DNA of 64,000 nt. It comes from Candidatus Lumbricidiphila eiseniae. Lineage in GTDB: Bacteria; Actinomycetota; Actinomycetes; Actinomycetales; Microbacteriaceae. The notes below the pieces were generated by a model. That model searched no databases. It worked only from the letters and a program-made list of their open reading frames with translations, and was not told the origin of the DNA. The stretch is from the NCBI GenBank assembly GCA_002529645.1, contig NAEP01000023.1:183240-247239 (forward strand), read 5' to 3'. Of this stretch, positions 1 to 64,000 are shown piece after piece. Made by a program: the position numbers and the translations under genes. Position 1 is the stretch's first letter. Every line of letters begins with the position of its first letter.

Positions 1-209
1 TCACGAGGGTAGACGAGCCCACCGCAGACGATGACGCTGACGAGGAGTCAGCCTCGGAGACCGAGCCGGGGGAGCCAGAGTTCGGTGTGCGCGTGGCCGA
101 CTCGGTTGATAACTCGGAGGCAGAGGACTCCGGTGCCGTTGATTCGGCTGTCGGCACTGCGAAACCGGCCAGGTCAGCCAAGGCTGCCAAGGCTACCGAC
201 GAGAAGTAG
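1..209 (+). CDS. yajC: C-terminal tail of a YajC-like preprotein translocase subunit (partial)
   Basis: An open frame enters from the left edge and ends at TAG 207-209. The visible 68 residues are an acidic stretch rich in Asp, Glu and Ser, followed by an Ala/Lys-rich end (AKAAKATDEK). No YajC membrane segment is visible because that part lies upstream. The assignment rests on position: in actinobacteria yajC directly precedes secD, and YajC proteins of this group often carry long charged tails. It would be the small single-pass partner of SecDF. The product name is therefore an inference from context, while the open frame and stop are directly seen. Confidence 0.55.
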   Translation, partial: TRVDEPTADDDADEESASETEPGEPEFGVRVADSVDNSEAEDSGAVDSAVGTAKPARSAKAAKATDEK

Positions 210-309
210 TCCCGGGGTTTTCTTCCTCGCGGAGCAAAGAACCAGCAAACAGACCCAGCCAGGCGCGTCCGAAAGATGAGCCGGGCGCCATCCACAGAAG
301 GCAGAACAC

Positions 310-2115
310 GTGGCTGCATCGCCCAAGCGCTCGTCTCGACCCACGCCCGTCCGCAAAGCTTGGCGTTCGCTGGGCTTGCTCGGTGCCCTCATTGTCCTCC
401 TCGCCGGAATCAACCTGGCCGGAGTGCTGTGGGCGAACGGGTCGTGGACTCCTAAACTAGGGCTTGACCTTGAGGGCGGAACAGAGATCGTTCTCGCGCC
501 CAAGCTCGAGTCGGGCCAGACAGCGACGGCCGATCAGCTAAATCAGGCCGTGTCGATTATTCGCCAGCGGGTGGATGCCTCCGGCGTCAGCGAAGCCGAA
601 ATTGTCACCCAGGGCAATAATGTCGTGGTCAGCATGGCGGGCAAACTGGATGACGAGACCCGCAACCGGATCGAGTCCTCCGCGAAACTCGAACTGCGTG
701 CGGTGATTCTCACGAGCGCTGCGACGAGTACGGCCGTGACGGGAACCCCGTCACCGGGCGCAACATCGACTCCGTCACCGGGTGCAACATCAACCCCGTC
801 ATCGGATGCGACAGTGACTCCGACACCAACCGCAGCTCCCGTTACCATCCCGCCCTACGTGCCGCCCACCCCACCACCGACCGATGCGTCCGACAAGGCC
901 TGGGTGACCGCTGACCTGCAGAGGCGTTACGACAGTTTCGACTGTTCGACACTCGGGCAGGCGACAACCAATGTGGCCCCGGCGAGCGATCCGCTTGTCA
1001 CGTGCGATGCGACGCGGACAGCAAAGTTTTTGCTCGGCCCCGTAGAACTTACTGGCGAGGAGATCACCGACGCGACCAACGGTCAGGTCACGACCCAAAC
1101 CGGTTCCGGCACCGGCCAGTGGGCGGTGAATCTCGTCTTTAACAACAAGGGAACGCAAACCTTCACCGCGGTCAGTACTCGGTTGTATGGGCTGACCAGT
1201 CAGAGCCCCCGTGACCAGTTCGCGTTTGTGCTTGACGGCTCTGTGCTCTCGGCTCCGCGAATGCAGGGAGTGATTTCTGACGGTAAGCCGCAGATTACCG
1301 GCAGCTTCACTCAGGCAACATCCCAGTCGCTTGCTGACCAACTAAAATTCGGTGCTCTGCCGATTAGCTTTTCGGTACAGTCATCCGACACCGTCTCGCC
1401 CACGCTCGGTGCGTCGCAGCTTCGCAATGGTTTGCTCGCAGGCCTTATCGGGCTCATTCTCGTTGTGGTTTACACGCTCTTCCAGTATCGGGTGCTCGGC
1501 CTCGTGACGATTGCGTCACTTGCGATTGCTGCGGTTGTCACCTACCTCATGATTACGATCCTGTCGTGGGAGCAGGGCTACCGCCTCTCACTCGCGGGTA
1601 TCGCCGGTCTGATCGTGGCGATCGGGTTTACCGCCGACTCGTTTATCGTCTACTTCGAACGTGTCCGCGATGAGTTGCGCGAGGGGCGTCTGCTCGTGAG
1701 TGCTGTGGAAGCGGGGTGGAAGCGGGCGTTCCGCACCGTGCTTGCGTCGAAGGGTGTCAACCTGCTCGCGGCGGTTGTGCTCTACGTGCTCGCCGTGGGA
1801 AGCGTCAAGGGCTTCGCCTACACGCTCGGGCTTACGACGATCATTGACGTCATCATCGTCATCATGTTCACCCACCCGATGCTGCAGTTGTTGGCGCAAA
1901 CCCGCTTTTTCTCGAGTGGAAAACCGGCGTCTGGGCTCGATCCGACCGCGCTCGGTGCGGTGTACCGAGGTCGGGCCGAATTCCGTCCGCGAACCGAGGT
2001 CTCGGAGGCTAAGCTCGCCACGAGCCAGAAAGAAGCTGCTCGTCGCCAAACGATCGCAGAGCGTAAAGCACAGGCCGCCGGGCAGAATACCGACTCCGAG
2101 GGGAAGGGCAAGTAA
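310..2115 (+). CDS. secD: Protein translocase subunit SecD
   Basis: SecD is a membrane component of the Sec translocon that, with SecF, uses the proton gradient to complete protein export. The 601-residue product has an N-terminal membrane segment (about residues 22-42), the conserved motif LGLDLEGGTEIVL just after it, a large extracellular part, and a C-terminal block of five membrane segments (about 365-540). A Thr/Pro/Ser/Gly-rich linker at about residues 138-185 contains a tandem eight-residue repeat (GATSTPSP-like) encoded by 24-bp DNA repeats; such linkers are usual in actinobacterial SecD but vary in length. The start is GTG preceded by a GAAGG-like ribosome site. The stop overlaps the secF start (TAATG), so translation is probably coupled. 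Confidence 0.95.
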   Translation: MAASPKRSSRPTPVRKAWRSLGLLGALIVLLAGINLAGVLWANGSWTPKLGLDLEGGTEIVLAPKLESGQTATADQLNQAVSIIRQRVDASGVSEAEIVTQGNNVVVSMAGKLDDETRNRIESSAKLELRAVILTSAATSTAVTGTPSPGATSTPSPGATSTPSSDATVTPTPTAAPVTIPPYVPPTPPPTDASDKAWVTADLQRRYDSFDCSTLGQATTNVAPASDPLVTCDATRTAKFLLGPVELTGEEITDATNGQVTTQTGSGTGQWAVNLVFNNKGTQTFTAVSTRLYGLTSQSPRDQFAFVLDGSVLSAPRMQGVISDGKPQITGSFTQATSQSLADQLKFGALPISFSVQSSDTVSPTLGASQLRNGLLAGLIGLILVVVYTLFQYRVLGLVTIASLAIAAVVTYLMITILSWEQGYRLSLAGIAGLIVAIGFTADSFIVYFERVRDELREGRLLVSAVEAGWKRAFRTVLASKGVNLLAAVVLYVLAVGSVKGFAYTLGLTTIIDVIIVIMFTHPMLQLLAQTRFFSSGKPASGLDPTALGAVYRGRAEFRPRTEVSEAKLATSQKEAARRQTIAERKAQAAGQNTDSEGKGK

Positions 2116-3116
2116 TGGCAAACCGTCTCACGAAGTTTGGCAATGACCTCTACACCGGAGCCCGCTCGATCGACTTTGTTGGCGGCCGGAAACTGTGGTA
2201 CATCATTGCGTCTATTGTGACCGTCGCGTCCATCGTGATTCCCCTTATTGGCGGTATTAGGTTCAGCATTGAGTTCCGTGGTGGTTCGCAGTTCCAGATC
2301 ACGAGCGTGAAGAATGCGACAACTGAGCCCGCAATAAAAGCCGTCGCGCAGGTGGTATCAAACATCGTGCCGCAGGTGACCACCGTTGGTCAGAGTGGTG
2401 TGCGGGTTCAGACCGATCAGCTCACGAGCGAGGAAACCCGTAGTCTCACGACCGCGCTGGCGTCGGCGTATCAGGTGCAAGAGACCGACGTGGCATCCAC
2501 GTTCATCGGACCCAGCTGGGGAACGGATGTCACGCGGCAGGCGATCGTTGGCCTTGTGGCGTTTGTCGTGCTTGCCGCCATCACTATGGCGCTGTATTTC
2601 CGCACCTGGAAGATGTCTCTTGCGGCCATTATTGCCCTCATGGGCGACCTTATTATTACCGCGGGAGTGTACGAGAGCGTTGGGTTCGAGGTGAGTCCTG
2701 CCGCCATCATCGGTATCCTCACGATCCTCAGCTATTCGCTCTACGACACGGTCGTCGTGTTCGATAAAATCCGCGAAAATACGGGCGCCGACACGTGGGA
2801 AACCCGTCGAACTTTCGCGGAGTCGGTCAATCTGGCGGTCAACCAGACCCTCGTTCGTTCAATCAACACGAGCGTTGTTGCGGCACTGCCGGTGGCATCC
2901 ATTCTCTTTATTGGTGCGGGTGTGCTCGGGGCTGATACGCTGCGGGATATCTCGTTGTCGCTGCTCATCGGTATTATCGTGGGCACGTGGTCAACGGTAT
3001 TCATTGCGGCACCCTTGTATTCGCAGTTGCGCGAGCCCGAGACCTCGATTCGTCGACGCGACCAGAAGGTGCTGAAAAATCGCGCGCACGATGCCGAAGC
3101 CGTGGCCGTGAGCTAA
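2115..3116 (+). CDS. secF: Protein translocase subunit SecF
   Basis: SecF pairs with SecD in the membrane. The 333-residue product has an N-terminal transmembrane helix (about 28-48), then the characteristic IEFRGGSQFQI motif, a short extracellular domain, and a five-helix C-terminal region containing the family block SYSLYDTVVVFDKIREN. Length is normal for the family. Its ATG overlaps the secD stop codon by one base. The C-terminus is short and basic. No terminator is obvious in the 102 bp before rel. Confidence 0.95.
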   Translation: MANRLTKFGNDLYTGARSIDFVGGRKLWYIIASIVTVASIVIPLIGGIRFSIEFRGGSQFQITSVKNATTEPAIKAVAQVVSNIVPQVTTVGQSGVRVQTDQLTSEETRSLTTALASAYQVQETDVASTFIGPSWGTDVTRQAIVGLVAFVVLAAITMALYFRTWKMSLAAIIALMGDLIITAGVYESVGFEVSPAAIIGILTILSYSLYDTVVVFDKIRENTGADTWETRRTFAESVNLAVNQTLVRSINTSVVAALPVASILFIGAGVLGADTLRDISLSLLIGIIVGTWSTVFIAAPLYSQLREPETSIRRRDQKVLKNRAHDAEAVAVS

Positions 3117-3218
3117 ATAACCACGGGTCAGCGCTAGGGTTGGGTCATACGTCAGATTCAATGGTGTCGGTGAGGTGGGCCTTGTGGGCATAGTGCACGG
3201 CAGCAGGATGGCTCTGCG

Positions 3219-5474
3219 GTGACAGAGACGGGCCAAAGCCAAACCCAGACGCTGCGTCGACTTGTGCCGAGAATCTTTTCGCGCGCCCAACCCTCGGGTG
3301 CAATGGATACGCTGCTGCGCACGGTGCGGACGAATCATCCCAAAGCTGATCTTGCGACCATTGTGCGGGCGCACGCGGTTGCACAACGGTCGCACGAGGG
3401 ACAGACCCGCCGCAGCGGCGAACCCTATATCAGCCATCCCATTGCGGTGGCTCAGATTCTCGCTGATCTGGGGATCGGTGTCAAGACGGTCGCCGCGGCA
3501 CTGCTGCACGACACCGTTGAGGACACCCCGTATACGCTCGAGCAGCTGGCCGCCGACTTTGGTGACGAAATTGCGATGCTTGTTGACGGTGTCACCAAGC
3601 TTGACAAGGTCACGTATGGAGACTCTGCGCAGGCCGAAACCGTGCGGAAGATGATCGTGGCAATGTCGAAGGATATTCGGGTGCTTGTTATTAAGCTCGC
3701 CGATCGGTTGCACAATGCTCGAACCTGGGGTTTTGTGGCGGAGGAATCAGCAAAACGCAAGGCCACCGAGACACTTGAAATTTACACGCCGCTCGCGCAC
3801 CGGCTCGGTATCCAAACCATGAAGTGGGAGCTGGAGGACCTCTCGTTTGCGGTGCTGCATCCGAAGATTTACGCCGAGATTGAGAGCCTCGTGCGGCGGC
3901 GGACACCGCAGCGGGAAGAGTTTGTGCAGTCCGTCATCGACCTTGTGACGGAAGATTTGCGGGCCTCGAAGATTCGCGGCAAGGTTGTTGGCCGGCCAAA
4001 ACAGTATTATTCGATCTACCAGAAAATGGTTGTGCGGGGGCGCGAATTCAACGATATTTATGACCTCATTGGAATTCGCGTGCTTGTCAACAGCGTGCGT
4101 GACTGCTACGCGGTGCTTGGTTCAATTCACGCGCGATGGACACCGTTGCCGGGCCGATTCAAAGACTACATCGCAACTCCAAAATTCAACCTCTATCAGT
4201 CACTGCACACGACGGTGCTCGGCCCGCAGGGTCGGGCGGTGGAAATTCAGATTCGCACCCACGACATGGACCAGCGCGCCGAGTTTGGTGTCGCTGCGCA
4301 CTGGAAATACAAGGAGCGGATGGCGAGCGGACGCTCGAGCACAGAAGAGCCGGCCCAGAGTGAAACCGATATGGCGTGGTTGGCGCACATTTCCGACTGG
4401 CAGGCCGAGACAACCGATCCCGGTGAGTTCCTCGATTCACTGCGGTTTGAGATCGGTGCAAAAGAGGTTTATGTCTTTTCCCCGAAGGGGCGGGTTGTGG
4501 GGCTGCCCACCGGGGCAACCCCGGTGGACTTCGCGTACGCCGTGCACACCGAAGTAGGTCACCGTGCGATGGGTGCAAAGGTCAACGGTCGGCTCGTGCC
4601 CTTGGAGTCGCAACTGACCAGCGGCGATGTCGTTGAGATTTTCACCTCCAAGAATCCCGATGCCGGGCCGAGCCAAGACTGGTTGGGTTTTGTTAAGAGC
4701 ACCCGGGCACGCAGCAAGATCCGGCAGTGGTTCACAAAGGAACGACGCGATGAGGCGATCGAACAGGGACGCGATTCGATTGCGCGCGCGATGCGTAAAC
4801 AGAATCTTCCACTGCAGCGACTCATGTCACAGGATGCGTTTTCCGAGGTTGCCGGACTCATGCGCTACGACGATGTCGATGCGCTCTACGCCGCCGTGGG
4901 TGAGGGGAATGTCTCAACGCAGTCGGTCATCGAGAAAGTATTGTCCCTGGTCCGGGAGGTGGACGAGGGGGATGGCCCCGAGCTCATGCTGCCCACGAAA
5001 ATGCGGCAGATGCCACGCTCCACTGACTCGGGTGTGCTTGTGCGCGGAGCGCCGGATATCCTTGTCAAACTGGCTCGCTGCTGCACCCCGGTGCCCGGGG
5101 ATACGATCGTGGGTTTCATTACGCGCGGGTCGGGGGTGTCGGTGCATCAGTCAACGTGCCGCAATATTCACTCGTTGGAGCGCGAACCAGAGCGGATGAT
5201 TGAGGTGGAGTGGGCCCCCAGCCCGACAAGCACCTTCCTCGTTCAGATCCAGATCGAGGCGCTCGACCGCGGGGGGCTACTCTCGGACGTTACCCGGGTG
5301 CTAACGGAACACCATGTGAACATCCTCTCGGCCAATGTGTCCACGACAAACGAGCGACTCGCACTCAGTCGGTTTGTGTTCGAGATGAGCGACACAACCC
5401 ACCTTGATCGAGTCCTCAATGCCGTGCGACGGATTGATGCGGTGTATGACGTGTATCGGGTGAGTGACGGATAG
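3219..5474 (+). CDS. relA: Bifunctional (p)ppGpp synthetase/hydrolase Rel
   Basis: The enzyme makes and degrades the stringent-response alarmone. Domains in order: HD hydrolase (about residues 45-200, with LLHDTVEDTPYTLEQ), RelA synthetase (about 240-370, with KFNLYQSLHTTVLGP), TGS (about 405-465, VYVFSPKGRVVGLPTGATP), a Cys-containing zinc-finger-like segment (RCCTPVPGDTIVGF) and a C-terminal ACT domain (about 665-745). At 751 residues it is a typical full-length Rel of actinobacteria, where a single bifunctional enzyme is usual. The GTG start at 3219 was chosen because the reading frame gives a normal N-terminus; an internal start a few codons later is possible. The secDF-rel order supports the identity. 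Confidence 0.95.
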   Translation: MTETGQSQTQTLRRLVPRIFSRAQPSGAMDTLLRTVRTNHPKADLATIVRAHAVAQRSHEGQTRRSGEPYISHPIAVAQILADLGIGVKTVAAALLHDTVEDTPYTLEQLAADFGDEIAMLVDGVTKLDKVTYGDSAQAETVRKMIVAMSKDIRVLVIKLADRLHNARTWGFVAEESAKRKATETLEIYTPLAHRLGIQTMKWELEDLSFAVLHPKIYAEIESLVRRRTPQREEFVQSVIDLVTEDLRASKIRGKVVGRPKQYYSIYQKMVVRGREFNDIYDLIGIRVLVNSVRDCYAVLGSIHARWTPLPGRFKDYIATPKFNLYQSLHTTVLGPQGRAVEIQIRTHDMDQRAEFGVAAHWKYKERMASGRSSTEEPAQSETDMAWLAHISDWQAETTDPGEFLDSLRFEIGAKEVYVFSPKGRVVGLPTGATPVDFAYAVHTEVGHRAMGAKVNGRLVPLESQLTSGDVVEIFTSKNPDAGPSQDWLGFVKSTRARSKIRQWFTKERRDEAIEQGRDSIARAMRKQNLPLQRLMSQDAFSEVAGLMRYDDVDALYAAVGEGNVSTQSVIEKVLSLVREVDEGDGPELMLPTKMRQMPRSTDSGVLVRGAPDILVKLARCCTPVPGDTIVGFITRGSGVSVHQSTCRNIHSLEREPERMIEVEWAPSPTSTFLVQIQIEALDRGGLLSDVTRVLTEHHVNILSANVSTTNERLALSRFVFEMSDTTHLDRVLNAVRRIDAVYDVYRVSDG

Positions 5475-5492
5475 TAAGACAGGAGGCGGGCG

Positions 5493-6098
5493 CTACGATG
5501 CGAGGGGCCAGCACACCGGTTCTGCACCGAGCTGTAGGCGGTTTACTCGTGCGAGAGCTGTTGCTTGGTGGGGGATGCGCCGTGCTGATCGTACTCGTGC
5601 CGTGACCTGTGCTCGGGCTGCGGCGGTTACCAACAGGTGCTTGATGAGCCTCTCTACGGTAGCGTCAGCGAGTGTGATGTCGTAGAGCAGATCGAGTGCT
5701 GTGCGCACCGGGCCTGTGCAGCGAGCGGTACCGGTAGCCGAGCGGGGTGAGCCGATACTGAACCGGACGATGTCTTCGCTGGCGATCCGAACCTCGCGGA
5801 CACGGCACGGTGGGCCCTCACAGCGAAGTGGCACCCGGTCGGGGCGGGCAACGCAGAACTCCGGCTGAGCGGGAGCGACGACACTCGCACCGTGTACCCA
5901 CGCCGCGCTGCACCTCTCGATGATGAACGTGGGAGGTCGTGCAGCGGCGAGAGACGCAGCACGAAGCTCGGCGGTATCGGGTTCATCAAGCGCCACCCAA
6001 GCTCCCTGGAGGGGCAGGATGTCTCCGTCGAGTCGAGACGCGCACAACTGGGGAAAGGGCAGATCATCGACGCTCAGCGTCGCGCTAAGTCGGGGCAT
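5493..6098 (-). CDS. AbiEi-like hypothetical protein (possible type IV antitoxin family)
   Basis: A 202-residue product with the layout seen in many short actinobacterial proteins annotated as AbiEi-family antitoxins: an early segment IIERCSAAWVHG, a central conserved VREVRI...DIVRF-like stretch, then RTALDLLYD, and a helical C-terminus ending in an ARVNRLQLG region. It runs against rel, with stop codons facing each other. The start at MPRLSATL was preferred over a slightly longer one because the extra 14 residues look non-coding. No partner toxin (nucleotidyltransferase AbiEii) lies next to it, so an orphan role is likely. Function is inferred from general resemblance only. Confidence 0.5.
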   Translation of the reverse strand: MPRLSATLSVDDLPFPQLCASRLDGDILPLQGAWVALDEPDTAELRAASLAAARPPTFIIERCSAAWVHGASVVAPAQPEFCVARPDRVPLRCEGPPCRVREVRIASEDIVRFSIGSPRSATGTARCTGPVRTALDLLYDITLADATVERLIKHLLVTAAARAQVTARVRSARRIPHQATALARVNRLQLGAEPVCWPLAS

Positions 6099-6258
6099 GT
6101 CCCCATTGTCAGGATAGCCGGACCAGCGACGCTGCATCACCGCCAGTCTGTGGAGGCACGGGTGCCGACGGGACCTGTGGGCGATGGCTGCGGTGGCGGT
6201 TTACAGGAGGCACGGCAGGCAGCCCGTCAGAATTCTGCCGACTACCTGTCCAGCGTTC

Positions 6259-6314
6259 GGCACCCGATTTTGCCGGTGCCGCGCACCCGACTTTCGCGGT
6301 GCCCGCACCCGACT
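6259..6314. repeat. Three short tandem units before the DUF349 stop codon
   Basis: The block GCACCCGA-TTTT/CTTT recurs at about 6260, 6283 and 6305, a spacing of 22-23 bp, immediately downstream of the DUF349 coding end. This is simple tandem repetition, unlike the 60-61 bp units elsewhere in the window. It may contribute to transcript ending but no clean hairpin with a T-run was found. Confidence 0.4.
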
Positions 6315-7547
6315 TTACTTCTCCAGCGCCGCCAACCACGCTTTCCGTGCGTCGAGAGCCTCGCGAGCCTCAGCTTCAGCCCGTGAGTCCCCTCGGGACT
6401 TGGCGGTGGCAAGCTCCGTTTCCAGCTTCGCGATCGCGTCGCGGAGTTGTCCGAGCATCCCCTCGGATCGCGCCTTCCGTTCCGGGTTCTCCCGCTCCCA
6501 CCGCTCGGCCTCGAGCGCTTTCACGTGGTTTTCGACCTTTCGGATTCGGTCATCAGTTGTTCGCACCTGGTCCCGTGGAACTTTTCCAATATCGTCCCAC
6601 TGGCGTTGCACTCGGTTGAGTGCTGGACGCGCCACCCGCGGATCCCTCTCCGTGAGCAATGCCTCGGCCTCGGTGAGAAGCGCGAGCTTGAGGGCCAGAT
6701 TGGCGTGATACTGTTCGTCTTCTTTCGCGTCAATCTCGGCTTTGGCCGCGTAGAGCACGTCACCGGCAGCCTTGAACCGTTCCCACAGGGCATCATCAAC
6801 TTTTTTGCTCGCGCGGCCTGTGTTTTTCCAGTCTTCGAGCAGCAGTCGAAAATCAGGGATCGCGGCAGCACCCCTCGAGGTGAGCGCCTCGGCGCGAGCA
6901 ATGAGTCGTTCCTTCACAGCACGCACCTCCCGGTTCTTCTCATCAAGGGTGGCAAAGTAGCTGCGACGGTTCTGGTCAACGGTGTTTCGGGCATCCCGGA
7001 ATCTCTTCCACAGCTCGGTTGTTTCTTTTTTAGGCAGCCGCGGGCCGGTGTGCTGATGCTCTTGCCACCGGGCAAACAGTGCCTCAAACCGGGTGGTGTG
7101 CTCCTTCCACTGCACTGTGTTGGGGTCTTGTGCAGCGAGCTTTTCGGCCTCCACGATGAGCGCGGTACGCTCCTCCAGCGCCGCGGCTACGGCGGCAGCG
7201 GCCTCGGCTCGTTGTTTTTCAGTCAGTTCTTTCGCTGTCGCGGACAGCGCATCAAGCCGGGTAGCGAGGCTGTCGAGATTGCCCACGGCCTTGGCCGTCG
7301 TGATGGCCTGTCGAAGGGATGCCACGGTCTTTGCGATATCGACAACGGGGGCACCGCGGCGCACCCGCTGTTCGAGCAGTCCGACCTGTCCCGCGAGGTC
7401 TGCGTACTTGCGCTCAAAGAAAGCGAGCGCTTCCTGCGCGGATCCGTCGGGGTACTGTCCCACGGCGCGCTCTCCCTCGGAGGTGCGCACGAACACGGTG
7501 CCGGTCTCGTCGACGCGGCCCCAGGTTTCTTGTACTGGGTCGGTCAC
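6315..7547 (-). CDS. DUF349 domain-containing protein
   Basis: A 410-residue, highly charged, almost wholly helical protein. Several DUF349-type helical units can be seen, marked by W-x(n)-F-A-R-W patterns (for example WKEHTTRFEALFARWQEH and WERFKAAGDVLYAAKAEID). The C-terminal third is a predicted coiled coil (ERWERENPERKARSEGM onward). The role is unknown; DUF349 proteins are widespread in actinobacteria and often sit next to rel and cyclophilin genes, as here. The GTG start at 7547 was chosen over the upstream ATG because an AGGGGT ribosome site lies in front of it. Confidence 0.85.
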   Translation of the reverse strand: MTDPVQETWGRVDETGTVFVRTSEGERAVGQYPDGSAQEALAFFERKYADLAGQVGLLEQRVRRGAPVVDIAKTVASLRQAITTAKAVGNLDSLATRLDALSATAKELTEKQRAEAAAAVAAALEERTALIVEAEKLAAQDPNTVQWKEHTTRFEALFARWQEHQHTGPRLPKKETTELWKRFRDARNTVDQNRRSYFATLDEKNREVRAVKERLIARAEALTSRGAAAIPDFRLLLEDWKNTGRASKKVDDALWERFKAAGDVLYAAKAEIDAKEDEQYHANLALKLALLTEAEALLTERDPRVARPALNRVQRQWDDIGKVPRDQVRTTDDRIRKVENHVKALEAERWERENPERKARSEGMLGQLRDAIAKLETELATAKSRGDSRAEAEAREALDARKAWLAALEK

Positions 7548-7642
7548 GGTCCTACCCCTCATCACACTACGGAAGCCGGGATTGCTCGCGGCGGATATCG
7601 CGCTCTAGCTTATTGCACACTGCACCCGCCTCCGCTGAGCGA

Positions 7643-8419
7643 CTACCGGAGTGTGAATTCGGTGATCGTGGTTGCAACGTTCGGAGCATCTGAACTGGTG
7701 CCACCCGCGTCAATCACTCCGGTCATGAGGGCATCCAGTCCGCCTGTGATTTTACCGAGCACGGTGTAACCACCCGCGGTGTCAGCCGGGATCGGGGAAT
7801 CTTTGTAGACGATGAAAAACTGGCTGCCGTTGCTGTAACCATCACCGCCCTGCCGCGCCATGGCAAGTGTGCCCGCCGGGTACAGGTTGTCGGCGGGGGC
7901 ATTCTCGACCGGCCCGTAGTTGTAGCCGGGGCCACCGCTACCGTTTCCCTGTGGGTCGCCGCACTGCAGGACCCAGATACCCGTGGTGGTGAGGCGGTGG
8001 CACGTCAGATTGTTATAGAAGCCGCTCTTGGCGAGTGAAATGGTGCTCGACACGGCCTGCGGGGCCTTTGCGCCATCCAATTCGATGGCGAGCGGGATAC
8101 TGTTCAGGGTGAGTGTTCCGGTCCAGGTTCGGTTTTCTGCGAGCGTCTGTGGGGGCACCTCTCCGCTGTTTGCTCCGGTAGCCGTCGTCGGGGTTGCGCC
8201 TGGGGTGGGAGTGGGCGAGGCGGTGGGGGTACCCGGGCCGCCGTTGAAGTACAGCACCTGTGCGGTGGTGGCTGCCGTCAGCACGACCACCGCTATGACA
8301 ACGCCGACCACGTTGTCACGCACCCGCCGTTTCCGTTTGGTTTCATGGACGGACTGTCGCGCCTGGTACACGCGCAGGCGGTCGCGCTCCTCGCGCGCCC
8401 GGCGGTCATTGGATGCCAC
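7643..8419 (-). CDS. Membrane-anchored cyclophilin-type peptidyl-prolyl isomerase
   Basis: The product catalyses cis-trans isomerisation of proline bonds outside the membrane. It has a short basic cytoplasmic N-terminus, one membrane segment (about residues 37-58), a Thr/Pro-rich linker (about 65-90) and a cyclophilin domain (about 98-258) with TCHRLTTTGIWVLQCGDP, GYNYGPVENAP and GSQFFIVYKDSPIP. In the classical cyclophilin active site the sequence is FHR; here it is CHR, as in several actinobacterial members. GTG start with AGGAG eight bases upstream. It is read in the same direction as the DUF349 gene downstream and may be co-transcribed. Confidence 0.9.
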   Translation of the reverse strand: MASNDRRAREERDRLRVYQARQSVHETKRKRRVRDNVVGVVIAVVVLTAATTAQVLYFNGGPGTPTASPTPTPGATPTTATGANSGEVPPQTLAENRTWTGTLTLNSIPLAIELDGAKAPQAVSSTISLAKSGFYNNLTCHRLTTTGIWVLQCGDPQGNGSGGPGYNYGPVENAPADNLYPAGTLAMARQGGDGYSNGSQFFIVYKDSPIPADTAGGYTVLGKITGGLDALMTGVIDAGGTSSDAPNVATTITEFTLR

Positions 8420-8537
8420 GGGTGCTCCTTTTCTGGATATTGCTGAGTGTCTACGATACGCATCAGCGCGTGACAGCCCAATTCGACTGCGACAACTCTA
8501 TGAGCGGTCGGGCCGCGCGCACGGCTACGGTTGAGGC

Positions 8538-9896
8538 ATGGCGGAAATAGGTTTCGGCATTCACTCGGGTGCTGCCCCGTTGGCGGTACGAATGCGTCCG
8601 CGTCGCCTTGAGGAGGTTGCCGGTCAGCGACACCTGCTCGCACCGGGTTCGCCACTGGTAGCACTGGCGGGGGATGCCTCGGGGCGCAGCAACGCCGTCT
8701 CGGTCATCCTCTGGGGTCCACCGGGCACCGGCAAGACGACCCTCGCCCACGCACTTGCCCGTTCCTCAGGACGGAATTTTGTGGAGTTGTCTGCGGTGAC
8801 TGCGGGGGTACGCGATGTGCGCCAGGTGATGGAGCAAGCACGGGCAAACCGTGACCTCTACGGTGTTGCGACGGTGCTTTTTCTCGACGAAATTCACCGT
8901 TTCACGAAGGCGCAGCAGGACGCGCTCTTGCCGGGAGTGGAGAACGGGTGGATTATTCTTGTGGCGGCAACCACGGAGAATCCCTCATTCTCGGTTATTT
9001 CGCCGCTACTGTCACGATCGTTGTTGCTCACACTGGAGTTACTGAGCGATGAGGATGTTGCAGGGCTTGTTGATCGTGCGGTCGTTGATGAGCGGGGGCT
9101 CAGGGGGTGTGTGTCGCTTGAGCCGGAGGCCCGTGCGACGATCGTGCGGCTGGCATCGGGCGACGCGCGCCGCGCGCTCACCGCACTGGAGGCGGCAGCG
9201 TTTGCCGCGGGTGAGGGTGGGACGATCACCGCGGAACTGGTTGCGCGCACTGTTGACCGAGCGTTGCTGCGGTACGACCGCGATGGTGATGAGCACTATG
9301 ACGTTATTTCCGCGTTCATTAAGTCGGTGCGCGGCAGCGATGTCGATGCATCCCTGCACTATCTGGCTCGGATGATCGAGGCCGGTGAGGACCCGCGCTT
9401 CATTGCGCGCCGCATCATTGTGCTTGCGAGTGAGGACATCGGGATGGCCGATCCTGCCGCGCTCGGTGTGGCCGTTGCCGCCGCCGATGCGGTGCAGTTT
9501 ATCGGGATGCCCGAGGGTCGTATCCCGCTCGCACAGGCTGTTGTGCATCTGGCCTGTGCGCCAAAATCCAATGCCGCGTATCTGGGGATTGACCGGGCGC
9601 TTGCCGACGTGCGTGCGGGCAAGATCGGGCGTGTTCCGACCCACCTGCGTGACTCGCACTATCCGGGTGCCACACGCCTCGGACACGGTGTTGGCTACCG
9701 TTACCCGCACGATGATCAGATCGGAGTGGTGCAGCAGGAGTATCTGCCGGAGCCGCTGCGCGGTGTGCGATATTACGAGCCGACCGAGCACGGCAACGAG
9801 CGGGAGGTTGCCCCTCGCCTGGCGAAGCTGCGGCGGATTGTGCGCGGAGAACGCGGAAGACTCGGTGCGCGCGGAGAGCCTGGGGAACCTGGATGA
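8538..9896 (+). CDS. rarA: Replication-associated recombination protein A (RarA/MgsA AAA+ ATPase)
   Basis: RarA acts at stalled replication forks. The 452-residue protein shows the expected order: N-terminal [18 protein letters not shown] lead-in, Walker [11 protein letters not shown] (about residue 55), Walker [11 protein letters not shown] (about 112), sensor residues in [16 protein letters not shown], then the C-terminal MgsA region with [31 protein letters not shown] split over about 255-285. The last 20 residues are a charged, Gly-rich tail that may be local. ATG start; diverges from the cyclophilin gene with a 118-bp gap that must hold both promoters. Confidence 0.93.
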
Positions 9897-9909
9897 GTGA
9901 TTCCTCATT

Positions 9910-9999
9910 GGTGTTGTCCGTGTGGTTGCTGTTGTTGTTGCGGGCACGGTCGGCTCCGTCGACCATCGCGGGTGTTGTCCGTGTGGTTGCTGTTGTTGT
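9910..9999. repeat. Two-copy repeat-spacer unit: 29-bp identical repeats, 32-bp spacer
   Basis: The 29-bp sequence beginning GGTGTTGTCCGTGTGGTTGC is present at 9910-9938 and again, identical, at 9971-9999; the 32 bp between them (9939-9970) is unrelated. Period 61. The second copy runs into the 3' end of an IS30 remnant. The 29/32 geometry equals that of type I-E CRISPR units. No cas gene or leader is visible. The repeat is not shared with the other mini-arrays in the window. Confidence 0.85.
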
Positions 10000-10016
10000 G
10001 GGCCCGTAATTCTTCA

Positions 10017-10397
10017 AGTCTGAAGTGCAGCACTGTGGTGGCGTGATTGTGTGTGTGGTGGTGGTGGATTTCTGCTGGTGTTGCCCGGCCGAAGTGTTTT
10101 TGGGGTTGGTTGTTGATCTCCTGGAACTCTTCCTCGGTTATGGTTCGGAAGTCGGTGCGTGTCGGTAGGTAGCGTCGGATCCGACCGTTCCGGCGCTCGT
10201 TAGTTCCTATCCCAACCTGTTCCAGACCTAATCTCCCGCGACACCGTGGACGCAGACTGACCCAACACCGCAGCGATCTGCCGAACAGAGCGCCCCGCAC
10301 CCTTCTTGATCTGAACCCGCTCAACCTCACAACACATGACCGTCATGTATACCCATAGAAACGCAACCCTTGACTCAGTGGGCATGAACATCGCCAC
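10017..10397 (-). pseudogene. IS30-family transposase remnant, internally deleted and frameshifted
   Basis: Read on the minus strand, the 5' part encodes an IS30 helix-turn-helix (RSVRQIAAVLGQSASTVSREI, residues shown in part) and stops after GTGWDRN. The C-terminal IS30 part follows in another frame (NGRIRRYLPTRTDF, then FGRATPAEIHHHH). The whole catalytic core between them is missing, so about two thirds of the gene was lost and the ends fused. The upstream segment around 10330-10400 recurs near 30545-30625 and 34484-34575, marking other remnants of the same element. Confidence 0.8.
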
Positions 10398-10404
10398 GTG
10401 CTGC

Positions 10405-10493
10405 GCTTCTACCTTATGAATACGGACACGACTATGGATGACTGTTGGCTACAACATTGTCATTAGCTTCTACCTTATGAATACGGGCACGGC
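10405..10493. repeat. Two-copy repeat-spacer unit upstream of rpsD: 28-bp repeats, 33-bp spacer
   Basis: A 28-bp sequence beginning GCTTCTACCTTATGAATACG lies at 10405-10432 and 10466-10493, with two or three base differences; the 33 bp between them are unrelated. Period 61. The first copy overlaps the outer end of the IS30 remnant, so the repeat appears copied from IS30-end DNA. The second copy abuts the presumed rpsD promoter. Confidence 0.85.
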
Positions 10494-10520
10494 TGACGGG
10501 TGCGAGGAGCGTGCTACGAT
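10493..10520 (+). promoter_or_regulatory. Candidate promoter of rpsD
   Basis: A CTGACG hexamer at 10493-10498 is separated by 16 bp from TACGAT at 10515-10520, a fair match to a housekeeping sigma promoter. It precedes a leader of about 150 bp that contains no gene. In many bacteria the rpsD leader is the target for autoregulation by S4, but no specific structure was worked out here. Confidence 0.4.
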
Positions 10521-10672
10521 GGCCGTTGGCCTGAACAGATTTTCGCGAGCGGCTGCGCGGATTCTCTGGTGAGTGGTGTGACCTGTAGCCGGTCTGCCCG
10601 TGGCGCACCCCTCTGACAGAACCGGCGTACGCGTGTGCGCCCCCAACCGTGTGAGAATCCGAAAGGACATTC

Positions 10673-11296
10673 GTGTCAAACCAGTCACGCAGCAAGACCC
10701 GCCTTTCTCGGGCGCTGGGCATTCCGCTCACTCCGAAGTCCGCCCGCTACCTAGAGAAGCGCCCCTACGCGCCGGGTGAGCACGGTCGAACCAAGCGCAG
10801 AACCGACTCCGACTATGCGGTGCGGTTGCGCGAAAAGCAGCGCCTGCGTGCTCAGTATGGTATTCGCGAGAAGCAGCTGCGCATCGCGTACAACGAGGCG
10901 AAGCGAACCGAAGGTCAGACCGGTGAGAACCTCGTTGAGCTGCTTGAGATGCGTCTGGATGCGATCGTGCTTCGCTCGGGCTTTGCCCGCACCATTGCAC
11001 AGGCTCGTCAGTTTGTCGTGCACCGCCACATTCTTGTTGACGGCCAGCTCGTTGACCGCCCCTCGTTCCGGGTGAAACCAGGACAGCTCGTGCACGTCAA
11101 GGAACGCAGCGAAGGCACCGATCCGTTCCAGGTTGCGGCGGCGGGCGGGCACGTTGACCTGCTGCCGCCGGTTCCCGGGTACCTCGATGTTGACATCAGT
11201 CGGCTGCAGACCCGTCTTGTGCGTCGCCCCAAGCGCGCCGAGGTTCCGGTGACCTGTGAGGTTCAGCTCGTTGTGGAATACTACGCCGCTCGCTGA
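10673..11296 (+). CDS. rpsD: 30S ribosomal protein S4
   Basis: S4 is a primary 16S rRNA-binding protein of the small subunit. The 207-residue product has the S4 N-terminal domain (starting MSNQSRSKTRLSRALG, with RPYAPGEHG) and the S4 RNA-binding fold at about residues 95-160 (LEMRLDAIVLRSGFARTIAQ, HRHILVDGQLVDRPSF). No zinc-binding Cys motif is present near the N-terminus, so it is the zinc-independent type. GTG start with GAAAGGA eight bases upstream. It stands alone rather than in the alpha operon, the usual arrangement in this family. Confidence 0.97.
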   Translation: MSNQSRSKTRLSRALGIPLTPKSARYLEKRPYAPGEHGRTKRRTDSDYAVRLREKQRLRAQYGIREKQLRIAYNEAKRTEGQTGENLVELLEMRLDAIVLRSGFARTIAQARQFVVHRHILVDGQLVDRPSFRVKPGQLVHVKERSEGTDPFQVAAAGGHVDLLPPVPGYLDVDISRLQTRLVRRPKRAEVPVTCEVQLVVEYYAAR

Positions 11297-11520
11297 TCCC
11301 TGATGGCCTCGACGCACAGCGCTCGGGTGGCATTTCCCGGCCTGTGGCCCGGACGTGTCCACCTGCGCTGCGCCGGGTCATACCTGCGTGGACGTGAAGG
11401 CTGAGGCTTTGGTGTGCCATCCGGCGGAACAATCACCTCCTCCGGGTCAGCCGGATAGACTGGCAGTCGCGAGTTCCGTGCGGTGCGTGGTCTGCGCATC
11501 CACCGATCAGGGAGGTAGAC

Positions 11521-11709
11521 GTGAAGGGTTTCTTCTGGTTAGCTGTCGGGGTGGTGGCAGGATTCTTCGTCGCGCACAGGGTTAATCGAACCGCCCAGGG
11601 TCGCGAGTTTTTCGACCAGGTCAACAGCAAGGCGCGTGCGTTCGGCACCGCCATCGCGGAGGGCTACCACGCCCGTGATGCTGAGCTCCGCGAGGCATCC
11701 GGCAAATAG
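11521..11709 (+). CDS. Small conserved membrane protein between rpsD and alaS
   Basis: A 62-residue protein with one N-terminal membrane segment (FFWLAVGVVAGFFVAH) and a charged cytoplasmic helix containing TAQGREFFDQVNSKARAFG. Short proteins of this layout occur between rpsD and alaS in related actinobacteria; the function is unknown. GTG start with an excellent GGGAGG site seven bases upstream. The 225 bp between rpsD and this gene contain no other recognisable element. Confidence 0.75.
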   Translation: MKGFFWLAVGVVAGFFVAHRVNRTAQGREFFDQVNSKARAFGTAIAEGYHARDAELREASGK

Positions 11710-11797
11710 CGAGATTGCGCGAGGCATCCAATAGGCAGCGAGTCCGCGCGATCCACCCCCATCCGTTCCGATTCGCGAAGGCTTTCACTCCCACCTC

Positions 11798-14473
11798 ATG
11801 CTTACCGCCGATATTCGTCAACGCTGGCTCGACTTTTTTGCCTCTCGTGGGCACGCGGTCGTTCCCTCCGCTTCCCTGGTGTCGGATGACCCGACCCTCA
11901 TGTTCACCGTCGCCGGTATGGTGCCCTTCGTGCCGTACCTCACGGGACTTGTGCCCGCACCATACCCGCGAGCGACGAGCGTGCAGAAGTGCATTCGCAC
12001 AAACGACATCGAAGAAGTCGGTAAAACTCCACGACACGGCACCTTCTTCCAGATGAACGGCAATTTCTCGTTCGGTGATTATTTCAAAGAGGGGGCGATC
12101 ACGTACGCGTGGGAGCTGCTGACCAGTGCCGAAAAGGACGGCGGTTATGGTTTTGCACAGAGCGATCTCTGGGTGACTGTCTATCGGGACGATGACGAGG
12201 CAATTGCCCTGTGGAAGCGGATTGCGGGTCTTTCGGACGAGCGCATTCAGCGCCTCGACAAAGACACGAACTACTGGAGCACCGGCCAACCCGGGCCGGC
12301 CGGCCCCTGTTCAGAGATCTTCTTCGACCGCGGCCCGGCCTACGGACAGGAGGGCGGCCCCGCCACCGATGACGACCGGTACGTGGAAATTTGGAATCTT
12401 GTTTTTATGCAGTACCTCATTGACAGCGTGACGAGCAAGACCGACTTTCGTATTGTCGGCGAGTTGCCCACAAAAAACATCGACACCGGCATGGGCTTAG
12501 AGCGAGTCGCGTTCATTAAGCAGGGCGTCGATAACATGTATGAGATTGATCAGGTGCGGCCCGTGCTTGACCGGGCCGCCGAACTCTCCGGACGTCGCTA
12601 CGGAGCCCATCACGACGATGATGTCCGCATGCGGGTGATCGCCGATCACGTGCGTTCTAGCCTCATGCTCATGGGCGACGGCGTCAGCCCGTCGAACGAG
12701 GGGCGCGGGTATATTTTGCGGCGACTGTTGCGCCGGAGCATCCGAGCTATGCGGCTGCTGGGGGTGGATGCCCCGACCTTTACCGAATTGTTCGCGGCAT
12801 CTCGTGACGCCATGAAGACGGCCTACCCGGAGGTGGCGACCGGTTACGCAACCATTGAGCAACTCGCTCTCGGTGAGGAAGAGACATTCCTGCGCACCCT
12901 CGCGGCGGGAACCACGATTCTTGACACGGCGGTCGTGGGCACAAAGAAATCGGGTGCCGCACAGCTACCCGGCGACACTGCGTTTCTGCTGCACGACACC
13001 TACGGTTTTCCCATTGAGCTCACCCTCGAAATGGCCGAGGAGGCCGGGCTCAGCGTGGACCGGACCACCTTCGACACCCTCATGTCAGCGCAGCGTAACC
13101 GTGCCAAGGTCGACGCCAAGTCGAAGAAAAAGGTACTCGCTGACCTCTCGGTGTATGCCAGCCTCCGCGCGAAGGGCGAGACGGTCTTCACGGGGTACAC
13201 CGAGTTAGAGACATCCTCGACGATCTTGGGGTTGCTCGTGAACGGACAGCCCGCTCAGCGTGCGGTGGCGGGAGAGGTCGCGGAGGTGATTCTTGCGGAG
13301 ACCGCACTCTATGCGGAGTCAGGCGGCCAGGCAGCCGACCACGGCGTGATCGTTGGCGACGGTTATGAACTTCAGGTGCTTGATGTGCAGAAACCGGTGA
13401 AGGGCCTTATCAGCCACACCGTCACGGTCACTCGTGGCGAACTCGGCGTCGGTGTCGGCGCGACGAGTGTCGTAGACCTCGCCTACCGCCGCGGTGCCAA
13501 CCAGGCCCACTCCGGCACCCACCTCATCCATGCCGCGCTCCGACAGGTGCTGGGCCCGCGGGCGCACCAGGCGGGTTCCTACAACCGAGCCGGATACCTC
13601 CGCCTTGACTACGGCTGGAACAGCGCTCTGTCGCCCGAGGTGCGGAGCGAGATTGAAGAGGTTGCCAATAACGCGATTCGCGACAATCTTGAGGTCACCA
13701 TTCGGGAGATGGCGCTCGATAAGGCCAAGGAGCTCGGCGCGATGGCGCTCTTCGGTGAGAAGTACAGCAACCTCGTGCGGGTGGTTGATATCGGTGGCCC
13801 GTGGTCGCGGGAGCTCTGCGCCGGCACTCACGTTGGGCGCAGCACCGAGGTCGGAATAATCAGCATTGTTGGAGAATCGTCGGTCGGGGCATCCACTCGT
13901 CGGGTGGAATCACTGGTGGGTGCCGATGCCTTCCGGCGGTTCGCCGCCGAACGGGCGCTCGTGTCGGAGCTCACCAACACCCTCAAAGTTGCGCCCGAGC
14001 AACTCACCCAGCGGGTCGGAGAGCTTATCGCGAGCCTGAAAGCGGCGGAAAAACGCATCCACACGATGGAGGCCAGAGCCCTCGGAGACCGCGTACCCGC
14101 GCTTGCTGCGGGTGCGAAGCGGGTTGGTGATGTGCTGCTTGTTGTCGAAAACCTCGGCGCGTTGCCATCGGGTGATGAACTGCGCGTGTTGGTCACCCGG
14201 GTGCGTGAAAAACTGGGGGATGTCGCCTCCGTCGTTGCTCTCGCCGCTGAGGTCGCCGACAAACCGCTCGTGACCGTTGCCGTGTCGGCGGCGGCCCGCG
14301 ACCTCGGCCACAATTCGGGAGTGCTCGCAAAAACTGTCGCCGGGATTCTTGGCGGCGGCGGCGGCGGCAAACCTGAACTTGCGCAGGGTGGCGGCACCGA
14401 TATCACCGCGATCCCCGCGGCACTCGATGCCGTGCGCCACCAGGTTGCCGCACACCAGGGAAGCAGCCGATAA
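11798..14473 (+). CDS. alaS: Alanine--tRNA ligase
   Basis: Charges tRNA-Ala and edits mischarged Ser or Gly. Class II catalytic core at residues 1-240 (KCIRTNDIEEVGKTPRHGTF, NGNFSFGDYFKEGAITYAWE in part), the tRNA-recognition region, then the editing domain at about 555-700 with HSGTHLIHAAL and the matching CAGTHV zinc ligands, and a C-terminal DHHA1/oligomerisation region with a Gly-rich GGGGGGKPELAQGGG motif. At 891 residues it is full length. The ATG at 11798 gives the family start (xLTADIRQRWLDFF). It is followed at once by ruvX (3-bp gap). Confidence 0.97.
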   Translation: MLTADIRQRWLDFFASRGHAVVPSASLVSDDPTLMFTVAGMVPFVPYLTGLVPAPYPRATSVQKCIRTNDIEEVGKTPRHGTFFQMNGNFSFGDYFKEGAITYAWELLTSAEKDGGYGFAQSDLWVTVYRDDDEAIALWKRIAGLSDERIQRLDKDTNYWSTGQPGPAGPCSEIFFDRGPAYGQEGGPATDDDRYVEIWNLVFMQYLIDSVTSKTDFRIVGELPTKNIDTGMGLERVAFIKQGVDNMYEIDQVRPVLDRAAELSGRRYGAHHDDDVRMRVIADHVRSSLMLMGDGVSPSNEGRGYILRRLLRRSIRAMRLLGVDAPTFTELFAASRDAMKTAYPEVATGYATIEQLALGEEETFLRTLAAGTTILDTAVVGTKKSGAAQLPGDTAFLLHDTYGFPIELTLEMAEEAGLSVDRTTFDTLMSAQRNRAKVDAKSKKKVLADLSVYASLRAKGETVFTGYTELETSSTILGLLVNGQPAQRAVAGEVAEVILAETALYAESGGQAADHGVIVGDGYELQVLDVQKPVKGLISHTVTVTRGELGVGVGATSVVDLAYRRGANQAHSGTHLIHAALRQVLGPRAHQAGSYNRAGYLRLDYGWNSALSPEVRSEIEEVANNAIRDNLEVTIREMALDKAKELGAMALFGEKYSNLVRVVDIGGPWSRELCAGTHVGRSTEVGIISIVGESSVGASTRRVESLVGADAFRRFAAERALVSELTNTLKVAPEQLTQRVGELIASLKAAEKRIHTMEARALGDRVPALAAGAKRVGDVLLVVENLGALPSGDELRVLVTRVREKLGDVASVVALAAEVADKPLVTVAVSAAARDLGHNSGVLAKTVAGILGGGGGGKPELAQGGGTDITAIPAALDAVRHQVAAHQGSSR

Positions 14474-14476
14474 CCC

Positions 14477-15046
14477 GTGCGGCGCGGAACCCGGCTCGGG
14501 ATCGATGTGGGACGTGCGCGTATTGGCGTCGCCCGGTGTGATGCCGACGGGATTCTCGCGGTACCGGTCGAGACCGTTGCCCGAGTGCCCGAGACCGAGG
14601 CTTATGCTACGGCGAGCGTAGGCGCGCGTGCGCGCGCCGATAGTGCTGCAACTACCGTGCGAATCCCTGCGGGCGACGGTGGGGACAGTCTGGATGTTCA
14701 GCGGATCGTGGCGCTCGCGCGGGAGCACGATGTGATTGAACTCGTGGTGGGCCATCCCCTGTCGCTTGCGGGTCGGGAGACGGCATCGACTCGGGATGCC
14801 GTGGGCTTCGCACACCGACTGCAGAACGCTACCGGATTACCGGTGCGGCTCGTTGACGAGCGGATGAGCACGGTGAGTGCTTCTGGGCACCTGCACCGGG
14901 TGGGAAAATCGACACGTCAACAGCGGGACGTTTTAGACCAGGTTGCTGCCGTTATCATTTTGCAACAAACTGTTGATGCCGAGCGAGCATCGGGGACAGC
15001 CCCCGGTCGCGTGCTGAGCACCGAGGAAGGGTTTCCCCCGCTGTGA
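14477..15046 (+). CDS. ruvX: Holliday junction resolvase RuvX/YqgF homologue
   Basis: RNase H-fold protein implicated in 16S rRNA maturation or Holliday junction resolution. The key motifs are present: LGIDVGRARIGVA at the N-terminus, a VVGHPLSLAGRE block, and LVDERMSTVSA with the conserved acidic residue, then QRRD-like DVLDQVAAVIILQQ. An insertion of roughly 25 Ala/Thr/Arg-rich residues (about 37-63) separates the first motif from the rest and is longer than usual. GTG start three bases after alaS; its end overlaps mltG, so it belongs to the same operon. Confidence 0.88.
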   Translation: MRRGTRLGIDVGRARIGVARCDADGILAVPVETVARVPETEAYATASVGARARADSAATTVRIPAGDGGDSLDVQRIVALAREHDVIELVVGHPLSLAGRETASTRDAVGFAHRLQNATGLPVRLVDERMSTVSASGHLHRVGKSTRQQRDVLDQVAAVIILQQTVDAERASGTAPGRVLSTEEGFPPL

Positions 15047-16338
15047 TGAACAACGAGCGCGACCAAGCCGACCAGCCCGGCGCCAGCGACTCGGGCAGAG
15101 CGTTGACCCGCCGTGAGGCCCGGGAAATGCGTTCGTCTCACACGCCCCCGGCGACGAGTGCGGTGGCGGTGTCTGAGGGGGATAGATCGGTGGTCACTGC
15201 GCTGCCGGTTGCGCCCGTGGGTGCGAGGCAGTGGACGGGGACATCCAACCGGAAATCTCGCGCGCCACGTCGGCAGGCTGGGTGGGGATGCCTGGTGGCA
15301 GTCATCCTCGTCGCGGCAATGGGGGTGGGCAGCTATTATTTCCTCAATGAGCCGGTGACAAAGGTGTGGAACAGAATCTTCCCGCCACCGAATCCGGACT
15401 ATGTTGGCAGCGGTGAAGGAACGGTCGATTTCGTTATCTACAGCGGTGATGATGGCAGCGATATTACACACAACCTCGTTAAACAGGGGGTTATTAAAGG
15501 GTATGACGCGTTCTATAACCTTCTGCTCGCAACAAAACCCGCACCACAGTTTGTTCCCTCGGTCATTCGTCTCAAGCTGAAGATGAGTGCGAGTGCCGCG
15601 ATCGTTGCGCTGCTCGACCCGAAAAACAGACTGGAAAACACCTTCGTCATTCCGGAAGGCATGGCGATGAAGGACGCCCTCCAGGCTGCCGCAACCGCAT
15701 CGCATATCCCGCTCACCGAGTTGGAGGCTGCTGCCGCATCACCGCAGAGTTTTGGAGTGCCAGCCGAAGCGAAAACTCTGGAAGGCTTCCTCTTTCCCGC
15801 CACGTATACGGTGTCGCCGGGCATGGCGGCGCGAGAGCTCATCAAGACGCTTGTTGATCGCACCTTCCTTGCGCTTGACCAGGCGGGTGTGTCGGCTGAT
15901 CAGCGGTGGCGCACGATCGTGCTCGCATCGCTCATTCAGCGTGAGGCTGGACTTGCGGCCGACTACCCCAAGGTAGCCCGGGTTTTCCTGAACCGCCTTG
16001 ACCCGAAACTGTGGCCTACCGGTTTGCTGCAATCGGATGCCACGATCGCTTATGGCACCAGGCACACCGACCGGGTCACCACGACGGATGCTGAACGAAC
16101 CGATGCATCCAACCCCTACAACACCTATGTGCATGCCGGTTTGCCACCCGGCCCGATCTCGAATCCCGGCGATCTGGCGATCGGGTCTGCGTTGAGGCCC
16201 GCGGATGGCCCGTGGTTGTTCTTCGTGACATGGAACCTGCAGAGCGGCGAGACGATTTTCTCCACGACACTCGCCGAGCACGACGCAGCGGTGGCCAAGT
16301 GGCAGGCGTGGATGCAGACCAACCCGTCGTACGGGTGA
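15043..16338 (+). CDS. mltG: Endolytic murein transglycosylase MltG
   Basis: Cuts nascent glycan strands at the outer face of the membrane and so sets strand length. The 431-residue product has a basic, Ser/Ala-rich cytoplasmic tail (about 1-80), one membrane helix (about 84-103, VAVILVAAMGVGSYYF), a LysM-like segment and the YceG catalytic domain with the family signature around LIQREAGLAADYPKVARV, where the Glu of REAG is the expected catalytic residue, and GLLQSDATIAYG. Start overlaps the ruvX stop (GTGATGA). Ten bases separate it from aroE. Confidence 0.93.
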   Translation: MMNNERDQADQPGASDSGRALTRREAREMRSSHTPPATSAVAVSEGDRSVVTALPVAPVGARQWTGTSNRKSRAPRRQAGWGCLVAVILVAAMGVGSYYFLNEPVTKVWNRIFPPPNPDYVGSGEGTVDFVIYSGDDGSDITHNLVKQGVIKGYDAFYNLLLATKPAPQFVPSVIRLKLKMSASAAIVALLDPKNRLENTFVIPEGMAMKDALQAAATASHIPLTELEAAAASPQSFGVPAEAKTLEGFLFPATYTVSPGMAARELIKTLVDRTFLALDQAGVSADQRWRTIVLASLIQREAGLAADYPKVARVFLNRLDPKLWPTGLLQSDATIAYGTRHTDRVTTTDAERTDASNPYNTYVHAGLPPGPISNPGDLAIGSALRPADGPWLFFVTWNLQSGETIFSTTLAEHDAAVAKWQAWMQTNPSYG

Positions 16339-16348
16339 TGCGGGGATC

Positions 16349-17350
16349 GTGGCGACTGTGACGGTTCCCGATCTGCCCGGGATGTCGGTGCCCGGCGACG
16401 AACCCACCCGCCTGGCGGTGCTGGGTTCCCCCATCGGCCACTCACAAAGTCCCCTGCTGCACGCGGCCGCCTACCGCGAACTGGGGCTCAGCACCTGGCA
16501 GTATGAGCGAGTCGAGGTCACCGAGGCGACGCTCGCTGACTTCATCCAGTCGCGGGATGCTTCGTGGCGTGGCCTCTCCCTCACCATGCCACTCAAGCGC
16601 GCGATTGTCCCGCTCGTTGATGCGGTTGACGACGTGGTCGTGCTCACCGGTGCCGCGAACACCGTGCGCCTGTGGCCCGATCGGACACGGAGTGCGTACA
16701 ACACCGATGTCGCGGGCATCGTTGCGGCGCTCACCGAAGCGGGGGTGGCTCGAATCAAGCGCGGGTTGATTATCGGCGCGGGTGCCACCGCCGCTTCCGC
16801 TCTTGTTGCCCTTGCCCGGATGGGAGCGCGACACGTCACGGTGCTCGTGCGACGACCCGGTGCCGAGGGAGGATTGATCGAGCTGGGACGACGGGTTGGG
16901 GTGGATGTCTCGGGGCGACCGATATCGGCGCTGGGGGAGCGCAGTGGGTTTGCCGAGAGCGCAGTGCCTGGCGGACTTGAGGGTGCAGCGCTTGGTGGAT
17001 TTGTCGAGGGTGCAGTGCCTGGCGATTCATGCGCCTCGGGTGGGGAGGTGTGGATGCCGCCGCCGCCGCCCGAGGTCGTCATCAGTACCGTGCCGGGTGA
17101 CGCGCAGCTCGGGGTCATCCCGCACCCTCACCTCGTGACCGCCGCGACTCTGCTTGACGTCACGTATGCCCCGTGGCCGACACCGCTCGCCGCGCAGTGG
17201 CAGGCGGGTGGTGGAGAGATCGTACCGGGGCGTGCAATGCTGCTGCATCAGGCGGTCGCACAGGTGCGGATTTTCCTGCACGGCGATGCGGGTGTGTCGC
17301 TGCCCGGCGAGGCTCGTGTGCTCGCTGCAATGCGTCATGCGGTTACATAG
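16349..17350 (+). CDS. aroE: Shikimate dehydrogenase with an internal repeat insertion
   Basis: Reduces 3-dehydroshikimate with NADPH. N-terminal substrate-binding motif VLGSPIGHSQSPLLHAAAYR (about 25-44), catalytic Lys in SLTMPLKRAIVP, AANTV segment and a Rossmann GAGATAASALVAL (about 140). Length 333 is above the usual 270-290. The excess is a Gly/Ala/Val-rich insertion at about residues 195-235 made of repeated EGA(V/A)PGG-like units, encoded by short direct DNA repeats at 16937-17025. The insertion sits in the NADP-binding half after VDVSGRPIS and before the WMPPPPPEVVIST strand, so it probably forms an exposed loop. GTG start. Confidence 0.92.
   Translation: MATVTVPDLPGMSVPGDEPTRLAVLGSPIGHSQSPLLHAAAYRELGLSTWQYERVEVTEATLADFIQSRDASWRGLSLTMPLKRAIVPLVDAVDDVVVLTGAANTVRLWPDRTRSAYNTDVAGIVAALTEAGVARIKRGLIIGAGATAASALVALARMGARHVTVLVRRPGAEGGLIELGRRVGVDVSGRPISALGERSGFAESAVPGGLEGAALGGFVEGAVPGDSCASGGEVWMPPPPPEVVISTVPGDAQLGVIPHPHLVTAATLLDVTYAPWPTPLAAQWQAGGGEIVPGRAMLLHQAVAQVRIFLHGDAGVSLPGEARVLAAMRHAVT
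16937..17025. repeat. In-frame short tandem repeats inside aroE
   Basis: Units beginning G(A/G)G(C/T)GCAG(T/C)G recur four times between 16937 and 17025 at intervals of about 20-28 bp; two copies of GCAGTGCCTGGCG are 51 bp apart (17 codons). They keep the reading frame and lengthen AroE by a Gly/Val-rich loop. The period differs from the 60-61 bp mini-arrays. Confidence 0.6.
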
Positions 17351-17394
17351 CCCGCCTCTGGTGTCCGCGCGGGAGCCCGATGAACTGGGCAGCG

Positions 17395-17480
17395 GTGGGA
17401 TCAGGCAACACCAGCAGAAATCTACCAACACCACATAGAATCACACCACCGCAGTGCTGCACCTCAGATTTGAACGCGGT
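17395..17480 (+). pseudogene. IS30-family transposase 3'-end fragment
   Basis: The frame reads WDQATPAEIYQHH followed by a short tail and a TGA, matching the C-terminal end of IS30 transposases (compare RATPAEIHHHH in the remnant at 10017-10397, whose DNA is clearly related in reverse orientation). Nothing upstream belongs to the element; it is only the last 25-30 codons. It marks the left edge of the debris inserted between aroE and aroC. Confidence 0.65.
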
Positions 17481-17499
17481 AATCGGTAGATCGCCCGGG

Positions 17500-17701
17500 T
17501 CAGCTTTCGGGTGGTCAGCAGCAGCGAGTCGCGCTGGCTCGTGTTTTGGCGTCGCACCCCGATGTTGTTTTTGCCGATGAGCCAACCGGTGCTCTCGACA
17601 CCGCTACGGGACAAGAGGTTCTCGGCCTCTTGCGAGAATCCGCGGAAGCAGGAGCCGCTGTTGTCCTGGTGACACACGATTTGGAAGCCGCGTGCCGTTA
17701 A
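17500..17701 (+). pseudogene. C-terminal fragment of an ABC transporter ATPase (MacB/LolD type)
   Basis: An open frame without a start encodes the ABC signature (LSGGQQQRVALARVLASHP), Walker B with FADEPTGALD, and the switch His in VLVTHDLEAA, ending in TAA. The Walker A half is missing. The PTGALD form is typical of the ATPases that work with FtsX/MacB-like permeases. The fragment follows the IS30 end directly, so the 5' half was probably lost during transposon-mediated deletion. Confidence 0.75.
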
Positions 17702-18193
17702 CCGCGGCGACCGATACATGATCCGGCTGGCACTGCAGGATTTGTACCTATTCCATCCCGACGAGCTTCGAATTCAGTTCCGTGGTAACAACGGTCGTTG
17801 TTGTGGTTCCCGCCGCGGTGCTGGCGTCTATTCGGGGACTGGTGCGAGCCGGTCAATTCCGCCTTTGGAGGCACTGCATGAACCTGAGCCGCGAGCCGCT
17901 CACCTCGGCGTAGCGCGATGGATCTGTGTCGGGGTGCTGGCCCTGGGCGTGGACAAGCGCGATCCCCGCCCGCACCTCATCGGGTTGGTATCTGGCACGC
18001 AATTCGTGCCGGTACCGCTTAGGGCAGAGCTCCGCCGCGATGTAGTACTTTTTCTTTCTCGCCCAACTGCGGTTTAGTCACCCACGGGCAGACGGGGCAG
18101 CCCGAGCATCTACGGCATCCACACGAATGTGCGGTTCGGGCTACTCATTCGGTTCGCTCCACTGGGCCAGACTTCGGGCATACACTCGACTAC
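17702..18193. other. Degenerate region: possible permease start and an unidentified reverse-strand coding fragment
   Basis: ATGATCCGGCTGGCACTGCA at 17718 could be the start of the permease partner of the broken ATPase; the frame is lost within about 15 codons, and a hydrophobic stretch in another frame (VVTTVVVVVPAAVLASI, near 17780-17830) fits a decayed membrane helix. On the minus strand, 17853-18065 reads as a start-less frame containing KYYIAAELCPKRYRHELRA and DEVRAGIALVHAQGQHP, ending in a stop at 17855-17853. Its composition looks coding but I do not recognise the family. The rest of the interval shows nothing further. Confidence 0.35.
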
Positions 18194-18574
18194 ATGGAGG
18201 AATTACCCTCGCTGCCCGTTCTTATTTTTGACGGCGATTGTGGGTTTTGTACAGCGTCGGTGAACTGGTTGCTCACTCATCTCCCGCACGAGTTCCGCGC
18301 TATTCCGTTTCAGTGGTATCCGTACGGCGAACACGGACTGACCGATGAGGACGTGGCAGCGAAGGTATGGTTCGTGGATGCCTCCGGCGACCCCCTCGGC
18401 GGACACCTTGCGGTCGGCGCGCTTCTTTCTGCCCAACCCGGCGGCTGGAAACTGCTCTCGTACCTTATTCGCATCCCGCCGACTCGCTGGCTCGCCGCGC
18501 TCGGATACTGGTTCGTGGCACGCAATCGTTACCGTCTGCCCGGCGGCACCCCCGCGTGTGCAGTGCCACGCTGA
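18194..18574 (+). CDS. DCC-family (DUF393) thiol-disulfide oxidoreductase-like protein
   Basis: A 126-residue protein with the family hallmark FDGDCGFCTASVNWL at residues 12-26, giving the DxDCxxC motif, and a second block around the segment YLIRIPPTRWLAALGYWFVA. Such proteins are thioredoxin-like and usually of unknown partner. Its final codons (LPGGTPACAVPR) lie in a DNA segment that is repeated 61 bp further on (see 18541-18630), so the C-terminus coincides with a repeat unit. ATG start with a GGAG-like site. Confidence 0.82.
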   Translation: MEELPSLPVLIFDGDCGFCTASVNWLLTHLPHEFRAIPFQWYPYGEHGLTDEDVAAKVWFVDASGDPLGGHLAVGALLSAQPGGWKLLSYLIRIPPTRWLAALGYWFVARNRYRLPGGTPACAVPR

Positions 18575-18630
18575 ATGATTCCGCGGGTGTCTTTGCCGTG
18601 CCGGCGGCGCTCCCGCGTGCGCCGTGCCGC
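18541..18630. repeat. Two-copy repeat-spacer unit at the 3' end of the DCC gene
   Basis: A 29-bp segment beginning CGGCGGCACCCCCGCGTGTG (18541-18569, inside the coding end) recurs with five mismatches at 18602-18630. Thirty-two unrelated bases lie between them. Period 61. The segment resembles the stem part of type I-E CRISPR repeats (CCCCGCGTGTG). The differences between copies suggest an older event than the identical pairs elsewhere. Confidence 0.65.
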
Positions 18631-18766
18631 ACTGGTTATACGTGTTATCGAAAGGTCGTCACTTGCCGTTTTGAGCACTGCAAAGCGAGAATGTAAGACC
18701 TTTCGGTGTGGAAGCGGGGTTTTTCACGCGGTGTCGGCATTTGCGGGCCTATGGGAGGATAGGGGG

Positions 18767-19999
18767 ATGCTTCGATGGCTCACCGCCGGAGAGTCGCACG
18801 GCCCCGAGCTTGTTGCGATTCTCGAGGGACTTCCCGCCGGTATTCCACTCTCGCTCGATCAGGTGCGGGCTGATCTTGCTCGCCGCAAACTAGGCTACGG
18901 TCGCGGAGCGCGCATGAAGTTTGAACAAGACGAGCTGGCATTCTCGGGTGGGGTGCGACACGGGTTCACCCTCGGCAGTCCTGTGGCCCTGCGCATCGGT
19001 AACACCGAGTGGCCCAAGTGGCACGAGGTCATGAGTGCTGAACCGGTTGCTGACGACCGACTCGGTCGCGGCCGGGGAGCGCTGCTCACCCGCCCTCGCC
19101 CCGGTCACGCAGACCTTGTCGGTATGCAGAAGTATGGGTTCGATGAGGCGCGTCCGATTCTGGAGCGGGCAAGCGCGCGGGAGACCGCCGCTCGGGTTGC
19201 GCTCGGCGCCGTGGCGCGGGCATTCCTCGGTGAACTGGGAGTCACGCTCGTTGCCCACACCATCGCACTCGGTCCGGTGCGAGTTCCGGAGGGGCGACCC
19301 TGGCCGCGACCAGCCGACGTTGAGATGCTCGACGCCGACCCGCTGCGCTGCTTTGACTCCGAGACATCCGCCGCCATGGTTGCTGAGGTGGACCTAGCGC
19401 ACAAAGAAGGCGACACCCTCGGCGGTGTCGTCGAGGTGCTCGCCTACGGTGTTCCGCCGGGACTCGGTTCTCATGTGCACGCTGATCGGCGGCTCGACGG
19501 GCGGCTTGCGGGTGCGCTGATGAGCATTCATGCGATCAAGGGTGTTGAGGTCGGCGACGGGTTTCTCACCACCACCCGACGTGGGTCAGTTGCGCACGAC
19601 GAACTGCACCGCAGCCACGACGCGATCGCGCGCACAACCGACCGTGCGGGTGGCATTGAGGGCGGGATGTCGACCGGCACACTGTTGCGTGTGCGGGCGG
19701 GAATGAAACCGATCGCGACGGTGCCACACGCTCTACCGACCGTTGATATTGCAACGGGTGAGGCTGCCCCGGCCCATCATCAACGGTCGGATGTGTGTGC
19801 GGTTCCTGCCGCGGGTGTGGTCGCTGAAGCGATGGTCGCGCTCGTGCTCGCAAATGCCATGCTCGAGAAGTTCGGTGGTGACTCGGTTGCTGAGACACGC
19901 CGCAACCTTGAGGGGTACCTCGCTGCCATCCCGCCCGGAATGCGCACCGAGGGTGCGCGAGAGGATGCCGCGGGGAACCCCACTCACCGGATGCGGTGA
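18767..19999 (+). CDS. aroC: Chorismate synthase
   Basis: Final common step of aromatic biosynthesis, making chorismate from EPSP with reduced FMN as cofactor. The 410-residue product begins [15 protein letters not shown], the usual family start, and shows [33 protein letters not shown] and the C-terminal [17 protein letters not shown]. The start at 18767 was chosen over an upstream in-frame codon (18575) because the family begins here and an AGGGGG site lies just in front. It overlaps aroK by four bases. Confidence 0.96.
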
Positions 20000-20649
20000 T
20001 GACACCGCACATTCACCCACAGCTACCCATCGTCCTCATTGGTGCGATGGGGTCGGGTAAATCGCACGTGGGCGAGTGCCTCGCGCAGAAACTTGACGTG
20101 CTGTTTATCGACACCGACGGTCGGGTTGAGGCCGAGCACGGCCTGATCAGCGAGATCTTTGAGCGGCACGGAGAAGGGTATTTCCGGGCGTTGGAGCGGG
20201 AAGCGGTGGCAGCGGCAATCACCGAGCCCGCGGTTGTCTCGCTCGGGGGTGGGGCGGTGCTTGATCCACTGACGCAGGATCGACTGCGGGGATTACCGGT
20301 TGTCTGGTTGCAGGTGAGCGAGGGGGTTGCGGCATCCCGGCTGCAGGGCTCAAACCGGCCGCTGTTGGCTACGGGGGGAATTGACCGGTGGCGTGAGATT
20401 CTTGCCGAGCGAATGTCGATCTACGACGAGTGTGCGCGGTTGCGGGTTGATACCTCGGGGCGGTCAGTCCCGCAAATTGTGCGGGAGATCATGGCCGGTT
20501 TGGCGCTTGCAGCGCCGATCGGGCGTGTGATGGCGGGGCAGGGTGTGACGGCATCCGGACAGGGTCCGGCAGTGTCAGAACACAGCGGAACCGTGTCGGG
20601 ACACGGTGAACGGCAGTCGGCGACGAGCGGGGCACGTGAGTCAGTATGA
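19996..20649 (+). CDS. aroK: Shikimate kinase with a low-complexity C-terminal extension
   Basis: Phosphorylates shikimate at the 3-hydroxyl. Walker [12 protein letters not shown] (about 17-27), DTDGRVE acid-binding segment, Walker-B-like [11 protein letters not shown] and the LID region QGSNRPLL. The kinase fold ends near residue 175; about 40 further residues ([20 protein letters not shown] in part) are Gly/Ser-rich and probably disordered. Either GTG 19996 or ATG 19999 may be the start; both overlap aroC. The gene overlaps aroB by four bases, so aroC-K-B are translationally linked. Confidence 0.94.
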
Positions 20650-21758
20650 GTACAGTGAGCGATATGAATGGACGCAGAGGGGACGAGCCGGTGACAACCG
20701 TCTCCGTCACCGGGATGCCCGGCTACGATATCCGCATTGGCCGGGGCCTGCTTGCTCAGCTTCCCGGTGCTCTCGGCACGGCGGTTCGCAAGGTGCTCGT
20801 CGTACACCCGCCGACCCTGGCCGCCCGCGCTGAAAAACTGCGGCAGGAGCTTTCCGATCATTACCAGGTGCTGCTCGCCGAGGTCCCCGATGCGGAGGCG
20901 GGCAAACGCGTGGAGGTTGCCGCGTTCTGCTGGCAGGTGCTCGGGCAGACCGATTTCACCCGCACCGACGCGATCATCGGGTTCGGCGGTGGGGCAGTCA
21001 CCGACCTTGCCGGGTTCGTTGCGGCAACATGGTTGCGCGGGGTGCGGGTCGTGCAGGTGCCAACGACGGTACTGGGCATGGTGGATGCCGCGGTCGGAGG
21101 CAAGAGCGGAATCAACACCGCCGAGGGCAAGAACCTTGTCGGAGTGTTCCACGCTCCGGCCGCCGTGCTCTGCGATCTTGACCTGCTTCACACCCTGCCC
21201 CGCACCGAGATTCTTGCGGGTTTTGCCGAGATTGTGAAAGCTGGATTCATCCGCTACCCGGAAATTCTTGACACGATCGAGGCATCGATGGATGTCGCGA
21301 CCGACCCGAATTCGCCGCAGTTCCGTCGGGTCGTTGAGCTGTCGATTCAGATGAAAGCGGATGTGGTGGGAGAAGACTTTACCGAACAGGGACCGCGTGA
21401 AATTCTCAACTACGGTCACACCCTCGGCCACGCCGTTGAGCATGCCGAGCGATACCGGTGGCGGCACGGTGCAGCAATCGCGGTGGGGATGATGTTCGCC
21501 GCCGAACTCGGGCGCCTCTCGGGGCGGCTATCGGATGTGGTTGCTGACCGTCACCGGAGCGTGCTCGAACTTCTCGGCCTGCCAACCTCGTACCCGGTGG
21601 GTCGGTGGGAGTCGCTGCTTGGCACAATGCAGCGCGACAAGAAGGCACGCGCCGGGCAGCTGCGGTTCATCGTCCTCGATGATCTGGCCAAGCCGACCGT
21701 TATGCAGGCACCCGATGGATCGCTGCTGTTCGCGGCGTATCAGGAGATCGGAGCGTAA
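20646..21758 (+). CDS. aroB: 3-dehydroquinate synthase
   Basis: NAD- and metal-dependent second step of the shikimate pathway. The 370-residue product contains GFGGGAVTDLAGFVAATWLR, the PTTVLGMVDAAVGGKSGIN block (in part), and the metal ligands Glu in GFAEIVKAGFI and His in NYGHTLGHAVE and RHGAAIAVGM. The first 17 residues before TTVSVTGMPGYDI are extra and a GTG start within them is possible. The next shikimate gene, aroQ, is 12.8 kb away behind the accessory insert. Confidence 0.96.
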   Translation: MSTVSDMNGRRGDEPVTTVSVTGMPGYDIRIGRGLLAQLPGALGTAVRKVLVVHPPTLAARAEKLRQELSDHYQVLLAEVPDAEAGKRVEVAAFCWQVLGQTDFTRTDAIIGFGGGAVTDLAGFVAATWLRGVRVVQVPTTVLGMVDAAVGGKSGINTAEGKNLVGVFHAPAAVLCDLDLLHTLPRTEILAGFAEIVKAGFIRYPEILDTIEASMDVATDPNSPQFRRVVELSIQMKADVVGEDFTEQGPREILNYGHTLGHAVEHAERYRWRHGAAIAVGMMFAAELGRLSGRLSDVVADRHRSVLELLGLPTSYPVGRWESLLGTMQRDKKARAGQLRFIVLDDLAKPTVMQAPDGSLLFAAYQEIGA

Positions 21759-21824
21759 CGAGTCAACCGCCGTCCGCCGTGGTGACTCTGGGCGTGACAC
21801 CGAGTCGGGCTTTCGCCGAGGACA

Positions 21825-22490
21825 CTAATCGACCAACCGCACCACAAGATCGGCGCGCGCCGCGGTCGACACGATGAGCTCTGCATTGCGCTGGTCGCTT
21901 CCCCGCGAGCGCTCGCGTGCCTCTTCGGGGGATCGTCCAAAGCGCTCGTGTCGTCGGATGAGTTGATCCATTCGCTGTGACTCGGGCGGTGCAAGGAACC
22001 AGATGTGGTCAATGACCCGACGGGCTTGTGCCCAGGGTTCAACGTCCAAAAGCAGGTAGTTGCCCTCGGTGATCACGAGCGGTGTCTCCGGACGGACCGC
22101 AACAGCAGAGCCAACCGGTTCTTCAAGGTCACGGCGGAAGTGAGGGGCGTAGATGGTTCCTTCCGTGCCCTGGGAAACGTGGTCGCGCTGTGCTCGAATT
22201 CGCCCGATCATCTGGACATACCCGTGGGCATCGAACGTGTCCCAGGCTCCTTTACGGGGATGACGGTTAAGGTCGTGCAGCACGGTGTTGGCGAGGTGAT
22301 ACCCGTCCATCGATACGAGAACAGCAATCTCGGGTCCGAGTTCACAAACAAGCCGTTCTGCGAGTGTCGTTTTTCCCGCTCCGGGAGCGCCGGTGATCCC
22401 CAGCACCGTGCGGGCTCCCTCGGTTGCCAGGGCTCTCGCACGGTTTGCCAGTTCAGAGAACGTTGTCTCGGTGATGTCCAGTGTTGTCAC
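21825..22490 (-). CDS. FrcK-like sugar/nucleoside kinase
   Basis: A P-loop kinase of the uridine/pantothenate kinase-like family, 222 residues. Walker A GITGAPGAGKTTLAERL is at about residue 30, followed by VSMDGYHLANTVLHDL, YAPHFRRDLEEPV and VITEGNYLLL. In rhizobia a kinase of this family (FrcK) is encoded with the FrcBCA fructose ABC transporter, and the same company is found here, so phosphorylation of an imported sugar is likely. The GTG start at 22490 has AAGGAG five bases upstream; the longer frame would run into the PfkB gene. Last gene of the leftward transporter operon. Confidence 0.82.
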   Translation of the reverse strand: MTTLDITETTFSELANRARALATEGARTVLGITGAPGAGKTTLAERLVCELGPEIAVLVSMDGYHLANTVLHDLNRHPRKGAWDTFDAHGYVQMIGRIRAQRDHVSQGTEGTIYAPHFRRDLEEPVGSAVAVRPETPLVITEGNYLLLDVEPWAQARRVIDHIWFLAPPESQRMDQLIRRHERFGRSPEEARERSRGSDQRNAELIVSTAARADLVVRLVD

Positions 22491-22516
22491 GTGTCTCCTT
22501 ATAGCCAGGGCTGTTC

Positions 22517-23443
22517 TCAGTTCAATTGCGTTTCGGTGAGTGCGCTCACCCAGCGCCGCGGTCCGATTGTTGCGCACCGCATTGACGCCACTCGGTTTGC
22601 GAAGACGATTCGATGTTCGATTTCCATCCTTCGTGCGCGTGCAAATGCGTAGGCACCGTGGAACACATCGCCTGCTCCGAGGGTATCGACGACGCTAACA
22701 CGCGGCACGGATACGGTGCCGCTGTTGTTGCCGCTCCACCAGCGCACTACCTCAGCGCCCGCTGTCGCGATGACGTGGGGTGTGCCGTCACGGATGAGCT
22801 GACGCGCTGTCGCCTCAGACGATGCCGTTCCCGGTATTCGGAAATCAGCGGATGCCACGATATCAGTCACCAGTGGGATCAGGTCTGCCATCACGGGCTT
22901 CCAGTGGCCCGCATCGAGCACGGAGGGAATTTCTGCGGTGCTCGCGGCTTCGGCAACCGCCCGGGCGAGTGCCGGATGGTGTCCATCAACGACAATCACA
23001 TCAACCGGATGCAGGAGCAGGGCAAGCTCAGCACTCGAGGGAGCGGGAACAATCAGCCCCGCGGCATCCCCGCCCACAACTGCGCGGTCTCCGGTTTCCT
23101 CGGTGACGATAACCGATGAAACCGGGGCGACTCCGTCGAGGTGAGGGGCGATGTCCACAACGCGAACGTTGACGCTAGCAAGATCGTGCTTAATCATCTG
23201 CGCGACCTGCCCTGTGCCCAACACGGTCACGAGCGTTGCCTCACCACCAAGCGCCGCGAAGGCTGTGGCTGCGCCGACTGCTGGCCCACCGGCTGCAATG
23301 AACTGCGCATTCGCCGTGATCTTTTCGTTGGGGCCAGGAGGTGCCCCAACCCGATGGATGATGTCCAGCGTTGCTAACCCGGCGAACAGCCCTCGGGGTC
23401 GCTGCGGGTGAGCTTCCTCGTTATTGTCGGGCACTCCCTGCAC
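22517..23443 (-). CDS. PfkB-family carbohydrate kinase
   Basis: A ribokinase-fold sugar kinase of 308 residues. N-terminal GLFAGLATLDIIHRV matches PfkB family openings; the Gly-rich AAGGPAVGAATAFAALGG follows, and PfkB signature 2 is DTLGAGDVFHGAYAF near residue 250, including the catalytic Asp of GAGD. Substrate cannot be read from the sequence; two kinases in one operon with an aldolase nearby suggest stepwise conversion of the imported sugar to a bisphosphate. Two bases separate it from the upstream ATPase gene, so it is co-transcribed. Confidence 0.88.
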   Translation of the reverse strand: MQGVPDNNEEAHPQRPRGLFAGLATLDIIHRVGAPPGPNEKITANAQFIAAGGPAVGAATAFAALGGEATLVTVLGTGQVAQMIKHDLASVNVRVVDIAPHLDGVAPVSSVIVTEETGDRAVVGGDAAGLIVPAPSSAELALLLHPVDVIVVDGHHPALARAVAEAASTAEIPSVLDAGHWKPVMADLIPLVTDIVASADFRIPGTASSEATARQLIRDGTPHVIATAGAEVVRWWSGNNSGTVSVPRVSVVDTLGAGDVFHGAYAFARARRMEIEHRIVFANRVASMRCATIGPRRWVSALTETQLN

Positions 23444-23445
23444 TG

Positions 23446-24264
23446 CTAGAGGCCCCCTGCTGCTTCGGTTTCTGTGGGACGGGCGGCACCGGTCATGAGG
23501 GCCACAACATCGGACATTGTGCGTTCTTGTGGGCTCACCACAGCGGCGCGTCGACCGAGTCGGTGTATGTGAATTCGATCTGCGACCTCAAAGACGTGGG
23601 GCATATCGTGGCTAATCAACACCACCGGGATCCCCCGATCGCGGATGGATCTGATGAGCTCAATCACCTGCCCTGACTCGCGAACTCCCAGTGCGGCGGT
23701 CGGTTCATCCATGATGATAACTCCGGTGCCGAAGGCCGCCGCGCGTGCCACGGCAACCCCTTGCCGCTGACCTCCGGACAGAGTCTCAACCGCCTGTGAC
23801 ACCGAGGTCGTACCGATTTTCAGTTCGGACATGTGACGGGATGCCTCCGACCGCATGGCGGGCATATCGAGTCGTCGGAAAAGCGATCCCACGACTCCTT
23901 TGCGGCGTAACTCACGGCCAAGGAAGAGATTTGAGGTGATATCGAGCGCGGGAATCACTGCGAGATCCTGGTACACGGTCTCGATTCCGCGTGCACGTGC
24001 GTCGCTCGTATTGCGGAAATGAACGGTGCTGCCGTTCATTGTGATCTTTCCCTCATCGGGCACGATTGCACCGGCGAGCACCTTGATGAGGCTCGATTTG
24101 CCGGCACCGTTGTCGCCGATCACGGCGAGGACCTCACCTCGACGCAGATCGAAGTCTGCGCCGTTGATCGCGGTGACGCTGCCGTAACGCTTGACGAGGC
24201 CGCGCGCTTGGAGCGCCAGGGGTTGGCTGGTTGCCCGTTCAGTCGGGGGTGCTGGTTGAGTCAA
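23446..24264 (-). CDS. Sugar ABC transporter ATP-binding protein (FrcA-like, single domain)
   Basis: Energises import by the adjacent permease. Walker A GDNGAGKSSLIKVL (about 57), Q-loop TVYQDLAVIP, ABC signature ETLSGGQRQGVAVARAAA, Walker B VIIMDEPTAALG and switch His in LISHDMPHVFEVADR. At 272 residues it has a single nucleotide-binding domain, unlike the tandem RbsA/MglA type; this single-domain form is that of FrcA. It lies 14 bp downstream of the permease. Confidence 0.93.
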   Translation of the reverse strand: MTQPAPPTERATSQPLALQARGLVKRYGSVTAINGADFDLRRGEVLAVIGDNGAGKSSLIKVLAGAIVPDEGKITMNGSTVHFRNTSDARARGIETVYQDLAVIPALDITSNLFLGRELRRKGVVGSLFRRLDMPAMRSEASRHMSELKIGTTSVSQAVETLSGGQRQGVAVARAAAFGTGVIIMDEPTAALGVRESGQVIELIRSIRDRGIPVVLISHDMPHVFEVADRIHIHRLGRRAAVVSPQERTMSDVVALMTGAARPTETEAAGGL

Positions 24265-24278
24265 GATTGTCCTCCCCG

Positions 24279-25274
24279 CTATGTGGCCGTCTTGCGACGC
24301 ATGAACTGGTCAACGGCCACCGCGACGATAACGAGCACACCGGTAGCGATATTCTGGTACAGATTGTCCACCCTTGCCAGTGTCAGGCCGTTGCGAAGCA
24401 CACTGACGATAAGTGTGCCAACCAGGGTTCCCAGCACGCCCCCACGCCCGCCGAACAGACTCGTTCCACCAATCACCACGGCCGTGATGGTCTCCAAACC
24501 GGCGTTTTGGTAGGCATTCGGGTCGGCGTTAGGAATCCGCCCGAGGGCGGCCCAGGCAGCGATCATTGCGATGACGCCCGACACTGCGTAGACCGAAAAA
24601 ATCGTGCGGTGTCGTTTCACTCCGGACAATTGAGCTGCCATCGGGTTGCCACCAACGGCATAAACATGCTTGCCCCACGCTGTCTGACTGAGCGCATACC
24701 CGACGACCAGATACACGAGAAACATTGCGACGACGCCGTAGGTTGTGGTGAATGAGCCGATGGTGATCGAGTTTCCGAGGAGCGTGAGAAGCGGGTCGTT
24801 GACCGGGAATGTTCGCGATCCGGCGATCAAACGGGTTCCGGCGACAAGAACAGTAAACGCTCCCAGGGTGACGATGAAGGGTGGCAGCCGAAGCAGGGTC
24901 ACGAGCATTCCGTTGACTGATCCGAGTGCTATGCACACCGCCAGCACCACAAGCAAACCCACTATCGGTCCAGCGATACCCGCCGTCTGCGCGAGCAGCA
25001 CCGTGCCGAGAACCGTGATTGCACCAATTGAGAGATCGATGCCCGCGGTAAGGATGATCAGTGTTTGGGCGATGGCGAGAATTCCGATGACCACCGACTG
25101 CTGCAGTACCAGTGACAGGTTCCTCGGTGCGAGGAAATTGGGTGTGATGACGCTGAATACAATAATCGCGACCAATAGTGCGGCAACTGACCCGAATAGT
25201 GGGGTTTGCAGGAGACGTGCCACACCGCGCTGCGACGGGGTGTGGGCGGGCACCGACATCTGAGAGGCAGTCAT
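24279..25274 (-). CDS. Sugar ABC transporter permease (RbsC/FrcC type)
   Basis: A 331-residue membrane protein with about eight to ten hydrophobic segments and the family pattern ILTAGIDLSIGAITVLG in the middle, as in ribose/fructose/xylose permeases of the CUT2 class. The C-terminal part has GLETITAVVIGGTSLFGG RGG-like sequence, also diagnostic. ATG 25274 was chosen because AGGAGTGAG lies just ahead; an in-frame ATG nine bases earlier is less likely. It follows the binding-protein gene after 85 bp. Confidence 0.93.
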   Translation of the reverse strand: MTASQMSVPAHTPSQRGVARLLQTPLFGSVAALLVAIIVFSVITPNFLAPRNLSLVLQQSVVIGILAIAQTLIILTAGIDLSIGAITVLGTVLLAQTAGIAGPIVGLLVVLAVCIALGSVNGMLVTLLRLPPFIVTLGAFTVLVAGTRLIAGSRTFPVNDPLLTLLGNSITIGSFTTTYGVVAMFLVYLVVGYALSQTAWGKHVYAVGGNPMAAQLSGVKRHRTIFSVYAVSGVIAMIAAWAALGRIPNADPNAYQNAGLETITAVVIGGTSLFGGRGGVLGTLVGTLIVSVLRNGLTLARVDNLYQNIATGVLVIVAVAVDQFMRRKTAT

Positions 25275-25359
25275 GGTTCTCACTCCTTCTGAGTGCGAGT
25301 GACCCGCAACCTGTGTCGCGGCTCACTCGCACTGCAGCGTTGCCAAGAGGTGGTCGGGC

Positions 25360-26379
25360 TTAGCCCCAGCAATTACTCGCACCCCATGTCGTGTCCTTCG
25401 AATCGATGCCGCTGACCGGCTTGTCGGTGATGAGAACCGAACCTGTGTCATTGAATCCGGCCTTTGGTTTTGTGCCGTCTTTGGCGAATGCAACGATTGC
25501 CTCAACACCCAGCGTCGCCATCTTGGTCGGGAACTGCATAACCGTTGCGCCAATGATGCCCTCCTTGACATTTTTGACGCCGGTGCACGAACCATCAATC
25601 GATCCAATCAGGATGTCGTTCTGCTTGCCAGCGGCCTTGATTGCCGCATAGGCACCGGCAGCAGCTGGCTCGTTGATTGTGTAGAGAGCGTTCACCTGCG
25701 GCGCACGCTGGAGCAGGTTTTCCATCGCGGTCTGCGCCTTCGTCTGATCGCCGTTCGTATTCTCCATGCCGACGATCGCAGGCGAATTGGCAGTGAGGCC
25801 GAAACCCTTGAGGAATCCATCGTGACGGAATGTGTCCACCGTGCCGCCCGGGGTGCCGTCGAGCATCAACACCTGGGGTGTGGTCGTTCCAAGACGTGCC
25901 TTCACCCACGCACCCTGAGCGACCCCGGCTGCGAAATTATCGGTGGCGAAGGTGGCATCCACGGCGTTTTCAGGGTCGGTTGCGGTGTCCAGTGCGACGA
26001 CCAGAACGCCCTGATCTCGTGCTTTTTTGATCGAAGCAAGGATGCCGGAGGAGGAGTTCGGGGTGATCATGATTCCTTTCACTCCCTGGCTCACGAGGTT
26101 TTCGATTGCTGATACTTGCCCTTCGTTGTCGCCGTCAAACGAACCTGCCAGCGCTATGAGCTCAGCGCCATTCTTCTCTGCCGCTGCCTTGGCTGATTCG
26201 CGCATTTTGACGAAGAAGGGGTTGGAGTCTGTCTTCGTGATGAGCCCAACCTTGACCGATTTTTTGGCGGTAGATCCGTCGCCACCGCCGCTGCCGCACG
26301 CGGTGACACCGGTCAGTATTGCGGCGACAGCGAATGCTGCACCCGCGATGAGCGACCGCTTCGAGCGCTTTCCGTTCAT
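25360..26379 (-). CDS. Sugar ABC transporter substrate-binding lipoprotein (FrcB/RbsB type)
   Basis: Periplasmic-binding-protein fold of family 1, anchored as a lipoprotein: basic N-terminus, hydrophobic core and lipobox LTGVTACGSGGG with Cys near residue 28. The mature part starts VKVGLITKTDSNPFFVKMRE, the normal opening for ribose/fructose-binding proteins, with VVALDTATDP and IGSIDGSC later. The ATG at 26379 has a GAAGGAG site eight bases upstream and leaves a normal signal. First gene of the leftward operon; its promoter region contains the 26-bp LacI-type palindrome. Confidence 0.93.
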   Translation of the reverse strand: MNGKRSKRSLIAGAAFAVAAILTGVTACGSGGGDGSTAKKSVKVGLITKTDSNPFFVKMRESAKAAAEKNGAELIALAGSFDGDNEGQVSAIENLVSQGVKGIMITPNSSSGILASIKKARDQGVLVVALDTATDPENAVDATFATDNFAAGVAQGAWVKARLGTTTPQVLMLDGTPGGTVDTFRHDGFLKGFGLTANSPAIVGMENTNGDQTKAQTAMENLLQRAPQVNALYTINEPAAAGAYAAIKAAGKQNDILIGSIDGSCTGVKNVKEGIIGATVMQFPTKMATLGVEAIVAFAKDGTKPKAGFNDTGSVLITDKPVSGIDSKDTTWGASNCWG

Positions 26380-26451
26380 GTGAGTACTCCTTCGTCTCTC
26401 ATTCATTTCACGTTCCAGGAAGACACGTGTGTGAGAGCTATGGTAGACCGA

Positions 26452-26477
26452 GGCAAGCGCTTGCGCAAGCGCTTGCC
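26452..26477. promoter_or_regulatory. 26-bp perfect palindrome: LacI-family operator
   Basis: GGCAAGCGCTTGC is followed directly by its exact reverse complement, centred between 26464 and 26465. The core contains two AAGCGCTT elements and a central TTGCGCAA, the consensus type bound by LacI-family repressors. It lies between the divergent binding-protein gene and the LacI-type regulator, about 72 bp from one start and 60 bp from the other, so one site could control both directions. Confidence 0.85.
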
Positions 26478-26536
26478 GCCTATGGCGAGGATGTTACTGT
26501 GAACACAGGCGAGGTGAAGATTAGGGGGTCGAGTTG

Positions 26537-27538
26537 GTGGTGACCATTGATGACGTGGCGCGGCGTGCGGGTGTTTCAGCGAGCACAGTTTCGCACGTGT
26601 TGAACAACACCCGCCGAGTGAATCCCGACACTCGTGAGCAAGTCACGCGGGCCATCGCCGACCTGGGATACCGGCGCAACAGTGCCGCGAGAACACTCGC
26701 TGGAGGAAGTTCCCAGACGATCGGACTGGTGATCTCAGGTATCTCGAACGTGTACTTCGGCCCCCTCCTCAACGCAATCGAGCGCCGTGTTTCAGAGGCC
26801 GGATATGTCCTCGTCCTCGGAGATACGCACGAGGATTCGGCGGTCGAGCAGCGTGTTGTCGATTCGTTACTCGATCAGCGGGTTGATGGCCTGATTGTTG
26901 CGCCATCGATTGGTTTTCTTGAACAGGCGGCTCCGCGCATCGTCACGTCGGGCACTCCCGTAGTACTGATAGACCGAAACATAGCGCTGGAGTGCGATCA
27001 GCTGGTGCCCGAGAACACAAAGTCTGCGCAACAACTGACCGAGCATCTTATTGACCACGGACACACCAGGATCGCCGCCGTGGTGGGATTACGTGGCCTC
27101 GACTCGACGGCTGATCGTGAAGCAGGGTATCTCGCAGCGCTGGGCAAACACGCACTTGCGGTTGATCCGAGCCTCATCGTTGCCGGTGAATCCACTCCAG
27201 ATATCGCCGAGCGTGCAGTTTCAGAACTTCTTTCTCGCCCCGACCCTCCAACGGCGATTCTTTCGCTCAACAACGCCATGACAATCGGTGTGCTCCGTGC
27301 CGTCCGACGCGTTGGACTCAACATCCCAGCTGATATCAAACTCGTCGCCTACGATGATTTTGAATGGAGCGACCTGTTCCAGCCGGGCCTTACCGCCATC
27401 GCACAGGATATCGCGACGATGGGGCGTGAGGCGGTGGCCATGCTCATGGCTCGAATCGGTGGCGATACCAGGCCGTTTGAGCGGAGGGTTATCGACACCA
27501 CGTTCCACCGGCGCAACTCCTGTGGTTGCCCCGCCTGA
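26537..27538 (+). CDS. LacI-family transcriptional regulator
   Basis: The N-terminal helix-turn-helix and hinge are clear: TIDDVARRAGVSASTVSHVL, then RTLAGGSSQTIGLVI. The sugar-binding core spans about residues 60-325 and ends NSCGCPA. Three possible starts (TTG 26534, GTG 26537, GTG 26540) lie together; 26537 fits best to the AGGGGGTC site. It probably represses the divergent transport operon and itself through the palindrome at 26452-26477, with the imported sugar or its phosphate as inducer. The class II aldolase gene follows 21 bp downstream. Confidence 0.93.
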   Translation: MVTIDDVARRAGVSASTVSHVLNNTRRVNPDTREQVTRAIADLGYRRNSAARTLAGGSSQTIGLVISGISNVYFGPLLNAIERRVSEAGYVLVLGDTHEDSAVEQRVVDSLLDQRVDGLIVAPSIGFLEQAAPRIVTSGTPVVLIDRNIALECDQLVPENTKSAQQLTEHLIDHGHTRIAAVVGLRGLDSTADREAGYLAALGKHALAVDPSLIVAGESTPDIAERAVSELLSRPDPPTAILSLNNAMTIGVLRAVRRVGLNIPADIKLVAYDDFEWSDLFQPGLTAIAQDIATMGREAVAMLMARIGGDTRPFERRVIDTTFHRRNSCGCPA

Positions 27539-27559
27539 TCCCGAGAGGAGCGCCTGAGA

Positions 27560-28582
27560 GTGCCCATTGCAACACCCGAGAAATACGCTGCCATGATCGA
27601 TACCGCGAAGGCGCGCGGGTTCGCTCTGCCGGCGATCAACGTGACCAGTTCGCAAACCCTCAATGCGGCTCTCGCGGGCCTCGCGGACGCAGAAAGTGAC
27701 GGCATCATCCAGGTTTCGCTCGGTACCGCCCTGTACCTGTCGGGAGCGCGGGTGAGTGATCGCACGATCGGCTCGAAGGCACTGGCGCTGTACGCCCACG
27801 AGGTTGCTCGTCGCTACCACATCAACGTGGCGCTCCACACCGACCATTGTCCGCTCGAGAACCTCGACGATTGGGTACGTCCGCTTCTAGCGGACTCGAT
27901 TGAGCGCCAGGGGCGCGGACAAGAACCACTGTATCAATCACACATGTGGGATGGCTCCGCCGTTCCCCTCGCCCAGAACCTCCGTATCGCCGAGGAACTG
28001 TTGGAACTGAGCGGCCGTGCCCGCACAATTCTTGAAATTGAGGTGGGTGTTGTCGGGGGCGAGGAAGACGGCATCGCCCCCGACAACACCGACGATATGT
28101 ACTCGACCGTCGATGATGCGCGTGCCACCGTGCAGGCTCTGGGGGTCGGCGAGCGGGGGAGGTATCTCACCGCGTTGACCTTTGGCAACGTGCACGGCGT
28201 CTACAACCCGGCCTCTGTGCATCTGCGCCCAGAGATCCTCGGCGATATTCAAGCGACAATCGGTGCTGAGGTGGGTCGGCAACGCCCGTTTGATCTGGTT
28301 TTCCACGGCGGCTCGGGTTCGGCACCCGAAGAAATCAAGGCCGCAGTGTCGCACGGCGTCGTGAAGATGAACATCGACACTGATACGCAGTATGCCTTCA
28401 CCAGATCCCTCGCCGGCCACGTGCTGTCAAACTGGAACAGGGTTCTCAAGGTTGATGGCGGCTACGGTGATAAGAAGGCCTACGATCCTCGTTCATGGGG
28501 CGCGTCGGCAGAGGCCGCAATGGCGGCGAGAGTCGTGGAAGCGGCACAGCAGCTCGGCTCGGCCGGGAACACAATTCGGTGA
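27560..28582 (+). CDS. fbaA: Class II fructose-bisphosphate (ketose-bisphosphate) aldolase
   Basis: Zinc-dependent aldolase cleaving a ketose bisphosphate to two trioses. The 340-residue protein has the first His ligand pair in ALHTDHCPLENL, IEVGVVGGEEDG, the second His region in TFGNVHGVYNPASVHLRP (in part), FHGGSGSAPEEI, and MNIDTDTQYAFTR. Length and motifs fit the FbaA type. Placement behind the LacI gene and opposite the transporter-kinase operon suggests it serves the imported sugar pathway rather than being the only glycolytic aldolase. GTG start. Confidence 0.92.
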   Translation: MPIATPEKYAAMIDTAKARGFALPAINVTSSQTLNAALAGLADAESDGIIQVSLGTALYLSGARVSDRTIGSKALALYAHEVARRYHINVALHTDHCPLENLDDWVRPLLADSIERQGRGQEPLYQSHMWDGSAVPLAQNLRIAEELLELSGRARTILEIEVGVVGGEEDGIAPDNTDDMYSTVDDARATVQALGVGERGRYLTALTFGNVHGVYNPASVHLRPEILGDIQATIGAEVGRQRPFDLVFHGGSGSAPEEIKAAVSHGVVKMNIDTDTQYAFTRSLAGHVLSNWNRVLKVDGGYGDKKAYDPRSWGASAEAAMAARVVEAAQQLGSAGNTIR

Positions 28583-28583
28583 G

Positions 28584-28610
28584 CCACTCCCCGATCCGTA
28601 CGGGGTGGTG
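28584..28610 (+). terminator. Hairpin after the aldolase gene
   Basis: CCACTCCCCG and CGGGGTGGTGG form an interrupted stem around a seven-base loop two bases after the aldolase stop. No run of T follows, so it may be a weak or Rho-assisted terminator between this gene and the convergent gcvPB remnant. Confidence 0.35.
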
Positions 28611-28644
28611 GTTAGATGCGCGCACGGTCGCCGGTGATTGCAGT

Positions 28645-29810
28645 TCATCCCGGTCTCAGTTGTAGCGTTCTTCCTGCTGGCAGGGCTAACACCGGTGCTG
28701 TTGCATTGTCTCTGATCGCTCGCGATGCCACGAGGATTTCGATACCAAAAAGATGCCCCTCTGTGTCGAAGTCAAGGTTCACCTGAGATTCGTTATTTGG
28801 GGTGTCAATAAACGAAACTTGCTGAACAGCCTCGCCCGGCCCCATCTCCTGCACCACAAAGATGTAGGCTGCAGCCCAGGTCACGGCCCAGGTGTCGGGG
28901 TCGTTGAATCCCGAGCCGTTGATCTGCGCGGCGGCCTGATTGTGCGGGGCCGTTCGCACGGTTTCGGGATCGCGGCGGCCCTCGTCGAGCACGTGCGCGA
29001 CCACGTCGATCCACTCGTCAGTGTCCTCCTTCGACCACATCTCGCCCGCCTCGGGCCTGAAGGGCTCGGGTACGATCCACGGTTCGTGTGAGCTCCACCA
29101 GGCATCGACGCCAAAGTCGGTGATGCGGTTGCTTGCGTCCAGGGTCGACAGTCCCGTGTCGGTGGCCCACTCCGCCAGCGAATAACGGGTCATCTCCAGG
29201 CGGGGCATCCGCTTGCCGGGGAAAGAAATGGTCACGCCGGGAATGCTCAGGAGCCGTTTTTCCATGTAATTGTTGGCACGCACCGACAGGTCAGCGGCCT
29301 CGCGCAGCCCCTCTGTGCCCATCGCACGCAGCCAGGAGTACGCCTTCACGAGCTGCTGCACATCTCCCATGAACTCGCGCACCCGACCGACGCTTGCCTC
29401 GGGTTCGATGAGCACGTACCGCTCGCCGGTAGTCACGATGCGCGGGCCGGGGAGGAACCTTGCGAGTTCCTCCGAGCAGCCGTACGCACCAACCGAGGGA
29501 CCGTTGCCACCCTTGGGCACCCCGAAGGTTTTGTGCAGCATGTACATGCACGCGTCGAATCCCAGCTCACGCGCGCACAGCCGAGTCTTGATATGCGGGC
29601 CGATTAGAAAAAGCGTCTGTTCCCAGCTCACGCGCGCGCAGCCGAGTCAGCAGTCCCGGCAGGGAACAGCAGACCCAGCAGTCCCAGCTCACGCGCGCGC
29701 AGCCGAGTCATGACGCCGTTGAAGTTGGCGTTGTCGTAGAAGGCCAGCGCACCAACCCCGTGCACCGCGTCGATGAACTCCGTAATGTGCGGGTTATAGA
29801 TGCCCATCTG
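28645..29810 (-). pseudogene. gcvPB: Truncated gcvPB, interrupted by a repeat-spacer insertion and fused to a DUF2283 end
   Basis: Glycine decarboxylase subunit 2 (PLP enzyme) remnant. On the minus strand, 29810-29690 encodes IYNPHITEFIDAVHGVGALA then DNANFNGVMTRLRARELG. At that point 122 extra bp (two spacers plus two extra repeat copies) intervene and the frame meets a stop. The remaining frame (28645-29631) resumes with RELGFDACMYMLHKTFGVPKGG, the PLP lysine being in HKTF. The first half of the subunit is missing. Near 28876 the GcvPB sequence (DPDTWAVTW) passes directly into a DUF2283-like domain (EMGPGEAVQQV, VNLDFDTEGHLFGIEI), so the 3' end was replaced by fusion. Not expected to be functional. 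Confidence 0.85.
29560..29709. repeat. Three-copy repeat-spacer array inside gcvPB: 28-bp repeats, two 33-bp spacers
   Basis: The repeat begins TCCCAGCTCACGCGCGC and lies at 29560-29587, 29621-29648 and 29682-29709; one base differs in the first copy. The two 33-bp spacers (29588-29620 and 29649-29681) are different from each other and from flanking DNA. Both periods are exactly 61. On the minus strand the repeat is GcvPB coding sequence (TRLRARELG), so the target is a normal gene, not a pre-existing CRISPR. This is the cleanest example of the dispersed family. Confidence 0.92.
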
Positions 29811-30390
29811 ACGGACGTCAATTCTCGCTCACCCCCGCCTCCTCGAGCTGGGGTACAGCTACCTTTCGGCGCTCAGTCTCCCCGAGATCGCCCAACCTCA
29901 CCTCGACGAGCTATCGCGCAACACCGGCGAATCGTGTTCACTCTCGGTGCTCAACGGCCTTGACATTGTCTACATCGCCCGAGTCGCCGCGCGCCGCATC
30001 ATGAGTGTCTCGATCAGCGTCGGCACCCGCTTGCCGACCTACACCACCTCAATGGGCCGGGTTCTGCTTGCCGCGTTGGTTGCGGACGCCCTTGCCTACC
30101 ACCTCGATCAGGTGCGGTTCGAGGCGCGAACTCTGCACACCCTGCGCGACCGTGCCTCGCTTGTCGCCAATCTTGATCGTGTGCGCGTAGACGGCTACTC
30201 CCTGATCGACCAGGAACTTGAACTCGGACTCCGCTCAATCGCCGTTCCGATCATCTCGGCCGGCACCACGGTCGCCGCCATCAACATCTCGGTCGCAACC
30301 GGCACCTTCAGCACCGACCAGATGCGAGACATCCTGCTGCCTCCACTCCGCCGCGCCGCAGACCTCATCGGACGAGATGCCTCACAATAA
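29811..30390 (+). pseudogene. IclR-family regulator remnant (5'-truncated, one frameshift)
   Basis: The effector-binding half of a PcaR/PobR-type IclR regulator. It starts in mid-gene with DGRQFSLTP, then shifts frame in a run of C (about 29833-29838; one base fewer than needed to continue as RLLELGYSYLSALSLPEIAQ, shown in part) and stays open as CSLSVLNGLDIVYIARVAAR to the end ISVATGTFSTDQM...GRDASQ. The helix-turn-helix part is gone, replaced by the gcvPB remnant on the other strand. Such regulators usually control aromatic-acid catabolism, but no target genes remain here. Confidence 0.8.
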
Positions 30391-30456
30391 CTGCAGGATG
30401 CCCCGTGCCGCGCCGTGCCGTCGCACAGATTCTTCTACTTTATGGACTAGTTCGCC

Positions 30457-30543
30457 CCCACCCCGTGTTTAGGGTAGAAGCGCCCGAGCGCCTCTTCGGC
30501 AACCACATTCGATAGTCCCACCCCGCGTTTAGGCTGGAAGCGC
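30457..30543. repeat. Two-copy repeat-spacer unit, period 60
   Basis: A 27-bp sequence beginning CCCACCCCGTGTTTAGGGTA at 30457-30483 recurs at 30517-30543 with three mismatches; 33 unrelated bases separate the copies. The second copy runs into the IS30 end fragment at 30545, and its end (GGCTGGAAGCGC) resembles the outer part of that element, so the target was again IS30-associated DNA. Confidence 0.75.
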
Positions 30544-30544
30544 G

Positions 30545-30625
30545 GCACTCGGTGATGTTCATGTTTACTGAGTCAAGGGTTGCGCTTCTGTGGGTATGCA
30601 TGACGGTCATGTGTCGTTCGGTGTA
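30545..30625 (+). mobile_element. IS30 element end / transposase 5' fragment
   Basis: About 80 bp including TGAGTCAAGGGTTGCGCTTC and ATGACGGTCATGTG match, in this orientation, the 5' region of the IS30 remnants at 10330-10400 and 34484-34575 (both on the other strand). Nothing more of the transposase follows. The stretch 30626-30720 holds no recognisable gene. Confidence 0.6.
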
Positions 30626-30722
30626 CCCGGCCACGAGGCGATATGCGCGTGCGATCACCCTTGCCGGGTGGGTTCGATGACCAACCGCCTACCGTGCACT
30701 CAGACGGGCATGACGGCCAGAC

Positions 30723-30783
30723 ATAAGAACCTCCGGACGGTAGTCGGTTTTGGGGAAGCCGCACTCGCCCCGGAGGTCCTTAT
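30723..30783. repeat. Inverted repeat with 14-bp arms and a 33-bp loop
   Basis: ATAAGAACCTCCGG at 30723-30736 faces CCGGAGGTCCTTAT at 30770-30783, complementary at 13 of 14 positions, with 33 bp between. It ends in TTATTTT, so it could act as a terminator for rightward transcripts, or be a pair of inverted element ends. The total length (61 bp) equals the repeat-spacer period found nearby, which may be chance. Confidence 0.5.
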
Positions 30784-30840
30784 TTTCTGTCAAGCCGGAA
30801 ATGCCACCAACCTCATGGCCGGGTACAACTAGTCGGTTAA

Positions 30841-30929
30841 CGGAGCCCCGCGTCTTTAGGCTCAGATTCTGACGCCAATTACTTTCTGTCCCGTCATTCA
30901 GCGGAGCCCCGTGTGTCTGGGCTCAGACA
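30841..30929. repeat. Two-copy repeat-spacer unit at the 3' end of the oxidoreductase gene
   Basis: A segment beginning CGGAGCCCCG lies at 30841 and 30902 (period 61), matching at 22 of 26 positions. The second copy covers the stop codon of the minus-strand oxidoreductase and contains a GAGCCC/GGGCTC stem. About 33 bp separate the copies. The gene keeps its complete end, as expected if insertion duplicated the target on the outer side. Confidence 0.7.
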
Positions 30930-31867
30930 GTCAGAACGATCTTCCCCGCGACGTGCCCGCTCTCGCCGAGTTCGTGAGCTCGGTGCGCGTCTCGCAGCGG
31001 GAATGTAGCTGCAATCACGGGGCGGATGGACCCGTCGCGAAGAAGTTTGGCGATCGCCTGCATCCCCGCCTGGTCTCCTTCAACGAGCATCATCTCGTGG
31101 CGTGCACCGATGGCTTTGGCTTCGATCGAGTGATCGACGGTGACGTTCAATGCAATGGAGACGATGACGCCACCTGCTCGGAGGGTTCGCAGAGAGCGTG
31201 GAACGTAGTCGCCGCCGATCGTGTCCAGCACTGCGTCGATGTCCTGTGCGATTGTCGAGAAATCATCGCGGGTGTAGTCGATGACGTCGTCTGCTCCCAG
31301 CGACTTGACCAGTTCGTGGTTCACGGAACTGGCCGTACCGATCACATATGCACCGTTGGCTTTAGCGATCTGCACCGCGAAGTGGCCGACCCCACCCGCA
31401 GCCGCATGGACAAGGACTCGTTGTCCGGGCTGCACGTCGGCGACATTGACGAGCGCCTGCCACGCGGTCAGCGCTGCGAGCGGCACGGCAGAGGCTGCTT
31501 CGTGGTTGATGTTCGTCGGTTTCTGAACCAGATTCCTCGCCGGAGAGACGACGAACTCCGCGGCGGCTCCGTGTCCGTGCGGGTAGGGGAGCATTCCGAA
31601 TACCTCATCACCCGGCTTGTGGATGGAGACGCCGAACCCAACTTCCTCGACGATACCCGACACATCCCAGCCGAGCACCTTCGGCCCGTCTCCAAGAAAT
31701 CCGGGGATGCGTCGGTGGACCCAGTCTGTCGGGCTCAGTCCTGTCGCACGGACTCGGACAAGAACTTCGGACGGTCCGGGGGTCGGGCGCGGCTGTTCGA
31801 CCAAATGGAGCACTTCCGGCCCGCCGAGGATGTTCTGGGTGAGTGCTTGCATGGTGTGATCTGTCAT
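30923..31867 (-). CDS. Zinc-independent quinone oxidoreductase-like alcohol dehydrogenase (MDR superfamily)
   Basis: A 314-residue medium-chain reductase. N-terminal GroES-like domain (about 1-125; VLGWDVSGIVEEVG) and Rossmann domain with VLVHAAAGGVGHFAVQIAKA (about 150), then DDVIDYTRDDF. The structural and catalytic zinc ligands of alcohol dehydrogenases are absent, so it fits the NADPH:quinone reductase-like group. It diverges from the GlxA-type regulator, its likely controller. The stop codon lies within a repeat unit shared with 30841. Confidence 0.88.
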   Translation of the reverse strand: MTDHTMQALTQNILGGPEVLHLVEQPRPTPGPSEVLVRVRATGLSPTDWVHRRIPGFLGDGPKVLGWDVSGIVEEVGFGVSIHKPGDEVFGMLPYPHGHGAAAEFVVSPARNLVQKPTNINHEAASAVPLAALTAWQALVNVADVQPGQRVLVHAAAGGVGHFAVQIAKANGAYVIGTASSVNHELVKSLGADDVIDYTRDDFSTIAQDIDAVLDTIGGDYVPRSLRTLRAGGVIVSIALNVTVDHSIEAKAIGARHEMMLVEGDQAGMQAIAKLLRDGSIRPVIAATFPLRDAHRAHELGESGHVAGKIVLTV

Positions 31868-31938
31868 AGTTCCAACTTTGGTCTCTTCGCGCCTTTCTGA
31901 CGAGTGGCCTGTTGGCCATTATGTGGGAGGATTGGGCC

Positions 31939-32895
31939 ATGCATCGTATTGTGGTTCTCGCATCGGAAGGGGTGCTTCCCTTCGAACTGGGCATCGCGAC
32001 GCAACTGTTCGGCTCCGCGCTCGACGAGAACGGTGAGCCCCTGTACGAGGTGATTACCTGCTCACCAGACGGGGGTCCGATCCGAACTGCCTCAGACTTC
32101 ACGATCACAGTGGCGCACGACGCGTCTGTTCTTGCGACCGCGGACACGATCGTCATCCCCGCGGCGGAACACCACGCGAACATCACAGGGTCGGAGCAGT
32201 TGCCCGAGGGTCTCGCTGCCGCTGTTGCGCTCATCCCTCCCACTGTGCGCCTTGTGTCCATTTGTCTGGCTTCGTATGTGCTTGCTGCGGCCGGTCTGCT
32301 TGACGGGCGTCGTGCCACAACGCACTGGTATCGGACTGAGCATTTCATAGCGTCCTACCCGGCCATTGAGGTGGAGGTTGATGTGCTCTACGTGCAGAGC
32401 GGACGGATCTTCACATCCGCCGGAGCATCCGCCGGCGTGGACCTGTGTCTGCAGCTCATCCGGATGGACCACGGCAGCCGAATCGCAAACAACGTCGCAC
32501 GCCGATGCGTCATCCCACCCTGGCGCGACGGCGGACAGGCTCAGTATGTGGAGAGACCCGTTCCCCCTGCAGACGATTCGAGTACCTCGGCGACACGGAC
32601 GTTCGCCCTTCGGCATCTCGAACGGCCCCTACCCATCGCTGAGCTGGCCGAATACGCCAGGATGAGCCGTCGGACATTCACTCGACGATTCCGCGCGGAA
32701 GTTGGTCATAGTGTCGGTGAATGGCTCACCCGACAACGAATCGATCTTGCAAGAACACTCCTTGAGACCACGACGCTCTCGATTGATCGAGTCGCAGAGC
32801 AGGCCGGATTCGGCAGCGCTTCCACTCTCCGCGACCACTTTCGTGCTTCCCTTGGCACTTCTCCCAGCCAATATCGGCGCAGTTTCCACGAATAG
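31939..32895 (+). CDS. GlxA-family transcriptional regulator (DJ-1/PfpI plus AraC HTH)
   Basis: A 318-residue regulator. The N-terminal half has the class I amidotransferase-like fold (IVVLASEGVLPFELGIATQL) with the nucleophile-position Cys in LVSICLASYVLAAAGLLDGR; the C-terminal 100 residues are an AraC-type double helix-turn-helix (IAELAEYARMSRRTFTRRF, VAEQAGFGSASTLRDHFRA). The ATG at 31939 has GGGAGG ten bases upstream. It is divergent from the oxidoreductase gene (71-bp gap), suggesting regulation of that gene. Confidence 0.9.
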   Translation: MHRIVVLASEGVLPFELGIATQLFGSALDENGEPLYEVITCSPDGGPIRTASDFTITVAHDASVLATADTIVIPAAEHHANITGSEQLPEGLAAAVALIPPTVRLVSICLASYVLAAAGLLDGRRATTHWYRTEHFIASYPAIEVEVDVLYVQSGRIFTSAGASAGVDLCLQLIRMDHGSRIANNVARRCVIPPWRDGGQAQYVERPVPPADDSSTSATRTFALRHLERPLPIAELAEYARMSRRTFTRRFRAEVGHSVGEWLTRQRIDLARTLLETTTLSIDRVAEQAGFGSASTLRDHFRASLGTSPSQYRRSFHE

Positions 32896-33009
32896 CAACA
32901 TGCGCCCACCCCGCCCATTTCACGCAGGCGCAGCGAACGATGAGTGTTGAAATTAGCTAGCCCTCGGTTCAGTAGCCGCTGAGGAAGCAGACACGGACAC
33001 TGTCGTTCG

Positions 33010-33318
33010 GGACTGCTGCACGAGTGGGTGACCCGCTACCGGGTCGACGGAGCCCTGGGTGTGCGGGATCGTTCGTCACGGCCGCATCGTTGCCTGAACC
33101 AGACTCGTAATGAGGATGCAGCGGTGGATTATTGTGTTGCGTGTCACCGGGGTGTTGGGGTGCGGATACCTAAAACAAAGCCCGTGCAATACGAGCGAAC
33201 CAATCCCGTGGGGATCCTCACCTGGAACCACACCTACAACAACTACAGGCCCCACACCGGCATCAGAGGCGAAACATCCACCCAACACACTCACACCCTC
33301 CGTGGGAAGAACAGCTAG
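33010..33318 (+). pseudogene. IS481-family transposase remnant, internally deleted
   Basis: The first part reads LLHEWVTRYRVDGALGVRDR and SSRPHR, the usual N-terminal helix-turn-helix and linker of IS481 transposases. After a gap with no match, another frame gives LTWNHTYNNYRPHTGIRGET, the C-terminal end of the DDE domain. The catalytic centre is missing. The 115 bp between the GlxA gene and this fragment hold nothing recognisable. Confidence 0.7.
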
Positions 33319-33336
33319 CTGGTGGAAGTGCTGTAG

Positions 33337-33681
33337 ATGAACGCCAGCGCGAGCTTGCAGCAACCGTCGTTGCCGAAGCCCGGAGCATTTCCGGTGCTTG
33401 TCGAGGCCAAGAGCACGGGGGATTTTACCAATACGAAAAAGCGACGCAAGGAGGAAGCGCAGAAGATTGCACTGCTAAAGGCCAAGTATGGCGAGTCAAT
33501 CGGTTTCAACTTGTTTCTCTGTGGTCACTTCGACACGGGGAATCTTGCCCCACCGCGCGTGAGAGAGACAGAGAGGAAGCGTGGTCACTTCGACGCGGGG
33601 AATCTTGGCTACGAAGCGGCTGAGGGAATCAACTGGGTTTGGGAGCATCGCATTGATGATTTGAGGTTCCTCCTTGGCTGA
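33337..33681 (+). pseudogene. XamI-like restriction endonuclease, C-terminal fragment with a 60-bp in-frame insertion
   Basis: The 114-residue frame matches the C-terminal part of the XamI restriction endonuclease family: FPVLVEAKSTGDFTNTKKR with the catalytic-type E-x-K, then YEAAEGINWVWEHRIDDL. Inside it, GHFDTGNL is repeated as GHFDAGNL 20 residues later because a 27-bp repeat flanks a 33-bp spacer; 60 bp keeps the frame. The N-terminal two thirds are missing and the upstream neighbour is an IS481 remnant. Activity is very unlikely. Confidence 0.7.
33521..33607. repeat. Two-copy repeat-spacer unit inside the XamI-like gene: 27-bp repeats, 33-bp spacer
   Basis: The repeat begins GTGGTCACTTCGACACGGGG at 33521-33547 and recurs with one mismatch at 33581-33607; 33 unrelated bases lie between. 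Period 60. The single-copy family sequence elsewhere in XamI proteins shows one GHFD/GYFD motif, so the second copy here is an added duplication. Confidence 0.88.
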
Positions 33682-34198
33682 GTGCGCCTCGATCGAGCGG
33701 AAGCGAGTTGAGATTCAGCTTGCGTTAGACGCAGAAAGCACATCACTTGAACGAAATCAAGTAGGTCGGTTCGCAACGCCGCCTGAGCTTGCGTAGGACA
33801 TCATGACGTTCGTGGTTGGGGTTTCTAGTAACGCTCAGATCGAATTTATCGAACCTTCATGTGGGTCGGGATCGTTCATCTCGAAACTTCTTCGGACTGC
33901 TTCTACGGAACGCATTAGTACGATTACTGGTGTTGAACTCAACCCGCGATTCGCAAAAGCGGCCAGGAGTTTGTGGGGATCGGTTGCCGAGATCGTGGAA
34001 GGCGATTTCTTGGAGTGGTCAGCAAATTCTAAAGCCCAGGTGAATCTCATGGTCGCTAATCCTCCTTATGTTCGCCACCACCACGTGACCGCAGAGCGGA
34101 AGGGGAATAACGTTCGAGCCTCATCTAATGAGCTTGGTATTACGGTTTCTCAACTCGCTGGTTTGTATGTGTACTTCTTGCTCCTCGCACATAGTCTG
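33674..34198 (+). pseudogene. XamI-like DNA adenine methyltransferase, 5' part with in-frame stop and 3' truncation
   Basis: Partner methylase of the broken nuclease. The frame starts LAECASIERKRVEIQLALDA, reads ERNQVGRFATPPELA, meets TAG at 33794-33796, and continues from ATG 33803 through the SAM-binding motif FIEPSCGSGSFISKLL and the catalytic ANPPYVRHHHV (N6-adenine methylase NPPY). It breaks off near 34198 where an IS30 remnant on the other strand begins. The early stop and truncation mean the system is inactive. Confidence 0.78.
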
Positions 34199-34575
34199 AC
34201 TCCCAGTGCCCGAACACGGACCGGTCGTTGATGTGTACCGGGCGCTCATGGATAGACACCCGGAACCGGATATACGGTCTGAATGCACCCGCAGGCCCTG
34301 AAAATTTTACGGCGTTGTCGGTATGCACGGGGTAAGTTTCTGCACAATGGGCTTACTCATGCGCAGACCGGTGTTGTCGGCGCGCGCGGGGCAGGTGGTC
34401 ACGGCGGGAAGAGGGCCAGGACGCGCTCAGGTGTTGTCGGTGTGCGCGGGGTAGGCGCTACCACAACTGGTGGTGGCGTTACATGACCGTCACGTATACC
34501 CATTAGAAACGCAACCCTTGACTCAGTGAACACGAACAACACCACGTGTTGTGCTTCCACCTTGAACACGGGACA
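34190..34575 (-). pseudogene. IS30-family transposase remnant, split by a repeat-spacer array
   Basis: On the minus strand, 34310-34190 gives RPYIRFRVSIHERPVHINDR then SVFGHWESD, the middle of IS30 transposases just before the catalytic core. The 5' region of the element appears at 34575-34484 (GGTATACGTGACGGTCATG). Between them lies the three-copy array 34311-34455, so the transposase region appears to have been a target. The 36 bp before aroQ are outside the element. Confidence 0.65.
34311..34455. repeat. Three-copy repeat-spacer array: 26-bp repeats, 33- and 34-bp spacers
   Basis: A 26-bp repeat of the form GG(C/T)GTTGTCGG followed by a GTGCGCGGGG-like core lies at 34311-34336, 34370-34395 and 34430-34455. 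Spacers are 33 and 34 bp and unrelated to each other. The CGCGGGG core is like that of type I-E CRISPR repeats. The array sits within the IS30 remnant. Confidence 0.8.
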
Positions 34576-34611
34576 CGGGGCATCATTGCCGGGTACAACT
34601 AGGCTGGCAGC

Positions 34612-35046
34612 ATGACGACAATCCTCGTGCTTAACGGTCCCAACCTTGGCCGTTTGGGTTCGCGTGAGCCCGAGGTGTACGGCAGTGCAACGCTTGCCGA
34701 TATTGGGCGCGAGCTCGAGGCATCCGCCCCCGGCATTACTATCGATCTGCGTCAGACCGACGATGAGGCCGAGCTCATCGGCTGGCTGCACGAGGCGATC
34801 GATTCGGGTACGCCGGTTATCCTCAATCCGGCCGCGTTCACGCACTACAGTTACGGGCTGCGGGATGCCGCGGCGCAGGTCACACACGCGGGCATCCCGC
34901 TTGTTGAGGTGCACCTGTCTAACCCCTATGCTCGCGAAACATTCCGGCACACGAGTGTTATTTCGGGAATAGCAGCGGGAGTGATCGCGGGGTTTGGGGT
35001 GGAGTCGTACCGGCTCGCGGTGGAGTGGATCGCACGGCGCGACTAA
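34612..35046 (+). CDS. aroQ: Type II 3-dehydroquinate dehydratase
   Basis: Third step of the shikimate pathway. The 144-residue protein has the family opening ILVLNGPNLGRLGSREPEVYG, with the catalytic Tyr in VYG, NPAAFTHYSYGLRDA, and VEVHLSNPYARETFRHTSV with the catalytic His region. In relatives aroQ is close to aroB; here the accessory insert separates them. ATG start without a strong ribosome site; the promoter would have to lie in IS30-derived DNA. Confidence 0.95.
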   Translation: MTTILVLNGPNLGRLGSREPEVYGSATLADIGRELEASAPGITIDLRQTDDEAELIGWLHEAIDSGTPVILNPAAFTHYSYGLRDAAAQVTHAGIPLVEVHLSNPYARETFRHTSVISGIAAGVIAGFGVESYRLAVEWIARRD

Positions 35047-35081
35047 ACCCGCGACTCGGCGATGCGGCGGGGTTTCCGGGC

Positions 35082-35225
35082 GTGGCGTGGCCGGGCGCGC
35101 GGGCCTCACGCAAACACCAAGGGCTTCGTCGGGGATGTGGCGTGGCCGGGCTGCGCGGGCCTCACCGCCGCGTGTGCAGCGGCTTGACGGACGGCGCAGG
35201 TGCGGCTGAACTGCGCGGAACTCAC
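35082..35225. repeat. Three-copy repeat-spacer array after aroQ, uneven periods
   Basis: GTGGCGTGGCCGGGC followed by GCGCGGGCCTCAC is present at 35082-35109 and 35137-35165; a diverged third copy ending CTGCGCGGAACTCAC is at 35197-35225. Spacers are 27 and 31 bp, periods about 56 and 60, so small deletions are likely. The spacer sequences are unrelated. Confidence 0.65.
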
Positions 35226-35259
35226 GACGGGTGCATTCCCGAGTGGCAACGATATCAGC

Positions 35260-35348
35260 GTGGTGTCCGCATGTAGGTTGGAGCAGTATGCTGTCTCGGC
35301 TTGCGCATAGCTTTGTGAATGTGGTGTCCGCATGTAGGTTGGAGCAGT
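35260..35348. repeat. Two-copy repeat-spacer unit at the PAP2 gene start: identical 28-bp repeats, 33-bp spacer
   Basis: The 28 bp beginning GTGGTGTCCGCATGTAGGTT are identical at 35260-35287 and 35321-35348; 33 unrelated bases lie between. Period 61. The second copy contains the ribosome site (GGTTGGAG) and the first two bases of the GTG start of the PAP2 gene, so the unit is a duplication of that gene's start region with an insert between. Confidence 0.92.
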
Positions 35349-36015
35349 GACCTCATTGCCCTATCGACTCAACGTCCCACGCCGGTGGATTTTCTGGTCG
35401 GTACTGCTGTTCGCCGTGACGTTCGCCGTGGGTTTTCTGCAAAAATTGCTGCCTGCGCTGCAGTGGGGAACGTTCAATATCGCACTGAACACCGCGAACT
35501 CGCCGTTCGCGGACTGGCTTGCTCGAGTTTTGGACAGTGTGAATCAGGTCGCTGTCGTGGCGGTCATTCTGTTGATCGTGGTGGCGGTGCTGGGGTTTGG
35601 CACCCGTCTCGGCCTGCTGCGCGGTGTCGGCACGTGCGTGGCGATCGGGCTGGGGTGGGTCACGACGCTCGCGGTGAAAACCACCATCAACCAGGCGCGG
35701 CCAGAGTTTGACCTTCGGCACCCGCTAGACCTGGAAGTGGCAACAAAAAGTTTTCCCAGTGGGCACGTCGTCTTCGTTGCGGCGTTGGTTGCAGGTCTTG
35801 TCTGGGCTACCCACCGCAGCATGACCCGCACGATTTTGTTCGTGCTCGGGAGCATCCTGATTCTAACGGTGGCGTGGTCGCGCCTCTATCTGGGCGTGCA
35901 CTATCCGCTTGATGTTATTGCGGGCGTGCTGAACGGCGTGGCCGGATACATCCTGGTGGCCGGCCTGTGGAATCTCGCGGCCGGTCTTGTTCTCCCGTCG
36001 TCGGGGCGGCACTAG
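35347..36015 (+). CDS. PAP2-family phosphatase
   Basis: A 222-residue membrane phosphatase with about five hydrophobic segments. The three phosphatase motifs are present: KTTINQARPE, SFPSGHVVF and SRLYLGVHYPLDV, with catalytic His residues in the last two. Likely substrates are lipid phosphates or undecaprenyl pyrophosphate. Its ribosome site and start lie in a 28-bp sequence repeated 61 bp upstream, so new upstream DNA now sets its promoter context. Confidence 0.92.
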   Translation: MTSLPYRLNVPRRWIFWSVLLFAVTFAVGFLQKLLPALQWGTFNIALNTANSPFADWLARVLDSVNQVAVVAVILLIVVAVLGFGTRLGLLRGVGTCVAIGLGWVTTLAVKTTINQARPEFDLRHPLDLEVATKSFPSGHVVFVAALVAGLVWATHRSMTRTILFVLGSILILTVAWSRLYLGVHYPLDVIAGVLNGVAGYILVAGLWNLAAGLVLPSSGRH

Positions 36016-36021
36016 CGCAGA

Positions 36022-36111
36022 CTCGGCTCTCCTGCGCCGGGGCGTAGGCAGCCCCGCGGTACCAAACCCGGTGCGCCCTGCTGCCTCAGCTCTCCTGCGC
36101 CGGGGCACAGG
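36022..36111. repeat. Two-copy repeat-spacer unit after the PAP2 gene, period 63
   Basis: CTC(G/A)GCTCTCCTGCGCCGGGGC plus a few more bases occurs at 36022-36048 and 36085-36111 (24 of 27 positions match). The 36 bp between are unrelated and the first copy starts seven bases after the PAP2 stop. The period is slightly longer than at other loci. Confidence 0.65.
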
Positions 36112-36187
36112 ACTGATGCTCCCCATTGGCGCTGTCGCGGGCGAGCGAATAAACTCGACCGACCTCTAATGAATGGAACACACTCGC

Positions 36188-36751
36188 ATGGCAAGCACCG
36201 CAGATATCAAGAATGGGGTTGTCCTCTCAATCGATGGGCAACTGTGGAGCGTCATTGAGTTCCAGCACGTCAAGCCCGGTAAGGGTGGTGCCTTTGTGCG
36301 CACAAAACTGAAGAATGTTGTGAGCGGCAAGGTCGTTGATCGCACCTATAACGCGGGTGCCAAGATTGACATCGAAAACGTGGATCGGCGCGACTTCACC
36401 TACCTCTACAACGATGGCGACGGCTACGTGTTCATGGATCAGGTCGACTACGACCAGGTCACGGTTCCCGCCGCGGTTGTCGGCGAGGCGAAGAACTTCA
36501 TGCTCGAAAACCAGGCAGTCACCATCGCACTCAACAACGGTGTGCCGCTGTATGTCGATCTGCCCGCGTCGGTCGTGCTCGAGATCACGTACACCGAACC
36601 CGGTTTGCAGGGCGATCGTTCCACCGGCGGTACCAAGTCCGCGACGGTGGAGACCGGCTACGAAATCCAGGTACCGCTGTTCTTGGAAACCGGCACGAAG
36701 GTCAAGGTCGACACGCGCACGGGCGATTACCTCGGTCGCGTGAACGACTAG
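36188..36751 (+). CDS. efp: Elongation factor P
   Basis: Relieves ribosome stalling at polyproline. The 187-residue product shows three beta domains; [19 protein letters not shown] holds the loop Lys that enters the peptidyl-transferase centre (the loop is of the actinobacterial type without an obvious EpmA site), and the C-terminus has [19 protein letters not shown] then [16 protein letters not shown]. The ATG at 36188 gives the usual [10 protein letters not shown] start; the longer frame is not supported. The stop overlaps nusB. Confidence 0.96.
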
Positions 36752-37161
36752 TGAGTGCACGCAGTAAGGCGCGCAAACGAGCGCTCGATCTGCTCTACTC
36801 GGCAGAGCTGCGGGATGTCCCCGTACAGCAGATGCTCGAGGCGGAGGCGGAGCGAGCGGCGGGGGAACCGGAACGGCAGGCATCCTGGCTCTACGCTCGT
36901 GAGATCGTGGACGGCTATCTCGACCACAGGGACACCATTGACGAACTCATCAGCTATCACGCGCACGACTGGGCGCTGGAGCGGATGCCGGCCGTTGACC
37001 GGGCGCTGCTGCGGATCGGAACGTGGGAGATTGTGTACAACGAACGGGTGCCCGACGCCGTGGCCATCGCCGAGGCCGTGGAACTTGCGACAACTCTCTC
37101 AACCGCGGACTCCGCTGGGTTTGTCAACGGTGTGCTCGCGGCGATCTCGCACGAGGCTTAG
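36751..37161 (+). CDS. nusB: Transcription antitermination factor NusB
   Basis: RNA-binding helical protein that joins NusE on boxA sequences in rRNA leaders. The 136-residue product starts SARSKARKRALDLLYSAELR and ends with AIAEAVELATTLSTADSAGF and VNGVLAAI, typical NusB signatures. GTG start shares one base with the efp stop. The 148 bp to glgP contain a short GC-rich hairpin (GCTGGGG...CCCCAGC at about 37265-37286). Confidence 0.95.
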   Translation: MSARSKARKRALDLLYSAELRDVPVQQMLEAEAERAAGEPERQASWLYAREIVDGYLDHRDTIDELISYHAHDWALERMPAVDRALLRIGTWEIVYNERVPDAVAIAEAVELATTLSTADSAGFVNGVLAAISHEA

Positions 37162-37308
37162 TGAGCGCGACACCGCTGGGTAGGCCGCCGCACACACCTC
37201 GTTGAGAGTGCGTGTGTGCGGGTTGGTGGGCTGCCGACCTGACGCGCTTGTATCGTGCTGTAGGGCTGGGGTTGCTGAGCCCCCAGCGAAACTCAATAGG
37301 GTTGACTC

Positions 37309-39894
37309 GTGAAGTCAATCCGCAAATTTACGGTGCGAGCCGTGGTTCCACCCTCCCTGTCCGCGCTGGAACAGCTAGCGGGAAACCTCCGCTGGTCGTG
37401 GCACGAGCCCACTCGGCGGTTGTTTGAGCACATTGATCCCGAGGGATGGCGCCTATCCCGGCGTGACCCGGTTGCCTTCCTCGGCGAGATCGATCCGGCG
37501 CGGTTGAGCGAGCTCGCCGAAAACGGTGACTATGTGGCGTGGGCGGAACGCGAACGTGCCGACCTCAATGCCTACCTCAGCGAGCCACGCTGGTACCAGT
37601 CGCTCGGTGCCGCCGTGCCCCGGGCGATCGCCTACTTCTCGCCCGAGTTCGGAATCACGGCCGCGCTGCCACAGTATTCCGGGGGGCTCGGGATTCTCGC
37701 GGGTGACCACCTGAAAGCGGCATCCGACCTCGGTGTGCCACTTGTGGCGGTGGGACTGTTCTACAAGTCCGGGTACTTCGCCCAGTCCATTTCCCCGGAT
37801 GGCTGGCAGCTGGAGCGTTACCCGGTGATTGACCCCGATGGTCTGCCCCTCACGATGCTGCGAGGAATCGACGGCACTCCCGTTCGCATCACTCTCGCGC
37901 TGCCGGATGAGGGCAGCCTGCACGCCCGGGTCTGGCAGGCGGCGGTGGGTCGCGTAACACTGCTGCTGCTAGACACTGACATTCCGGCGAACACCGACGC
38001 GATGCGCAGTGTCACCGATCGGTTGTACGGTGGCGGCGGCGAACATCGACTGTTGCAGGAACTTCTGCTCGGGGTCGGCGGCGCGCGCGCGGTGCGTGCC
38101 TACAGTGAACTCGGCGGCACCTCCGCGCCCGATGTTTATCACATGAACGAGGGGCACGCCGGATTCCTCGGGCTCGAGCGAATCGCAACCTATATTGCCG
38201 AGGGGCTGACCTTTGCGCAGGCACGCCAGGTGGTGCGCGCGGGCACGGTGTTCACAACCCACACGCCCGTGCCCGCCGGGATCGACCGGTTTGATCGGGG
38301 GCTTGTCGCACGGTATCTCACTCCCTCGTTGTTGCCCGGTGTTGACCCCTCTGACGCGCTCGCGCTCGGACTGGAACCGGGTGCCGATCCGGCAACGGGT
38401 GCATTTAATATGGCGGTGATGGGGTTGCGGCTTGCCGGACAGGCAAACGGGGTATCCCGGCTGCACGGTGACGTGAGCCGTCGGATGTTCGGCGACCTGT
38501 GGCCCGGATTCGACGCGGACGAGGTGCCGATCACCTCAATCACCAATGGTGTGCACGCCCCAACCTGGACCGACCCGGCACTACTCTCCCTCGCCGAACA
38601 GAGGCTGCAGACCAGGGATACCGAGCACGCAAACTGGAACAGCGACAGTCTCTCTGACGCCGAGATCTGGAACGTGAAACGCGACATGCGGGTGCAGCTG
38701 GTGGACTACGCGCGCCGTCGCCTCACGGCGAACTGGGAACAGCAGCACGACGGAGCATCCGCCCCCGCCTGGGTGAGGCAGGTGCTCGACCCCGACACCC
38801 TCACCGTCGGGTTTGCCCGTCGGGTGCCGACGTACAAGCGGCTCACGCTCATGTTGAAAGACCCCGACCGGCTCAGCGCGATCCTCACCGATCCCGACCG
38901 CCCCCTGCAGTTTGTCATTGCGGGCAAGTCGCATCCGGCCGATGACGAGGGCAAACGACTCATCCAGCAGCTCGTGCAGTTCTCGGCACGGCCCGAACTG
39001 CAGGGTCGGATTGTGTTTCTTCCCGACTACGATATGGACATGGCCGAGGTGTTGTACCCCGGCTGCGACGTCTGGCTCAACAACCCGCTGCGCCCGCTGG
39101 AAGCGTGCGGCACCTCGGGAATGAAAGCCGCACTCAACGGCGCACTCAACCTCTCTATCCTCGACGGCTGGTGGGCTGAATTCGCGGAGGACGATTTTGG
39201 CTGGGTTATCCCCTCGGCCGATTCAGCCGGGGATGCCGCGGAGCGAGACACTCTTGAAGCGGTGGCGCTCTACGATCTGCTGCAGCATCGCGTGGCAAGC
39301 TGCTTCTACGAACGCACCGATGATGGTATACCCACCGAGTGGTTGCGCCGCGTGCGAAATACTCTCACACGACTTGTTCCAGAGCTGGGTGCCGACCGGA
39401 TGGTGTGTGACTACGTCGAGCGGCTCTATCGGCCAGCCGCCGATCACGCCGCCGTACTCAGTGCAGATGGTGCGCGTGCTGGTCGCGAACTCGCCGCGTG
39501 GATCGAGCGAGTGCAGACTGCGTGGCCGGCCGTGCACGTTGCCGGAATCGAGTCGGGTGGTGTCGACACCCCGCGTGTTGGCGACAAGCTGTGGTTGCGG
39601 GTCTGGGTCGAGTTGGGCGGACTGTCGGCAGCGGATGTCTCGGTGGAGGTTGTCTACGGTCGCAGTCACTCAGACGAGTCGATTCACGCGGCGCGGGTGG
39701 CCTCGCTCGTGGTTGAGACGGAGTCCGGAAACCCCGACGACGGCCCGGCACAGACAGCGGGACCGACCGTGTATGTCGGGTCGGTTGTGTTGGATCGGGC
39801 GGGATCGTTTGGGTACACGGTGCGGGTGCTGCCGCGGCATCCGCTGCTGCGCGTGCCCGCTGAGCTGGGACTTGTCGCGGTCGCGACCAGCTGA
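37309..39894 (+). CDS. glgP: Alpha-glucan phosphorylase (GlgP, GT35, DUF3417 type)
   Basis: Releases glucose 1-phosphate from alpha-glucans using PLP. The 861-residue product has the N-terminal DUF3417 region (NLRWSWHEPTRRLFEHIDPE), YFSPEFGITAALPQYSGGLG, VYHMNEGHAGFLGLERI, a VGFARRVPTYKR segment and the PLP region PLEACGTSGMKAALNGALNL followed by DGWWAE. This is the group common in actinobacteria. The last 150 residues form the expected C-terminal extension. GTG start. Promoter not resolved. Confidence 0.94.
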   Translation: MKSIRKFTVRAVVPPSLSALEQLAGNLRWSWHEPTRRLFEHIDPEGWRLSRRDPVAFLGEIDPARLSELAENGDYVAWAERERADLNAYLSEPRWYQSLGAAVPRAIAYFSPEFGITAALPQYSGGLGILAGDHLKAASDLGVPLVAVGLFYKSGYFAQSISPDGWQLERYPVIDPDGLPLTMLRGIDGTPVRITLALPDEGSLHARVWQAAVGRVTLLLLDTDIPANTDAMRSVTDRLYGGGGEHRLLQELLLGVGGARAVRAYSELGGTSAPDVYHMNEGHAGFLGLERIATYIAEGLTFAQARQVVRAGTVFTTHTPVPAGIDRFDRGLVARYLTPSLLPGVDPSDALALGLEPGADPATGAFNMAVMGLRLAGQANGVSRLHGDVSRRMFGDLWPGFDADEVPITSITNGVHAPTWTDPALLSLAEQRLQTRDTEHANWNSDSLSDAEIWNVKRDMRVQLVDYARRRLTANWEQQHDGASAPAWVRQVLDPDTLTVGFARRVPTYKRLTLMLKDPDRLSAILTDPDRPLQFVIAGKSHPADDEGKRLIQQLVQFSARPELQGRIVFLPDYDMDMAEVLYPGCDVWLNNPLRPLEACGTSGMKAALNGALNLSILDGWWAEFAEDDFGWVIPSADSAGDAAERDTLEAVALYDLLQHRVASCFYERTDDGIPTEWLRRVRNTLTRLVPELGADRMVCDYVERLYRPAADHAAVLSADGARAGRELAAWIERVQTAWPAVHVAGIESGGVDTPRVGDKLWLRVWVELGGLSAADVSVEVVYGRSHSDESIHAARVASLVVETESGNPDDGPAQTAGPTVYVGSVVLDRAGSFGYTVRVLPRHPLLRVPAELGLVAVATS

Positions 39895-40059
39895 GGGTAT
39901 CGCGACGATCGTCCGCTGTGTGCGCGGTGCACAAGCTCGCCAGTTCGGCGGGTTGCATGATCGGCTTGACCGTCTGGTGTACGTGTGGCACACACCTGCC
40001 AGCGAGATATTTCACAGCTGGTTCACCGCCGGAAGCAGTAAAGCCCGTAGACTCAACCA

Positions 40060-41274
40060 GTGCCCGAAAAACTACCGCTCTGGGCGGGTCGTACTCTTGC
40101 CCTCACAGGCATCATCCTCCTCGCTTTTGGTCTCCGCTCTGCGGTGGCGGCGCTGTCCCCGATTCTGACGAAACTGTCGGCGGAGGTCCCCCTCTCACCG
40201 CTTGTCGTTGGTTTTCTCGGGATGCTACCGCCGCTGTGTTTCGCGATTTTTGGTGTGCTGACGCCGCTTGTCGTGAAACGCTGGGGGTTGGAGGCGAGTG
40301 TCATTGTGACACTTTCGGCACTGACCGTGGGTCTTGCCGGTCGCGGGTTCATCACGTCGGCGGCGGCACTGATCGCGATGGACACCCTGACGTTCGCCGC
40401 GATGGGTGTTGGCAATGTGCTGCTCCCGCCGCTGGTGAAACGGTATTTCTCCGACCGGATTGGCCTCGTGACGACGGTGTACTCGGTGGCAATATCGTTG
40501 AGCGCACTCATCCCGCCGCTGGTGGCCGTTCCGGTGGCGGATGCCGCGGGCTGGCGTGTCTCGCTCGGCATGTGGGCTGCGATCACAGCCATTGCTCTCG
40601 TGCCGTGGATCGCTCTGATCGTGCATCCTCGACGGGCGAACATCGCGGCGGTTGCTGATGCGAACCCGCGGCAGTTCCGTGCGCTGCTGCGTTCGCCGAT
40701 TGCGTGGTCGCTGATTGGTGTGTTCACGGTCAGCGGGTTTAACGCGTACGCAATGTTTGCGTGGTTACCGACGGTTCTCATTGAGGCCGCAGGCTCGAGT
40801 GCGGCGGAGGCGGGTGCCCTTCTCGCACTGTACGCGGCGATGGGTCTTCCGGCGGGGTTGCTCGTGCCCATCATTGCAGCGCGGTTCGGTCGAATCGCTG
40901 TGCTCATAGGCTTCGCTATGCTGTGCCACATCGTCGGGTACCTGGGGATTTTGGTGTTTCCCACCTACGTCACATGGCTGTGGGTTCTGTTGATCGGGCT
41001 GAGCCTCCTGACCTTCCCGCTGTCGCTTGTGCTCATTAACCTGCGTGCGCGCACCCATCAGGGCTCGGCCGCTCTCTCCGGGTTTATGCAGTCGATCGGG
41101 TATCTGGTTATCGCAGTGGGACCACTGGGCGTGGGTGTTCTGCACGATATCAGCGGTGGCTGGGTGTGGCCGCTCCTCCTCTTGACCGCATCAGCGGTGC
41201 CCGCAATTGTGGCGGCACCGATTTTGGCGAAGCGGCGCTTCATCGAAGACGAGAGTGATGTGGTCGCGCGCTAA
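40060..41274 (+). CDS. MFS transporter (CynX/NimT family)
   Basis: A 404-residue membrane protein with twelve predicted helices. The first helix contains the NimT/CynX opening GIILLAFGLRSAVAALSPIL, in which the R-x-A-V-x-x-x-x-P pattern is conserved. Homologues export or import small anions or drug-like compounds; substrate unknown. It converges on the ROK gene, overlapping it by four bases at their 3' ends. The 166 bp upstream show a weak, degraded ~60-bp repeat pair (about 39911 and 39972) and nothing else. Confidence 0.88.
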   Translation: MPEKLPLWAGRTLALTGIILLAFGLRSAVAALSPILTKLSAEVPLSPLVVGFLGMLPPLCFAIFGVLTPLVVKRWGLEASVIVTLSALTVGLAGRGFITSAAALIAMDTLTFAAMGVGNVLLPPLVKRYFSDRIGLVTTVYSVAISLSALIPPLVAVPVADAAGWRVSLGMWAAITAIALVPWIALIVHPRRANIAAVADANPRQFRALLRSPIAWSLIGVFTVSGFNAYAMFAWLPTVLIEAAGSSAAEAGALLALYAAMGLPAGLLVPIIAARFGRIAVLIGFAMLCHIVGYLGILVFPTYVTWLWVLLIGLSLLTFPLSLVLINLRARTHQGSAALSGFMQSIGYLVIAVGPLGVGVLHDISGGWVWPLLLLTASAVPAIVAAPILAKRRFIEDESDVVAR

Positions 41275-42203
41275 CCGATCGCATCTGGCCGGTGTACGAG
41301 TGAGGCAGCACCGATGAGGGGCCCTTCGTCGGAGAGAGCGGAGGGCACAATTTGTAGCCGCTGTGGAAACGCAAACGTTGTGCGTTCCGCATGAGCGTTG
41401 CGGGCGTGCTCGAACAGCGCGGGGGAGACGCGCGAGAACCCGCCGCCGATCGCCGCGACGTCAAGATCAAGCAGGTTTGTTGTCGAGGCGAGGGCGCGAC
41501 CAAGGGCTCGACCCGCCCGTTCGACCGCGGCAAGAGCAACGGGGTCGCCCGCGGCATGGGCGCGACCGAGATCTTCGCCGGTGTCGCCGGTGAATCCCCG
41601 CGCGCGTGCCCAGGCGACGGTCTTGGGTCCGGATGCCACGGCTTCCAGGCAGCCGTGGCCGCCACAGGCGCACGGGTCATCCATGCCCCCGACCTCAACG
41701 TGGCCGATATGACCCGCGTTGCCGGTCGGACCGCGCACTCCGCGCCCCTCAATGATGAGTCCGCCGCCGACGCCGGTTGACACGATCATGCCGATCATGT
41801 TGCGCGCTCCGCGCCCGGCCCCCACCCAGTGTTCCGCCAGCGCGATGCAGAGCCCATCAATGCGCAGCGTGATCGGTACCGCGGGAACGATCTGGGCAAT
41901 AAGTTCTCCGAGCGGGTAGCCACGCCAGGCGGGGAGATTGAGCGGTGATACGGTGCCGATGGTATCGTCCAGTTCGCCCGCAGCGCCGACCCCGACACCG
42001 GCAAGTGAGGCCCCGGTTGGCAGGGCCGCGTGAGTCGTGCCGACGGCGGTGCGTACCGATGTGGCGAGTTGTTCGCTTGTTCGGTGGGGGCCGGTGGGTT
42101 GCCGATGCCGAGTTCCGGGCACCACCGTGCCGTGGTCGTCAACGAGGGCGGCTTCCACCTTGGTTCCACCAAAGTCAACGGCGAGAGCGAGGGGGCGCGA
42201 CAT
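41271..42203 (-). CDS. ROK-family sugar kinase (glucokinase-like)
   Basis: Sugar kinase of 310 residues. ATP-binding motif LALAVDFGGTKVEAALVDDHG at the N-terminus, a second phosphate segment GMIVSTGVGGGLIIEGRG, and the ROK zinc motif DDPCACGGHGCLEAVASG (CxCGxxGCxE with His upstream in HIGHVEVGG). There is no N-terminal helix-turn-helix, so it is an enzyme rather than a repressor. Likely substrate glucose or another hexose. It diverges from the SorC-type regulator. Confidence 0.92.
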   Translation of the reverse strand: MSRPLALAVDFGGTKVEAALVDDHGTVVPGTRHRQPTGPHRTSEQLATSVRTAVGTTHAALPTGASLAGVGVGAAGELDDTIGTVSPLNLPAWRGYPLGELIAQIVPAVPITLRIDGLCIALAEHWVGAGRGARNMIGMIVSTGVGGGLIIEGRGVRGPTGNAGHIGHVEVGGMDDPCACGGHGCLEAVASGPKTVAWARARGFTGDTGEDLGRAHAAGDPVALAAVERAGRALGRALASTTNLLDLDVAAIGGGFSRVSPALFEHARNAHAERTTFAFPQRLQIVPSALSDEGPLIGAASLVHRPDAIG

Positions 42204-42403
42204 AGTAGGTCCAATCAGGAGTGAGCATGCGGAACGGCACCGGGATATCCTCCCGAGGGGAGGGGCTCGGCGTGGCGATCAGGCTCGTTCATCGTAGAAC
42301 GAAAGTGCTGGCTGAGTGGTGCACGAGGGATCAGCTGGGGGAAAGCACACGCGGAAGGTGTCGCACGGCAGGGGCTGCTGAACACGGTGAGCCACCGTTC
42401 CTC

Positions 42404-42417
42404 TGCTCATGTGAGCA
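42404..42417. promoter_or_regulatory. Candidate operator upstream of the deo regulator
   Basis: TGCTCA-TG-TGAGCA is a perfect inverted repeat 66 bp before the regulator start and a related half-site (TGAGCATG) lies near 42221. SorC/DeoR-type proteins bind such palindromes; the role is inferred. The rest of the 280-bp gap between the ROK and regulator genes shows no gene. Confidence 0.4.
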
Positions 42418-42482
42418 TGAAGACCGCAAATGTTGTGTTGCCGGACGTGCGCGCGTATGGTAGCTACCGGAGAGGAGCGGAC

Positions 42483-43475
42483 ATGGATTGGTCTGACGAG
42501 CTCCTCTCCGTGCGCGCCGCTGAGCTGTACTACGAAGACAACAAAACCCAGGGTGAGATCGGTGCCGAACTGCACATCACACGCTGGAAGGTGGGACGCC
42601 TGCTCGAACAGGCCCGACAGCGTGGGGTTGTGCGGATCGAGATCCTGCATCCGCGAGCCCGCAGGCTCGTACTGGAACGGCGACTTCGTGAGGCAACCGC
42701 GCTGCGGGACGCGGTCGTCGTGTCAAGTGTGGGGGTGCGCTCCTCCGACGAACTACAGTCACGCGCGGCCCAGGCTGCTGCGGACTACCTCACCACGCTG
42801 CGACCGGCCCCCGAGGTGCTCGGAGTGAGCTGGGGCCGCACCCTACACGAGGTCTCCTCCTATCTCTACGCCGGGTGGGCAACGGGAGTCCAGGTCGTCC
42901 AGATCAACGGCGGGGTCAGTCGCAATCGCCGTTCCGGTACGGCCGCAGCGACCGCCGCCGCGATTGCCCAGAAGGGCGGCGGCTCTGTCACCCTCATGCC
43001 CAGTCCGGCCATCCTGGAACACCTCTCGACGAAGATCGCGATCGAGCGAGATCGGGTGGTGGCCGGAGTCATCGCCCTTGCCCGTTCGTCCGATGTGTTT
43101 CTGTTCAGCGCCGGAGCTGCCGACCACGGTTCGGTGCACATCGACAGTGGGTATCTCACCGAGACCGATCTTGACCGGCTGGTCGCCAACGGGGCGGTCG
43201 GTGATGTCGTCGGTCGTTACCTCAATGCCGCGGGGCACATTGTGGACTCTGAGATTGACAATCGAACGGTCGGCCTCACCCTTGATGAGATTCGTGCGGC
43301 GCACCGCACTATTGCCGTCATAGCTGGAAAATCGAAGCATCCGGTCGCTCGAGCCGTCGTGAAAAGTGGGCTGTGCACGGTGCTCATCACCGATGAAGGT
43401 ACAGCCCTCGACCTACTGAATGGTCCCAACCGGGTCACGAACGCGAAAAAACCCACAACGCAGGAGAGCCAATGA
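42483..43475 (+). CDS. SorC/DeoR-type sugar-binding transcriptional regulator
   Basis: A 330-residue regulator with an N-terminal helix-turn-helix (AELYYEDNKTQGEIGAELHI then TRWKVGRLLEQAR) and the SorC sugar-binding domain (VLGVSWGRTLHEVSSYL, FLFSAGAADHGSVHIDSGYL). The ATG at 42483 has GGAGAGGAG upstream; the longer frame is unlikely. Its ATGA overlap with deoC marks it as the first gene of the deoxyribose operon, whose inducer would be a deoxyribose phosphate. Confidence 0.92.
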   Translation: MDWSDELLSVRAAELYYEDNKTQGEIGAELHITRWKVGRLLEQARQRGVVRIEILHPRARRLVLERRLREATALRDAVVVSSVGVRSSDELQSRAAQAAADYLTTLRPAPEVLGVSWGRTLHEVSSYLYAGWATGVQVVQINGGVSRNRRSGTAAATAAAIAQKGGGSVTLMPSPAILEHLSTKIAIERDRVVAGVIALARSSDVFLFSAGAADHGSVHIDSGYLTETDLDRLVANGAVGDVVGRYLNAAGHIVDSEIDNRTVGLTLDEIRAAHRTIAVIAGKSKHPVARAVVKSGLCTVLITDEGTALDLLNGPNRVTNAKKPTTQESQ

Positions 43476-44536
43476 CGAGCACAACCGCACTGGTTGCACC
43501 CAGCAGCGACGCATCCGCGCCCGTAACGGGCGTTAACACCGCGCCCCGCACCGCACACGAGCGCGCCCGCGAGGTGATCGGTGGCGACCCCACGGATCAG
43601 ACACTGCGCGGTTTCTTGCACGGGCTGCCCGGTGTTGACGCGGTTGGACTCGATGCGCGGGCTGCGGCGCTCGGTTCCCGCTCGTTGAAAACAAGCAGCA
43701 AGGCGTGGGCACTCGATCGCACCATCACCCTCATAGACCTCACGACCCTTGAGGGCGCTGACACCCCGGGCAGGGTTCGCTCGCTTGTCGCGAAGGCTCG
43801 ACAACCCGACCCGCGCAACCCAACCACCCCCCGCGTTGCCGCCGTGTGCGTGTACGGTGACCTGGTTCCTGTTGCGGTCACCGCACTCGGCGCGCTGCAC
43901 GGGGACCCGGATGAAGGATGCATCGCGGTTGCTGCGGTCGCGACAGCCTTCCCCAGCGGGCGGGCATCCCTGAGCGTCAAACTCGCTGATACTCGAGCTG
44001 CTGTCGCGGCCGGTGCCGACGAGATAGACATGGTTATTGACCGGGGAGCTTTTCTTGCTGGACGTTACGGCGAGGTCTTCGATCAGATCGTTGCGGTTAA
44101 GGAGGCCTGTCAACGACCCGACGGCAGTGCTGCGGGCCTCAAAGTCATTCTCGAAACCGGTGAGCTTGCCAGTTATGACAGTGTGCGTCGAGCATCCTGG
44201 TTGGCACTGCTTGCGGGCGGAGACTTTATCAAAACATCAACCGGCAAGGTGAGTCCGGCGGCGACGCTGCCGGTCACCGTGCTCATGCTTGAGGTCGTGC
44301 GTGATTGGTATCGGGTAACCGCCCAGCGCGCGGGTGTCAAGCCCGCCGGGGGCATCCGCACCAGCAAAGACGCACTGAAATATCTTGTCGCTGTGGCCGA
44401 AACCGTCGGCGAGCAGTGGCTGCAGCCGCACCTCTTTCGATTCGGTGCATCGAGCCTGCTCAACGATGTTCTCCTGCAGCGCCACAAGCTTGCCACCGGA
44501 CACTACTCCGGCCCCGACTACGTGACAACCGATTAG
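43472..44536 (+). CDS. deoC: Deoxyribose-phosphate aldolase
   Basis: Splits 2-deoxyribose 5-phosphate to glyceraldehyde 3-phosphate and acetaldehyde. The 354-residue product has DRTITLIDLTTLEGADTPGR, VAAVCVYGDLVPVA, VATAFPSGRASLSVKLADTR, EIDMVIDRGAFLAG, the Schiff-base Lys in GGDFIKTSTGKVSPAA, and VKPAGGIRTSKDAL. It is the longer (class with N-terminal extension) form seen in actinobacteria. The acetaldehyde product is the likely reason for the dehydrogenase genes that follow. Confidence 0.95.
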   Translation: MTSTTALVAPSSDASAPVTGVNTAPRTAHERAREVIGGDPTDQTLRGFLHGLPGVDAVGLDARAAALGSRSLKTSSKAWALDRTITLIDLTTLEGADTPGRVRSLVAKARQPDPRNPTTPRVAAVCVYGDLVPVAVTALGALHGDPDEGCIAVAAVATAFPSGRASLSVKLADTRAAVAAGADEIDMVIDRGAFLAGRYGEVFDQIVAVKEACQRPDGSAAGLKVILETGELASYDSVRRASWLALLAGGDFIKTSTGKVSPAATLPVTVLMLEVVRDWYRVTAQRAGVKPAGGIRTSKDALKYLVAVAETVGEQWLQPHLFRFGASSLLNDVLLQRHKLATGHYSGPDYVTTD

Positions 44537-44547
44537 GTGGATGCCTC

Positions 44548-46035
44548 ATGACCTTCCTTGACTACGCCGCTGCGCCCGAATCGCGGGCACTCTTGACGCT
44601 TCGCTCCGAGTATGGTCTCTTCATCAACGGAGAATTTGTTGCGGGTGGGGGGGCGCCCTTCGCGACGATATCACCGGCGACCGAAGAGCACCTCACGAGC
44701 ATCGCGACCGCCACCGAGGAGGATATCGCCACCGCTGTTGCAGCCGCGCGTCGCGCCTACGACACCGTTTGGTCTCGGATGCCTGCGCGTGACCGCGGTA
44801 AGTACCTCTATCGGATTGCCCGGCTCGTGCAGGAGCGTTCTCGGGAACTTGCGGTCGCAGAATCCCTCGACAACGGCAAGCCGATCAAAGAATCTCGGGA
44901 TGTCGATATCCCGCTCGTTGCCGCCTGGTTCTTCTCCTACGCTGGTTGGGCTGACAAGCTTGACTACGCCGGTCTCGGTGCGAACCCGCGCTCGCTGGGG
45001 GTTGCGGCGCAGATTATTCCGTGGAATTTCCCGCTGCTCATGCTCGCGTGGAAGATTGCTCCAGCGCTTGCTACGGGCAACACCGTTGTGCTCAAACCCG
45101 CCGAGACGACCTCGCTCACGGCGCTGCTCTTTGCCGAGATACTGCAACAGGCTGAGCTGCCACCCGGTGTCGTGAACATTATTACGGGTGCGGGGGCAAC
45201 GGGGGCGGCGCTTGTTGCGCATGAGGATGTTGACAAGGTTGCGTTCACCGGATCAACCGAGGTGGGGCGGTCAATCGCACGGCAGGTGGCCGGAACATCC
45301 AAGCGGCTGACTCTGGAACTCGGCGGAAAGGCCGCGAACATTGTCTTTGACGACGCGCCCCTTGATGAGGCCATTGAGGGAATCGTGAACGGCATTTTCT
45401 TCAACCAGGGGCAGGTCTGCTGTGCCGGGTCACGGTTGCTTGTGCAGGAGAACATTCATGACGAGGTCATCGAGCGGCTGCAGTCGCGGCTCGCGACACT
45501 GCGACTGGGGGACCCGCTTGACAAGAACACGGACATCGGTGCCCTCAACTCACGTGAACAATTGGAACGGATCACCGAACTTGCGGCGGTCGGTGAAGCG
45601 GAGGGGGCACAGCGGTGGAGTTCTGTCTGCGACATCCCGACCACCGGTTTTTGGTTCGCACCCACGATCTTCACCGGCGTGCACACCTCCAGTCGGATCG
45701 CGCGCGAGGAAATTTTCGGGCCGGTGCTCTCGGTGCTCACCTTCCGTACCACGGCGGAGGCAATCGCAAAGGCGAACAACACACCCTACGGACTCTCGGC
45801 GGGCATTTGGAGCGAAAAGGGAAGTCGGGTGCTTGCCGTTGCTGATGCACTGCGGGCGGGAGTGGTGTGGGCCAATACGTTCAACCGATTCGATCCAACC
45901 AGTCCGTTTGGCGGGTACAAGGAATCGGGATACGGGCGAGAAGGTGGGCGACACGGACTCGCGGCGTACCTCACCGCGAGCGGGGATAACGCGCCCCTAA
46001 GAACCGCCGCAGAAACCCAGGGAGGTGTGCAATGA
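44548..46035 (+). CDS. Aldehyde dehydrogenase family protein (deo operon)
   Basis: NAD(P)-dependent oxidation of an aldehyde, probably that released by DeoC. The 495-residue product has the cofactor-binding PWNFPLLMLAWKIAPALATG, FTGSTEVGRSIARQVAG, the catalytic Glu in LTLELGGKAANIVFDDA and the catalytic Cys in NQGQVCCAGSRLLV. ATG 44548 was chosen since the longer upstream frame overlaps deoC in another frame. It overlaps the next gene by four bases. Confidence 0.94.
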   Translation: MTFLDYAAAPESRALLTLRSEYGLFINGEFVAGGGAPFATISPATEEHLTSIATATEEDIATAVAAARRAYDTVWSRMPARDRGKYLYRIARLVQERSRELAVAESLDNGKPIKESRDVDIPLVAAWFFSYAGWADKLDYAGLGANPRSLGVAAQIIPWNFPLLMLAWKIAPALATGNTVVLKPAETTSLTALLFAEILQQAELPPGVVNIITGAGATGAALVAHEDVDKVAFTGSTEVGRSIARQVAGTSKRLTLELGGKAANIVFDDAPLDEAIEGIVNGIFFNQGQVCCAGSRLLVQENIHDEVIERLQSRLATLRLGDPLDKNTDIGALNSREQLERITELAAVGEAEGAQRWSSVCDIPTTGFWFAPTIFTGVHTSSRIAREEIFGPVLSVLTFRTTAEAIAKANNTPYGLSAGIWSEKGSRVLAVADALRAGVVWANTFNRFDPTSPFGGYKESGYGREGGRHGLAAYLTASGDNAPLRTAAETQGGVQ

Positions 46036-46892
46036 ACCATCTATCGGTTCCGAAAACGTACAAACTGTTTATCGGTGGGGCTTTTCCGCGCAGCGAGTCG
46101 GGCCGTGTCTATCGGGTACACAGTGCTCGGGGCATTTTTTTGGCCAATGCGGCCCTCGCATCACGCAAGGATGCTCGGGATGCCGTTGTGTCCGCGCGAG
46201 CGGCGTTCGCCGGTTGGGCGGGAGCAACCGGGTACAACCGGGGGCAGATTCTTTATCGAATTGCCGAGTTGCTCGAAGGGCGTCGGGCCCAGTTCGTGGC
46301 GGAGATTCAGGATGCGACGGGGGTAACGACGGTTGAGGCATCCGCCGAAGTTGACGAGGCCATTAACCGCTGGATTTGGTACGCGGGATGGACCGATAAA
46401 TATGCTCAGGTGGCCGGTAACGCCAACCCTGTTGCGGGGCCGTACTTTAATATTTCGGTGCCGGAACCGATGGGAGTTGTTGCCATCGCTGCGCCGCAGC
46501 GTTCCGCGTTACTCGGTCTCGTATCGGTCATTGCCCCGGCGCTTGTCTCCGGTAATACCGTCGTCGTCGTGGCGAGTGAGATGCATCCGCTGTCGGCCAT
46601 CAGTTTTGCTGAAATTTTAGCAACCAGCGATGTCCCGAAGGGCGTCGTGAATATCTTGACCGGATCACTGTCCGAGATTGCACCGTGGCTGGCCGGTCAT
46701 GCTGATGTGAACGCGCTGGATCTCACCGGAGCGGGCGTGATCGACTGGGTTGATCTGGAGATAACCGCGGCACAAACCCTGAAGCGGGTATTGCGTCCGG
46801 ACAGCGGCACCGGTAGCGCGGTGCCGGCGCTCGGGCGCATCACCGCGCTCACCGAGACGAAAACCGTGTGGCACTCGAAGAGCCTGTCGTAG
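46032..46892 (+). CDS. Short aldehyde dehydrogenase-like protein lacking the catalytic Cys
   Basis: A 286-residue relative of aldehyde dehydrogenases that covers the N-terminal cofactor domain (YKLFIGGAFPRSESGRVYRV; ISVPEPMGVVAIAAPQRSALL) and then jumps to a short tail. The catalytic Cys and the Glu region are absent. Companion genes of this length are common next to the full aldehyde dehydrogenase in actinobacterial deoC operons, so it is probably natural, perhaps a structural partner, and not a truncation. The last three codons and stop lie in a repeat unit that recurs 61 bp downstream. Confidence 0.8.
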   Translation: MNHLSVPKTYKLFIGGAFPRSESGRVYRVHSARGIFLANAALASRKDARDAVVSARAAFAGWAGATGYNRGQILYRIAELLEGRRAQFVAEIQDATGVTTVEASAEVDEAINRWIWYAGWTDKYAQVAGNANPVAGPYFNISVPEPMGVVAIAAPQRSALLGLVSVIAPALVSGNTVVVVASEMHPLSAISFAEILATSDVPKGVVNILTGSLSEIAPWLAGHADVNALDLTGAGVIDWVDLEITAAQTLKRVLRPDSGTGSAVPALGRITALTETKTVWHSKSLS

Positions 46893-46968
46893 CGTGTGGG
46901 GAGCCAGCGTTGTCCTGGCCCTCATCAGCGCCAGCGCTGTCAGCCTGTCGTAGCGGGTGGGAACTCAG
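46881..46968. repeat. Two-copy repeat-spacer unit covering the stop codon of the short dehydrogenase gene
   Basis: AGCCTGTCGTAGCG followed by a GTGGG(G/A)A-like part is found at 46881-46907 and 46942-46968 (23 of 27 matches), with 34 unrelated bases between; period 61. The TAG in copy one is the stop codon. The 250 bp from here to the helicase gene contain no further recognisable feature. Confidence 0.75.
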
Positions 46969-47218
46969 TTCACCGCCTTAATTCGACTCGTGGAGCATCG
47001 GCGGGGGTAGCTGACCGTGTTCAAGAATTTCTGAGCTAGAATATACCCGCACTACCAGGTTCCGCCGTTGACCGTCCATGTGAGTTTCGCTCGTGTGATG
47101 CCGGCTCGGGGGCCAGCCGCTTCGCAGTCGTTGCGGTTACTCGCGTGTTTTGCGAGCAGGGGGATGGTTGGTGCGGTCGGTGCCGCTGAGCTCCGGCCTC
47201 GACGAATACTGGAGGGCA

Positions 47219-49324
47219 ATGGTCCAAACACAGCAGCGGCTGCGCCCGCGCGCCCGCGACAATGACGCACCGATCATTCCGATCCTCGCCCGTAAGGTGC
47301 GGGAGGTGGAACAGAAGTCGCAGAAGGGCAAGCTTGGTCCCACCAATCGAACCAAGTTTCAGGTTATTGCCCTGCTCATGCGCGAGGAGCGCGCGCGGGT
47401 AAAAAACTGTGGAACGCTGGATGGTTCGCGCGCTGAACTTTTGAAACGTCTCGACGGGATCGCGCAGATTCTCGCCAAGACCGCCGCACGCGATACGAGC
47501 CTCATTGTTTTGCTGGAACCGGATGCCTCGATCTCGACGGTCGCGCAGCGTTTCCGCCGCGACTGGCTGTTGGAGTCTGGCGCTGCGCTTTCGCCCGATG
47601 AGCTTATTATTACGAAGGAACCCGAACCGCAGCCGGCACTCGCGCACAATCAGGTAATCCCGCCGTCTGTGAGATCGCGGCAGCTGGCCAACCCCTTCCT
47701 CCCGCCGAGCTTTGGGGCGCAGCCGACGGTTGTACCCGCGCGACGACTTGCCAATTGGGAATTGCTCGGGCCGTTGTTCAAATCATTTGAGACAGGTTCC
47801 GGTGGGCAGGCCGCGTCCATGGAGCTACCACCCGCGCCCGCGATTGACCGGTTATCACCGCGTGGAACCGAGCTCATGAAGCACCAGATCCGATTTATTG
47901 AGGCTGCCCGCGAGGGTCATCGCACGTTTTTGCTCGCCGATGAGCCGGGCCTGGGCAAGACCGCGCAGTCGGTGCTCGCGGCATCCGTTGCCGATGCCTA
48001 CCCGCTGCTTGCAATTGTGCCCAACGTTGTGAAGATGAACTGGGCTCGCGAGGTCGAACGATGGACACCGCACCGGCGAGCAACCGTCATTCACGGTGAC
48101 GGTGACACACTCGACGCTTTTGCCGATGTTGTCATTGTCAACTATGACGTGCTGGATCGGCACATGGTGTGGCTGTCCACGCTGGGGTTCAGAGGGATGG
48201 TCGTTGACGAAGCACACTTCATCAAAAACCTGCAGTCACTGCGCTCGCGCAATGTGCTCACGCTCGCGGAGCGCATCCGCACCTCGGCTCCGGGGGGTAA
48301 CCCGCTGCTGCTCGCACTGACGGGAACGCCGCTCATTAACGATGTCGACGACTTCCGTGCGATCTGGCAGTTTCTTGGTTGGATTGACGGTGCTCGCCCG
48401 GCTCCGCGGTTGCTCGCAAAGCTCGAGGAGGAGGGGCTGACCCCGGCTGACCCCGGCTTCTATCCGGCTGCGCGCCGAAGTGTCATTGACCTCGGCATCG
48501 TGCGTCGCCGAAAGGTGGATGTCGCGACCGATCTGCCCGCGAAGCGGATTGCTGATCTTCCCGTTGAACTGGACGATGAGCTTGGCCGTTCCATTCGGGA
48601 GGCCGAGCGTGAACTCGGAAAGCGGCTCGCGACCCGGTTCCGAGCCCTCGTTGAGGCTCGCAAACTGCGGGTTGGTGACCTGGACGATGACCAGCGGGAG
48701 CAGTACATCCGTGCGGTCGCGCTGAGCGAGCTGGAGGAGTCGAAGTCGGCGCACTCCGGTGAGAATGTCTTCACGATGGTGCGTCGGATCGGTCAGGCGA
48801 AGGCCGGGCTGGCCGCTGACTACGCTGCGCAACTGGCGCGTTCGGTCGGCAAGGTTGTGTTCTTTGCGAAGCACATTGATGTCATGGATCAGGTCGAGGC
48901 CGCGTTGAGGGCGCGGGAATTGGTCACCGTTTCCCTGCGCGGCGACCAGACTGCAGCGCAGCGTCAGGCGGCGGTGGACGCCTTCAACAGCGATCCGGAT
49001 GTTTCGGTCGCGGTCTGTTCCCTGTTGACAGCCGGTGTCGGTGTCAACCTGCAGGCCGCATCCAATGTGGTGCTCGCGGAGCTGAGCTGGACCAGTGCCG
49101 AACAGACGCAGGCGATCGACCGGGTACACCGCATTGGTCAGGAAGAACCGGTCACGGCGTGGCGGATTATTGCCGCGCACACCGTTGATGCTCGCATCGC
49201 GGAACTCATTGACCAGAAGCAGGGGTTGGCGGCGCGTGCCCTCGACGGTGTGGATGTGGAACCTGGGTCGGCTGACTCTGTGCAACTCGGTGCACTCATG
49301 CATGTGCTGCGGGAGTCGCTGTAG
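47219..49324 (+). CDS. SNF2-family DNA/RNA helicase (SMARCAL1-like)
   Basis: An ATP-driven DNA translocase of 701 residues. A helical N-terminal part (about 1-220) is followed by the SNF2 core: Walker A LADEPGLGKTAQSVL (about 245), DEAH box GMVVDEAHFIKN, LALTGTPLINDVDDF, then helicase C with VVFFAKHIDVMDQVEAAL, VSVAVCSLLTAGVGVNLQAA and the arginine-finger motif AIDRVHRIGQEEPV. ATG 47219 has GGAGGG upstream and matches the usual N-terminus; a longer frame from 47150 exists. Role probably in DNA repair or remodelling; genomic context gives no hint. Confidence 0.9.
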   Translation: MVQTQQRLRPRARDNDAPIIPILARKVREVEQKSQKGKLGPTNRTKFQVIALLMREERARVKNCGTLDGSRAELLKRLDGIAQILAKTAARDTSLIVLLEPDASISTVAQRFRRDWLLESGAALSPDELIITKEPEPQPALAHNQVIPPSVRSRQLANPFLPPSFGAQPTVVPARRLANWELLGPLFKSFETGSGGQAASMELPPAPAIDRLSPRGTELMKHQIRFIEAAREGHRTFLLADEPGLGKTAQSVLAASVADAYPLLAIVPNVVKMNWAREVERWTPHRRATVIHGDGDTLDAFADVVIVNYDVLDRHMVWLSTLGFRGMVVDEAHFIKNLQSLRSRNVLTLAERIRTSAPGGNPLLLALTGTPLINDVDDFRAIWQFLGWIDGARPAPRLLAKLEEEGLTPADPGFYPAARRSVIDLGIVRRRKVDVATDLPAKRIADLPVELDDELGRSIREAERELGKRLATRFRALVEARKLRVGDLDDDQREQYIRAVALSELEESKSAHSGENVFTMVRRIGQAKAGLAADYAAQLARSVGKVVFFAKHIDVMDQVEAALRARELVTVSLRGDQTAAQRQAAVDAFNSDPDVSVAVCSLLTAGVGVNLQAASNVVLAELSWTSAEQTQAIDRVHRIGQEEPVTAWRIIAAHTVDARIAELIDQKQGLAARALDGVDVEPGSADSVQLGALMHVLRESL

Positions 49325-49339
49325 CGCTGGCCGGGGACG

Positions 49340-49428
49340 GGTCATCCCGTTGTCTGAGTGCTTCGTGTTTATCCATTCCGATGATCACAAGTCTCGTCTG
49401 AATCATTCAGTTGTCTGGGTGCTTCCTG
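49340..49428. repeat. Two-copy degraded repeat-spacer unit after the helicase gene, period 61
   Basis: TCATCCCGTTGTCTGAGTGC at 49341 matches TCATTCAGTTGTCTGGGTGC at 49402, the similarity running about 26 bp with four to five differences. About 33 unrelated bases separate them. It is one of the weaker members of the family. The rest of the gap to 49575 shows nothing. Confidence 0.6.
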
Positions 49429-49574
49429 ATGGGACAGCGACAGGATGGGCTCCACCGTTACCAGCTCAGACGGTCACCGCGGTCAACGGAAAACAAAGCT
49501 ATTGATCTTCTGTTGTGGCTGCTGCCGTCCTAAACCGTACACCCTCGTCTGTCCGGTCGTTATCTGACTGAGTT

Positions 49575-50441
49575 CTACGTGGTGCCAGCGCCCTGCATTG
49601 TGACTGCACTCTGTGTGATGGCAGTGCTTAGCGCTGTGAGGGGTTCGCGGGCACTTGCCTGATTCTCTAACAGGACGAAGTCGACGTTGCCCAACTCGGG
49701 AAGAGCGGCCGCCTCGCCGACGACGACAAGATCTGGCGGCATCATCGATAGCGGAAAAACGCTGGCTCCGAGCCCGGCGCGAACACCCGCCAGGATTCCC
49801 GTGATGTCTCTGGCCGTGCACGTGATAGTCCATCTGCGGTGTGCTGCTTCGAGCGCTCGCAGAGCGACACCGCGGGAGTGACTTGATGGTTGATAGGTGA
49901 CCAGGGGGAGTGGTTCTGTTGCCTTAATGTGCAGCGTTCTGTGAGCTCCCCACACGAACTGTTCTCGTCGAACAACCTTCCCCTGTGAGACGTCGGGATC
50001 CTGTCGCACATAGATGAGATCCAGTCGTCCAGTGTTGAGTTGACGCAGGAGTGCACCGCTTTGACCAATCGTCACTTCGAGGTTCACGCTCGGGTAGTTG
50101 CGGCGGAATTCTCGCAGGATGCCCGGAAGATGCGTGAGGGCAAGGTCGTCAGCCGACCCAAACCTGATTCGCCCACGCACGTGTGGCTCTGCAAAGTATG
50201 CATGGGCCTCATCAATGGCGGAGAGTATTCGTCTTGCGTAGCTCAGCATAGCCTCGCCGCTTTCTGTGAGCGTAACACCGTGGGTGTCTCGGTCGAGAAG
50301 CTGTCGTCCGGTTTGCTTCTCGAGCCGTCGAATGCGCTGACTGATGGTCGGTTGGCTCACGCCGAGCTGACGTCCTGCGGAGGAAAAGCTCAGTGCCTCG
50401 GCGACGAATACGTAGCTTCGGAGCAGTTCAGGTTCTAGCAT
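49575..50441 (-). CDS. LysR-family transcriptional regulator
   Basis: A 288-residue regulator: N-terminal winged helix-turn-helix (LRSYVFVAEALSFSSAGRQL then GVSQPTISQRIRRLEKQ) and effector domain from about residue 90 (GRIRFGSADDLALTHLPGIL). It diverges from the MFS gene and a clear palindrome lies in the shared promoter region, so it most likely controls the uronate-type gene set to the right. Confidence 0.93.
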   Translation of the reverse strand: MLEPELLRSYVFVAEALSFSSAGRQLGVSQPTISQRIRRLEKQTGRQLLDRDTHGVTLTESGEAMLSYARRILSAIDEAHAYFAEPHVRGRIRFGSADDLALTHLPGILREFRRNYPSVNLEVTIGQSGALLRQLNTGRLDLIYVRQDPDVSQGKVVRREQFVWGAHRTLHIKATEPLPLVTYQPSSHSRGVALRALEAAHRRWTITCTARDITGILAGVRAGLGASVFPLSMMPPDLVVVGEAAALPELGNVDFVLLENQASAREPLTALSTAITQSAVTMQGAGTT

Positions 50442-50464
50442 GCCCGCTTCCTTATTGGTATTTC

Positions 50465-50482
50465 AAATGACCGATATCATTT
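50465..50482. promoter_or_regulatory. LysR-type operator palindrome AAATGA-N6-TCATTT
   Basis: Perfect 6-6-6 inverted repeat, 24-41 bp upstream of the LysR start and 45-62 bp before the MFS start. It holds the T-N11-A feature expected of LysR binding sites. Because no gene start is needed inside it, it supports the later GTG (50527) as start of the MFS gene. Confidence 0.65.
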
Positions 50483-50526
50483 ACAGAGGCTATCCTAATG
50501 ACAGAAGAGCGTCTAGATTCGCAGCC

Positions 50527-51828
50527 GTGACTACCAATCTTGGGGAGGTGTTCCTACCCGAAACCGCACCGTTCCCGGTTGTCAGCTCGCGCATCCGTTG
50601 GAGGGACACACTGCTGTCGCTCCGGTCCAGGGAGTACCAATGGTACGCCGCCGGTCTGGTGTTTGCCAGCATAGGGGGATGGTTTGCCAGGATAGCTACT
50701 GATTGGTTGGTGCTTGAACTCACCCACGACGTTGCCATGGTGGGCCTGGTGATCGCGGTACAACTGTTACCTCCGACAGTGTTTGGCGCCTGGGGTGGGG
50801 TCATTAGCGACTGGATTGCACCCAAGACGATGCTGGTCTTGACCCAGCTGGCGTTTGCGGTGCTGTATGTCTGGTTGGGGTTGCTCGTGGGCACGGGCAG
50901 TGCCGAGAAATTTTGGATTCTCGTCATATCCGTGCTTATCGGTTTCGTGAGCTGCATCGAAGGTCCGAGCCGGGCAGTACTCACGTATCAGGCAGTGGGG
51001 GTGAGGATGCTTCCTAACGCAATCAGTCTCAACGCCGTGCTGCCCCAACTGGGCGGTATTTTGGGGACGGTCTTCGTGGGGGTTGTCATGTCAGTGTTTG
51101 GTATCAAAGCAGCTGTGTTCGTCGCCGCCCTGTGTCTGTTGGTCAGTGCTGTGTCGGTTGCTCGCATCCACACGGCGCGGTTGGAGGTTAGGCCCAATAC
51201 CAAACCGGGGATGGGCCACATCCGTGACGCTCTTCGCTACGTCATCCGAAAGCCGAGCATCGTGCTGTCGCTGCTCATGATAAGCGTTCTCTCGGTTTCC
51301 GGCCTTCAGGCCTCCGTTCTGAATGCGTGGATGGCTGACTCCAAGTTTCACACGGGGGCAGCCGGTTACAGTCTGTTCGCTACTCTCGGAACCATCGGCG
51401 CGTTGATTGGCGGAGTCCTTTCCGCTAGGCGCAGGCGCATCAGCGTGTTTGACAATGCCGTCATGCTCGGAGTGTCGGGACTCATCTGGTTATCGTGTGG
51501 TCTGACTCCCTGGCTAGCACCATTTTTAGGAGGCCTTCTCATTTCGGGCGTACTGAGAATGCTCTTCCTCGTGGGCAACGATACGCTCACTCAGCTTTCG
51601 TCCAACGCAGCGATTCGTGGCCGCATTGTCGCTCTTTACCTGACGGTGGTAACCGGTGGTCAGGTACTTGGGTCGGTGCTTATGGGATGGATGGTGTCAG
51701 AGTTGGGGGCGGATGTCACGTTCGTTATCACCGGGGTGGTGCCGCTGGTGGTCGCGGTTGCTATCTGTCTCTTCCTGTGGAATAGATCGCGACGCCTGGG
51801 TCGAGAGTCAATGCACCTGCTCGAGTAG
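50527..51828 (+). CDS. MFS transporter of the uronate-type cluster
   Basis: A membrane protein of 433 residues with about twelve helices. It has RSREYQWYAAGLVFASIGGW at the first helix and GWMVSELGADVTFVITGVVP near the last, as in MFS_3-type exporters/importers. GTG 50527 was chosen; an ATG at 50467 would lie inside the operator. Being first in the rightward gene set next to a sugar-acid dehydratase, it may carry a sugar acid, but MFS_3 proteins are often drug exporters, so the substrate is open. Confidence 0.85.
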   Translation: MTTNLGEVFLPETAPFPVVSSRIRWRDTLLSLRSREYQWYAAGLVFASIGGWFARIATDWLVLELTHDVAMVGLVIAVQLLPPTVFGAWGGVISDWIAPKTMLVLTQLAFAVLYVWLGLLVGTGSAEKFWILVISVLIGFVSCIEGPSRAVLTYQAVGVRMLPNAISLNAVLPQLGGILGTVFVGVVMSVFGIKAAVFVAALCLLVSAVSVARIHTARLEVRPNTKPGMGHIRDALRYVIRKPSIVLSLLMISVLSVSGLQASVLNAWMADSKFHTGAAGYSLFATLGTIGALIGGVLSARRRRISVFDNAVMLGVSGLIWLSCGLTPWLAPFLGGLLISGVLRMLFLVGNDTLTQLSSNAAIRGRIVALYLTVVTGGQVLGSVLMGWMVSELGADVTFVITGVVPLVVAVAICLFLWNRSRRLGRESMHLLE

Positions 51829-51934
51829 CGCACAACCTCTGATGATCAGGGGTGGACATCGTTGTCTAACCCGGGTCATCGAGCCGCCTGTTATCAGTAT
51901 CCGTCGAGTAACTCACGTGTGTAAGGGGTCAACA

Positions 51935-53215
51935 GTGAAACAAGAAGTCAAAGTACCGAAAGCGTCTGCTCCGTGGGCAGCGGGTGCATCGTCGCCGCGG
52001 GTGACGAAGGTCAGTACGTTTCTGACCGCCCCTGTGGGCATCCCCCTGGTCGTTGTGAAAATAGAGACATCCGAGGCGGGCTTGATTGGATGGGGGTGTG
52101 CGAGTGATCCGCAGCGACCGCTGGCCATTCGCACCGTCATTGACACATATCTCGGACCTCTTCTCATTGGTCGCCCATCCGGTGATATTGATGATTTCCA
52201 CCACTTGGCGTCATTGAGTCCCTACTGGCGCGGCGGGGCAATTGAGAACAATGCGCTCGCGGGCATTGATGTGGCGCTGTGGGACATTAAGGGCAAGGCG
52301 GCGGCAATGCCGGTGCATCAGCTTCTCGGGGGACAGGTTCGAACGTACGTTCCGGTGTACGGACACGCCGGTGGACGTGATCATGCCGAGCTTATCGATG
52401 CAGTGCACCGCTACAAAGACAGGGGATACGAGTACATTCGCTGTCAGATCGAGGTTTCCGGTGCGGATACCTACGGTGTCAGTGGCAGTAGCGACGATAA
52501 ACTCCTGGCTCAGAAGCAGGCCCGTGCTATCCCCTGGACACCGCGCCCTTATCCAGCTGCGGTTGTGCAGATGTTCGCGGCGGTGCGCGAAGCAATCGGG
52601 TTCGATATTGAAATTCTGCACGATGTCCACGAGCGACTTGATGCGGTATCAGCGGTTCGGTTATCTCGCGAGTTGGATGAGTTTCGGCTGTTTTTTCTCG
52701 AGGATGCACTGGCTCCCGAAGACTCCGAGTGGTATCACCACATGCGCCAACACTCGACGACACCACAGGCGGTTGGTGAGGTTTATTCGGGCGCCCGAGA
52801 ATTTCTACCACTGATCTCGGCTCGACTTATCGACTTCGCCAGGATTCGCATGTGTTCCATCGGCGGGCTTACTCCAACGGTCAAGCTTGCGCACCTGTGC
52901 GAGGCGTTTGGAGTTCGGCTGGCTATCCATGGTCCTGGGGATGTCTCGCCCATCGGTCACGCCGCTGGCATTCATGTTGATGCCTCCTCGCGAGCGTTTG
53001 GGATTCAGGAGTCGGTTGAGTTTCCGGAGGTCATGTGTGAGGTCTTTCCTGGCGCGCCGTTGGTGATGAATGGGCGTCACCTGGTCAGCCAGGCTCCTGG
53101 GCTGGGTGTGGAATATGATGAGCGTGCCGGTGCGCGATACACCCACCCAAGCCCCCTCACATTTGACTCCTGGGCGCTTTTACGCCGGGAGGATGGCTCG
53201 GTCGCCAGACCGTAG
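51935..53215 (+). CDS. ManD/RspA-type enolase-superfamily sugar-acid dehydratase
   Basis: Removes water from an aldonic acid such as D-mannonate or D-gluconate. The 426-residue product follows the ManD pattern: GGAIENNALAGIDVALWDIK, PVYGHAGGRD, acidic metal ligands in EILHDVHERLDA, FFLEDALAPED and AVGEVYSGAREF, then HGPGDVSPIGHAAGIHVD and the C-terminal PGLGVEYDERAGARY. GTG start with AAGGGG six bases upstream; the longer frame upstream overlaps the MFS gene and is not real. Whether activity is high (mannonate) or low (RspA-like) cannot be read from sequence. Confidence 0.88.
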   Translation: MKQEVKVPKASAPWAAGASSPRVTKVSTFLTAPVGIPLVVVKIETSEAGLIGWGCASDPQRPLAIRTVIDTYLGPLLIGRPSGDIDDFHHLASLSPYWRGGAIENNALAGIDVALWDIKGKAAAMPVHQLLGGQVRTYVPVYGHAGGRDHAELIDAVHRYKDRGYEYIRCQIEVSGADTYGVSGSSDDKLLAQKQARAIPWTPRPYPAAVVQMFAAVREAIGFDIEILHDVHERLDAVSAVRLSRELDEFRLFFLEDALAPEDSEWYHHMRQHSTTPQAVGEVYSGAREFLPLISARLIDFARIRMCSIGGLTPTVKLAHLCEAFGVRLAIHGPGDVSPIGHAAGIHVDASSRAFGIQESVEFPEVMCEVFPGAPLVMNGRHLVSQAPGLGVEYDERAGARYTHPSPLTFDSWALLRREDGSVARP

Positions 53216-53228
53216 GGAAGGTTGTGTC

Positions 53229-54113
53229 GTGAGAGTTGTGATGACAGGAGCTCGTGGCCTCATTGGCAGTTGGGCTGCAGATGAACTCGTGCGGGCGGGG
53301 CATGAGGTTGTGTCGGTTATCCGTGAGAAGAGTGAGGTTGCGGAGGGGCTGCTTCTTGCGCAAGAGGAGGTCATCGCCGATGCCGGTGACCCGCGAGTGC
53401 TCAAACGCGTGTGTGATGGTGCGGACGGACTCGTTCATCTGGCAGCAATTCCATCACCGGTTGGGTCCACAGCACGGGAACTGATCGAAGCAAATACGGT
53501 CACGACCGTAAACGTCTTGGAGGCGGCGGGAGAGGGTGGCATCACCGCTGCGGTTATTGCCTCTAGCGCCTCTGTGTTGGGCATGGCGTGGTGTAAAGAT
53601 CTGATGGCTCCGTGCTATCTCCCGGTTGATGAACACCATCCGTTGCGACCAACGGAGGGGTATGCACTGAGCAAAGAAGCAGATGAGGCGGCTGCTCGCA
53701 TGGCATCGCGGCGGTGGGGAATGTCGATCTTTGCTCTCCGCTTTCCGTTTACACACACGCGTGATGTTCTCCTTGCCCGAGCGACTGATCCCAGCGCAGA
53801 GCAGGAATTTTCGCTCGCCAGGGAACTCTGGGGCTATCTGGATGTCCGCGACGCCGCACAGGCTATTCGTCTCTGCCTCGACGTGGCCAGCGATGAAAGC
53901 ACGAGGGAATGCACAGTGCTGAACATTATGGCCGATGACGTGCTTATCAATGAGGAACTGGCCGTGCTCATGAAGCAATGGCACCCCAGTGTGGGAGATA
54001 TCCCTGGAACAATTCGGGGTGCCTACGATGTCTCGCGTGCCGCCGCCAGGATTGGTTTTCGTGCCGAGCATCTGCTGCGCGGGGAACCTGGAAGAGCCTC
54101 CCGCGAGAGATGA
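53229..54113 (+). CDS. NAD-dependent epimerase/dehydratase family protein
   Basis: Extended short-chain dehydrogenase of 294 residues. Rossmann motif VMTGARGLIGSWAADEL at the start, LVHLAAIPSPVG, and the catalytic YALSK in PTEGYALSKEADEAAA. The fold and context suggest a uronate/aldose dehydrogenase feeding the sugar-acid pathway. The last codons (FRAEHLLRGEPG) are the first copy of a repeat that recurs twice downstream, so the C-terminal ten residues may derive from rearranged DNA. Starts 13 bp after the dehydratase gene. Confidence 0.87.
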   Translation: MRVVMTGARGLIGSWAADELVRAGHEVVSVIREKSEVAEGLLLAQEEVIADAGDPRVLKRVCDGADGLVHLAAIPSPVGSTARELIEANTVTTVNVLEAAGEGGITAAVIASSASVLGMAWCKDLMAPCYLPVDEHHPLRPTEGYALSKEADEAAARMASRRWGMSIFALRFPFTHTRDVLLARATDPSAEQEFSLARELWGYLDVRDAAQAIRLCLDVASDESTRECTVLNIMADDVLINEELAVLMKQWHPSVGDIPGTIRGAYDVSRAAARIGFRAEHLLRGEPGRASRER

Positions 54114-54211
54114 CCTGCCGCCCCCGAGCATTTGCTGCGCGGGGAACCTGGTCTGAACGAGGCATCCCGTAAACACCGGAGTTGCGAGCATCTGCTGCGC
54201 GGGAAACCTGG
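54065..54211. CRISPR. Three-copy CRISPR-like array at the epimerase gene end: 27-bp repeats, 33-bp spacers
   Basis: The repeat starts CGAGCATCTGCTGCGCGGGG and ends AACCTGG; copies at 54065-54091, 54125-54151 and 54185-54211 differ by one base each. Spacers 54092-54124 and 54152-54184 are both 33 bp and unrelated. Copy one encodes the epimerase C-terminus. The core CTGCGCGGGGAAC is close to that of type I-E repeats. No cas genes adjacent. Confidence 0.75.
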
Positions 54212-54414
54212 ATAGTCACATGCGTGCTGTGGCGCTTTCATAAACCCGAGCAAACGACCTGCAAACCACCGCCCACCAAAGAGCCACTCGTGTTCAAGGT
54301 GGAAGCACAACCCGGGGTGTTGTTCGTGTCCACGGTGTCGCGGGAGATTCGCCGGAACAGGTGGGTGCTGCTGAACCAGAACGAGTCGCACCCGCCTGCT
54401 TTGGAATGTTCGCT

Positions 54415-54456
54415 CGGCAACCTCGAGCAGTGGCCCGGCAACCTCGAGCAGTGGCC
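54415..54456. repeat. Perfect 21-bp tandem duplication
   Basis: CGGCAACCTCGAGCAGTGGCC occurs twice without gap. A longer similarity, GTCGCACCCGCCTGCTT plus ten bases, brackets the region at 54385 and 54467. This is ordinary tandem slippage inside the IS30 debris. Confidence 0.8.
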
Positions 54457-54529
54457 CGCCAACCACGTCGCACCCGCCTGCTTCGGGATGTTCGGTTACA
54501 TATCTGGTCCGGTGACCACAGCACAGTAC

Positions 54530-54594
54530 CGGGCAGAACGGGCAGAACGGGCAGAACGGGCAGAACGGGCAGAACGGGCAGTACCGGGCAGAAC
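54530..54594. repeat. 9-bp microsatellite (GGGCAGAAC)
   Basis: Five to six uninterrupted GGGCAGAAC units, framed by two CAGTACC variants. Both strands stay open across it (ERA repeats on plus, CPF repeats on minus), which explains long but meaningless frames here. Likely hypervariable by slippage. Confidence 0.85.
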
Positions 54595-54908
54595 GCCGAT
54601 GTCGTAAGCGAGCGTCGAACTCCCACCGGCCACGTGTGTTTGTGCAGGATCGGATGGTGGGGGTGGGTGATAGACAGGCTCCGGGCGGGGTGGACATCCC
54701 GGGTGATCGCAGGCAGGTCTCGGATCGAGTTCTCAGACCAGTCGCGAATGTGGATGAGTTACGACACGATCTGCCAACAGGCGCTCTGACCGCTGAGTGC
54801 CAGATCACTGCCCAGCACGCGATCTTCGGCGCTCTGCCTCACTCAGACCGCCACCCAGATCCTCGAATCCCTCGAACGACTATTACAACGAACTTTAGAT
54901 GCAGGACA

Positions 54909-55117
54909 CCAGCATCTGTTGCGTGAGGGAACCTGTCTCACATCCTCCTCCGGGATATCCCTCTCTCCCCAGCATCTGTTGCATGAGGGAACCTGGTGTG
55001 TCACGGGTGTGACACCCCAGGCCCCTTGCCCAGCATCTGTTGCATGAGGGAACCTGGACCGCTTTGACGATGGATGTGACCCGATGACCCCAGCATCTGT
55101 TGCGTGAGGGAACCTGG
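54909..55117. CRISPR. Four-copy CRISPR-like array: 27-28-bp repeats, 33-34-bp spacers
   Basis: The repeat starts CCAGCATCTGTTGCGTGAGG and ends GAACCTGG; copies begin at 54909, 54969, 55030 and 55090 (periods 60, 61, 60) and differ only at one or two bases. The three spacers are unrelated. This is the largest array in the window. Its repeat is similar to that of the array at 54065 (shared CAGCATCTG-TG and GGGAACCTGG parts), unlike the other arrays. The 185 bp from here to the binding-protein gene must hold its promoter. Confidence 0.8.
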
Positions 55118-55301
55118 GTGCAGTCGGGTGATGCCTGCTCGATCATGCTGAAGGTGATCACCGATTCATAACGAATATGCATGGCCAGGGGTGAAACCGC
55201 CTATTGCGTCAATAACCAATTGGCCGTAGTCTGACACCATCACCTACACCGGCGTAGGCACCTTGCTGGTGTGCCGGGAACCAGATGCAAGGGAGAACCG
55301 C

Positions 55302-56615
55302 ATGGCGTTACGCAGGGTAATCATAGGGCTTGCAGTGCTGAGCACTGCGGTGTTGTTGGTGTCGTGTGGCGCAAGCGGTGGTGGCGACAAGGCAGGCTCT
55401 GGAGAGGTCAAGGGAGACATCACGTTCCTTACAAACCGAACTGACCTCAAAACTGACGGTACCTGGGACAAGTACATCGCAGAATTCCAGAAAATACACC
55501 CCGGTGTAAATATCAAGGTGGAAGCCATTACCGACTACGAGGGTGACCTCAAGACCCGGCTCAGCACCCCGAACGGCTACGGTGATGTTTTGATGTTTCC
55601 CGCGAGCCTCACGCCTGATCAGTATGCGGATTTCCTCGAGCCGCTCGGAAAAACGAAGGAGCTTGCTTCTTCATACCGTTTCCTGGATATTCGGAGCTTT
55701 GAGGGAGTGCAGTACGGCATCGCGCTCGGCGGGGCTGCGCAGGGGGTTCTCTACAATACCGAGGTGTTCCAGAAAGCGGGTGTTGCCACCCTGCCCAAGA
55801 CACCGCAAGAGTTCGTCGCCGCTCTCAAGCTTGTCAAAGAGAAGACGAGCGCAATACCGCTCTACACGAACTATAAAGACGGATGGCCGTTGGGTTCCTG
55901 GGGAGGGTATCTCGTTGCCGTGAGTGGCGATCCAGACATCCAGAACAAGATGGCGCACGACAAGTCTCCGTGGAAGGAAGGAAGCGCCATCTACGTGATT
56001 GACTCACTGCTGTACGACACTGTCCGTAGCGGGTTGACCGAACCTGACCCGCTCACCACGAACTGGGAGCAGTCGAAAGGAGATCTTGTAACAGGGAAAA
56101 TCGCGACCATGATGCTCGGTTCCTGGGCCATCACCCAGTTCCAGGGAGCTGCGAAAGCTGCCGGTGTCTCGCCGACCGTTGTCGGGTTCATGCCGTATCC
56201 GGCAACGGTTAACGGCAAGCAGTATGTTCCCATCGGCGGCGACTATAACCTCTCAATTAACAAGAACTCATCGAACAAAGCGACTGCCCGCGCGTGGATG
56301 GACTGGCTGCTGCACAAGTCTGGGATTGTGGAAGCACAGGGGATGGTTTCGGCGATCTTGGATGCACCACTTCCCGCAAACCTGTCTGCCCTGCAGGGAA
56401 ACGGAATTGAGCTACTCGAACTCGGCGCAGCACCTGTAGGCGATGAGGCCTTGTTCAACAACATTGCGGCTAAGTCCCAAGTTGACCTGCTCGGCCCTAT
56501 CTACCGACAGAAGCTTGTTGACATTGCGCGAGGTCAGTCCAGTGGCGACATGACCTCGTACTTCAAGCAACTCAATAGCAGCTGGGGTGCGACTGTTTCC
56601 GAGCTAGCGAAGTAA
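55302..56615 (+). CDS. Sugar ABC transporter substrate-binding lipoprotein (family 1)
   Basis: Binding component of a CUT1-type importer. The 437-residue product has a signal peptide with lipobox VLLVSCGASGGG (Cys about residue 22), then DITFLTNRTDLKTDGTWDKY and LGGAAQGVLYNTEVFQKAGV, with IGGDYNLSINKNSSNK near the C-terminus, as in multiple-sugar binding proteins. ATG 55302 has AAGGGAG seven bases upstream and gives a normal signal; the longer frame is rejected. The stop lies one base before a repeat-spacer array. Confidence 0.92.
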   Translation: MALRRVIIGLAVLSTAVLLVSCGASGGGDKAGSGEVKGDITFLTNRTDLKTDGTWDKYIAEFQKIHPGVNIKVEAITDYEGDLKTRLSTPNGYGDVLMFPASLTPDQYADFLEPLGKTKELASSYRFLDIRSFEGVQYGIALGGAAQGVLYNTEVFQKAGVATLPKTPQEFVAALKLVKEKTSAIPLYTNYKDGWPLGSWGGYLVAVSGDPDIQNKMAHDKSPWKEGSAIYVIDSLLYDTVRSGLTEPDPLTTNWEQSKGDLVTGKIATMMLGSWAITQFQGAAKAAGVSPTVVGFMPYPATVNGKQYVPIGGDYNLSINKNSSNKATARAWMDWLLHKSGIVEAQGMVSAILDAPLPANLSALQGNGIELLELGAAPVGDEALFNNIAAKSQVDLLGPIYRQKLVDIARGQSSGDMTSYFKQLNSSWGATVSELAK

Positions 56616-56760
56616 CTCCGTTCTGTGTCCTGCGGAACTGAACGAATGCGGCAGCGGCTTCGCGGGCTGTTGCTCCGTTCTGTGTCGTGCGGAGCCGAAC
56701 CGGTCTTGACCCCGACCGTTGCCCGGGTCTTGCTCCGTTCTGCACTGTGTAGGACCAAAA
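56616..56760. repeat. Three-copy repeat-spacer array between binding-protein and permease genes
   Basis: A segment beginning CTCCGTTCTGTGTCCTGCGG starts at 56616, 56673 and 56733 (periods 57 and 60). Copies one and two match at about 24 of 28 positions; the third diverges after CTCCGTTCTG. Intervening 29 and 32 bp are unrelated. The array fills nearly all of the 164-bp gap inside the transporter operon. Confidence 0.75.
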
Positions 56761-56779
56761 TTTCGTTGAGGAGTTCCAC

Positions 56780-57787
56780 ATGTCTGTTGTGACATCGGGA
56801 TCGGCTTCGGCTGGGATTTCCGGTTTGGGAAACTCCGAGATTCGAAAAAAAGGGTGGTCTAGGAGACTGTACCGACGGGAGAGACAGGCCGGATGGAGCG
56901 GTCGAAGCCTCCTGATCGGTGGTGGGCTTTGGCCTAAGCTGACCCCGTATCTCTTTGTTGCAGCCGCTGTGCTCCTGTTGCTACTGCTCACGTACCTCCC
57001 CGCAGCAAATATGCTCTGGTACAGCTTCACAGACTGGAGTGGGCTTGGTCCTATTAAAAAAGTCGTTGGGTTAGACAACTACTTTCAGGTGTTCACAAAT
57101 CCTCACATTTTTTCGGTATTCGGTGTGAGTTTGTACTATTTTGTTGGGGCATTCGTGCAGATAGCGATTGCGATGTACTTTGCAGTTGTGCTGAGTTTCA
57201 AGGTCTGGTTTTCTAATTTTTTCCGGGGTATTATTTTCTTTCCCTACCTCATTAATGGTGTGGCAATCGGGTTTGTTTTTCTCTATCTTTTCCAGCCGCA
57301 CGGTACCATGGATACGATTCTATCGTGGTTCGGAATGACCAGTCCTCCTCAGTGGCTTGGTGACGCATCGGTGGTGAATTTTTCCCTCGCCGGTACCTCA
57401 GTGTGGAGATATACCGGTCTCAATTTTGTTCTTTTTCTGGGAGCTATTCAATCGATCCCCCCTACCCTCTACGAGGCAGCTGAGATCGATGGTGCTAACC
57501 GATGGCAGATTTTTCGAAGCATTATTTTTCCAGGAATCCGCAGGATCATTGGCCTGACTTTTATCCTCTCAGTCGCGGGCAGCTTATCTGTCTTTGAAGT
57601 TCCTTTCATCATGACGGGAGGAGCCAACGGCACGTCCACTTTTGTAATTCAAACTCTCCAGGTCGCATTCAACTACCGGCAAGTTGGACTAGCCTCAGCG
57701 ATGGCTGTTGTGTTGCTCATAATTGTGCTGATCGTATCGTGGGTTCAGCGGAAGTTTTTCGCTGATGACGAAGTGGATTTAACGTGA
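56780..57787 (+). CDS. Sugar ABC transporter permease (MalF-like)
   Basis: Inner-membrane subunit of the CUT1 importer, 335 residues with six to seven helices after a charged cytoplasmic start. The EAA loop reads YEAAEIDGANRWQIFRSIIF, the site for ATPase contact. The base composition from about 56.9 kb on is clearly richer in A+T than the genes to the left, suggesting a different origin. It overlaps the second permease by four bases. Confidence 0.93.
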   Translation: MSVVTSGSASAGISGLGNSEIRKKGWSRRLYRRERQAGWSGRSLLIGGGLWPKLTPYLFVAAAVLLLLLLTYLPAANMLWYSFTDWSGLGPIKKVVGLDNYFQVFTNPHIFSVFGVSLYYFVGAFVQIAIAMYFAVVLSFKVWFSNFFRGIIFFPYLINGVAIGFVFLYLFQPHGTMDTILSWFGMTSPPQWLGDASVVNFSLAGTSVWRYTGLNFVLFLGAIQSIPPTLYEAAEIDGANRWQIFRSIIFPGIRRIIGLTFILSVAGSLSVFEVPFIMTGGANGTSTFVIQTLQVAFNYRQVGLASAMAVVLLIIVLIVSWVQRKFFADDEVDLT

Positions 57788-58602
57788 AAAGTACAATTTT
57801 TAGTGCGGCTAAATATATCCTACTCGTAGGTGCGGTTATCGTTGTGATTCTGCCCCTATCAGTCGTGCTATTCGCAAGCTTTAAGACCAAGACTGAATAT
57901 TCAAAAACTAGCCCACTAACACCGCCGAGTAACTGGTTTAATCTTGCAAATTTTGAGACCGCGTTTCTTCAGGGAGGAATGGTTACAGGCTTTCTCAATA
58001 CGACTGTCGTTCTCCTCGTTTCCCTCGCCGGAACTATTTTTGTTGGAACGATGGCTGCCTACACGATCGATCGGTTTAGGTTCCGTGGGCGGAAATTTAT
58101 TCTCGGACTGTTTTTGGTCGCGACACTCATTCCGAGCGTGACAAGTCAAGTTGCAACTTTCCGAATTATCACGGGAGCTGGTCTATTCAATACGAAAGCT
58201 GCATTGATTCTGCTTTTTCTTGGTACAGATATCATTGCAATTTATATTTTCATTCAGTTCATGCGTTCTATTCCAATTTCACTCGATGAAGCGGCAACGA
58301 TTGACGGTGCTAATCGTTGGACAATCTACTGGCGGATTATCCTTCCGTTGCTCAAACCTGCTATTGCAACAGTGGTGATTATCAAGGGGATTGCGATCTA
58401 CAACGAGTTTTATCTGCCCTTCCTCTATCTTCCTTCAGAAAACCTGATATCTACTTCACTCTTTCGATTCAAAGGTCCGTTTGGTGCTGCATGGGAAGTC
58501 ATCGCCGCGGGGACGATACTCGTCCTACTCCCTACGATTGCTGCTTTCCTGTTTTTACAGCGCTGGATCTATAAGGGTTTTGTGGCCGGATCTGTGAAAT
58601 GA
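57784..58602 (+). CDS. Sugar ABC transporter permease (MalG-like)
   Basis: Second CUT1 permease, 272 residues, six helices, EAA loop DEAATIDGANRWTIYWRIIL. No ATPase gene lies in the cluster; CUT1 systems often share a common MsiK-type ATPase encoded elsewhere, which is the likely case. ATGA-type overlap with the first permease gene; A+T-rich like its neighbour. Confidence 0.93.
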   Translation: MKSTIFSAAKYILLVGAVIVVILPLSVVLFASFKTKTEYSKTSPLTPPSNWFNLANFETAFLQGGMVTGFLNTTVVLLVSLAGTIFVGTMAAYTIDRFRFRGRKFILGLFLVATLIPSVTSQVATFRIITGAGLFNTKAALILLFLGTDIIAIYIFIQFMRSIPISLDEAATIDGANRWTIYWRIILPLLKPAIATVVIIKGIAIYNEFYLPFLYLPSENLISTSLFRFKGPFGAAWEVIAAGTILVLLPTIAAFLFLQRWIYKGFVAGSVK

Positions 58603-58707
58603 ATGGGACATCACGATGCATTCAACCAATAACACGCAGCTGTGTGCTGATGATAATGACCCCGGGCCGACAGGTACGGTGGATACTCTTTGCGAGAAAG
58701 GTTAGAC

Positions 58708-59685
58708 ATGTTTGATATCGCAGAAATACTACCACCGGGTAAGGTGGGTTCGTCCCTCTGGCCCCTTATGAAACAGGCAGGAATCACGCAGGTTGTCGGT
58801 ACTTTTACCCCTGCTGATGCGCTTGGAATCGGTGAGAAACCGTGGGATTATCTGCCCCTGGTGAGACTCAAGAAACGGTACGAAGATTACGGATTCACCG
58901 TTTCGGTCATCGAAGACCGTCCGCCATTGAATCGGGCCAAGCGAGGTTTGCCTGGGCGTGATGAGGAAATCAACGAGGTAAAAATCCTCATCGAGAATAT
59001 GGGTCGGCTGAATATTCCGGTCTGGTGTTACGAGTGGATGGCGGATTTCAACTGGATGCGCACTTCAGTCGCAATCCCTTCTCGGGGTGGGTCAACGGTG
59101 AGTGGGTTTGATTTCGAGCTAGTAAAAAATGCTCCACCGACAGAGTATGGACCTCTTGAAGCGGAAACCCTGTGGGAGAGCCTCGAATATTTTCTGGACC
59201 AGATCATTCCTGTGGCTGAGAAGTGGGGAGTAACGCTGGCGATGCATCCGGATGATCCTCCGCTATCCCCACTTCGAGGAGTTGCGCGAATTATGAGTTC
59301 ACTTGAAGGATACGATCGACTTCTGAGAATATCGGCTAGCCCGATGAACGCCATCACGCTCTGCCAGGGCAATTTTGCTCTTATGACTGATAATCTACCG
59401 GCGGTCATTCGCACATACGGCAGTGTGGGAAAGATCGCGTTTGTTCACCTGCGAGACGTTCGTGGCACCAAGTTTAAATTCGAAGAGACATGGCACGATG
59501 ACGGTCCCACCGATATGTACGCCTGTTTCCAAGCATATAAAGACATCGGTTTTGGCGGTGTGATGCGCCCAGATCACGTTCCAAACCTGTATGGGGAAGA
59601 GTCCGAAACTGCGGGATATGCGACACTCGGTCGACTTTTTGCGGTCGGTTACCTGCGAGGTCTGAAGCATGCCGTCCTCAGGTGA
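58708..59685 (+). CDS. uxuA: Mannonate dehydratase (UxuA type)
   Basis: Converts D-mannonate to 2-keto-3-deoxygluconate in glucuronate breakdown. The TIM-barrel protein of 325 residues has PADALGIGEKPWDYLPLVRL, VWCYEWMADFNWMRT, LAMHPDDPPLSPLRGVARI and FVHLRDVRGTKFKFEETWHD, then GFGGVMRPDHVPNLYGE, covering the metal-binding His/Cys/Asp residues of UxuA (Cys in NAITLCQGNF). It is somewhat shorter than the E. coli enzyme (about 390), as in many Gram-positives. ATG 58708 follows a GAAAGG site. Confidence 0.93.
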   Translation: MFDIAEILPPGKVGSSLWPLMKQAGITQVVGTFTPADALGIGEKPWDYLPLVRLKKRYEDYGFTVSVIEDRPPLNRAKRGLPGRDEEINEVKILIENMGRLNIPVWCYEWMADFNWMRTSVAIPSRGGSTVSGFDFELVKNAPPTEYGPLEAETLWESLEYFLDQIIPVAEKWGVTLAMHPDDPPLSPLRGVARIMSSLEGYDRLLRISASPMNAITLCQGNFALMTDNLPAVIRTYGSVGKIAFVHLRDVRGTKFKFEETWHDDGPTDMYACFQAYKDIGFGGVMRPDHVPNLYGEESETAGYATLGRLFAVGYLRGLKHAVLR

Positions 59686-60427
59686 AGCGAGATGCTCGCT
59701 CGGAACGGTCGTGGTCACGGGTGGTGGAGGCGGTATTGGTGCAGCAGTAAGTAAGTTTGTTGCCCGGGCAGGATACGCTGTGATCGCTGTTGATATTGCC
59801 CCGCTTGGTTTGGATAAATTGACGGCTGATGCTAAGTCTGAGGGATTAAATATTTGCACCGTTGTTGGGGACACTTCGGAAGAACAGGTGAATCATGATG
59901 TGTTCACCGCTGCAGCTGACAACGGAATGCTGCACGGTGCTGTCCTTTGCGCGGGTGCAACAATCCATAAGCCATTCATGGAAACGTCACTCGACAATTT
60001 CATGTTCACATTTCGAGTGAACTTACTGTCAACTTTCCTCGGTCTTCGAGAAGCGGGACTTGTTCTCGCATCTCAGGGTAAGGGAGGATCACTCATCGCA
60101 GTCTCTTCAATTAATGCGATGCGTCCGCTGCCAGAGCAAGCGAGCTATAGCGCTGCAAAGGCGGGTATTGAATCGCTCGTCCGTAGTGCTTCCGAAGACC
60201 TCGGTCCGTCCCGTGTTCGAGTAAATTCGCTCGCTCCGGGCGGAGTGAACACTCCGATGAACCCCATTCCTGACCAGCGCAACACGTACGCTCCGCATAT
60301 TGCGCTACGGCGTGCAGCTGAACCCGAAGATATGTGCGGAACCGTAGAGTTTCTTCTCAGTGATAAATCTCGTTATATCACCGGCGCGACCATTGTGGTT
60401 GACGGTGGACTTATGAACCACAGATAG
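59669..60427 (+). CDS. SDR-family oxidoreductase (possible fructuronate/mannonate reductase)
   Basis: A 252-residue short-chain dehydrogenase. Cofactor motif VVVTGGGGGIGAAVSKFVA, catalytic SSINAMRPLPEQASYSAAKA with the Tyr and Lys of YxxxK, and TGATIVVDGGLM at the end. Its start overlaps uxuA by 17 bp. In uronate pathways the step before UxuA is reduction of fructuronate to mannonate; an SDR next to uxuA may do this instead of UxuB. That substrate is inferred from position. Confidence 0.9.
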   Translation: MPSSGEARCSLGTVVVTGGGGGIGAAVSKFVARAGYAVIAVDIAPLGLDKLTADAKSEGLNICTVVGDTSEEQVNHDVFTAAADNGMLHGAVLCAGATIHKPFMETSLDNFMFTFRVNLLSTFLGLREAGLVLASQGKGGSLIAVSSINAMRPLPEQASYSAAKAGIESLVRSASEDLGPSRVRVNSLAPGGVNTPMNPIPDQRNTYAPHIALRRAAEPEDMCGTVEFLLSDKSRYITGATIVVDGGLMNHR

Positions 60428-60493
60428 TAAAAACTGACCTCGCCAGGCAACCACCACTAATGACCTTTTTGGTCGGACAGGTATATAATCATC

Positions 60494-61318
60494 ATGAGAA
60501 TTCAGCCGTTTAGGGACGAGCTTGTCGAACTAACCTCGCAGTGGCAGGGTGATCGCTTTGAGGATGGCCGCCCAAAAGTCCCTGACTCTGTGCTTGAGGA
60601 TTTACAAGAGGCAACAACCGAACAAGTGTGGGCGGTTTTGTGGGACGCTGGTTTCCTGCATCAATACGAGGGAAACTGGCTGGAGACTAACCCGGGAAAA
60701 CCTATCGTCGGGCGGGCGGTGACCTCGCAGTTTGTTCCCAAGCGCCCGGATCTTGATGAGGTGGTGCTGACCGCTGCTGCTCGGGAAGGACTTGTTTTTG
60801 GTCCCGACACCCAGAATTGGCTCGTCGTTGAATCTCTTGTGTCACACGATGTCATGGTCGTTGATCTCTTCGGAAAGATTTACGAGGGAACATTCATAGG
60901 TGACAACCTCGCCACGGCCGTCGCAACGAGAACGGGAGTCGGCGCAGTCATTCACGGTGGTATCCGCGACATGATGGGTATTCGCGAGCTCAAGGCGATC
61001 AATGTGTTCTATCGCGGAGTCGATCCGACTCCGATTCGCCATGTCACTCTTGCCGGCCTGAATATTCCTGTTCGCTTAGGTGCCGCAACGGTTCTGCCCG
61101 GAGATGTCGTGTTTGGAACCCCATCCGGAGTGATCTTCATTCCGCCACACTTGGCCGAGAGAGCTGCATCACTCAGTCGAGAGACACGTCTACGTGACAA
61201 GTTTGGGAAGCAACGGCTGGCAGAACGGACGTACACCAGCGCCGACATTGACGTACCTGAATGGCGATCAGACATCCAAGCCGACTACAACTCCTGGCTT
61301 GCAGACGGTACACAGTAA
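60494..61318 (+). CDS. RraA-family protein (4-hydroxy-4-methyl-2-oxoglutarate aldolase-like)
   Basis: A 274-residue protein with an RraA/HMG aldolase core: DVMVVDLFGKIYEGTFIGDN, LATAVATRTGVGAVIHGGIR and DMMGIRELKAINVFYRGVDP. The metal/substrate segment GxxRD is seen as GGIRD. It has about 50 extra N-terminal residues compared with RraA. In sugar-acid clusters this family often acts as a decarboxylase or aldolase of oxo-acids. Preceded by a short gap with a TATAAT-like stretch near 60481. Confidence 0.88.
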   Translation: MRIQPFRDELVELTSQWQGDRFEDGRPKVPDSVLEDLQEATTEQVWAVLWDAGFLHQYEGNWLETNPGKPIVGRAVTSQFVPKRPDLDEVVLTAAAREGLVFGPDTQNWLVVESLVSHDVMVVDLFGKIYEGTFIGDNLATAVATRTGVGAVIHGGIRDMMGIRELKAINVFYRGVDPTPIRHVTLAGLNIPVRLGAATVLPGDVVFGTPSGVIFIPPHLAERAASLSRETRLRDKFGKQRLAERTYTSADIDVPEWRSDIQADYNSWLADGTQ

Positions 61319-61336
61319 GGTGACGGCGGAGCATCG

Positions 61337-61480
61337 ATCGTGGGTTGCGCGCGCGGCGCATCCTCAAACCCGCCGACTTTGACCGGCTCACCTGCACATC
61401 GTGGGTTGCGCGCGGCGCATCCCGGTCTTGCCGTCGCGGTCTCAAGGAACACGAGATCGTGGGTTGCACGCGGCGCATCC
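61337..61480. repeat. Three-copy repeat-spacer array: 25-27-bp repeats, 34- and 33-bp spacers
   Basis: ATCGTGGGTTGCGCGCGGCG plus CATCC occurs at 61337-61363 (with an extra GC), 61398-61422 and 61456-61480; spacers are 34 and 33 bp and unrelated. A weaker pair, around CTTGTGCCAAGAACC, follows at about 61486 and 61546 (period 60). The remaining bases up to the pfkA start contain a 10-bp tandem (CACGGATAGT twice) and nothing else. Confidence 0.85.
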
Positions 61481-61692
61481 GCTGATTTGTGTCGAGAACC
61501 ACAGCGTCACGCCAAGCCTGCCGGGCCTACACTCCCGTCCACCTGCTTGTGCCAAGAACCGCAAGCAGGAGACCGCAGTAGACTTGCACCCGGCCGAGAG
61601 CCTTGAGTTCGCGGCATCCGGCGGGTGTGTTTGACCGCACTGACAGCAGCCCGGCACGGATAGTCACGGATAGTTGAGTGTGGAGGCAGCAC

Positions 61693-62718
61693 ATGAAGAT
61701 CGGTATCTTGACCAGCGGCGGCGACTGTCCAGGCCTCAATGCGGTTATTCGCGGAGCGGTCTTGAAAGGTGTTATTTCGCACGGTGCAGAGTTTGTCGGG
61801 TTCCGGTGGGGATGGCGTGGGGTTGTTGAGGGTGACACTATTCCCATCACTCGCTACGACGTGCGCGGTCTCTCGAAGCAGGGTGGCACCATTCTCGGAT
61901 CCTCTCGCACAAACCCGTTCGAGGGTGGTGGTGGTCCTGAAGCCATCCAGCGTATGCTCGATCAGCAGCGAATTGATGCGATTATCGCTATCGGCGGTGA
62001 GGGCACTCTTGCCGCCGCGCGCCGACTCACCGACGCCGGGCTCAACATCGTGGGTGTACCCAAGACCATCGACAATGACCTCGCAGCAACCGACTATTCG
62101 TTCGGCTTCGATACGGCCGTCGAAATCGCGACCGAAGCGATTGATCGACTCCGAACCACCGCAGAATCACACGGTCGGTGCATGGTTGTCGAGGTCATGG
62201 GTCGGCATGTTGGGTGGATTGCCTTGCATTCCGGGATGGCCGGTGGAGCGCACGCCATCCTGATACCCGAACAGCCGCAGAGTGTGGAGCAGATCTGCGA
62301 GTGGGTGGAAGCGGTGCGCAATCGTGGTCGCGCACCGCTTGTTGTGGTTGCTGAGGGATTTCGGCTTCCCGACATGGCCGAAGCTCACTCGCACAAGGGT
62401 CTGGATGCCTTCCGTCGTCCGCGTCTCGGCGGTATCGCCGAGCTGCTGGCTCCACTCATCGAAGAGCGCACCGGCATCGAGTCTCGGGACACCGTGCTCG
62501 GCCACACTCAGCGCGGGGGAGCCCCGTCAGCATTCGATCGGGTGTTTGCCACCCGGCTGGGAATGGCGGCTGTCGAGGCAGCCTACGACAAAATGTGGGG
62601 GTCGATGGTCACGCTGCGCGGCACCGACATCGAGATCGTCTCCATCGCGGAGGCTATTGGAACACTCAATTCGGTGCCGCAAACTCGGTATGACGAGGCG
62701 CGAATTCTGTTCGGTTAG
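61693..62718 (+). CDS. pfkA: 6-phosphofructokinase
   Basis: Phosphorylates fructose 6-phosphate. The 341-residue product has ILTSGGDCPGLNAVIRG at the start, GGEGTL (Gly at the position that favours ATP over pyrophosphate), PKTIDNDLAATDYSFGFDTA with catalytic Asp in TIDND, and MGRHVGWIALHSGMAGGAH. The mix of Gly in GGEGT and Lys in PKTIDND is typical of actinobacterial ATP-dependent enzymes. ATG 61693 follows GGAGGCAG. Confidence 0.94.
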   Translation: MKIGILTSGGDCPGLNAVIRGAVLKGVISHGAEFVGFRWGWRGVVEGDTIPITRYDVRGLSKQGGTILGSSRTNPFEGGGGPEAIQRMLDQQRIDAIIAIGGEGTLAAARRLTDAGLNIVGVPKTIDNDLAATDYSFGFDTAVEIATEAIDRLRTTAESHGRCMVVEVMGRHVGWIALHSGMAGGAHAILIPEQPQSVEQICEWVEAVRNRGRAPLVVVAEGFRLPDMAEAHSHKGLDAFRRPRLGGIAELLAPLIEERTGIESRDTVLGHTQRGGAPSAFDRVFATRLGMAAVEAAYDKMWGSMVTLRGTDIEIVSIAEAIGTLNSVPQTRYDEARILFG

Positions 62719-62894
62719 CTTCGACCGCTATCTGTTTCTGGAGCGTGTGGCGGGTCAAAATCTTGGTTTCTCAGGGGCCTCCGGCTTGTTCTCCAGAGAG
62801 GCCCGGGGCGATTTACTTCAGTGACGCGGTGAGTCTGTATCAGCTATTTCCTAGCTTTATCAGCATTCTCCCAGCTTCTATGGAGAAACTTCCA

Positions 62895-64000
62895 ATGTTT
62901 ACCGCATACTGTGTGTCCGTGAACTCTTCTCGTGTAATTTCCAGTGTTTTTTCGGGGCTTTTTCAGAGTATGGGGTTCCGGTCGTTGTGGGGCAGGGGGG
63001 TGGTTGGTGCGTTTGTTGTTGTGGTGGTTGCGGCGGCGATGGTGGTTGTTCCGGTGGTGGATCGGGCGGTTGCTGTTGGTCCGGGGTTGTCGGTTGTGAA
63101 GAGCGCGACTCCGGCGACGGTGTCTCGTGCGGGGGAGCGGGTGTCGTATTCGTTTGTTGTGACGAATACGGGAGACGTGGCGTTGTCTGATGTTCGGGTT
63201 GTGGATGATATGGCTGGTTCTGCGTTGACTGTGACGTGTCCGACTGTTGGGCAGCCGGTTGCTCCGGGTGGCACGTTGACGTGTACCGGGTCGTATGTGG
63301 TGACGCAGGCTGATGTTGATCGTGGTCGTGTGACAAGTACCGCGGTGGCCTCTGGTCAGGCTCCAACTCCGGCGGGAGGGACGGCTCCGGCGCGGACGGT
63401 GTCTGAGGGCTCTTCGGCCGGGGTGGTGACAATTGCGTCTGCTCCGGGGTTGTCGGTTACGAAGAGTTTGAATCGGACAACGGTCGGGCGTGTGGGTGAT
63501 CGGGTGTCGTATTCGTTTGTTGTGACGAACACGGGGAATGTGACGATGTCTGATATTCAGGTTGGGGATGACTTGAGTTTGCCTGGGGGTGGACTGACTG
63601 TGACGTGTCCGACTGCTGGACAGCCGTTGGCTCCGGGTGGCACGTTGACGTGTACTGGGTCGTATGTGATGACGCAGGCTGATATCGACGCCGTTGGTGA
63701 CGGGGGTCGTATCGTTAGTAGTGCGAGGGCGTCTGGTCAGGCTCCGACTCCGACGGGAGGGACGGCTCCGGCGCGGACGGTATCGAGGTGGACAAACGGT
63801 GGTACTGGTATAGAGTTCAGGGTGGGTCCGAGGTTGTCGGTTGTGAAGAGCGCGACTCCGGCGACGGTGTCTCGTGCGGGGGAGCGGGTGTCGTATTCGT
63901 TCGCCGTGTTGAACACGGGGAGTGTGAATCTGTCTGATATCCGGGTTGTGGATGATATGGCTGGTTCTGCGTTGGCTGTGACGTGTCCGGCTGCTGGGCA
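62895..64000 (+). CDS. Large secreted/surface protein with DUF7507 (DUF11-like) repeats, partial
   Basis: The frame opens at ATG 62895 (GGAG site upstream) and runs off the window. A long basic signal region (about 1-65, WGRGVVGAFVVVVVAAAMVV) is followed by repeated beta modules of about 120 residues, each with LSVVKSATPATVSRAGERVS, YSFVVTNTG, and a GQP(V/L)APGGTLTCTGSYV end. At least three modules are seen, starting near 63084, 63446 and 63832; the first and third share about 75 nearly identical bases. The gene is strikingly rich in G and T on this strand. Role is probably adhesion or cell-surface structure. The 176 bp before it hold no gene. Confidence 0.85.
   Translation, partial: MFTAYCVSVNSSRVISSVFSGLFQSMGFRSLWGRGVVGAFVVVVVAAAMVVVPVVDRAVAVGPGLSVVKSATPATVSRAGERVSYSFVVTNTGDVALSDVRVVDDMAGSALTVTCPTVGQPVAPGGTLTCTGSYVVTQADVDRGRVTSTAVASGQAPTPAGGTAPARTVSEGSSAGVVTIASAPGLSVTKSLNRTTVGRVGDRVSYSFVVTNTGNVTMSDIQVGDDLSLPGGGLTVTCPTAGQPLAPGGTLTCTGSYVMTQADIDAVGDGGRIVSSARASGQAPTPTGGTAPARTVSRWTNGGTGIEFRVGPRLSVVKSATPATVSRAGERVSYSFAVLNTGSVNLSDIRVVDDMAGSALAVTCPAAG

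Follow-up and report, generated by a model that had tools for sequence, protein, structure and literature searches.

Stray repeat-spacer units in the genome of Candidatus Lumbricidiphila eiseniae suggest off-target integration of self DNA by a type I-E Cas1-Cas2

How does a short stretch of local sequence come to stand two to four times in a row, its copies separated by about 33 bp of unrelated DNA, at one place after another along a chromosome? The window (the whole 64,000-nt stretch of DNA analysed here) holds many such loci, which an initial annotation read as the outcome of ectopic integration by Cas1-Cas2. Our sequence comparisons within this genome and across its relatives suggest that these stray units very probably arose by off-target integration of mainly self-derived pieces of ~33 bp by the organism's own type I-E Cas1-Cas2.

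Within the window, pairs of ungapped 26-mers that match at 22 or more of 26 positions, at a spacing of 57–64, define 20 repeat-spacer units (Table 1). When the window was resampled 20 times with an order-1 Markov model, no resample contained a pair, which rules out chance as the origin of the units. The commonest spacings are 60 and 61, with atypical values at 56616 (57), 61396 (58) and 36017 (63). Of the 17 window loci of the initial annotation 16 pass this ungapped test, the exception being 35082, where two clear copies start ~55 bases apart with a one-base indel between them. The third copies that it reported at 34311 and 61337 are visible but more decayed and form no qualifying pair with their neighbour; the qualifying partner of 34311 is the copy 119 bases downstream. 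Its view that the loci are not simple tandem duplications holds, as a locus with several spacers has different ones and the spacers match, and derive from, remote parts of the genome.

Table 1. Repeat-spacer loci of the window; own-genome sites matched by spacers are given by their C label.
Feature	Position	Repeats	Spacer
Stray unit	9910..9998	spacing 61, copies 28/28	9938-9970 = own C2 (97%)
Stray unit	10405..10493	spacing 61, copies 26/28	10433-10465 = own C73 33/33
Stray unit	18540..18628	spacing 61, copies 24/28	18568-18600 = own C24 over 28 bases
Stray array	29560..29709	3 repeats, spacing 61	2 spacers; spacer 1 no self match, spacer 2 = own C26 (97%)
Stray unit	30457..30544	spacing 60	no self match
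Stray unit	30839..30927	spacing 61, copies 23/28	own C13 (91%)
Stray unit	33521..33608	spacing 60	no self match
Stray array in dispersed element	34311..34457	3 repeats, first decayed	34398-34429 = own C23 32/32
C56 copy of the 34311..34457 dispersed element		single repeat	no spacer
Locus of the initial annotation, uncounted	35082..35165	indel, ~55-bp spacing	
Stray unit	35260..35348	spacing 61, copies 28/28	no self match
Stray unit	36017..36107	spacing 63	no self match
Stray unit	46881..46969	spacing 61	weak match to own C72 (88%)
Stray unit	49342..49430	spacing 61	no self match
Stray array, 3' end of epimerase gene	54064..54212	3 repeats	2 spacers; spacer 2 = own C2 (97%)
Stray array	54909..55116	4 repeats	3 spacers; 1 = own C14 32/32, 2 = own C2 over 28 bases, 3 no self match
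Stray unit, immediately 3' of solute-binding protein gene	56616..56700	spacing 57	no self match
Stray unit	61396..61481	spacing 58, further decayed copy at 61337	own C8 (97%)

The genome encodes a type I-E cas set (Cas1e, Cas2e, Cas3, Cse1, Cse2, Cas7, Cas5 and a weak Cas6e match) together with a native array of 67 spacers of 33–34 bp and a 28-bp repeat. Such a locus and its repeat had been predicted from the window, and none of the outcomes named beforehand as speaking against integration, a Cas1-Cas2 missing from the genome and its relatives among them, appeared. In the stray units, the match rate between repeat copies steps at 28 bp where the spacing is 61 and at 27 bp where it is 60, so that the insert is constant at 33 bp. 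This geometry of 28+33 (or 27+33) agrees with the native 28+33, with a target of repeat length duplicated and an insert of spacer length. The repeat is locus-specific, as initially described, but a weak CC...GG dyad resembling that of the native repeat is common to the pooled repeats of 81 loci: positions 8 and 9 carry C, and symmetrically positions 20 and 21 carry G, in 56–58% versus ~30%. Of these 81 repeats, 31 can form at least five of the six pairs of the native stem, compared with 18% of random 28-mers, and 5 can form all six, so that the Cas6e stem expected of a canonical array is mostly incomplete. The mean match to the native repeat is 11.4/28 (L014 excluded) versus 10.4 at random sites. 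Stray targets resemble the native repeat weakly, through C8, C9 and the dyad, with a whole-repeat score slightly above background.

Where do the inserts come from? Of 70 stray spacers tested, at least 45 have a match in the genome that carries them (15/24, 11/20 and 19/26 in three sets), compared with at least 4/24 for flanking sequence and 2/24 for native spacers (Fisher, p 9e-5 and p 2e-6, respectively); in two of the three stray sets and in the flank control, 40 of ~60 candidates were scored. A spacer search against phages, plasmids and the genome had been suggested at the outset; the genome part gave these self matches, and the phage collection returned no match for any of the native spacers searched (23 of 67) or of the 25 of 70 stray spacers that lack a self match among the candidates scored. 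The two leader-proximal native spacers are both self matches, a finding hard to square with active interference. The dinucleotide AA adjoins the source in 16 of 38 cases against a background of 8% (p 1e-8), and no enrichment of G follows it (AAG 5, AAC 5, AAA 4, AAT 3); for naively acquired E. coli spacers, an excerpt of PMC6282206 gives ~40% with the consensus AAG PAM. Sources lie inside predicted genes in 21 of 26 cases, about as often as expected by chance at a genome coding fraction of 0.80, and not specifically at promoters.

A scan of sampled stretches of the genome for pairs ~60 bp apart, envisaged at the outset for the whole genome, shows that the phenomenon extends beyond the window. 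At spacings of 60–62 we counted 64 pairs in the first 473.7 kb (window included) plus 22 in another 211.7 kb, that is 86 pairs in 685 kb sampled, which extrapolates to ~360 in the whole genome; two of the 86 (L022 18997 and L254 3001) are plain coding repeats and were dropped later. Before the spacer and motif counts, six tandem-repeat loci were removed by eye (L010 4267, L015 15389, L019 16621, L022 18997, L023 6106 and L254 3001), and one period-21 tandem repeat, L249 5591, still stands among the 81 loci (95 units). By comparison, 1 pair turned up in 400 kb drawn from 18 genomes of the same genus that lack Cas1, and 5 in 400 kb drawn from 14 genomes of the same family that carry a Cas1e (~46–53% identity), 2 of these 5 being visibly short tandem repeats. 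Cas1 neighbourhoods of other taxa (80; 1.49 Mb) hold 11 isolated units at spacings of 57–65, several of which belong to the canonical CRISPR type. A general trait of type I-E actinobacteria is thus unsupported, and possession of Cas1e is insufficient, given the 14 sampled Cas1e-bearing genomes without the phenomenon.

That such relatives lack the phenomenon, and that the role of Cas1-Cas2 is read from sequence, might favour another integrase or repair process, unrelated to CRISPR, that copies ~33 bp and duplicates a 27–28-bp target. We consider this very improbable, however, as the native 28/33 geometry, the native-like dyad and the AA flank coincide in the stray units, and as the sole Cas1 among 60 same-genus genomes is found here: none of the 59 others has a convincing Cas1, the match in G020 being spurious (24% identity, with a stop). 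We therefore infer Cas1-Cas2 to be the enzyme responsible.

At 6 of the 81 loci, paralogous copies are uninterrupted and hold the repeat once, as ordinary local sequence, with no spacer; the initial annotation had anticipated clean 61-bp gains relative to close relatives, and the insert-free sites found here lie within the genome itself. For the epimerase gene with a unit at its 3' end, a protein search found no close homologue above 65% besides the window's own. Insertions lie mostly outside genes, both 60-bp flanks being coding at 11 of 81 loci versus 75% of random points. An earlier measure, by which 5 of 81 loci lie entirely within a predicted gene, was replaced by this flank measure because the insert breaks the frame that the gene predictor needs and makes the count unfair. 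Divergence of spacer from source and divergence between repeat copies are not correlated (Spearman 0.15, n=38, p 0.37), which runs against the expectation of a simple clock. The differences between repeat copies at 70 single-unit loci show no directional bias (AG 32, CT 31, GA 30, TC 21), and error-prone gap filling or deamination was rejected as their cause.

The insert-free paralogues also contradict an origin of the loci from numerous canonical CRISPR arrays that transposition or duplication scattered and whose repeats then drifted. One locus does fit it: L014 4837 adjoins the cas operon, and its repeats match the native repeat at 24/28, so that a second true array exists. The other loci, however, stand near background against the native repeat, and copies are near-identical within a locus and unrelated between loci, the reverse of what dispersal followed by drift would leave. 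We consider such dispersed remnants very improbable as well.

Off-target integration by Cas1-Cas2, the reading of the initial annotation, is supported by the geometry, the self spacers, the insert-free paralogues and the cas locus, and may be pictured as follows. Cas1-Cas2 would capture pieces of ~33 bp, mainly of self DNA, which would then enter the chromosome at sites weakly like the native repeat, with duplication of 27–28 bp of target. Autoimmunity would presumably purge self spacers from the native array, stray copies would stay harmless, as their repeats are mostly unable to form the full native stem, and selection may remove insertions that fall in genes. Renewed insertion at an existing stray repeat could then grow small new arrays; 11 of 81 loci have two to four spacers. 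That the units are instead under selection for steering Cascade to host genes, in the manner of CreTA or scaRNA ectopic repeats, is extremely improbable: stray spacers do match host genes, and an excerpt of PMC9458426 describes ectopic degenerate repeats with regulatory roles, but the sources follow the coding fraction instead of promoters, few repeats can form all six stem pairs, and several hundred guides that match host DNA along their whole length should, if processed, provoke self-cleavage.

On the integration reading, Cas1-Cas2 in this lineage is likely to act as a genome-wide self-copying mutagen, which would have written several hundred host fragments, seeded small arrays and kept a decaying record of captures from before selection, as stray copies escape autoimmunity. 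An excerpt of PMC12539621 states that Cas1-Cas2 does not distinguish self from non-self in laboratory work. In nature such self capture escapes notice, since a cell that acquires a self spacer either dies or sheds it; in this genome, unfiltered captures seem to be kept at inert stray sites. A natural genome could thereby be used to read off the bias in spacer sampling, the preferences for PAM and target, and how new arrays are born, and CRISPR adaptation becomes a measurable source of mutation. What has loosened the specificity of Cas1-Cas2 in one lineage is a question that this raises; of the 112 columns that show at least 90% conservation across 91 other Cas1e sequences, its Cas1 deviates at 26.

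How do the stray units compare with known systems? CreTA and scaRNA ectopic repeats share with them few-repeat units outside arrays; the former, as described in PMC9458426, are degenerate versions of the native repeat that lie beside cas genes, whereas here unrelated local sequence, not derived from the native repeat, is duplicated genome-wide. A canonical type I-E array likewise has 28-bp repeats and 33-bp spacers, but here the repeat is local and different at each locus, and the spacers are mainly self DNA. Casposons and other Cas1-family transposition systems involve Cas1-type integration with target duplication; the present inserts are nothing more than 33-bp fragments, lacking both element ends and genes, and the duplication measures 27–28 bp. 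In E. coli, type I-E Cas1-Cas2 overexpressed by Nivala, Shipman and Church in 2018 reportedly integrated spacers off-target, at sites said to resemble the native locus, with a few natural candidates in other species. Excerpts of PMC11788318 and PMC9456107 cite this work, and open-licence full text yielded no case comparable to ours. The units described here share with E. coli off-target integration the insertion outside arrays and the duplication of a repeat-length target, but occur in a natural genome, at an extrapolated ~360 pairs, many decayed, mostly self and mostly intergenic, and in some cases as small arrays. Off-target integration is thus already known from E. coli experiments, while its scale, the self origin of the inserts and the decayed record appear to be new.

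Paired repeats with one narrow geometry recur beyond the window. Within the window, which spans C1:183240–247239 (C, contig), 20 pairs of ungapped 26-mers match at 22 or more of 26 positions at a spacing of 57–64 bp, and no such pair occurs in 20 resampled windows. The initial annotation had named 17 loci here, 16 of which pass this ungapped pair test, the exception being window position 35082, which contains an indel and has a spacing of about 55 bp. Such pairs also occur elsewhere in the genome (2.85 Mb, 73 contigs): scanning sampled stretches at a spacing of 60–62 gave 64 pairs in 473.7 kb (window included) and 22 more in a further 211.7 kb, combining to 86 pairs in 685 kb and extrapolating to about 357 in the whole genome. 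At 25/26 matches, the spacing histogram holds 14 pairs at 60, 31 at 61 and 6 at 62, against a mean count of 0.02 at other spacings, multiples of three left out. Same-genus genomes without Cas1 yielded 1 pair in 400 kb (20 stretches, 18 genomes) and same-family genomes with Cas1e yielded 5 in 400 kb (20 stretches, 14 genomes), 2 of the 5 being visibly short tandem repeats. The window also holds a tandem repeat with a 9-bp unit, CGGGCAGAA, at 54530–54592 and, where the contig ends (63070–64000), imperfect repeats some 370 bp long. Its EF-P and NusB region (36187–36899) is 78.6% identical to a record named Microbacterium, and epimerase homologues bear the names Microbacterium and Leifsonia, which makes Microbacteriaceae the probable family of the host.

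After six tandem-repeat loci were left out, the set of stray units (two copies of a local sequence around a spacer, outside the native array) comprised 81 loci with 95 units, still including one tandem repeat (stretch L249, 5591) and one near-native array. One unit is present in 70 loci, two in nine, three in one and four in one. The match between repeat copies drops at 28 bp where the spacing is 61 and at 27 bp where it is 60, and the insert is therefore about 33 bp, with a duplication of variable length. With both strands pooled, the repeats carry C at positions 8 and 9 in 56–58% (z ~7–8 assuming independence) and prefer C more weakly at positions 11 and 13, both of which are also C in the native repeat; resemblance to the native repeat as a whole is slight.

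At 6 of the 81 loci, a paralogous copy in the same genome is continuous, with a single repeat and without the insert (Table); three further candidate rows, in which a locus matched itself, are not among the six. Repeat copies carry 0–6 differences per 28 bases (2.15 on average; 141 transitions, 63 transversions), so that the insertions seem to be of differing age, and some units are identical in repeat and spacer alike. Divergence between repeat copies would be expected to rise with spacer–source divergence, but the two did not correlate (Spearman 0.15, n = 38); counts were small, and the spacer search favours close matches.

Table. Positions of serial units, interrupted and uninterrupted copies, and CRISPR-Cas features (C, contigs; L, stretches taken for analysis)
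Feature	Location	Uninterrupted copy or context
Two or three qualifying spacers in series	window 29560, 54064, 54909	
Two inserts in insertion-sequence copy	C15	C40
One insert	C30	C1
One insert	C1	C14 and C56
One insert	L004 7572 (C1)	C14 and another C1 copy
Array	window 34311	C56
Cas1e, Cas2e, then leader region, then native array	C67	
Cas1 gene	L002 8312–9241	
Second short array, near-native repeats	L014 4837 (C67 near 61839)	adjoins 5' end of effector operon
Sources of two leader-proximal native spacers	L235 (C4:71863–71893), L236 (C24:9828–9860)	

Where do the spacers come from? Whole-genome searches found a second place in the same genome for at least 45 of 70 spacers of the first sample (by batch at least 15/24, 11/20 for the window's spacers, and at least 19/26), at identities from 33/33 down to about 88–90%. 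The corresponding controls gave at least 4 of 24 flanking 33-mers, including one dispersed many-copy element, and 2 of 24 native spacers; the values for the 24- and 26-spacer batches and the flanks are lower bounds, as 40 of 54–61 candidates were scored. In a sampled 17% of the genome, second matches were found for 13/70 stray spacers, 23/1000 random 33-mers, 20/335 flanks (one of the 20 an indexing artefact) and 0/67 native spacers, and the first of these fits an origin of most stray spacers from self DNA. AA abuts one source end in 16 of the 38 units with source flanks (15 before boundary correction), against a background of 8%, and the base inside AA is not enriched for G in these 38 units. 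For naive acquisition in E. coli, one report puts spacers from the consensus AAG PAM at about 40% (PMC6282206).

With genes called by a simple codon-usage predictor, 11 of the 81 loci have two coding flanks, 28 have one and 42 have none, against 75% of random points with both flanks coding. Of 26 sources, 21 fall within predicted genes, a share close to the coding fraction (0.80); some of the stretches concerned had been chosen because they bear a source. Since sources follow the coding fraction and insertions seldom fall between coding flanks, we infer unbiased capture with selected survival in preference to insertion that avoids genes.

The type I-E cas locus anticipated by the initial annotation is present on C67, with Cas1e, Cas2e, Cas3, Cse1, Cse2, Cas7 and Cas5. 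Beyond the native array (67 spacers of 33–34 bp, repeats of 28 bp) lie two housekeeping genes and then, on the opposite strand, Cas5, Cas7, Cse2, Cse1 and Cas3, together with a frame that has a weak Cas6e match below the cut-off. Cas1 occurs in 1 of 60 same-genus genomes, this one; the sole other match among them has 24% identity and carries a stop. The protein is the second most divergent of 92 Cas1e sequences: of 112 columns with at least 90% conservation among the other 91, it deviates at 26. Its catalytic residues, judged by eye, are presumably kept; this divergence is a lead, not evidence, as to why the lineage is permissive. The array start (L002 9575–9700) apparently reads repeat, 49-bp leader-end copy, repeat, a 77-bp duplication. 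We place the leader end on the cas1-cas2 side, because of that proximity and the decayed repeats at the opposite end. Among 24 native spacers tested, the two leader-proximal ones match own genes, one encoding an ABC-transporter ATPase (33/33; flank GAA), the other a LacI-type regulator (32/33; flank GGC), and the next 22 have no own-genome match. These self matches are consistent with ongoing self-capture and sit badly with fully active interference.

The simplest account is that Cas1-Cas2 would capture self DNA naively and integrate the pieces at dyad-like chromosomal sites. Self spacers in the native array would be lethal or lost, and spacers at stray sites may mostly escape processing, a proposal drawn from the finding that all six native stem pairs are possible in just 5 of the 81 stray repeats. 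In the open-licence full-text literature, we came across no natural genome reported to bear such events by the hundred. Off-target integration in E. coli was reportedly described by Nivala and colleagues in 2018, a study that PMC11788318 and PMC9456107 cite; the process itself is already known from that species, and its natural occurrence at genome scale is the apparent novelty.
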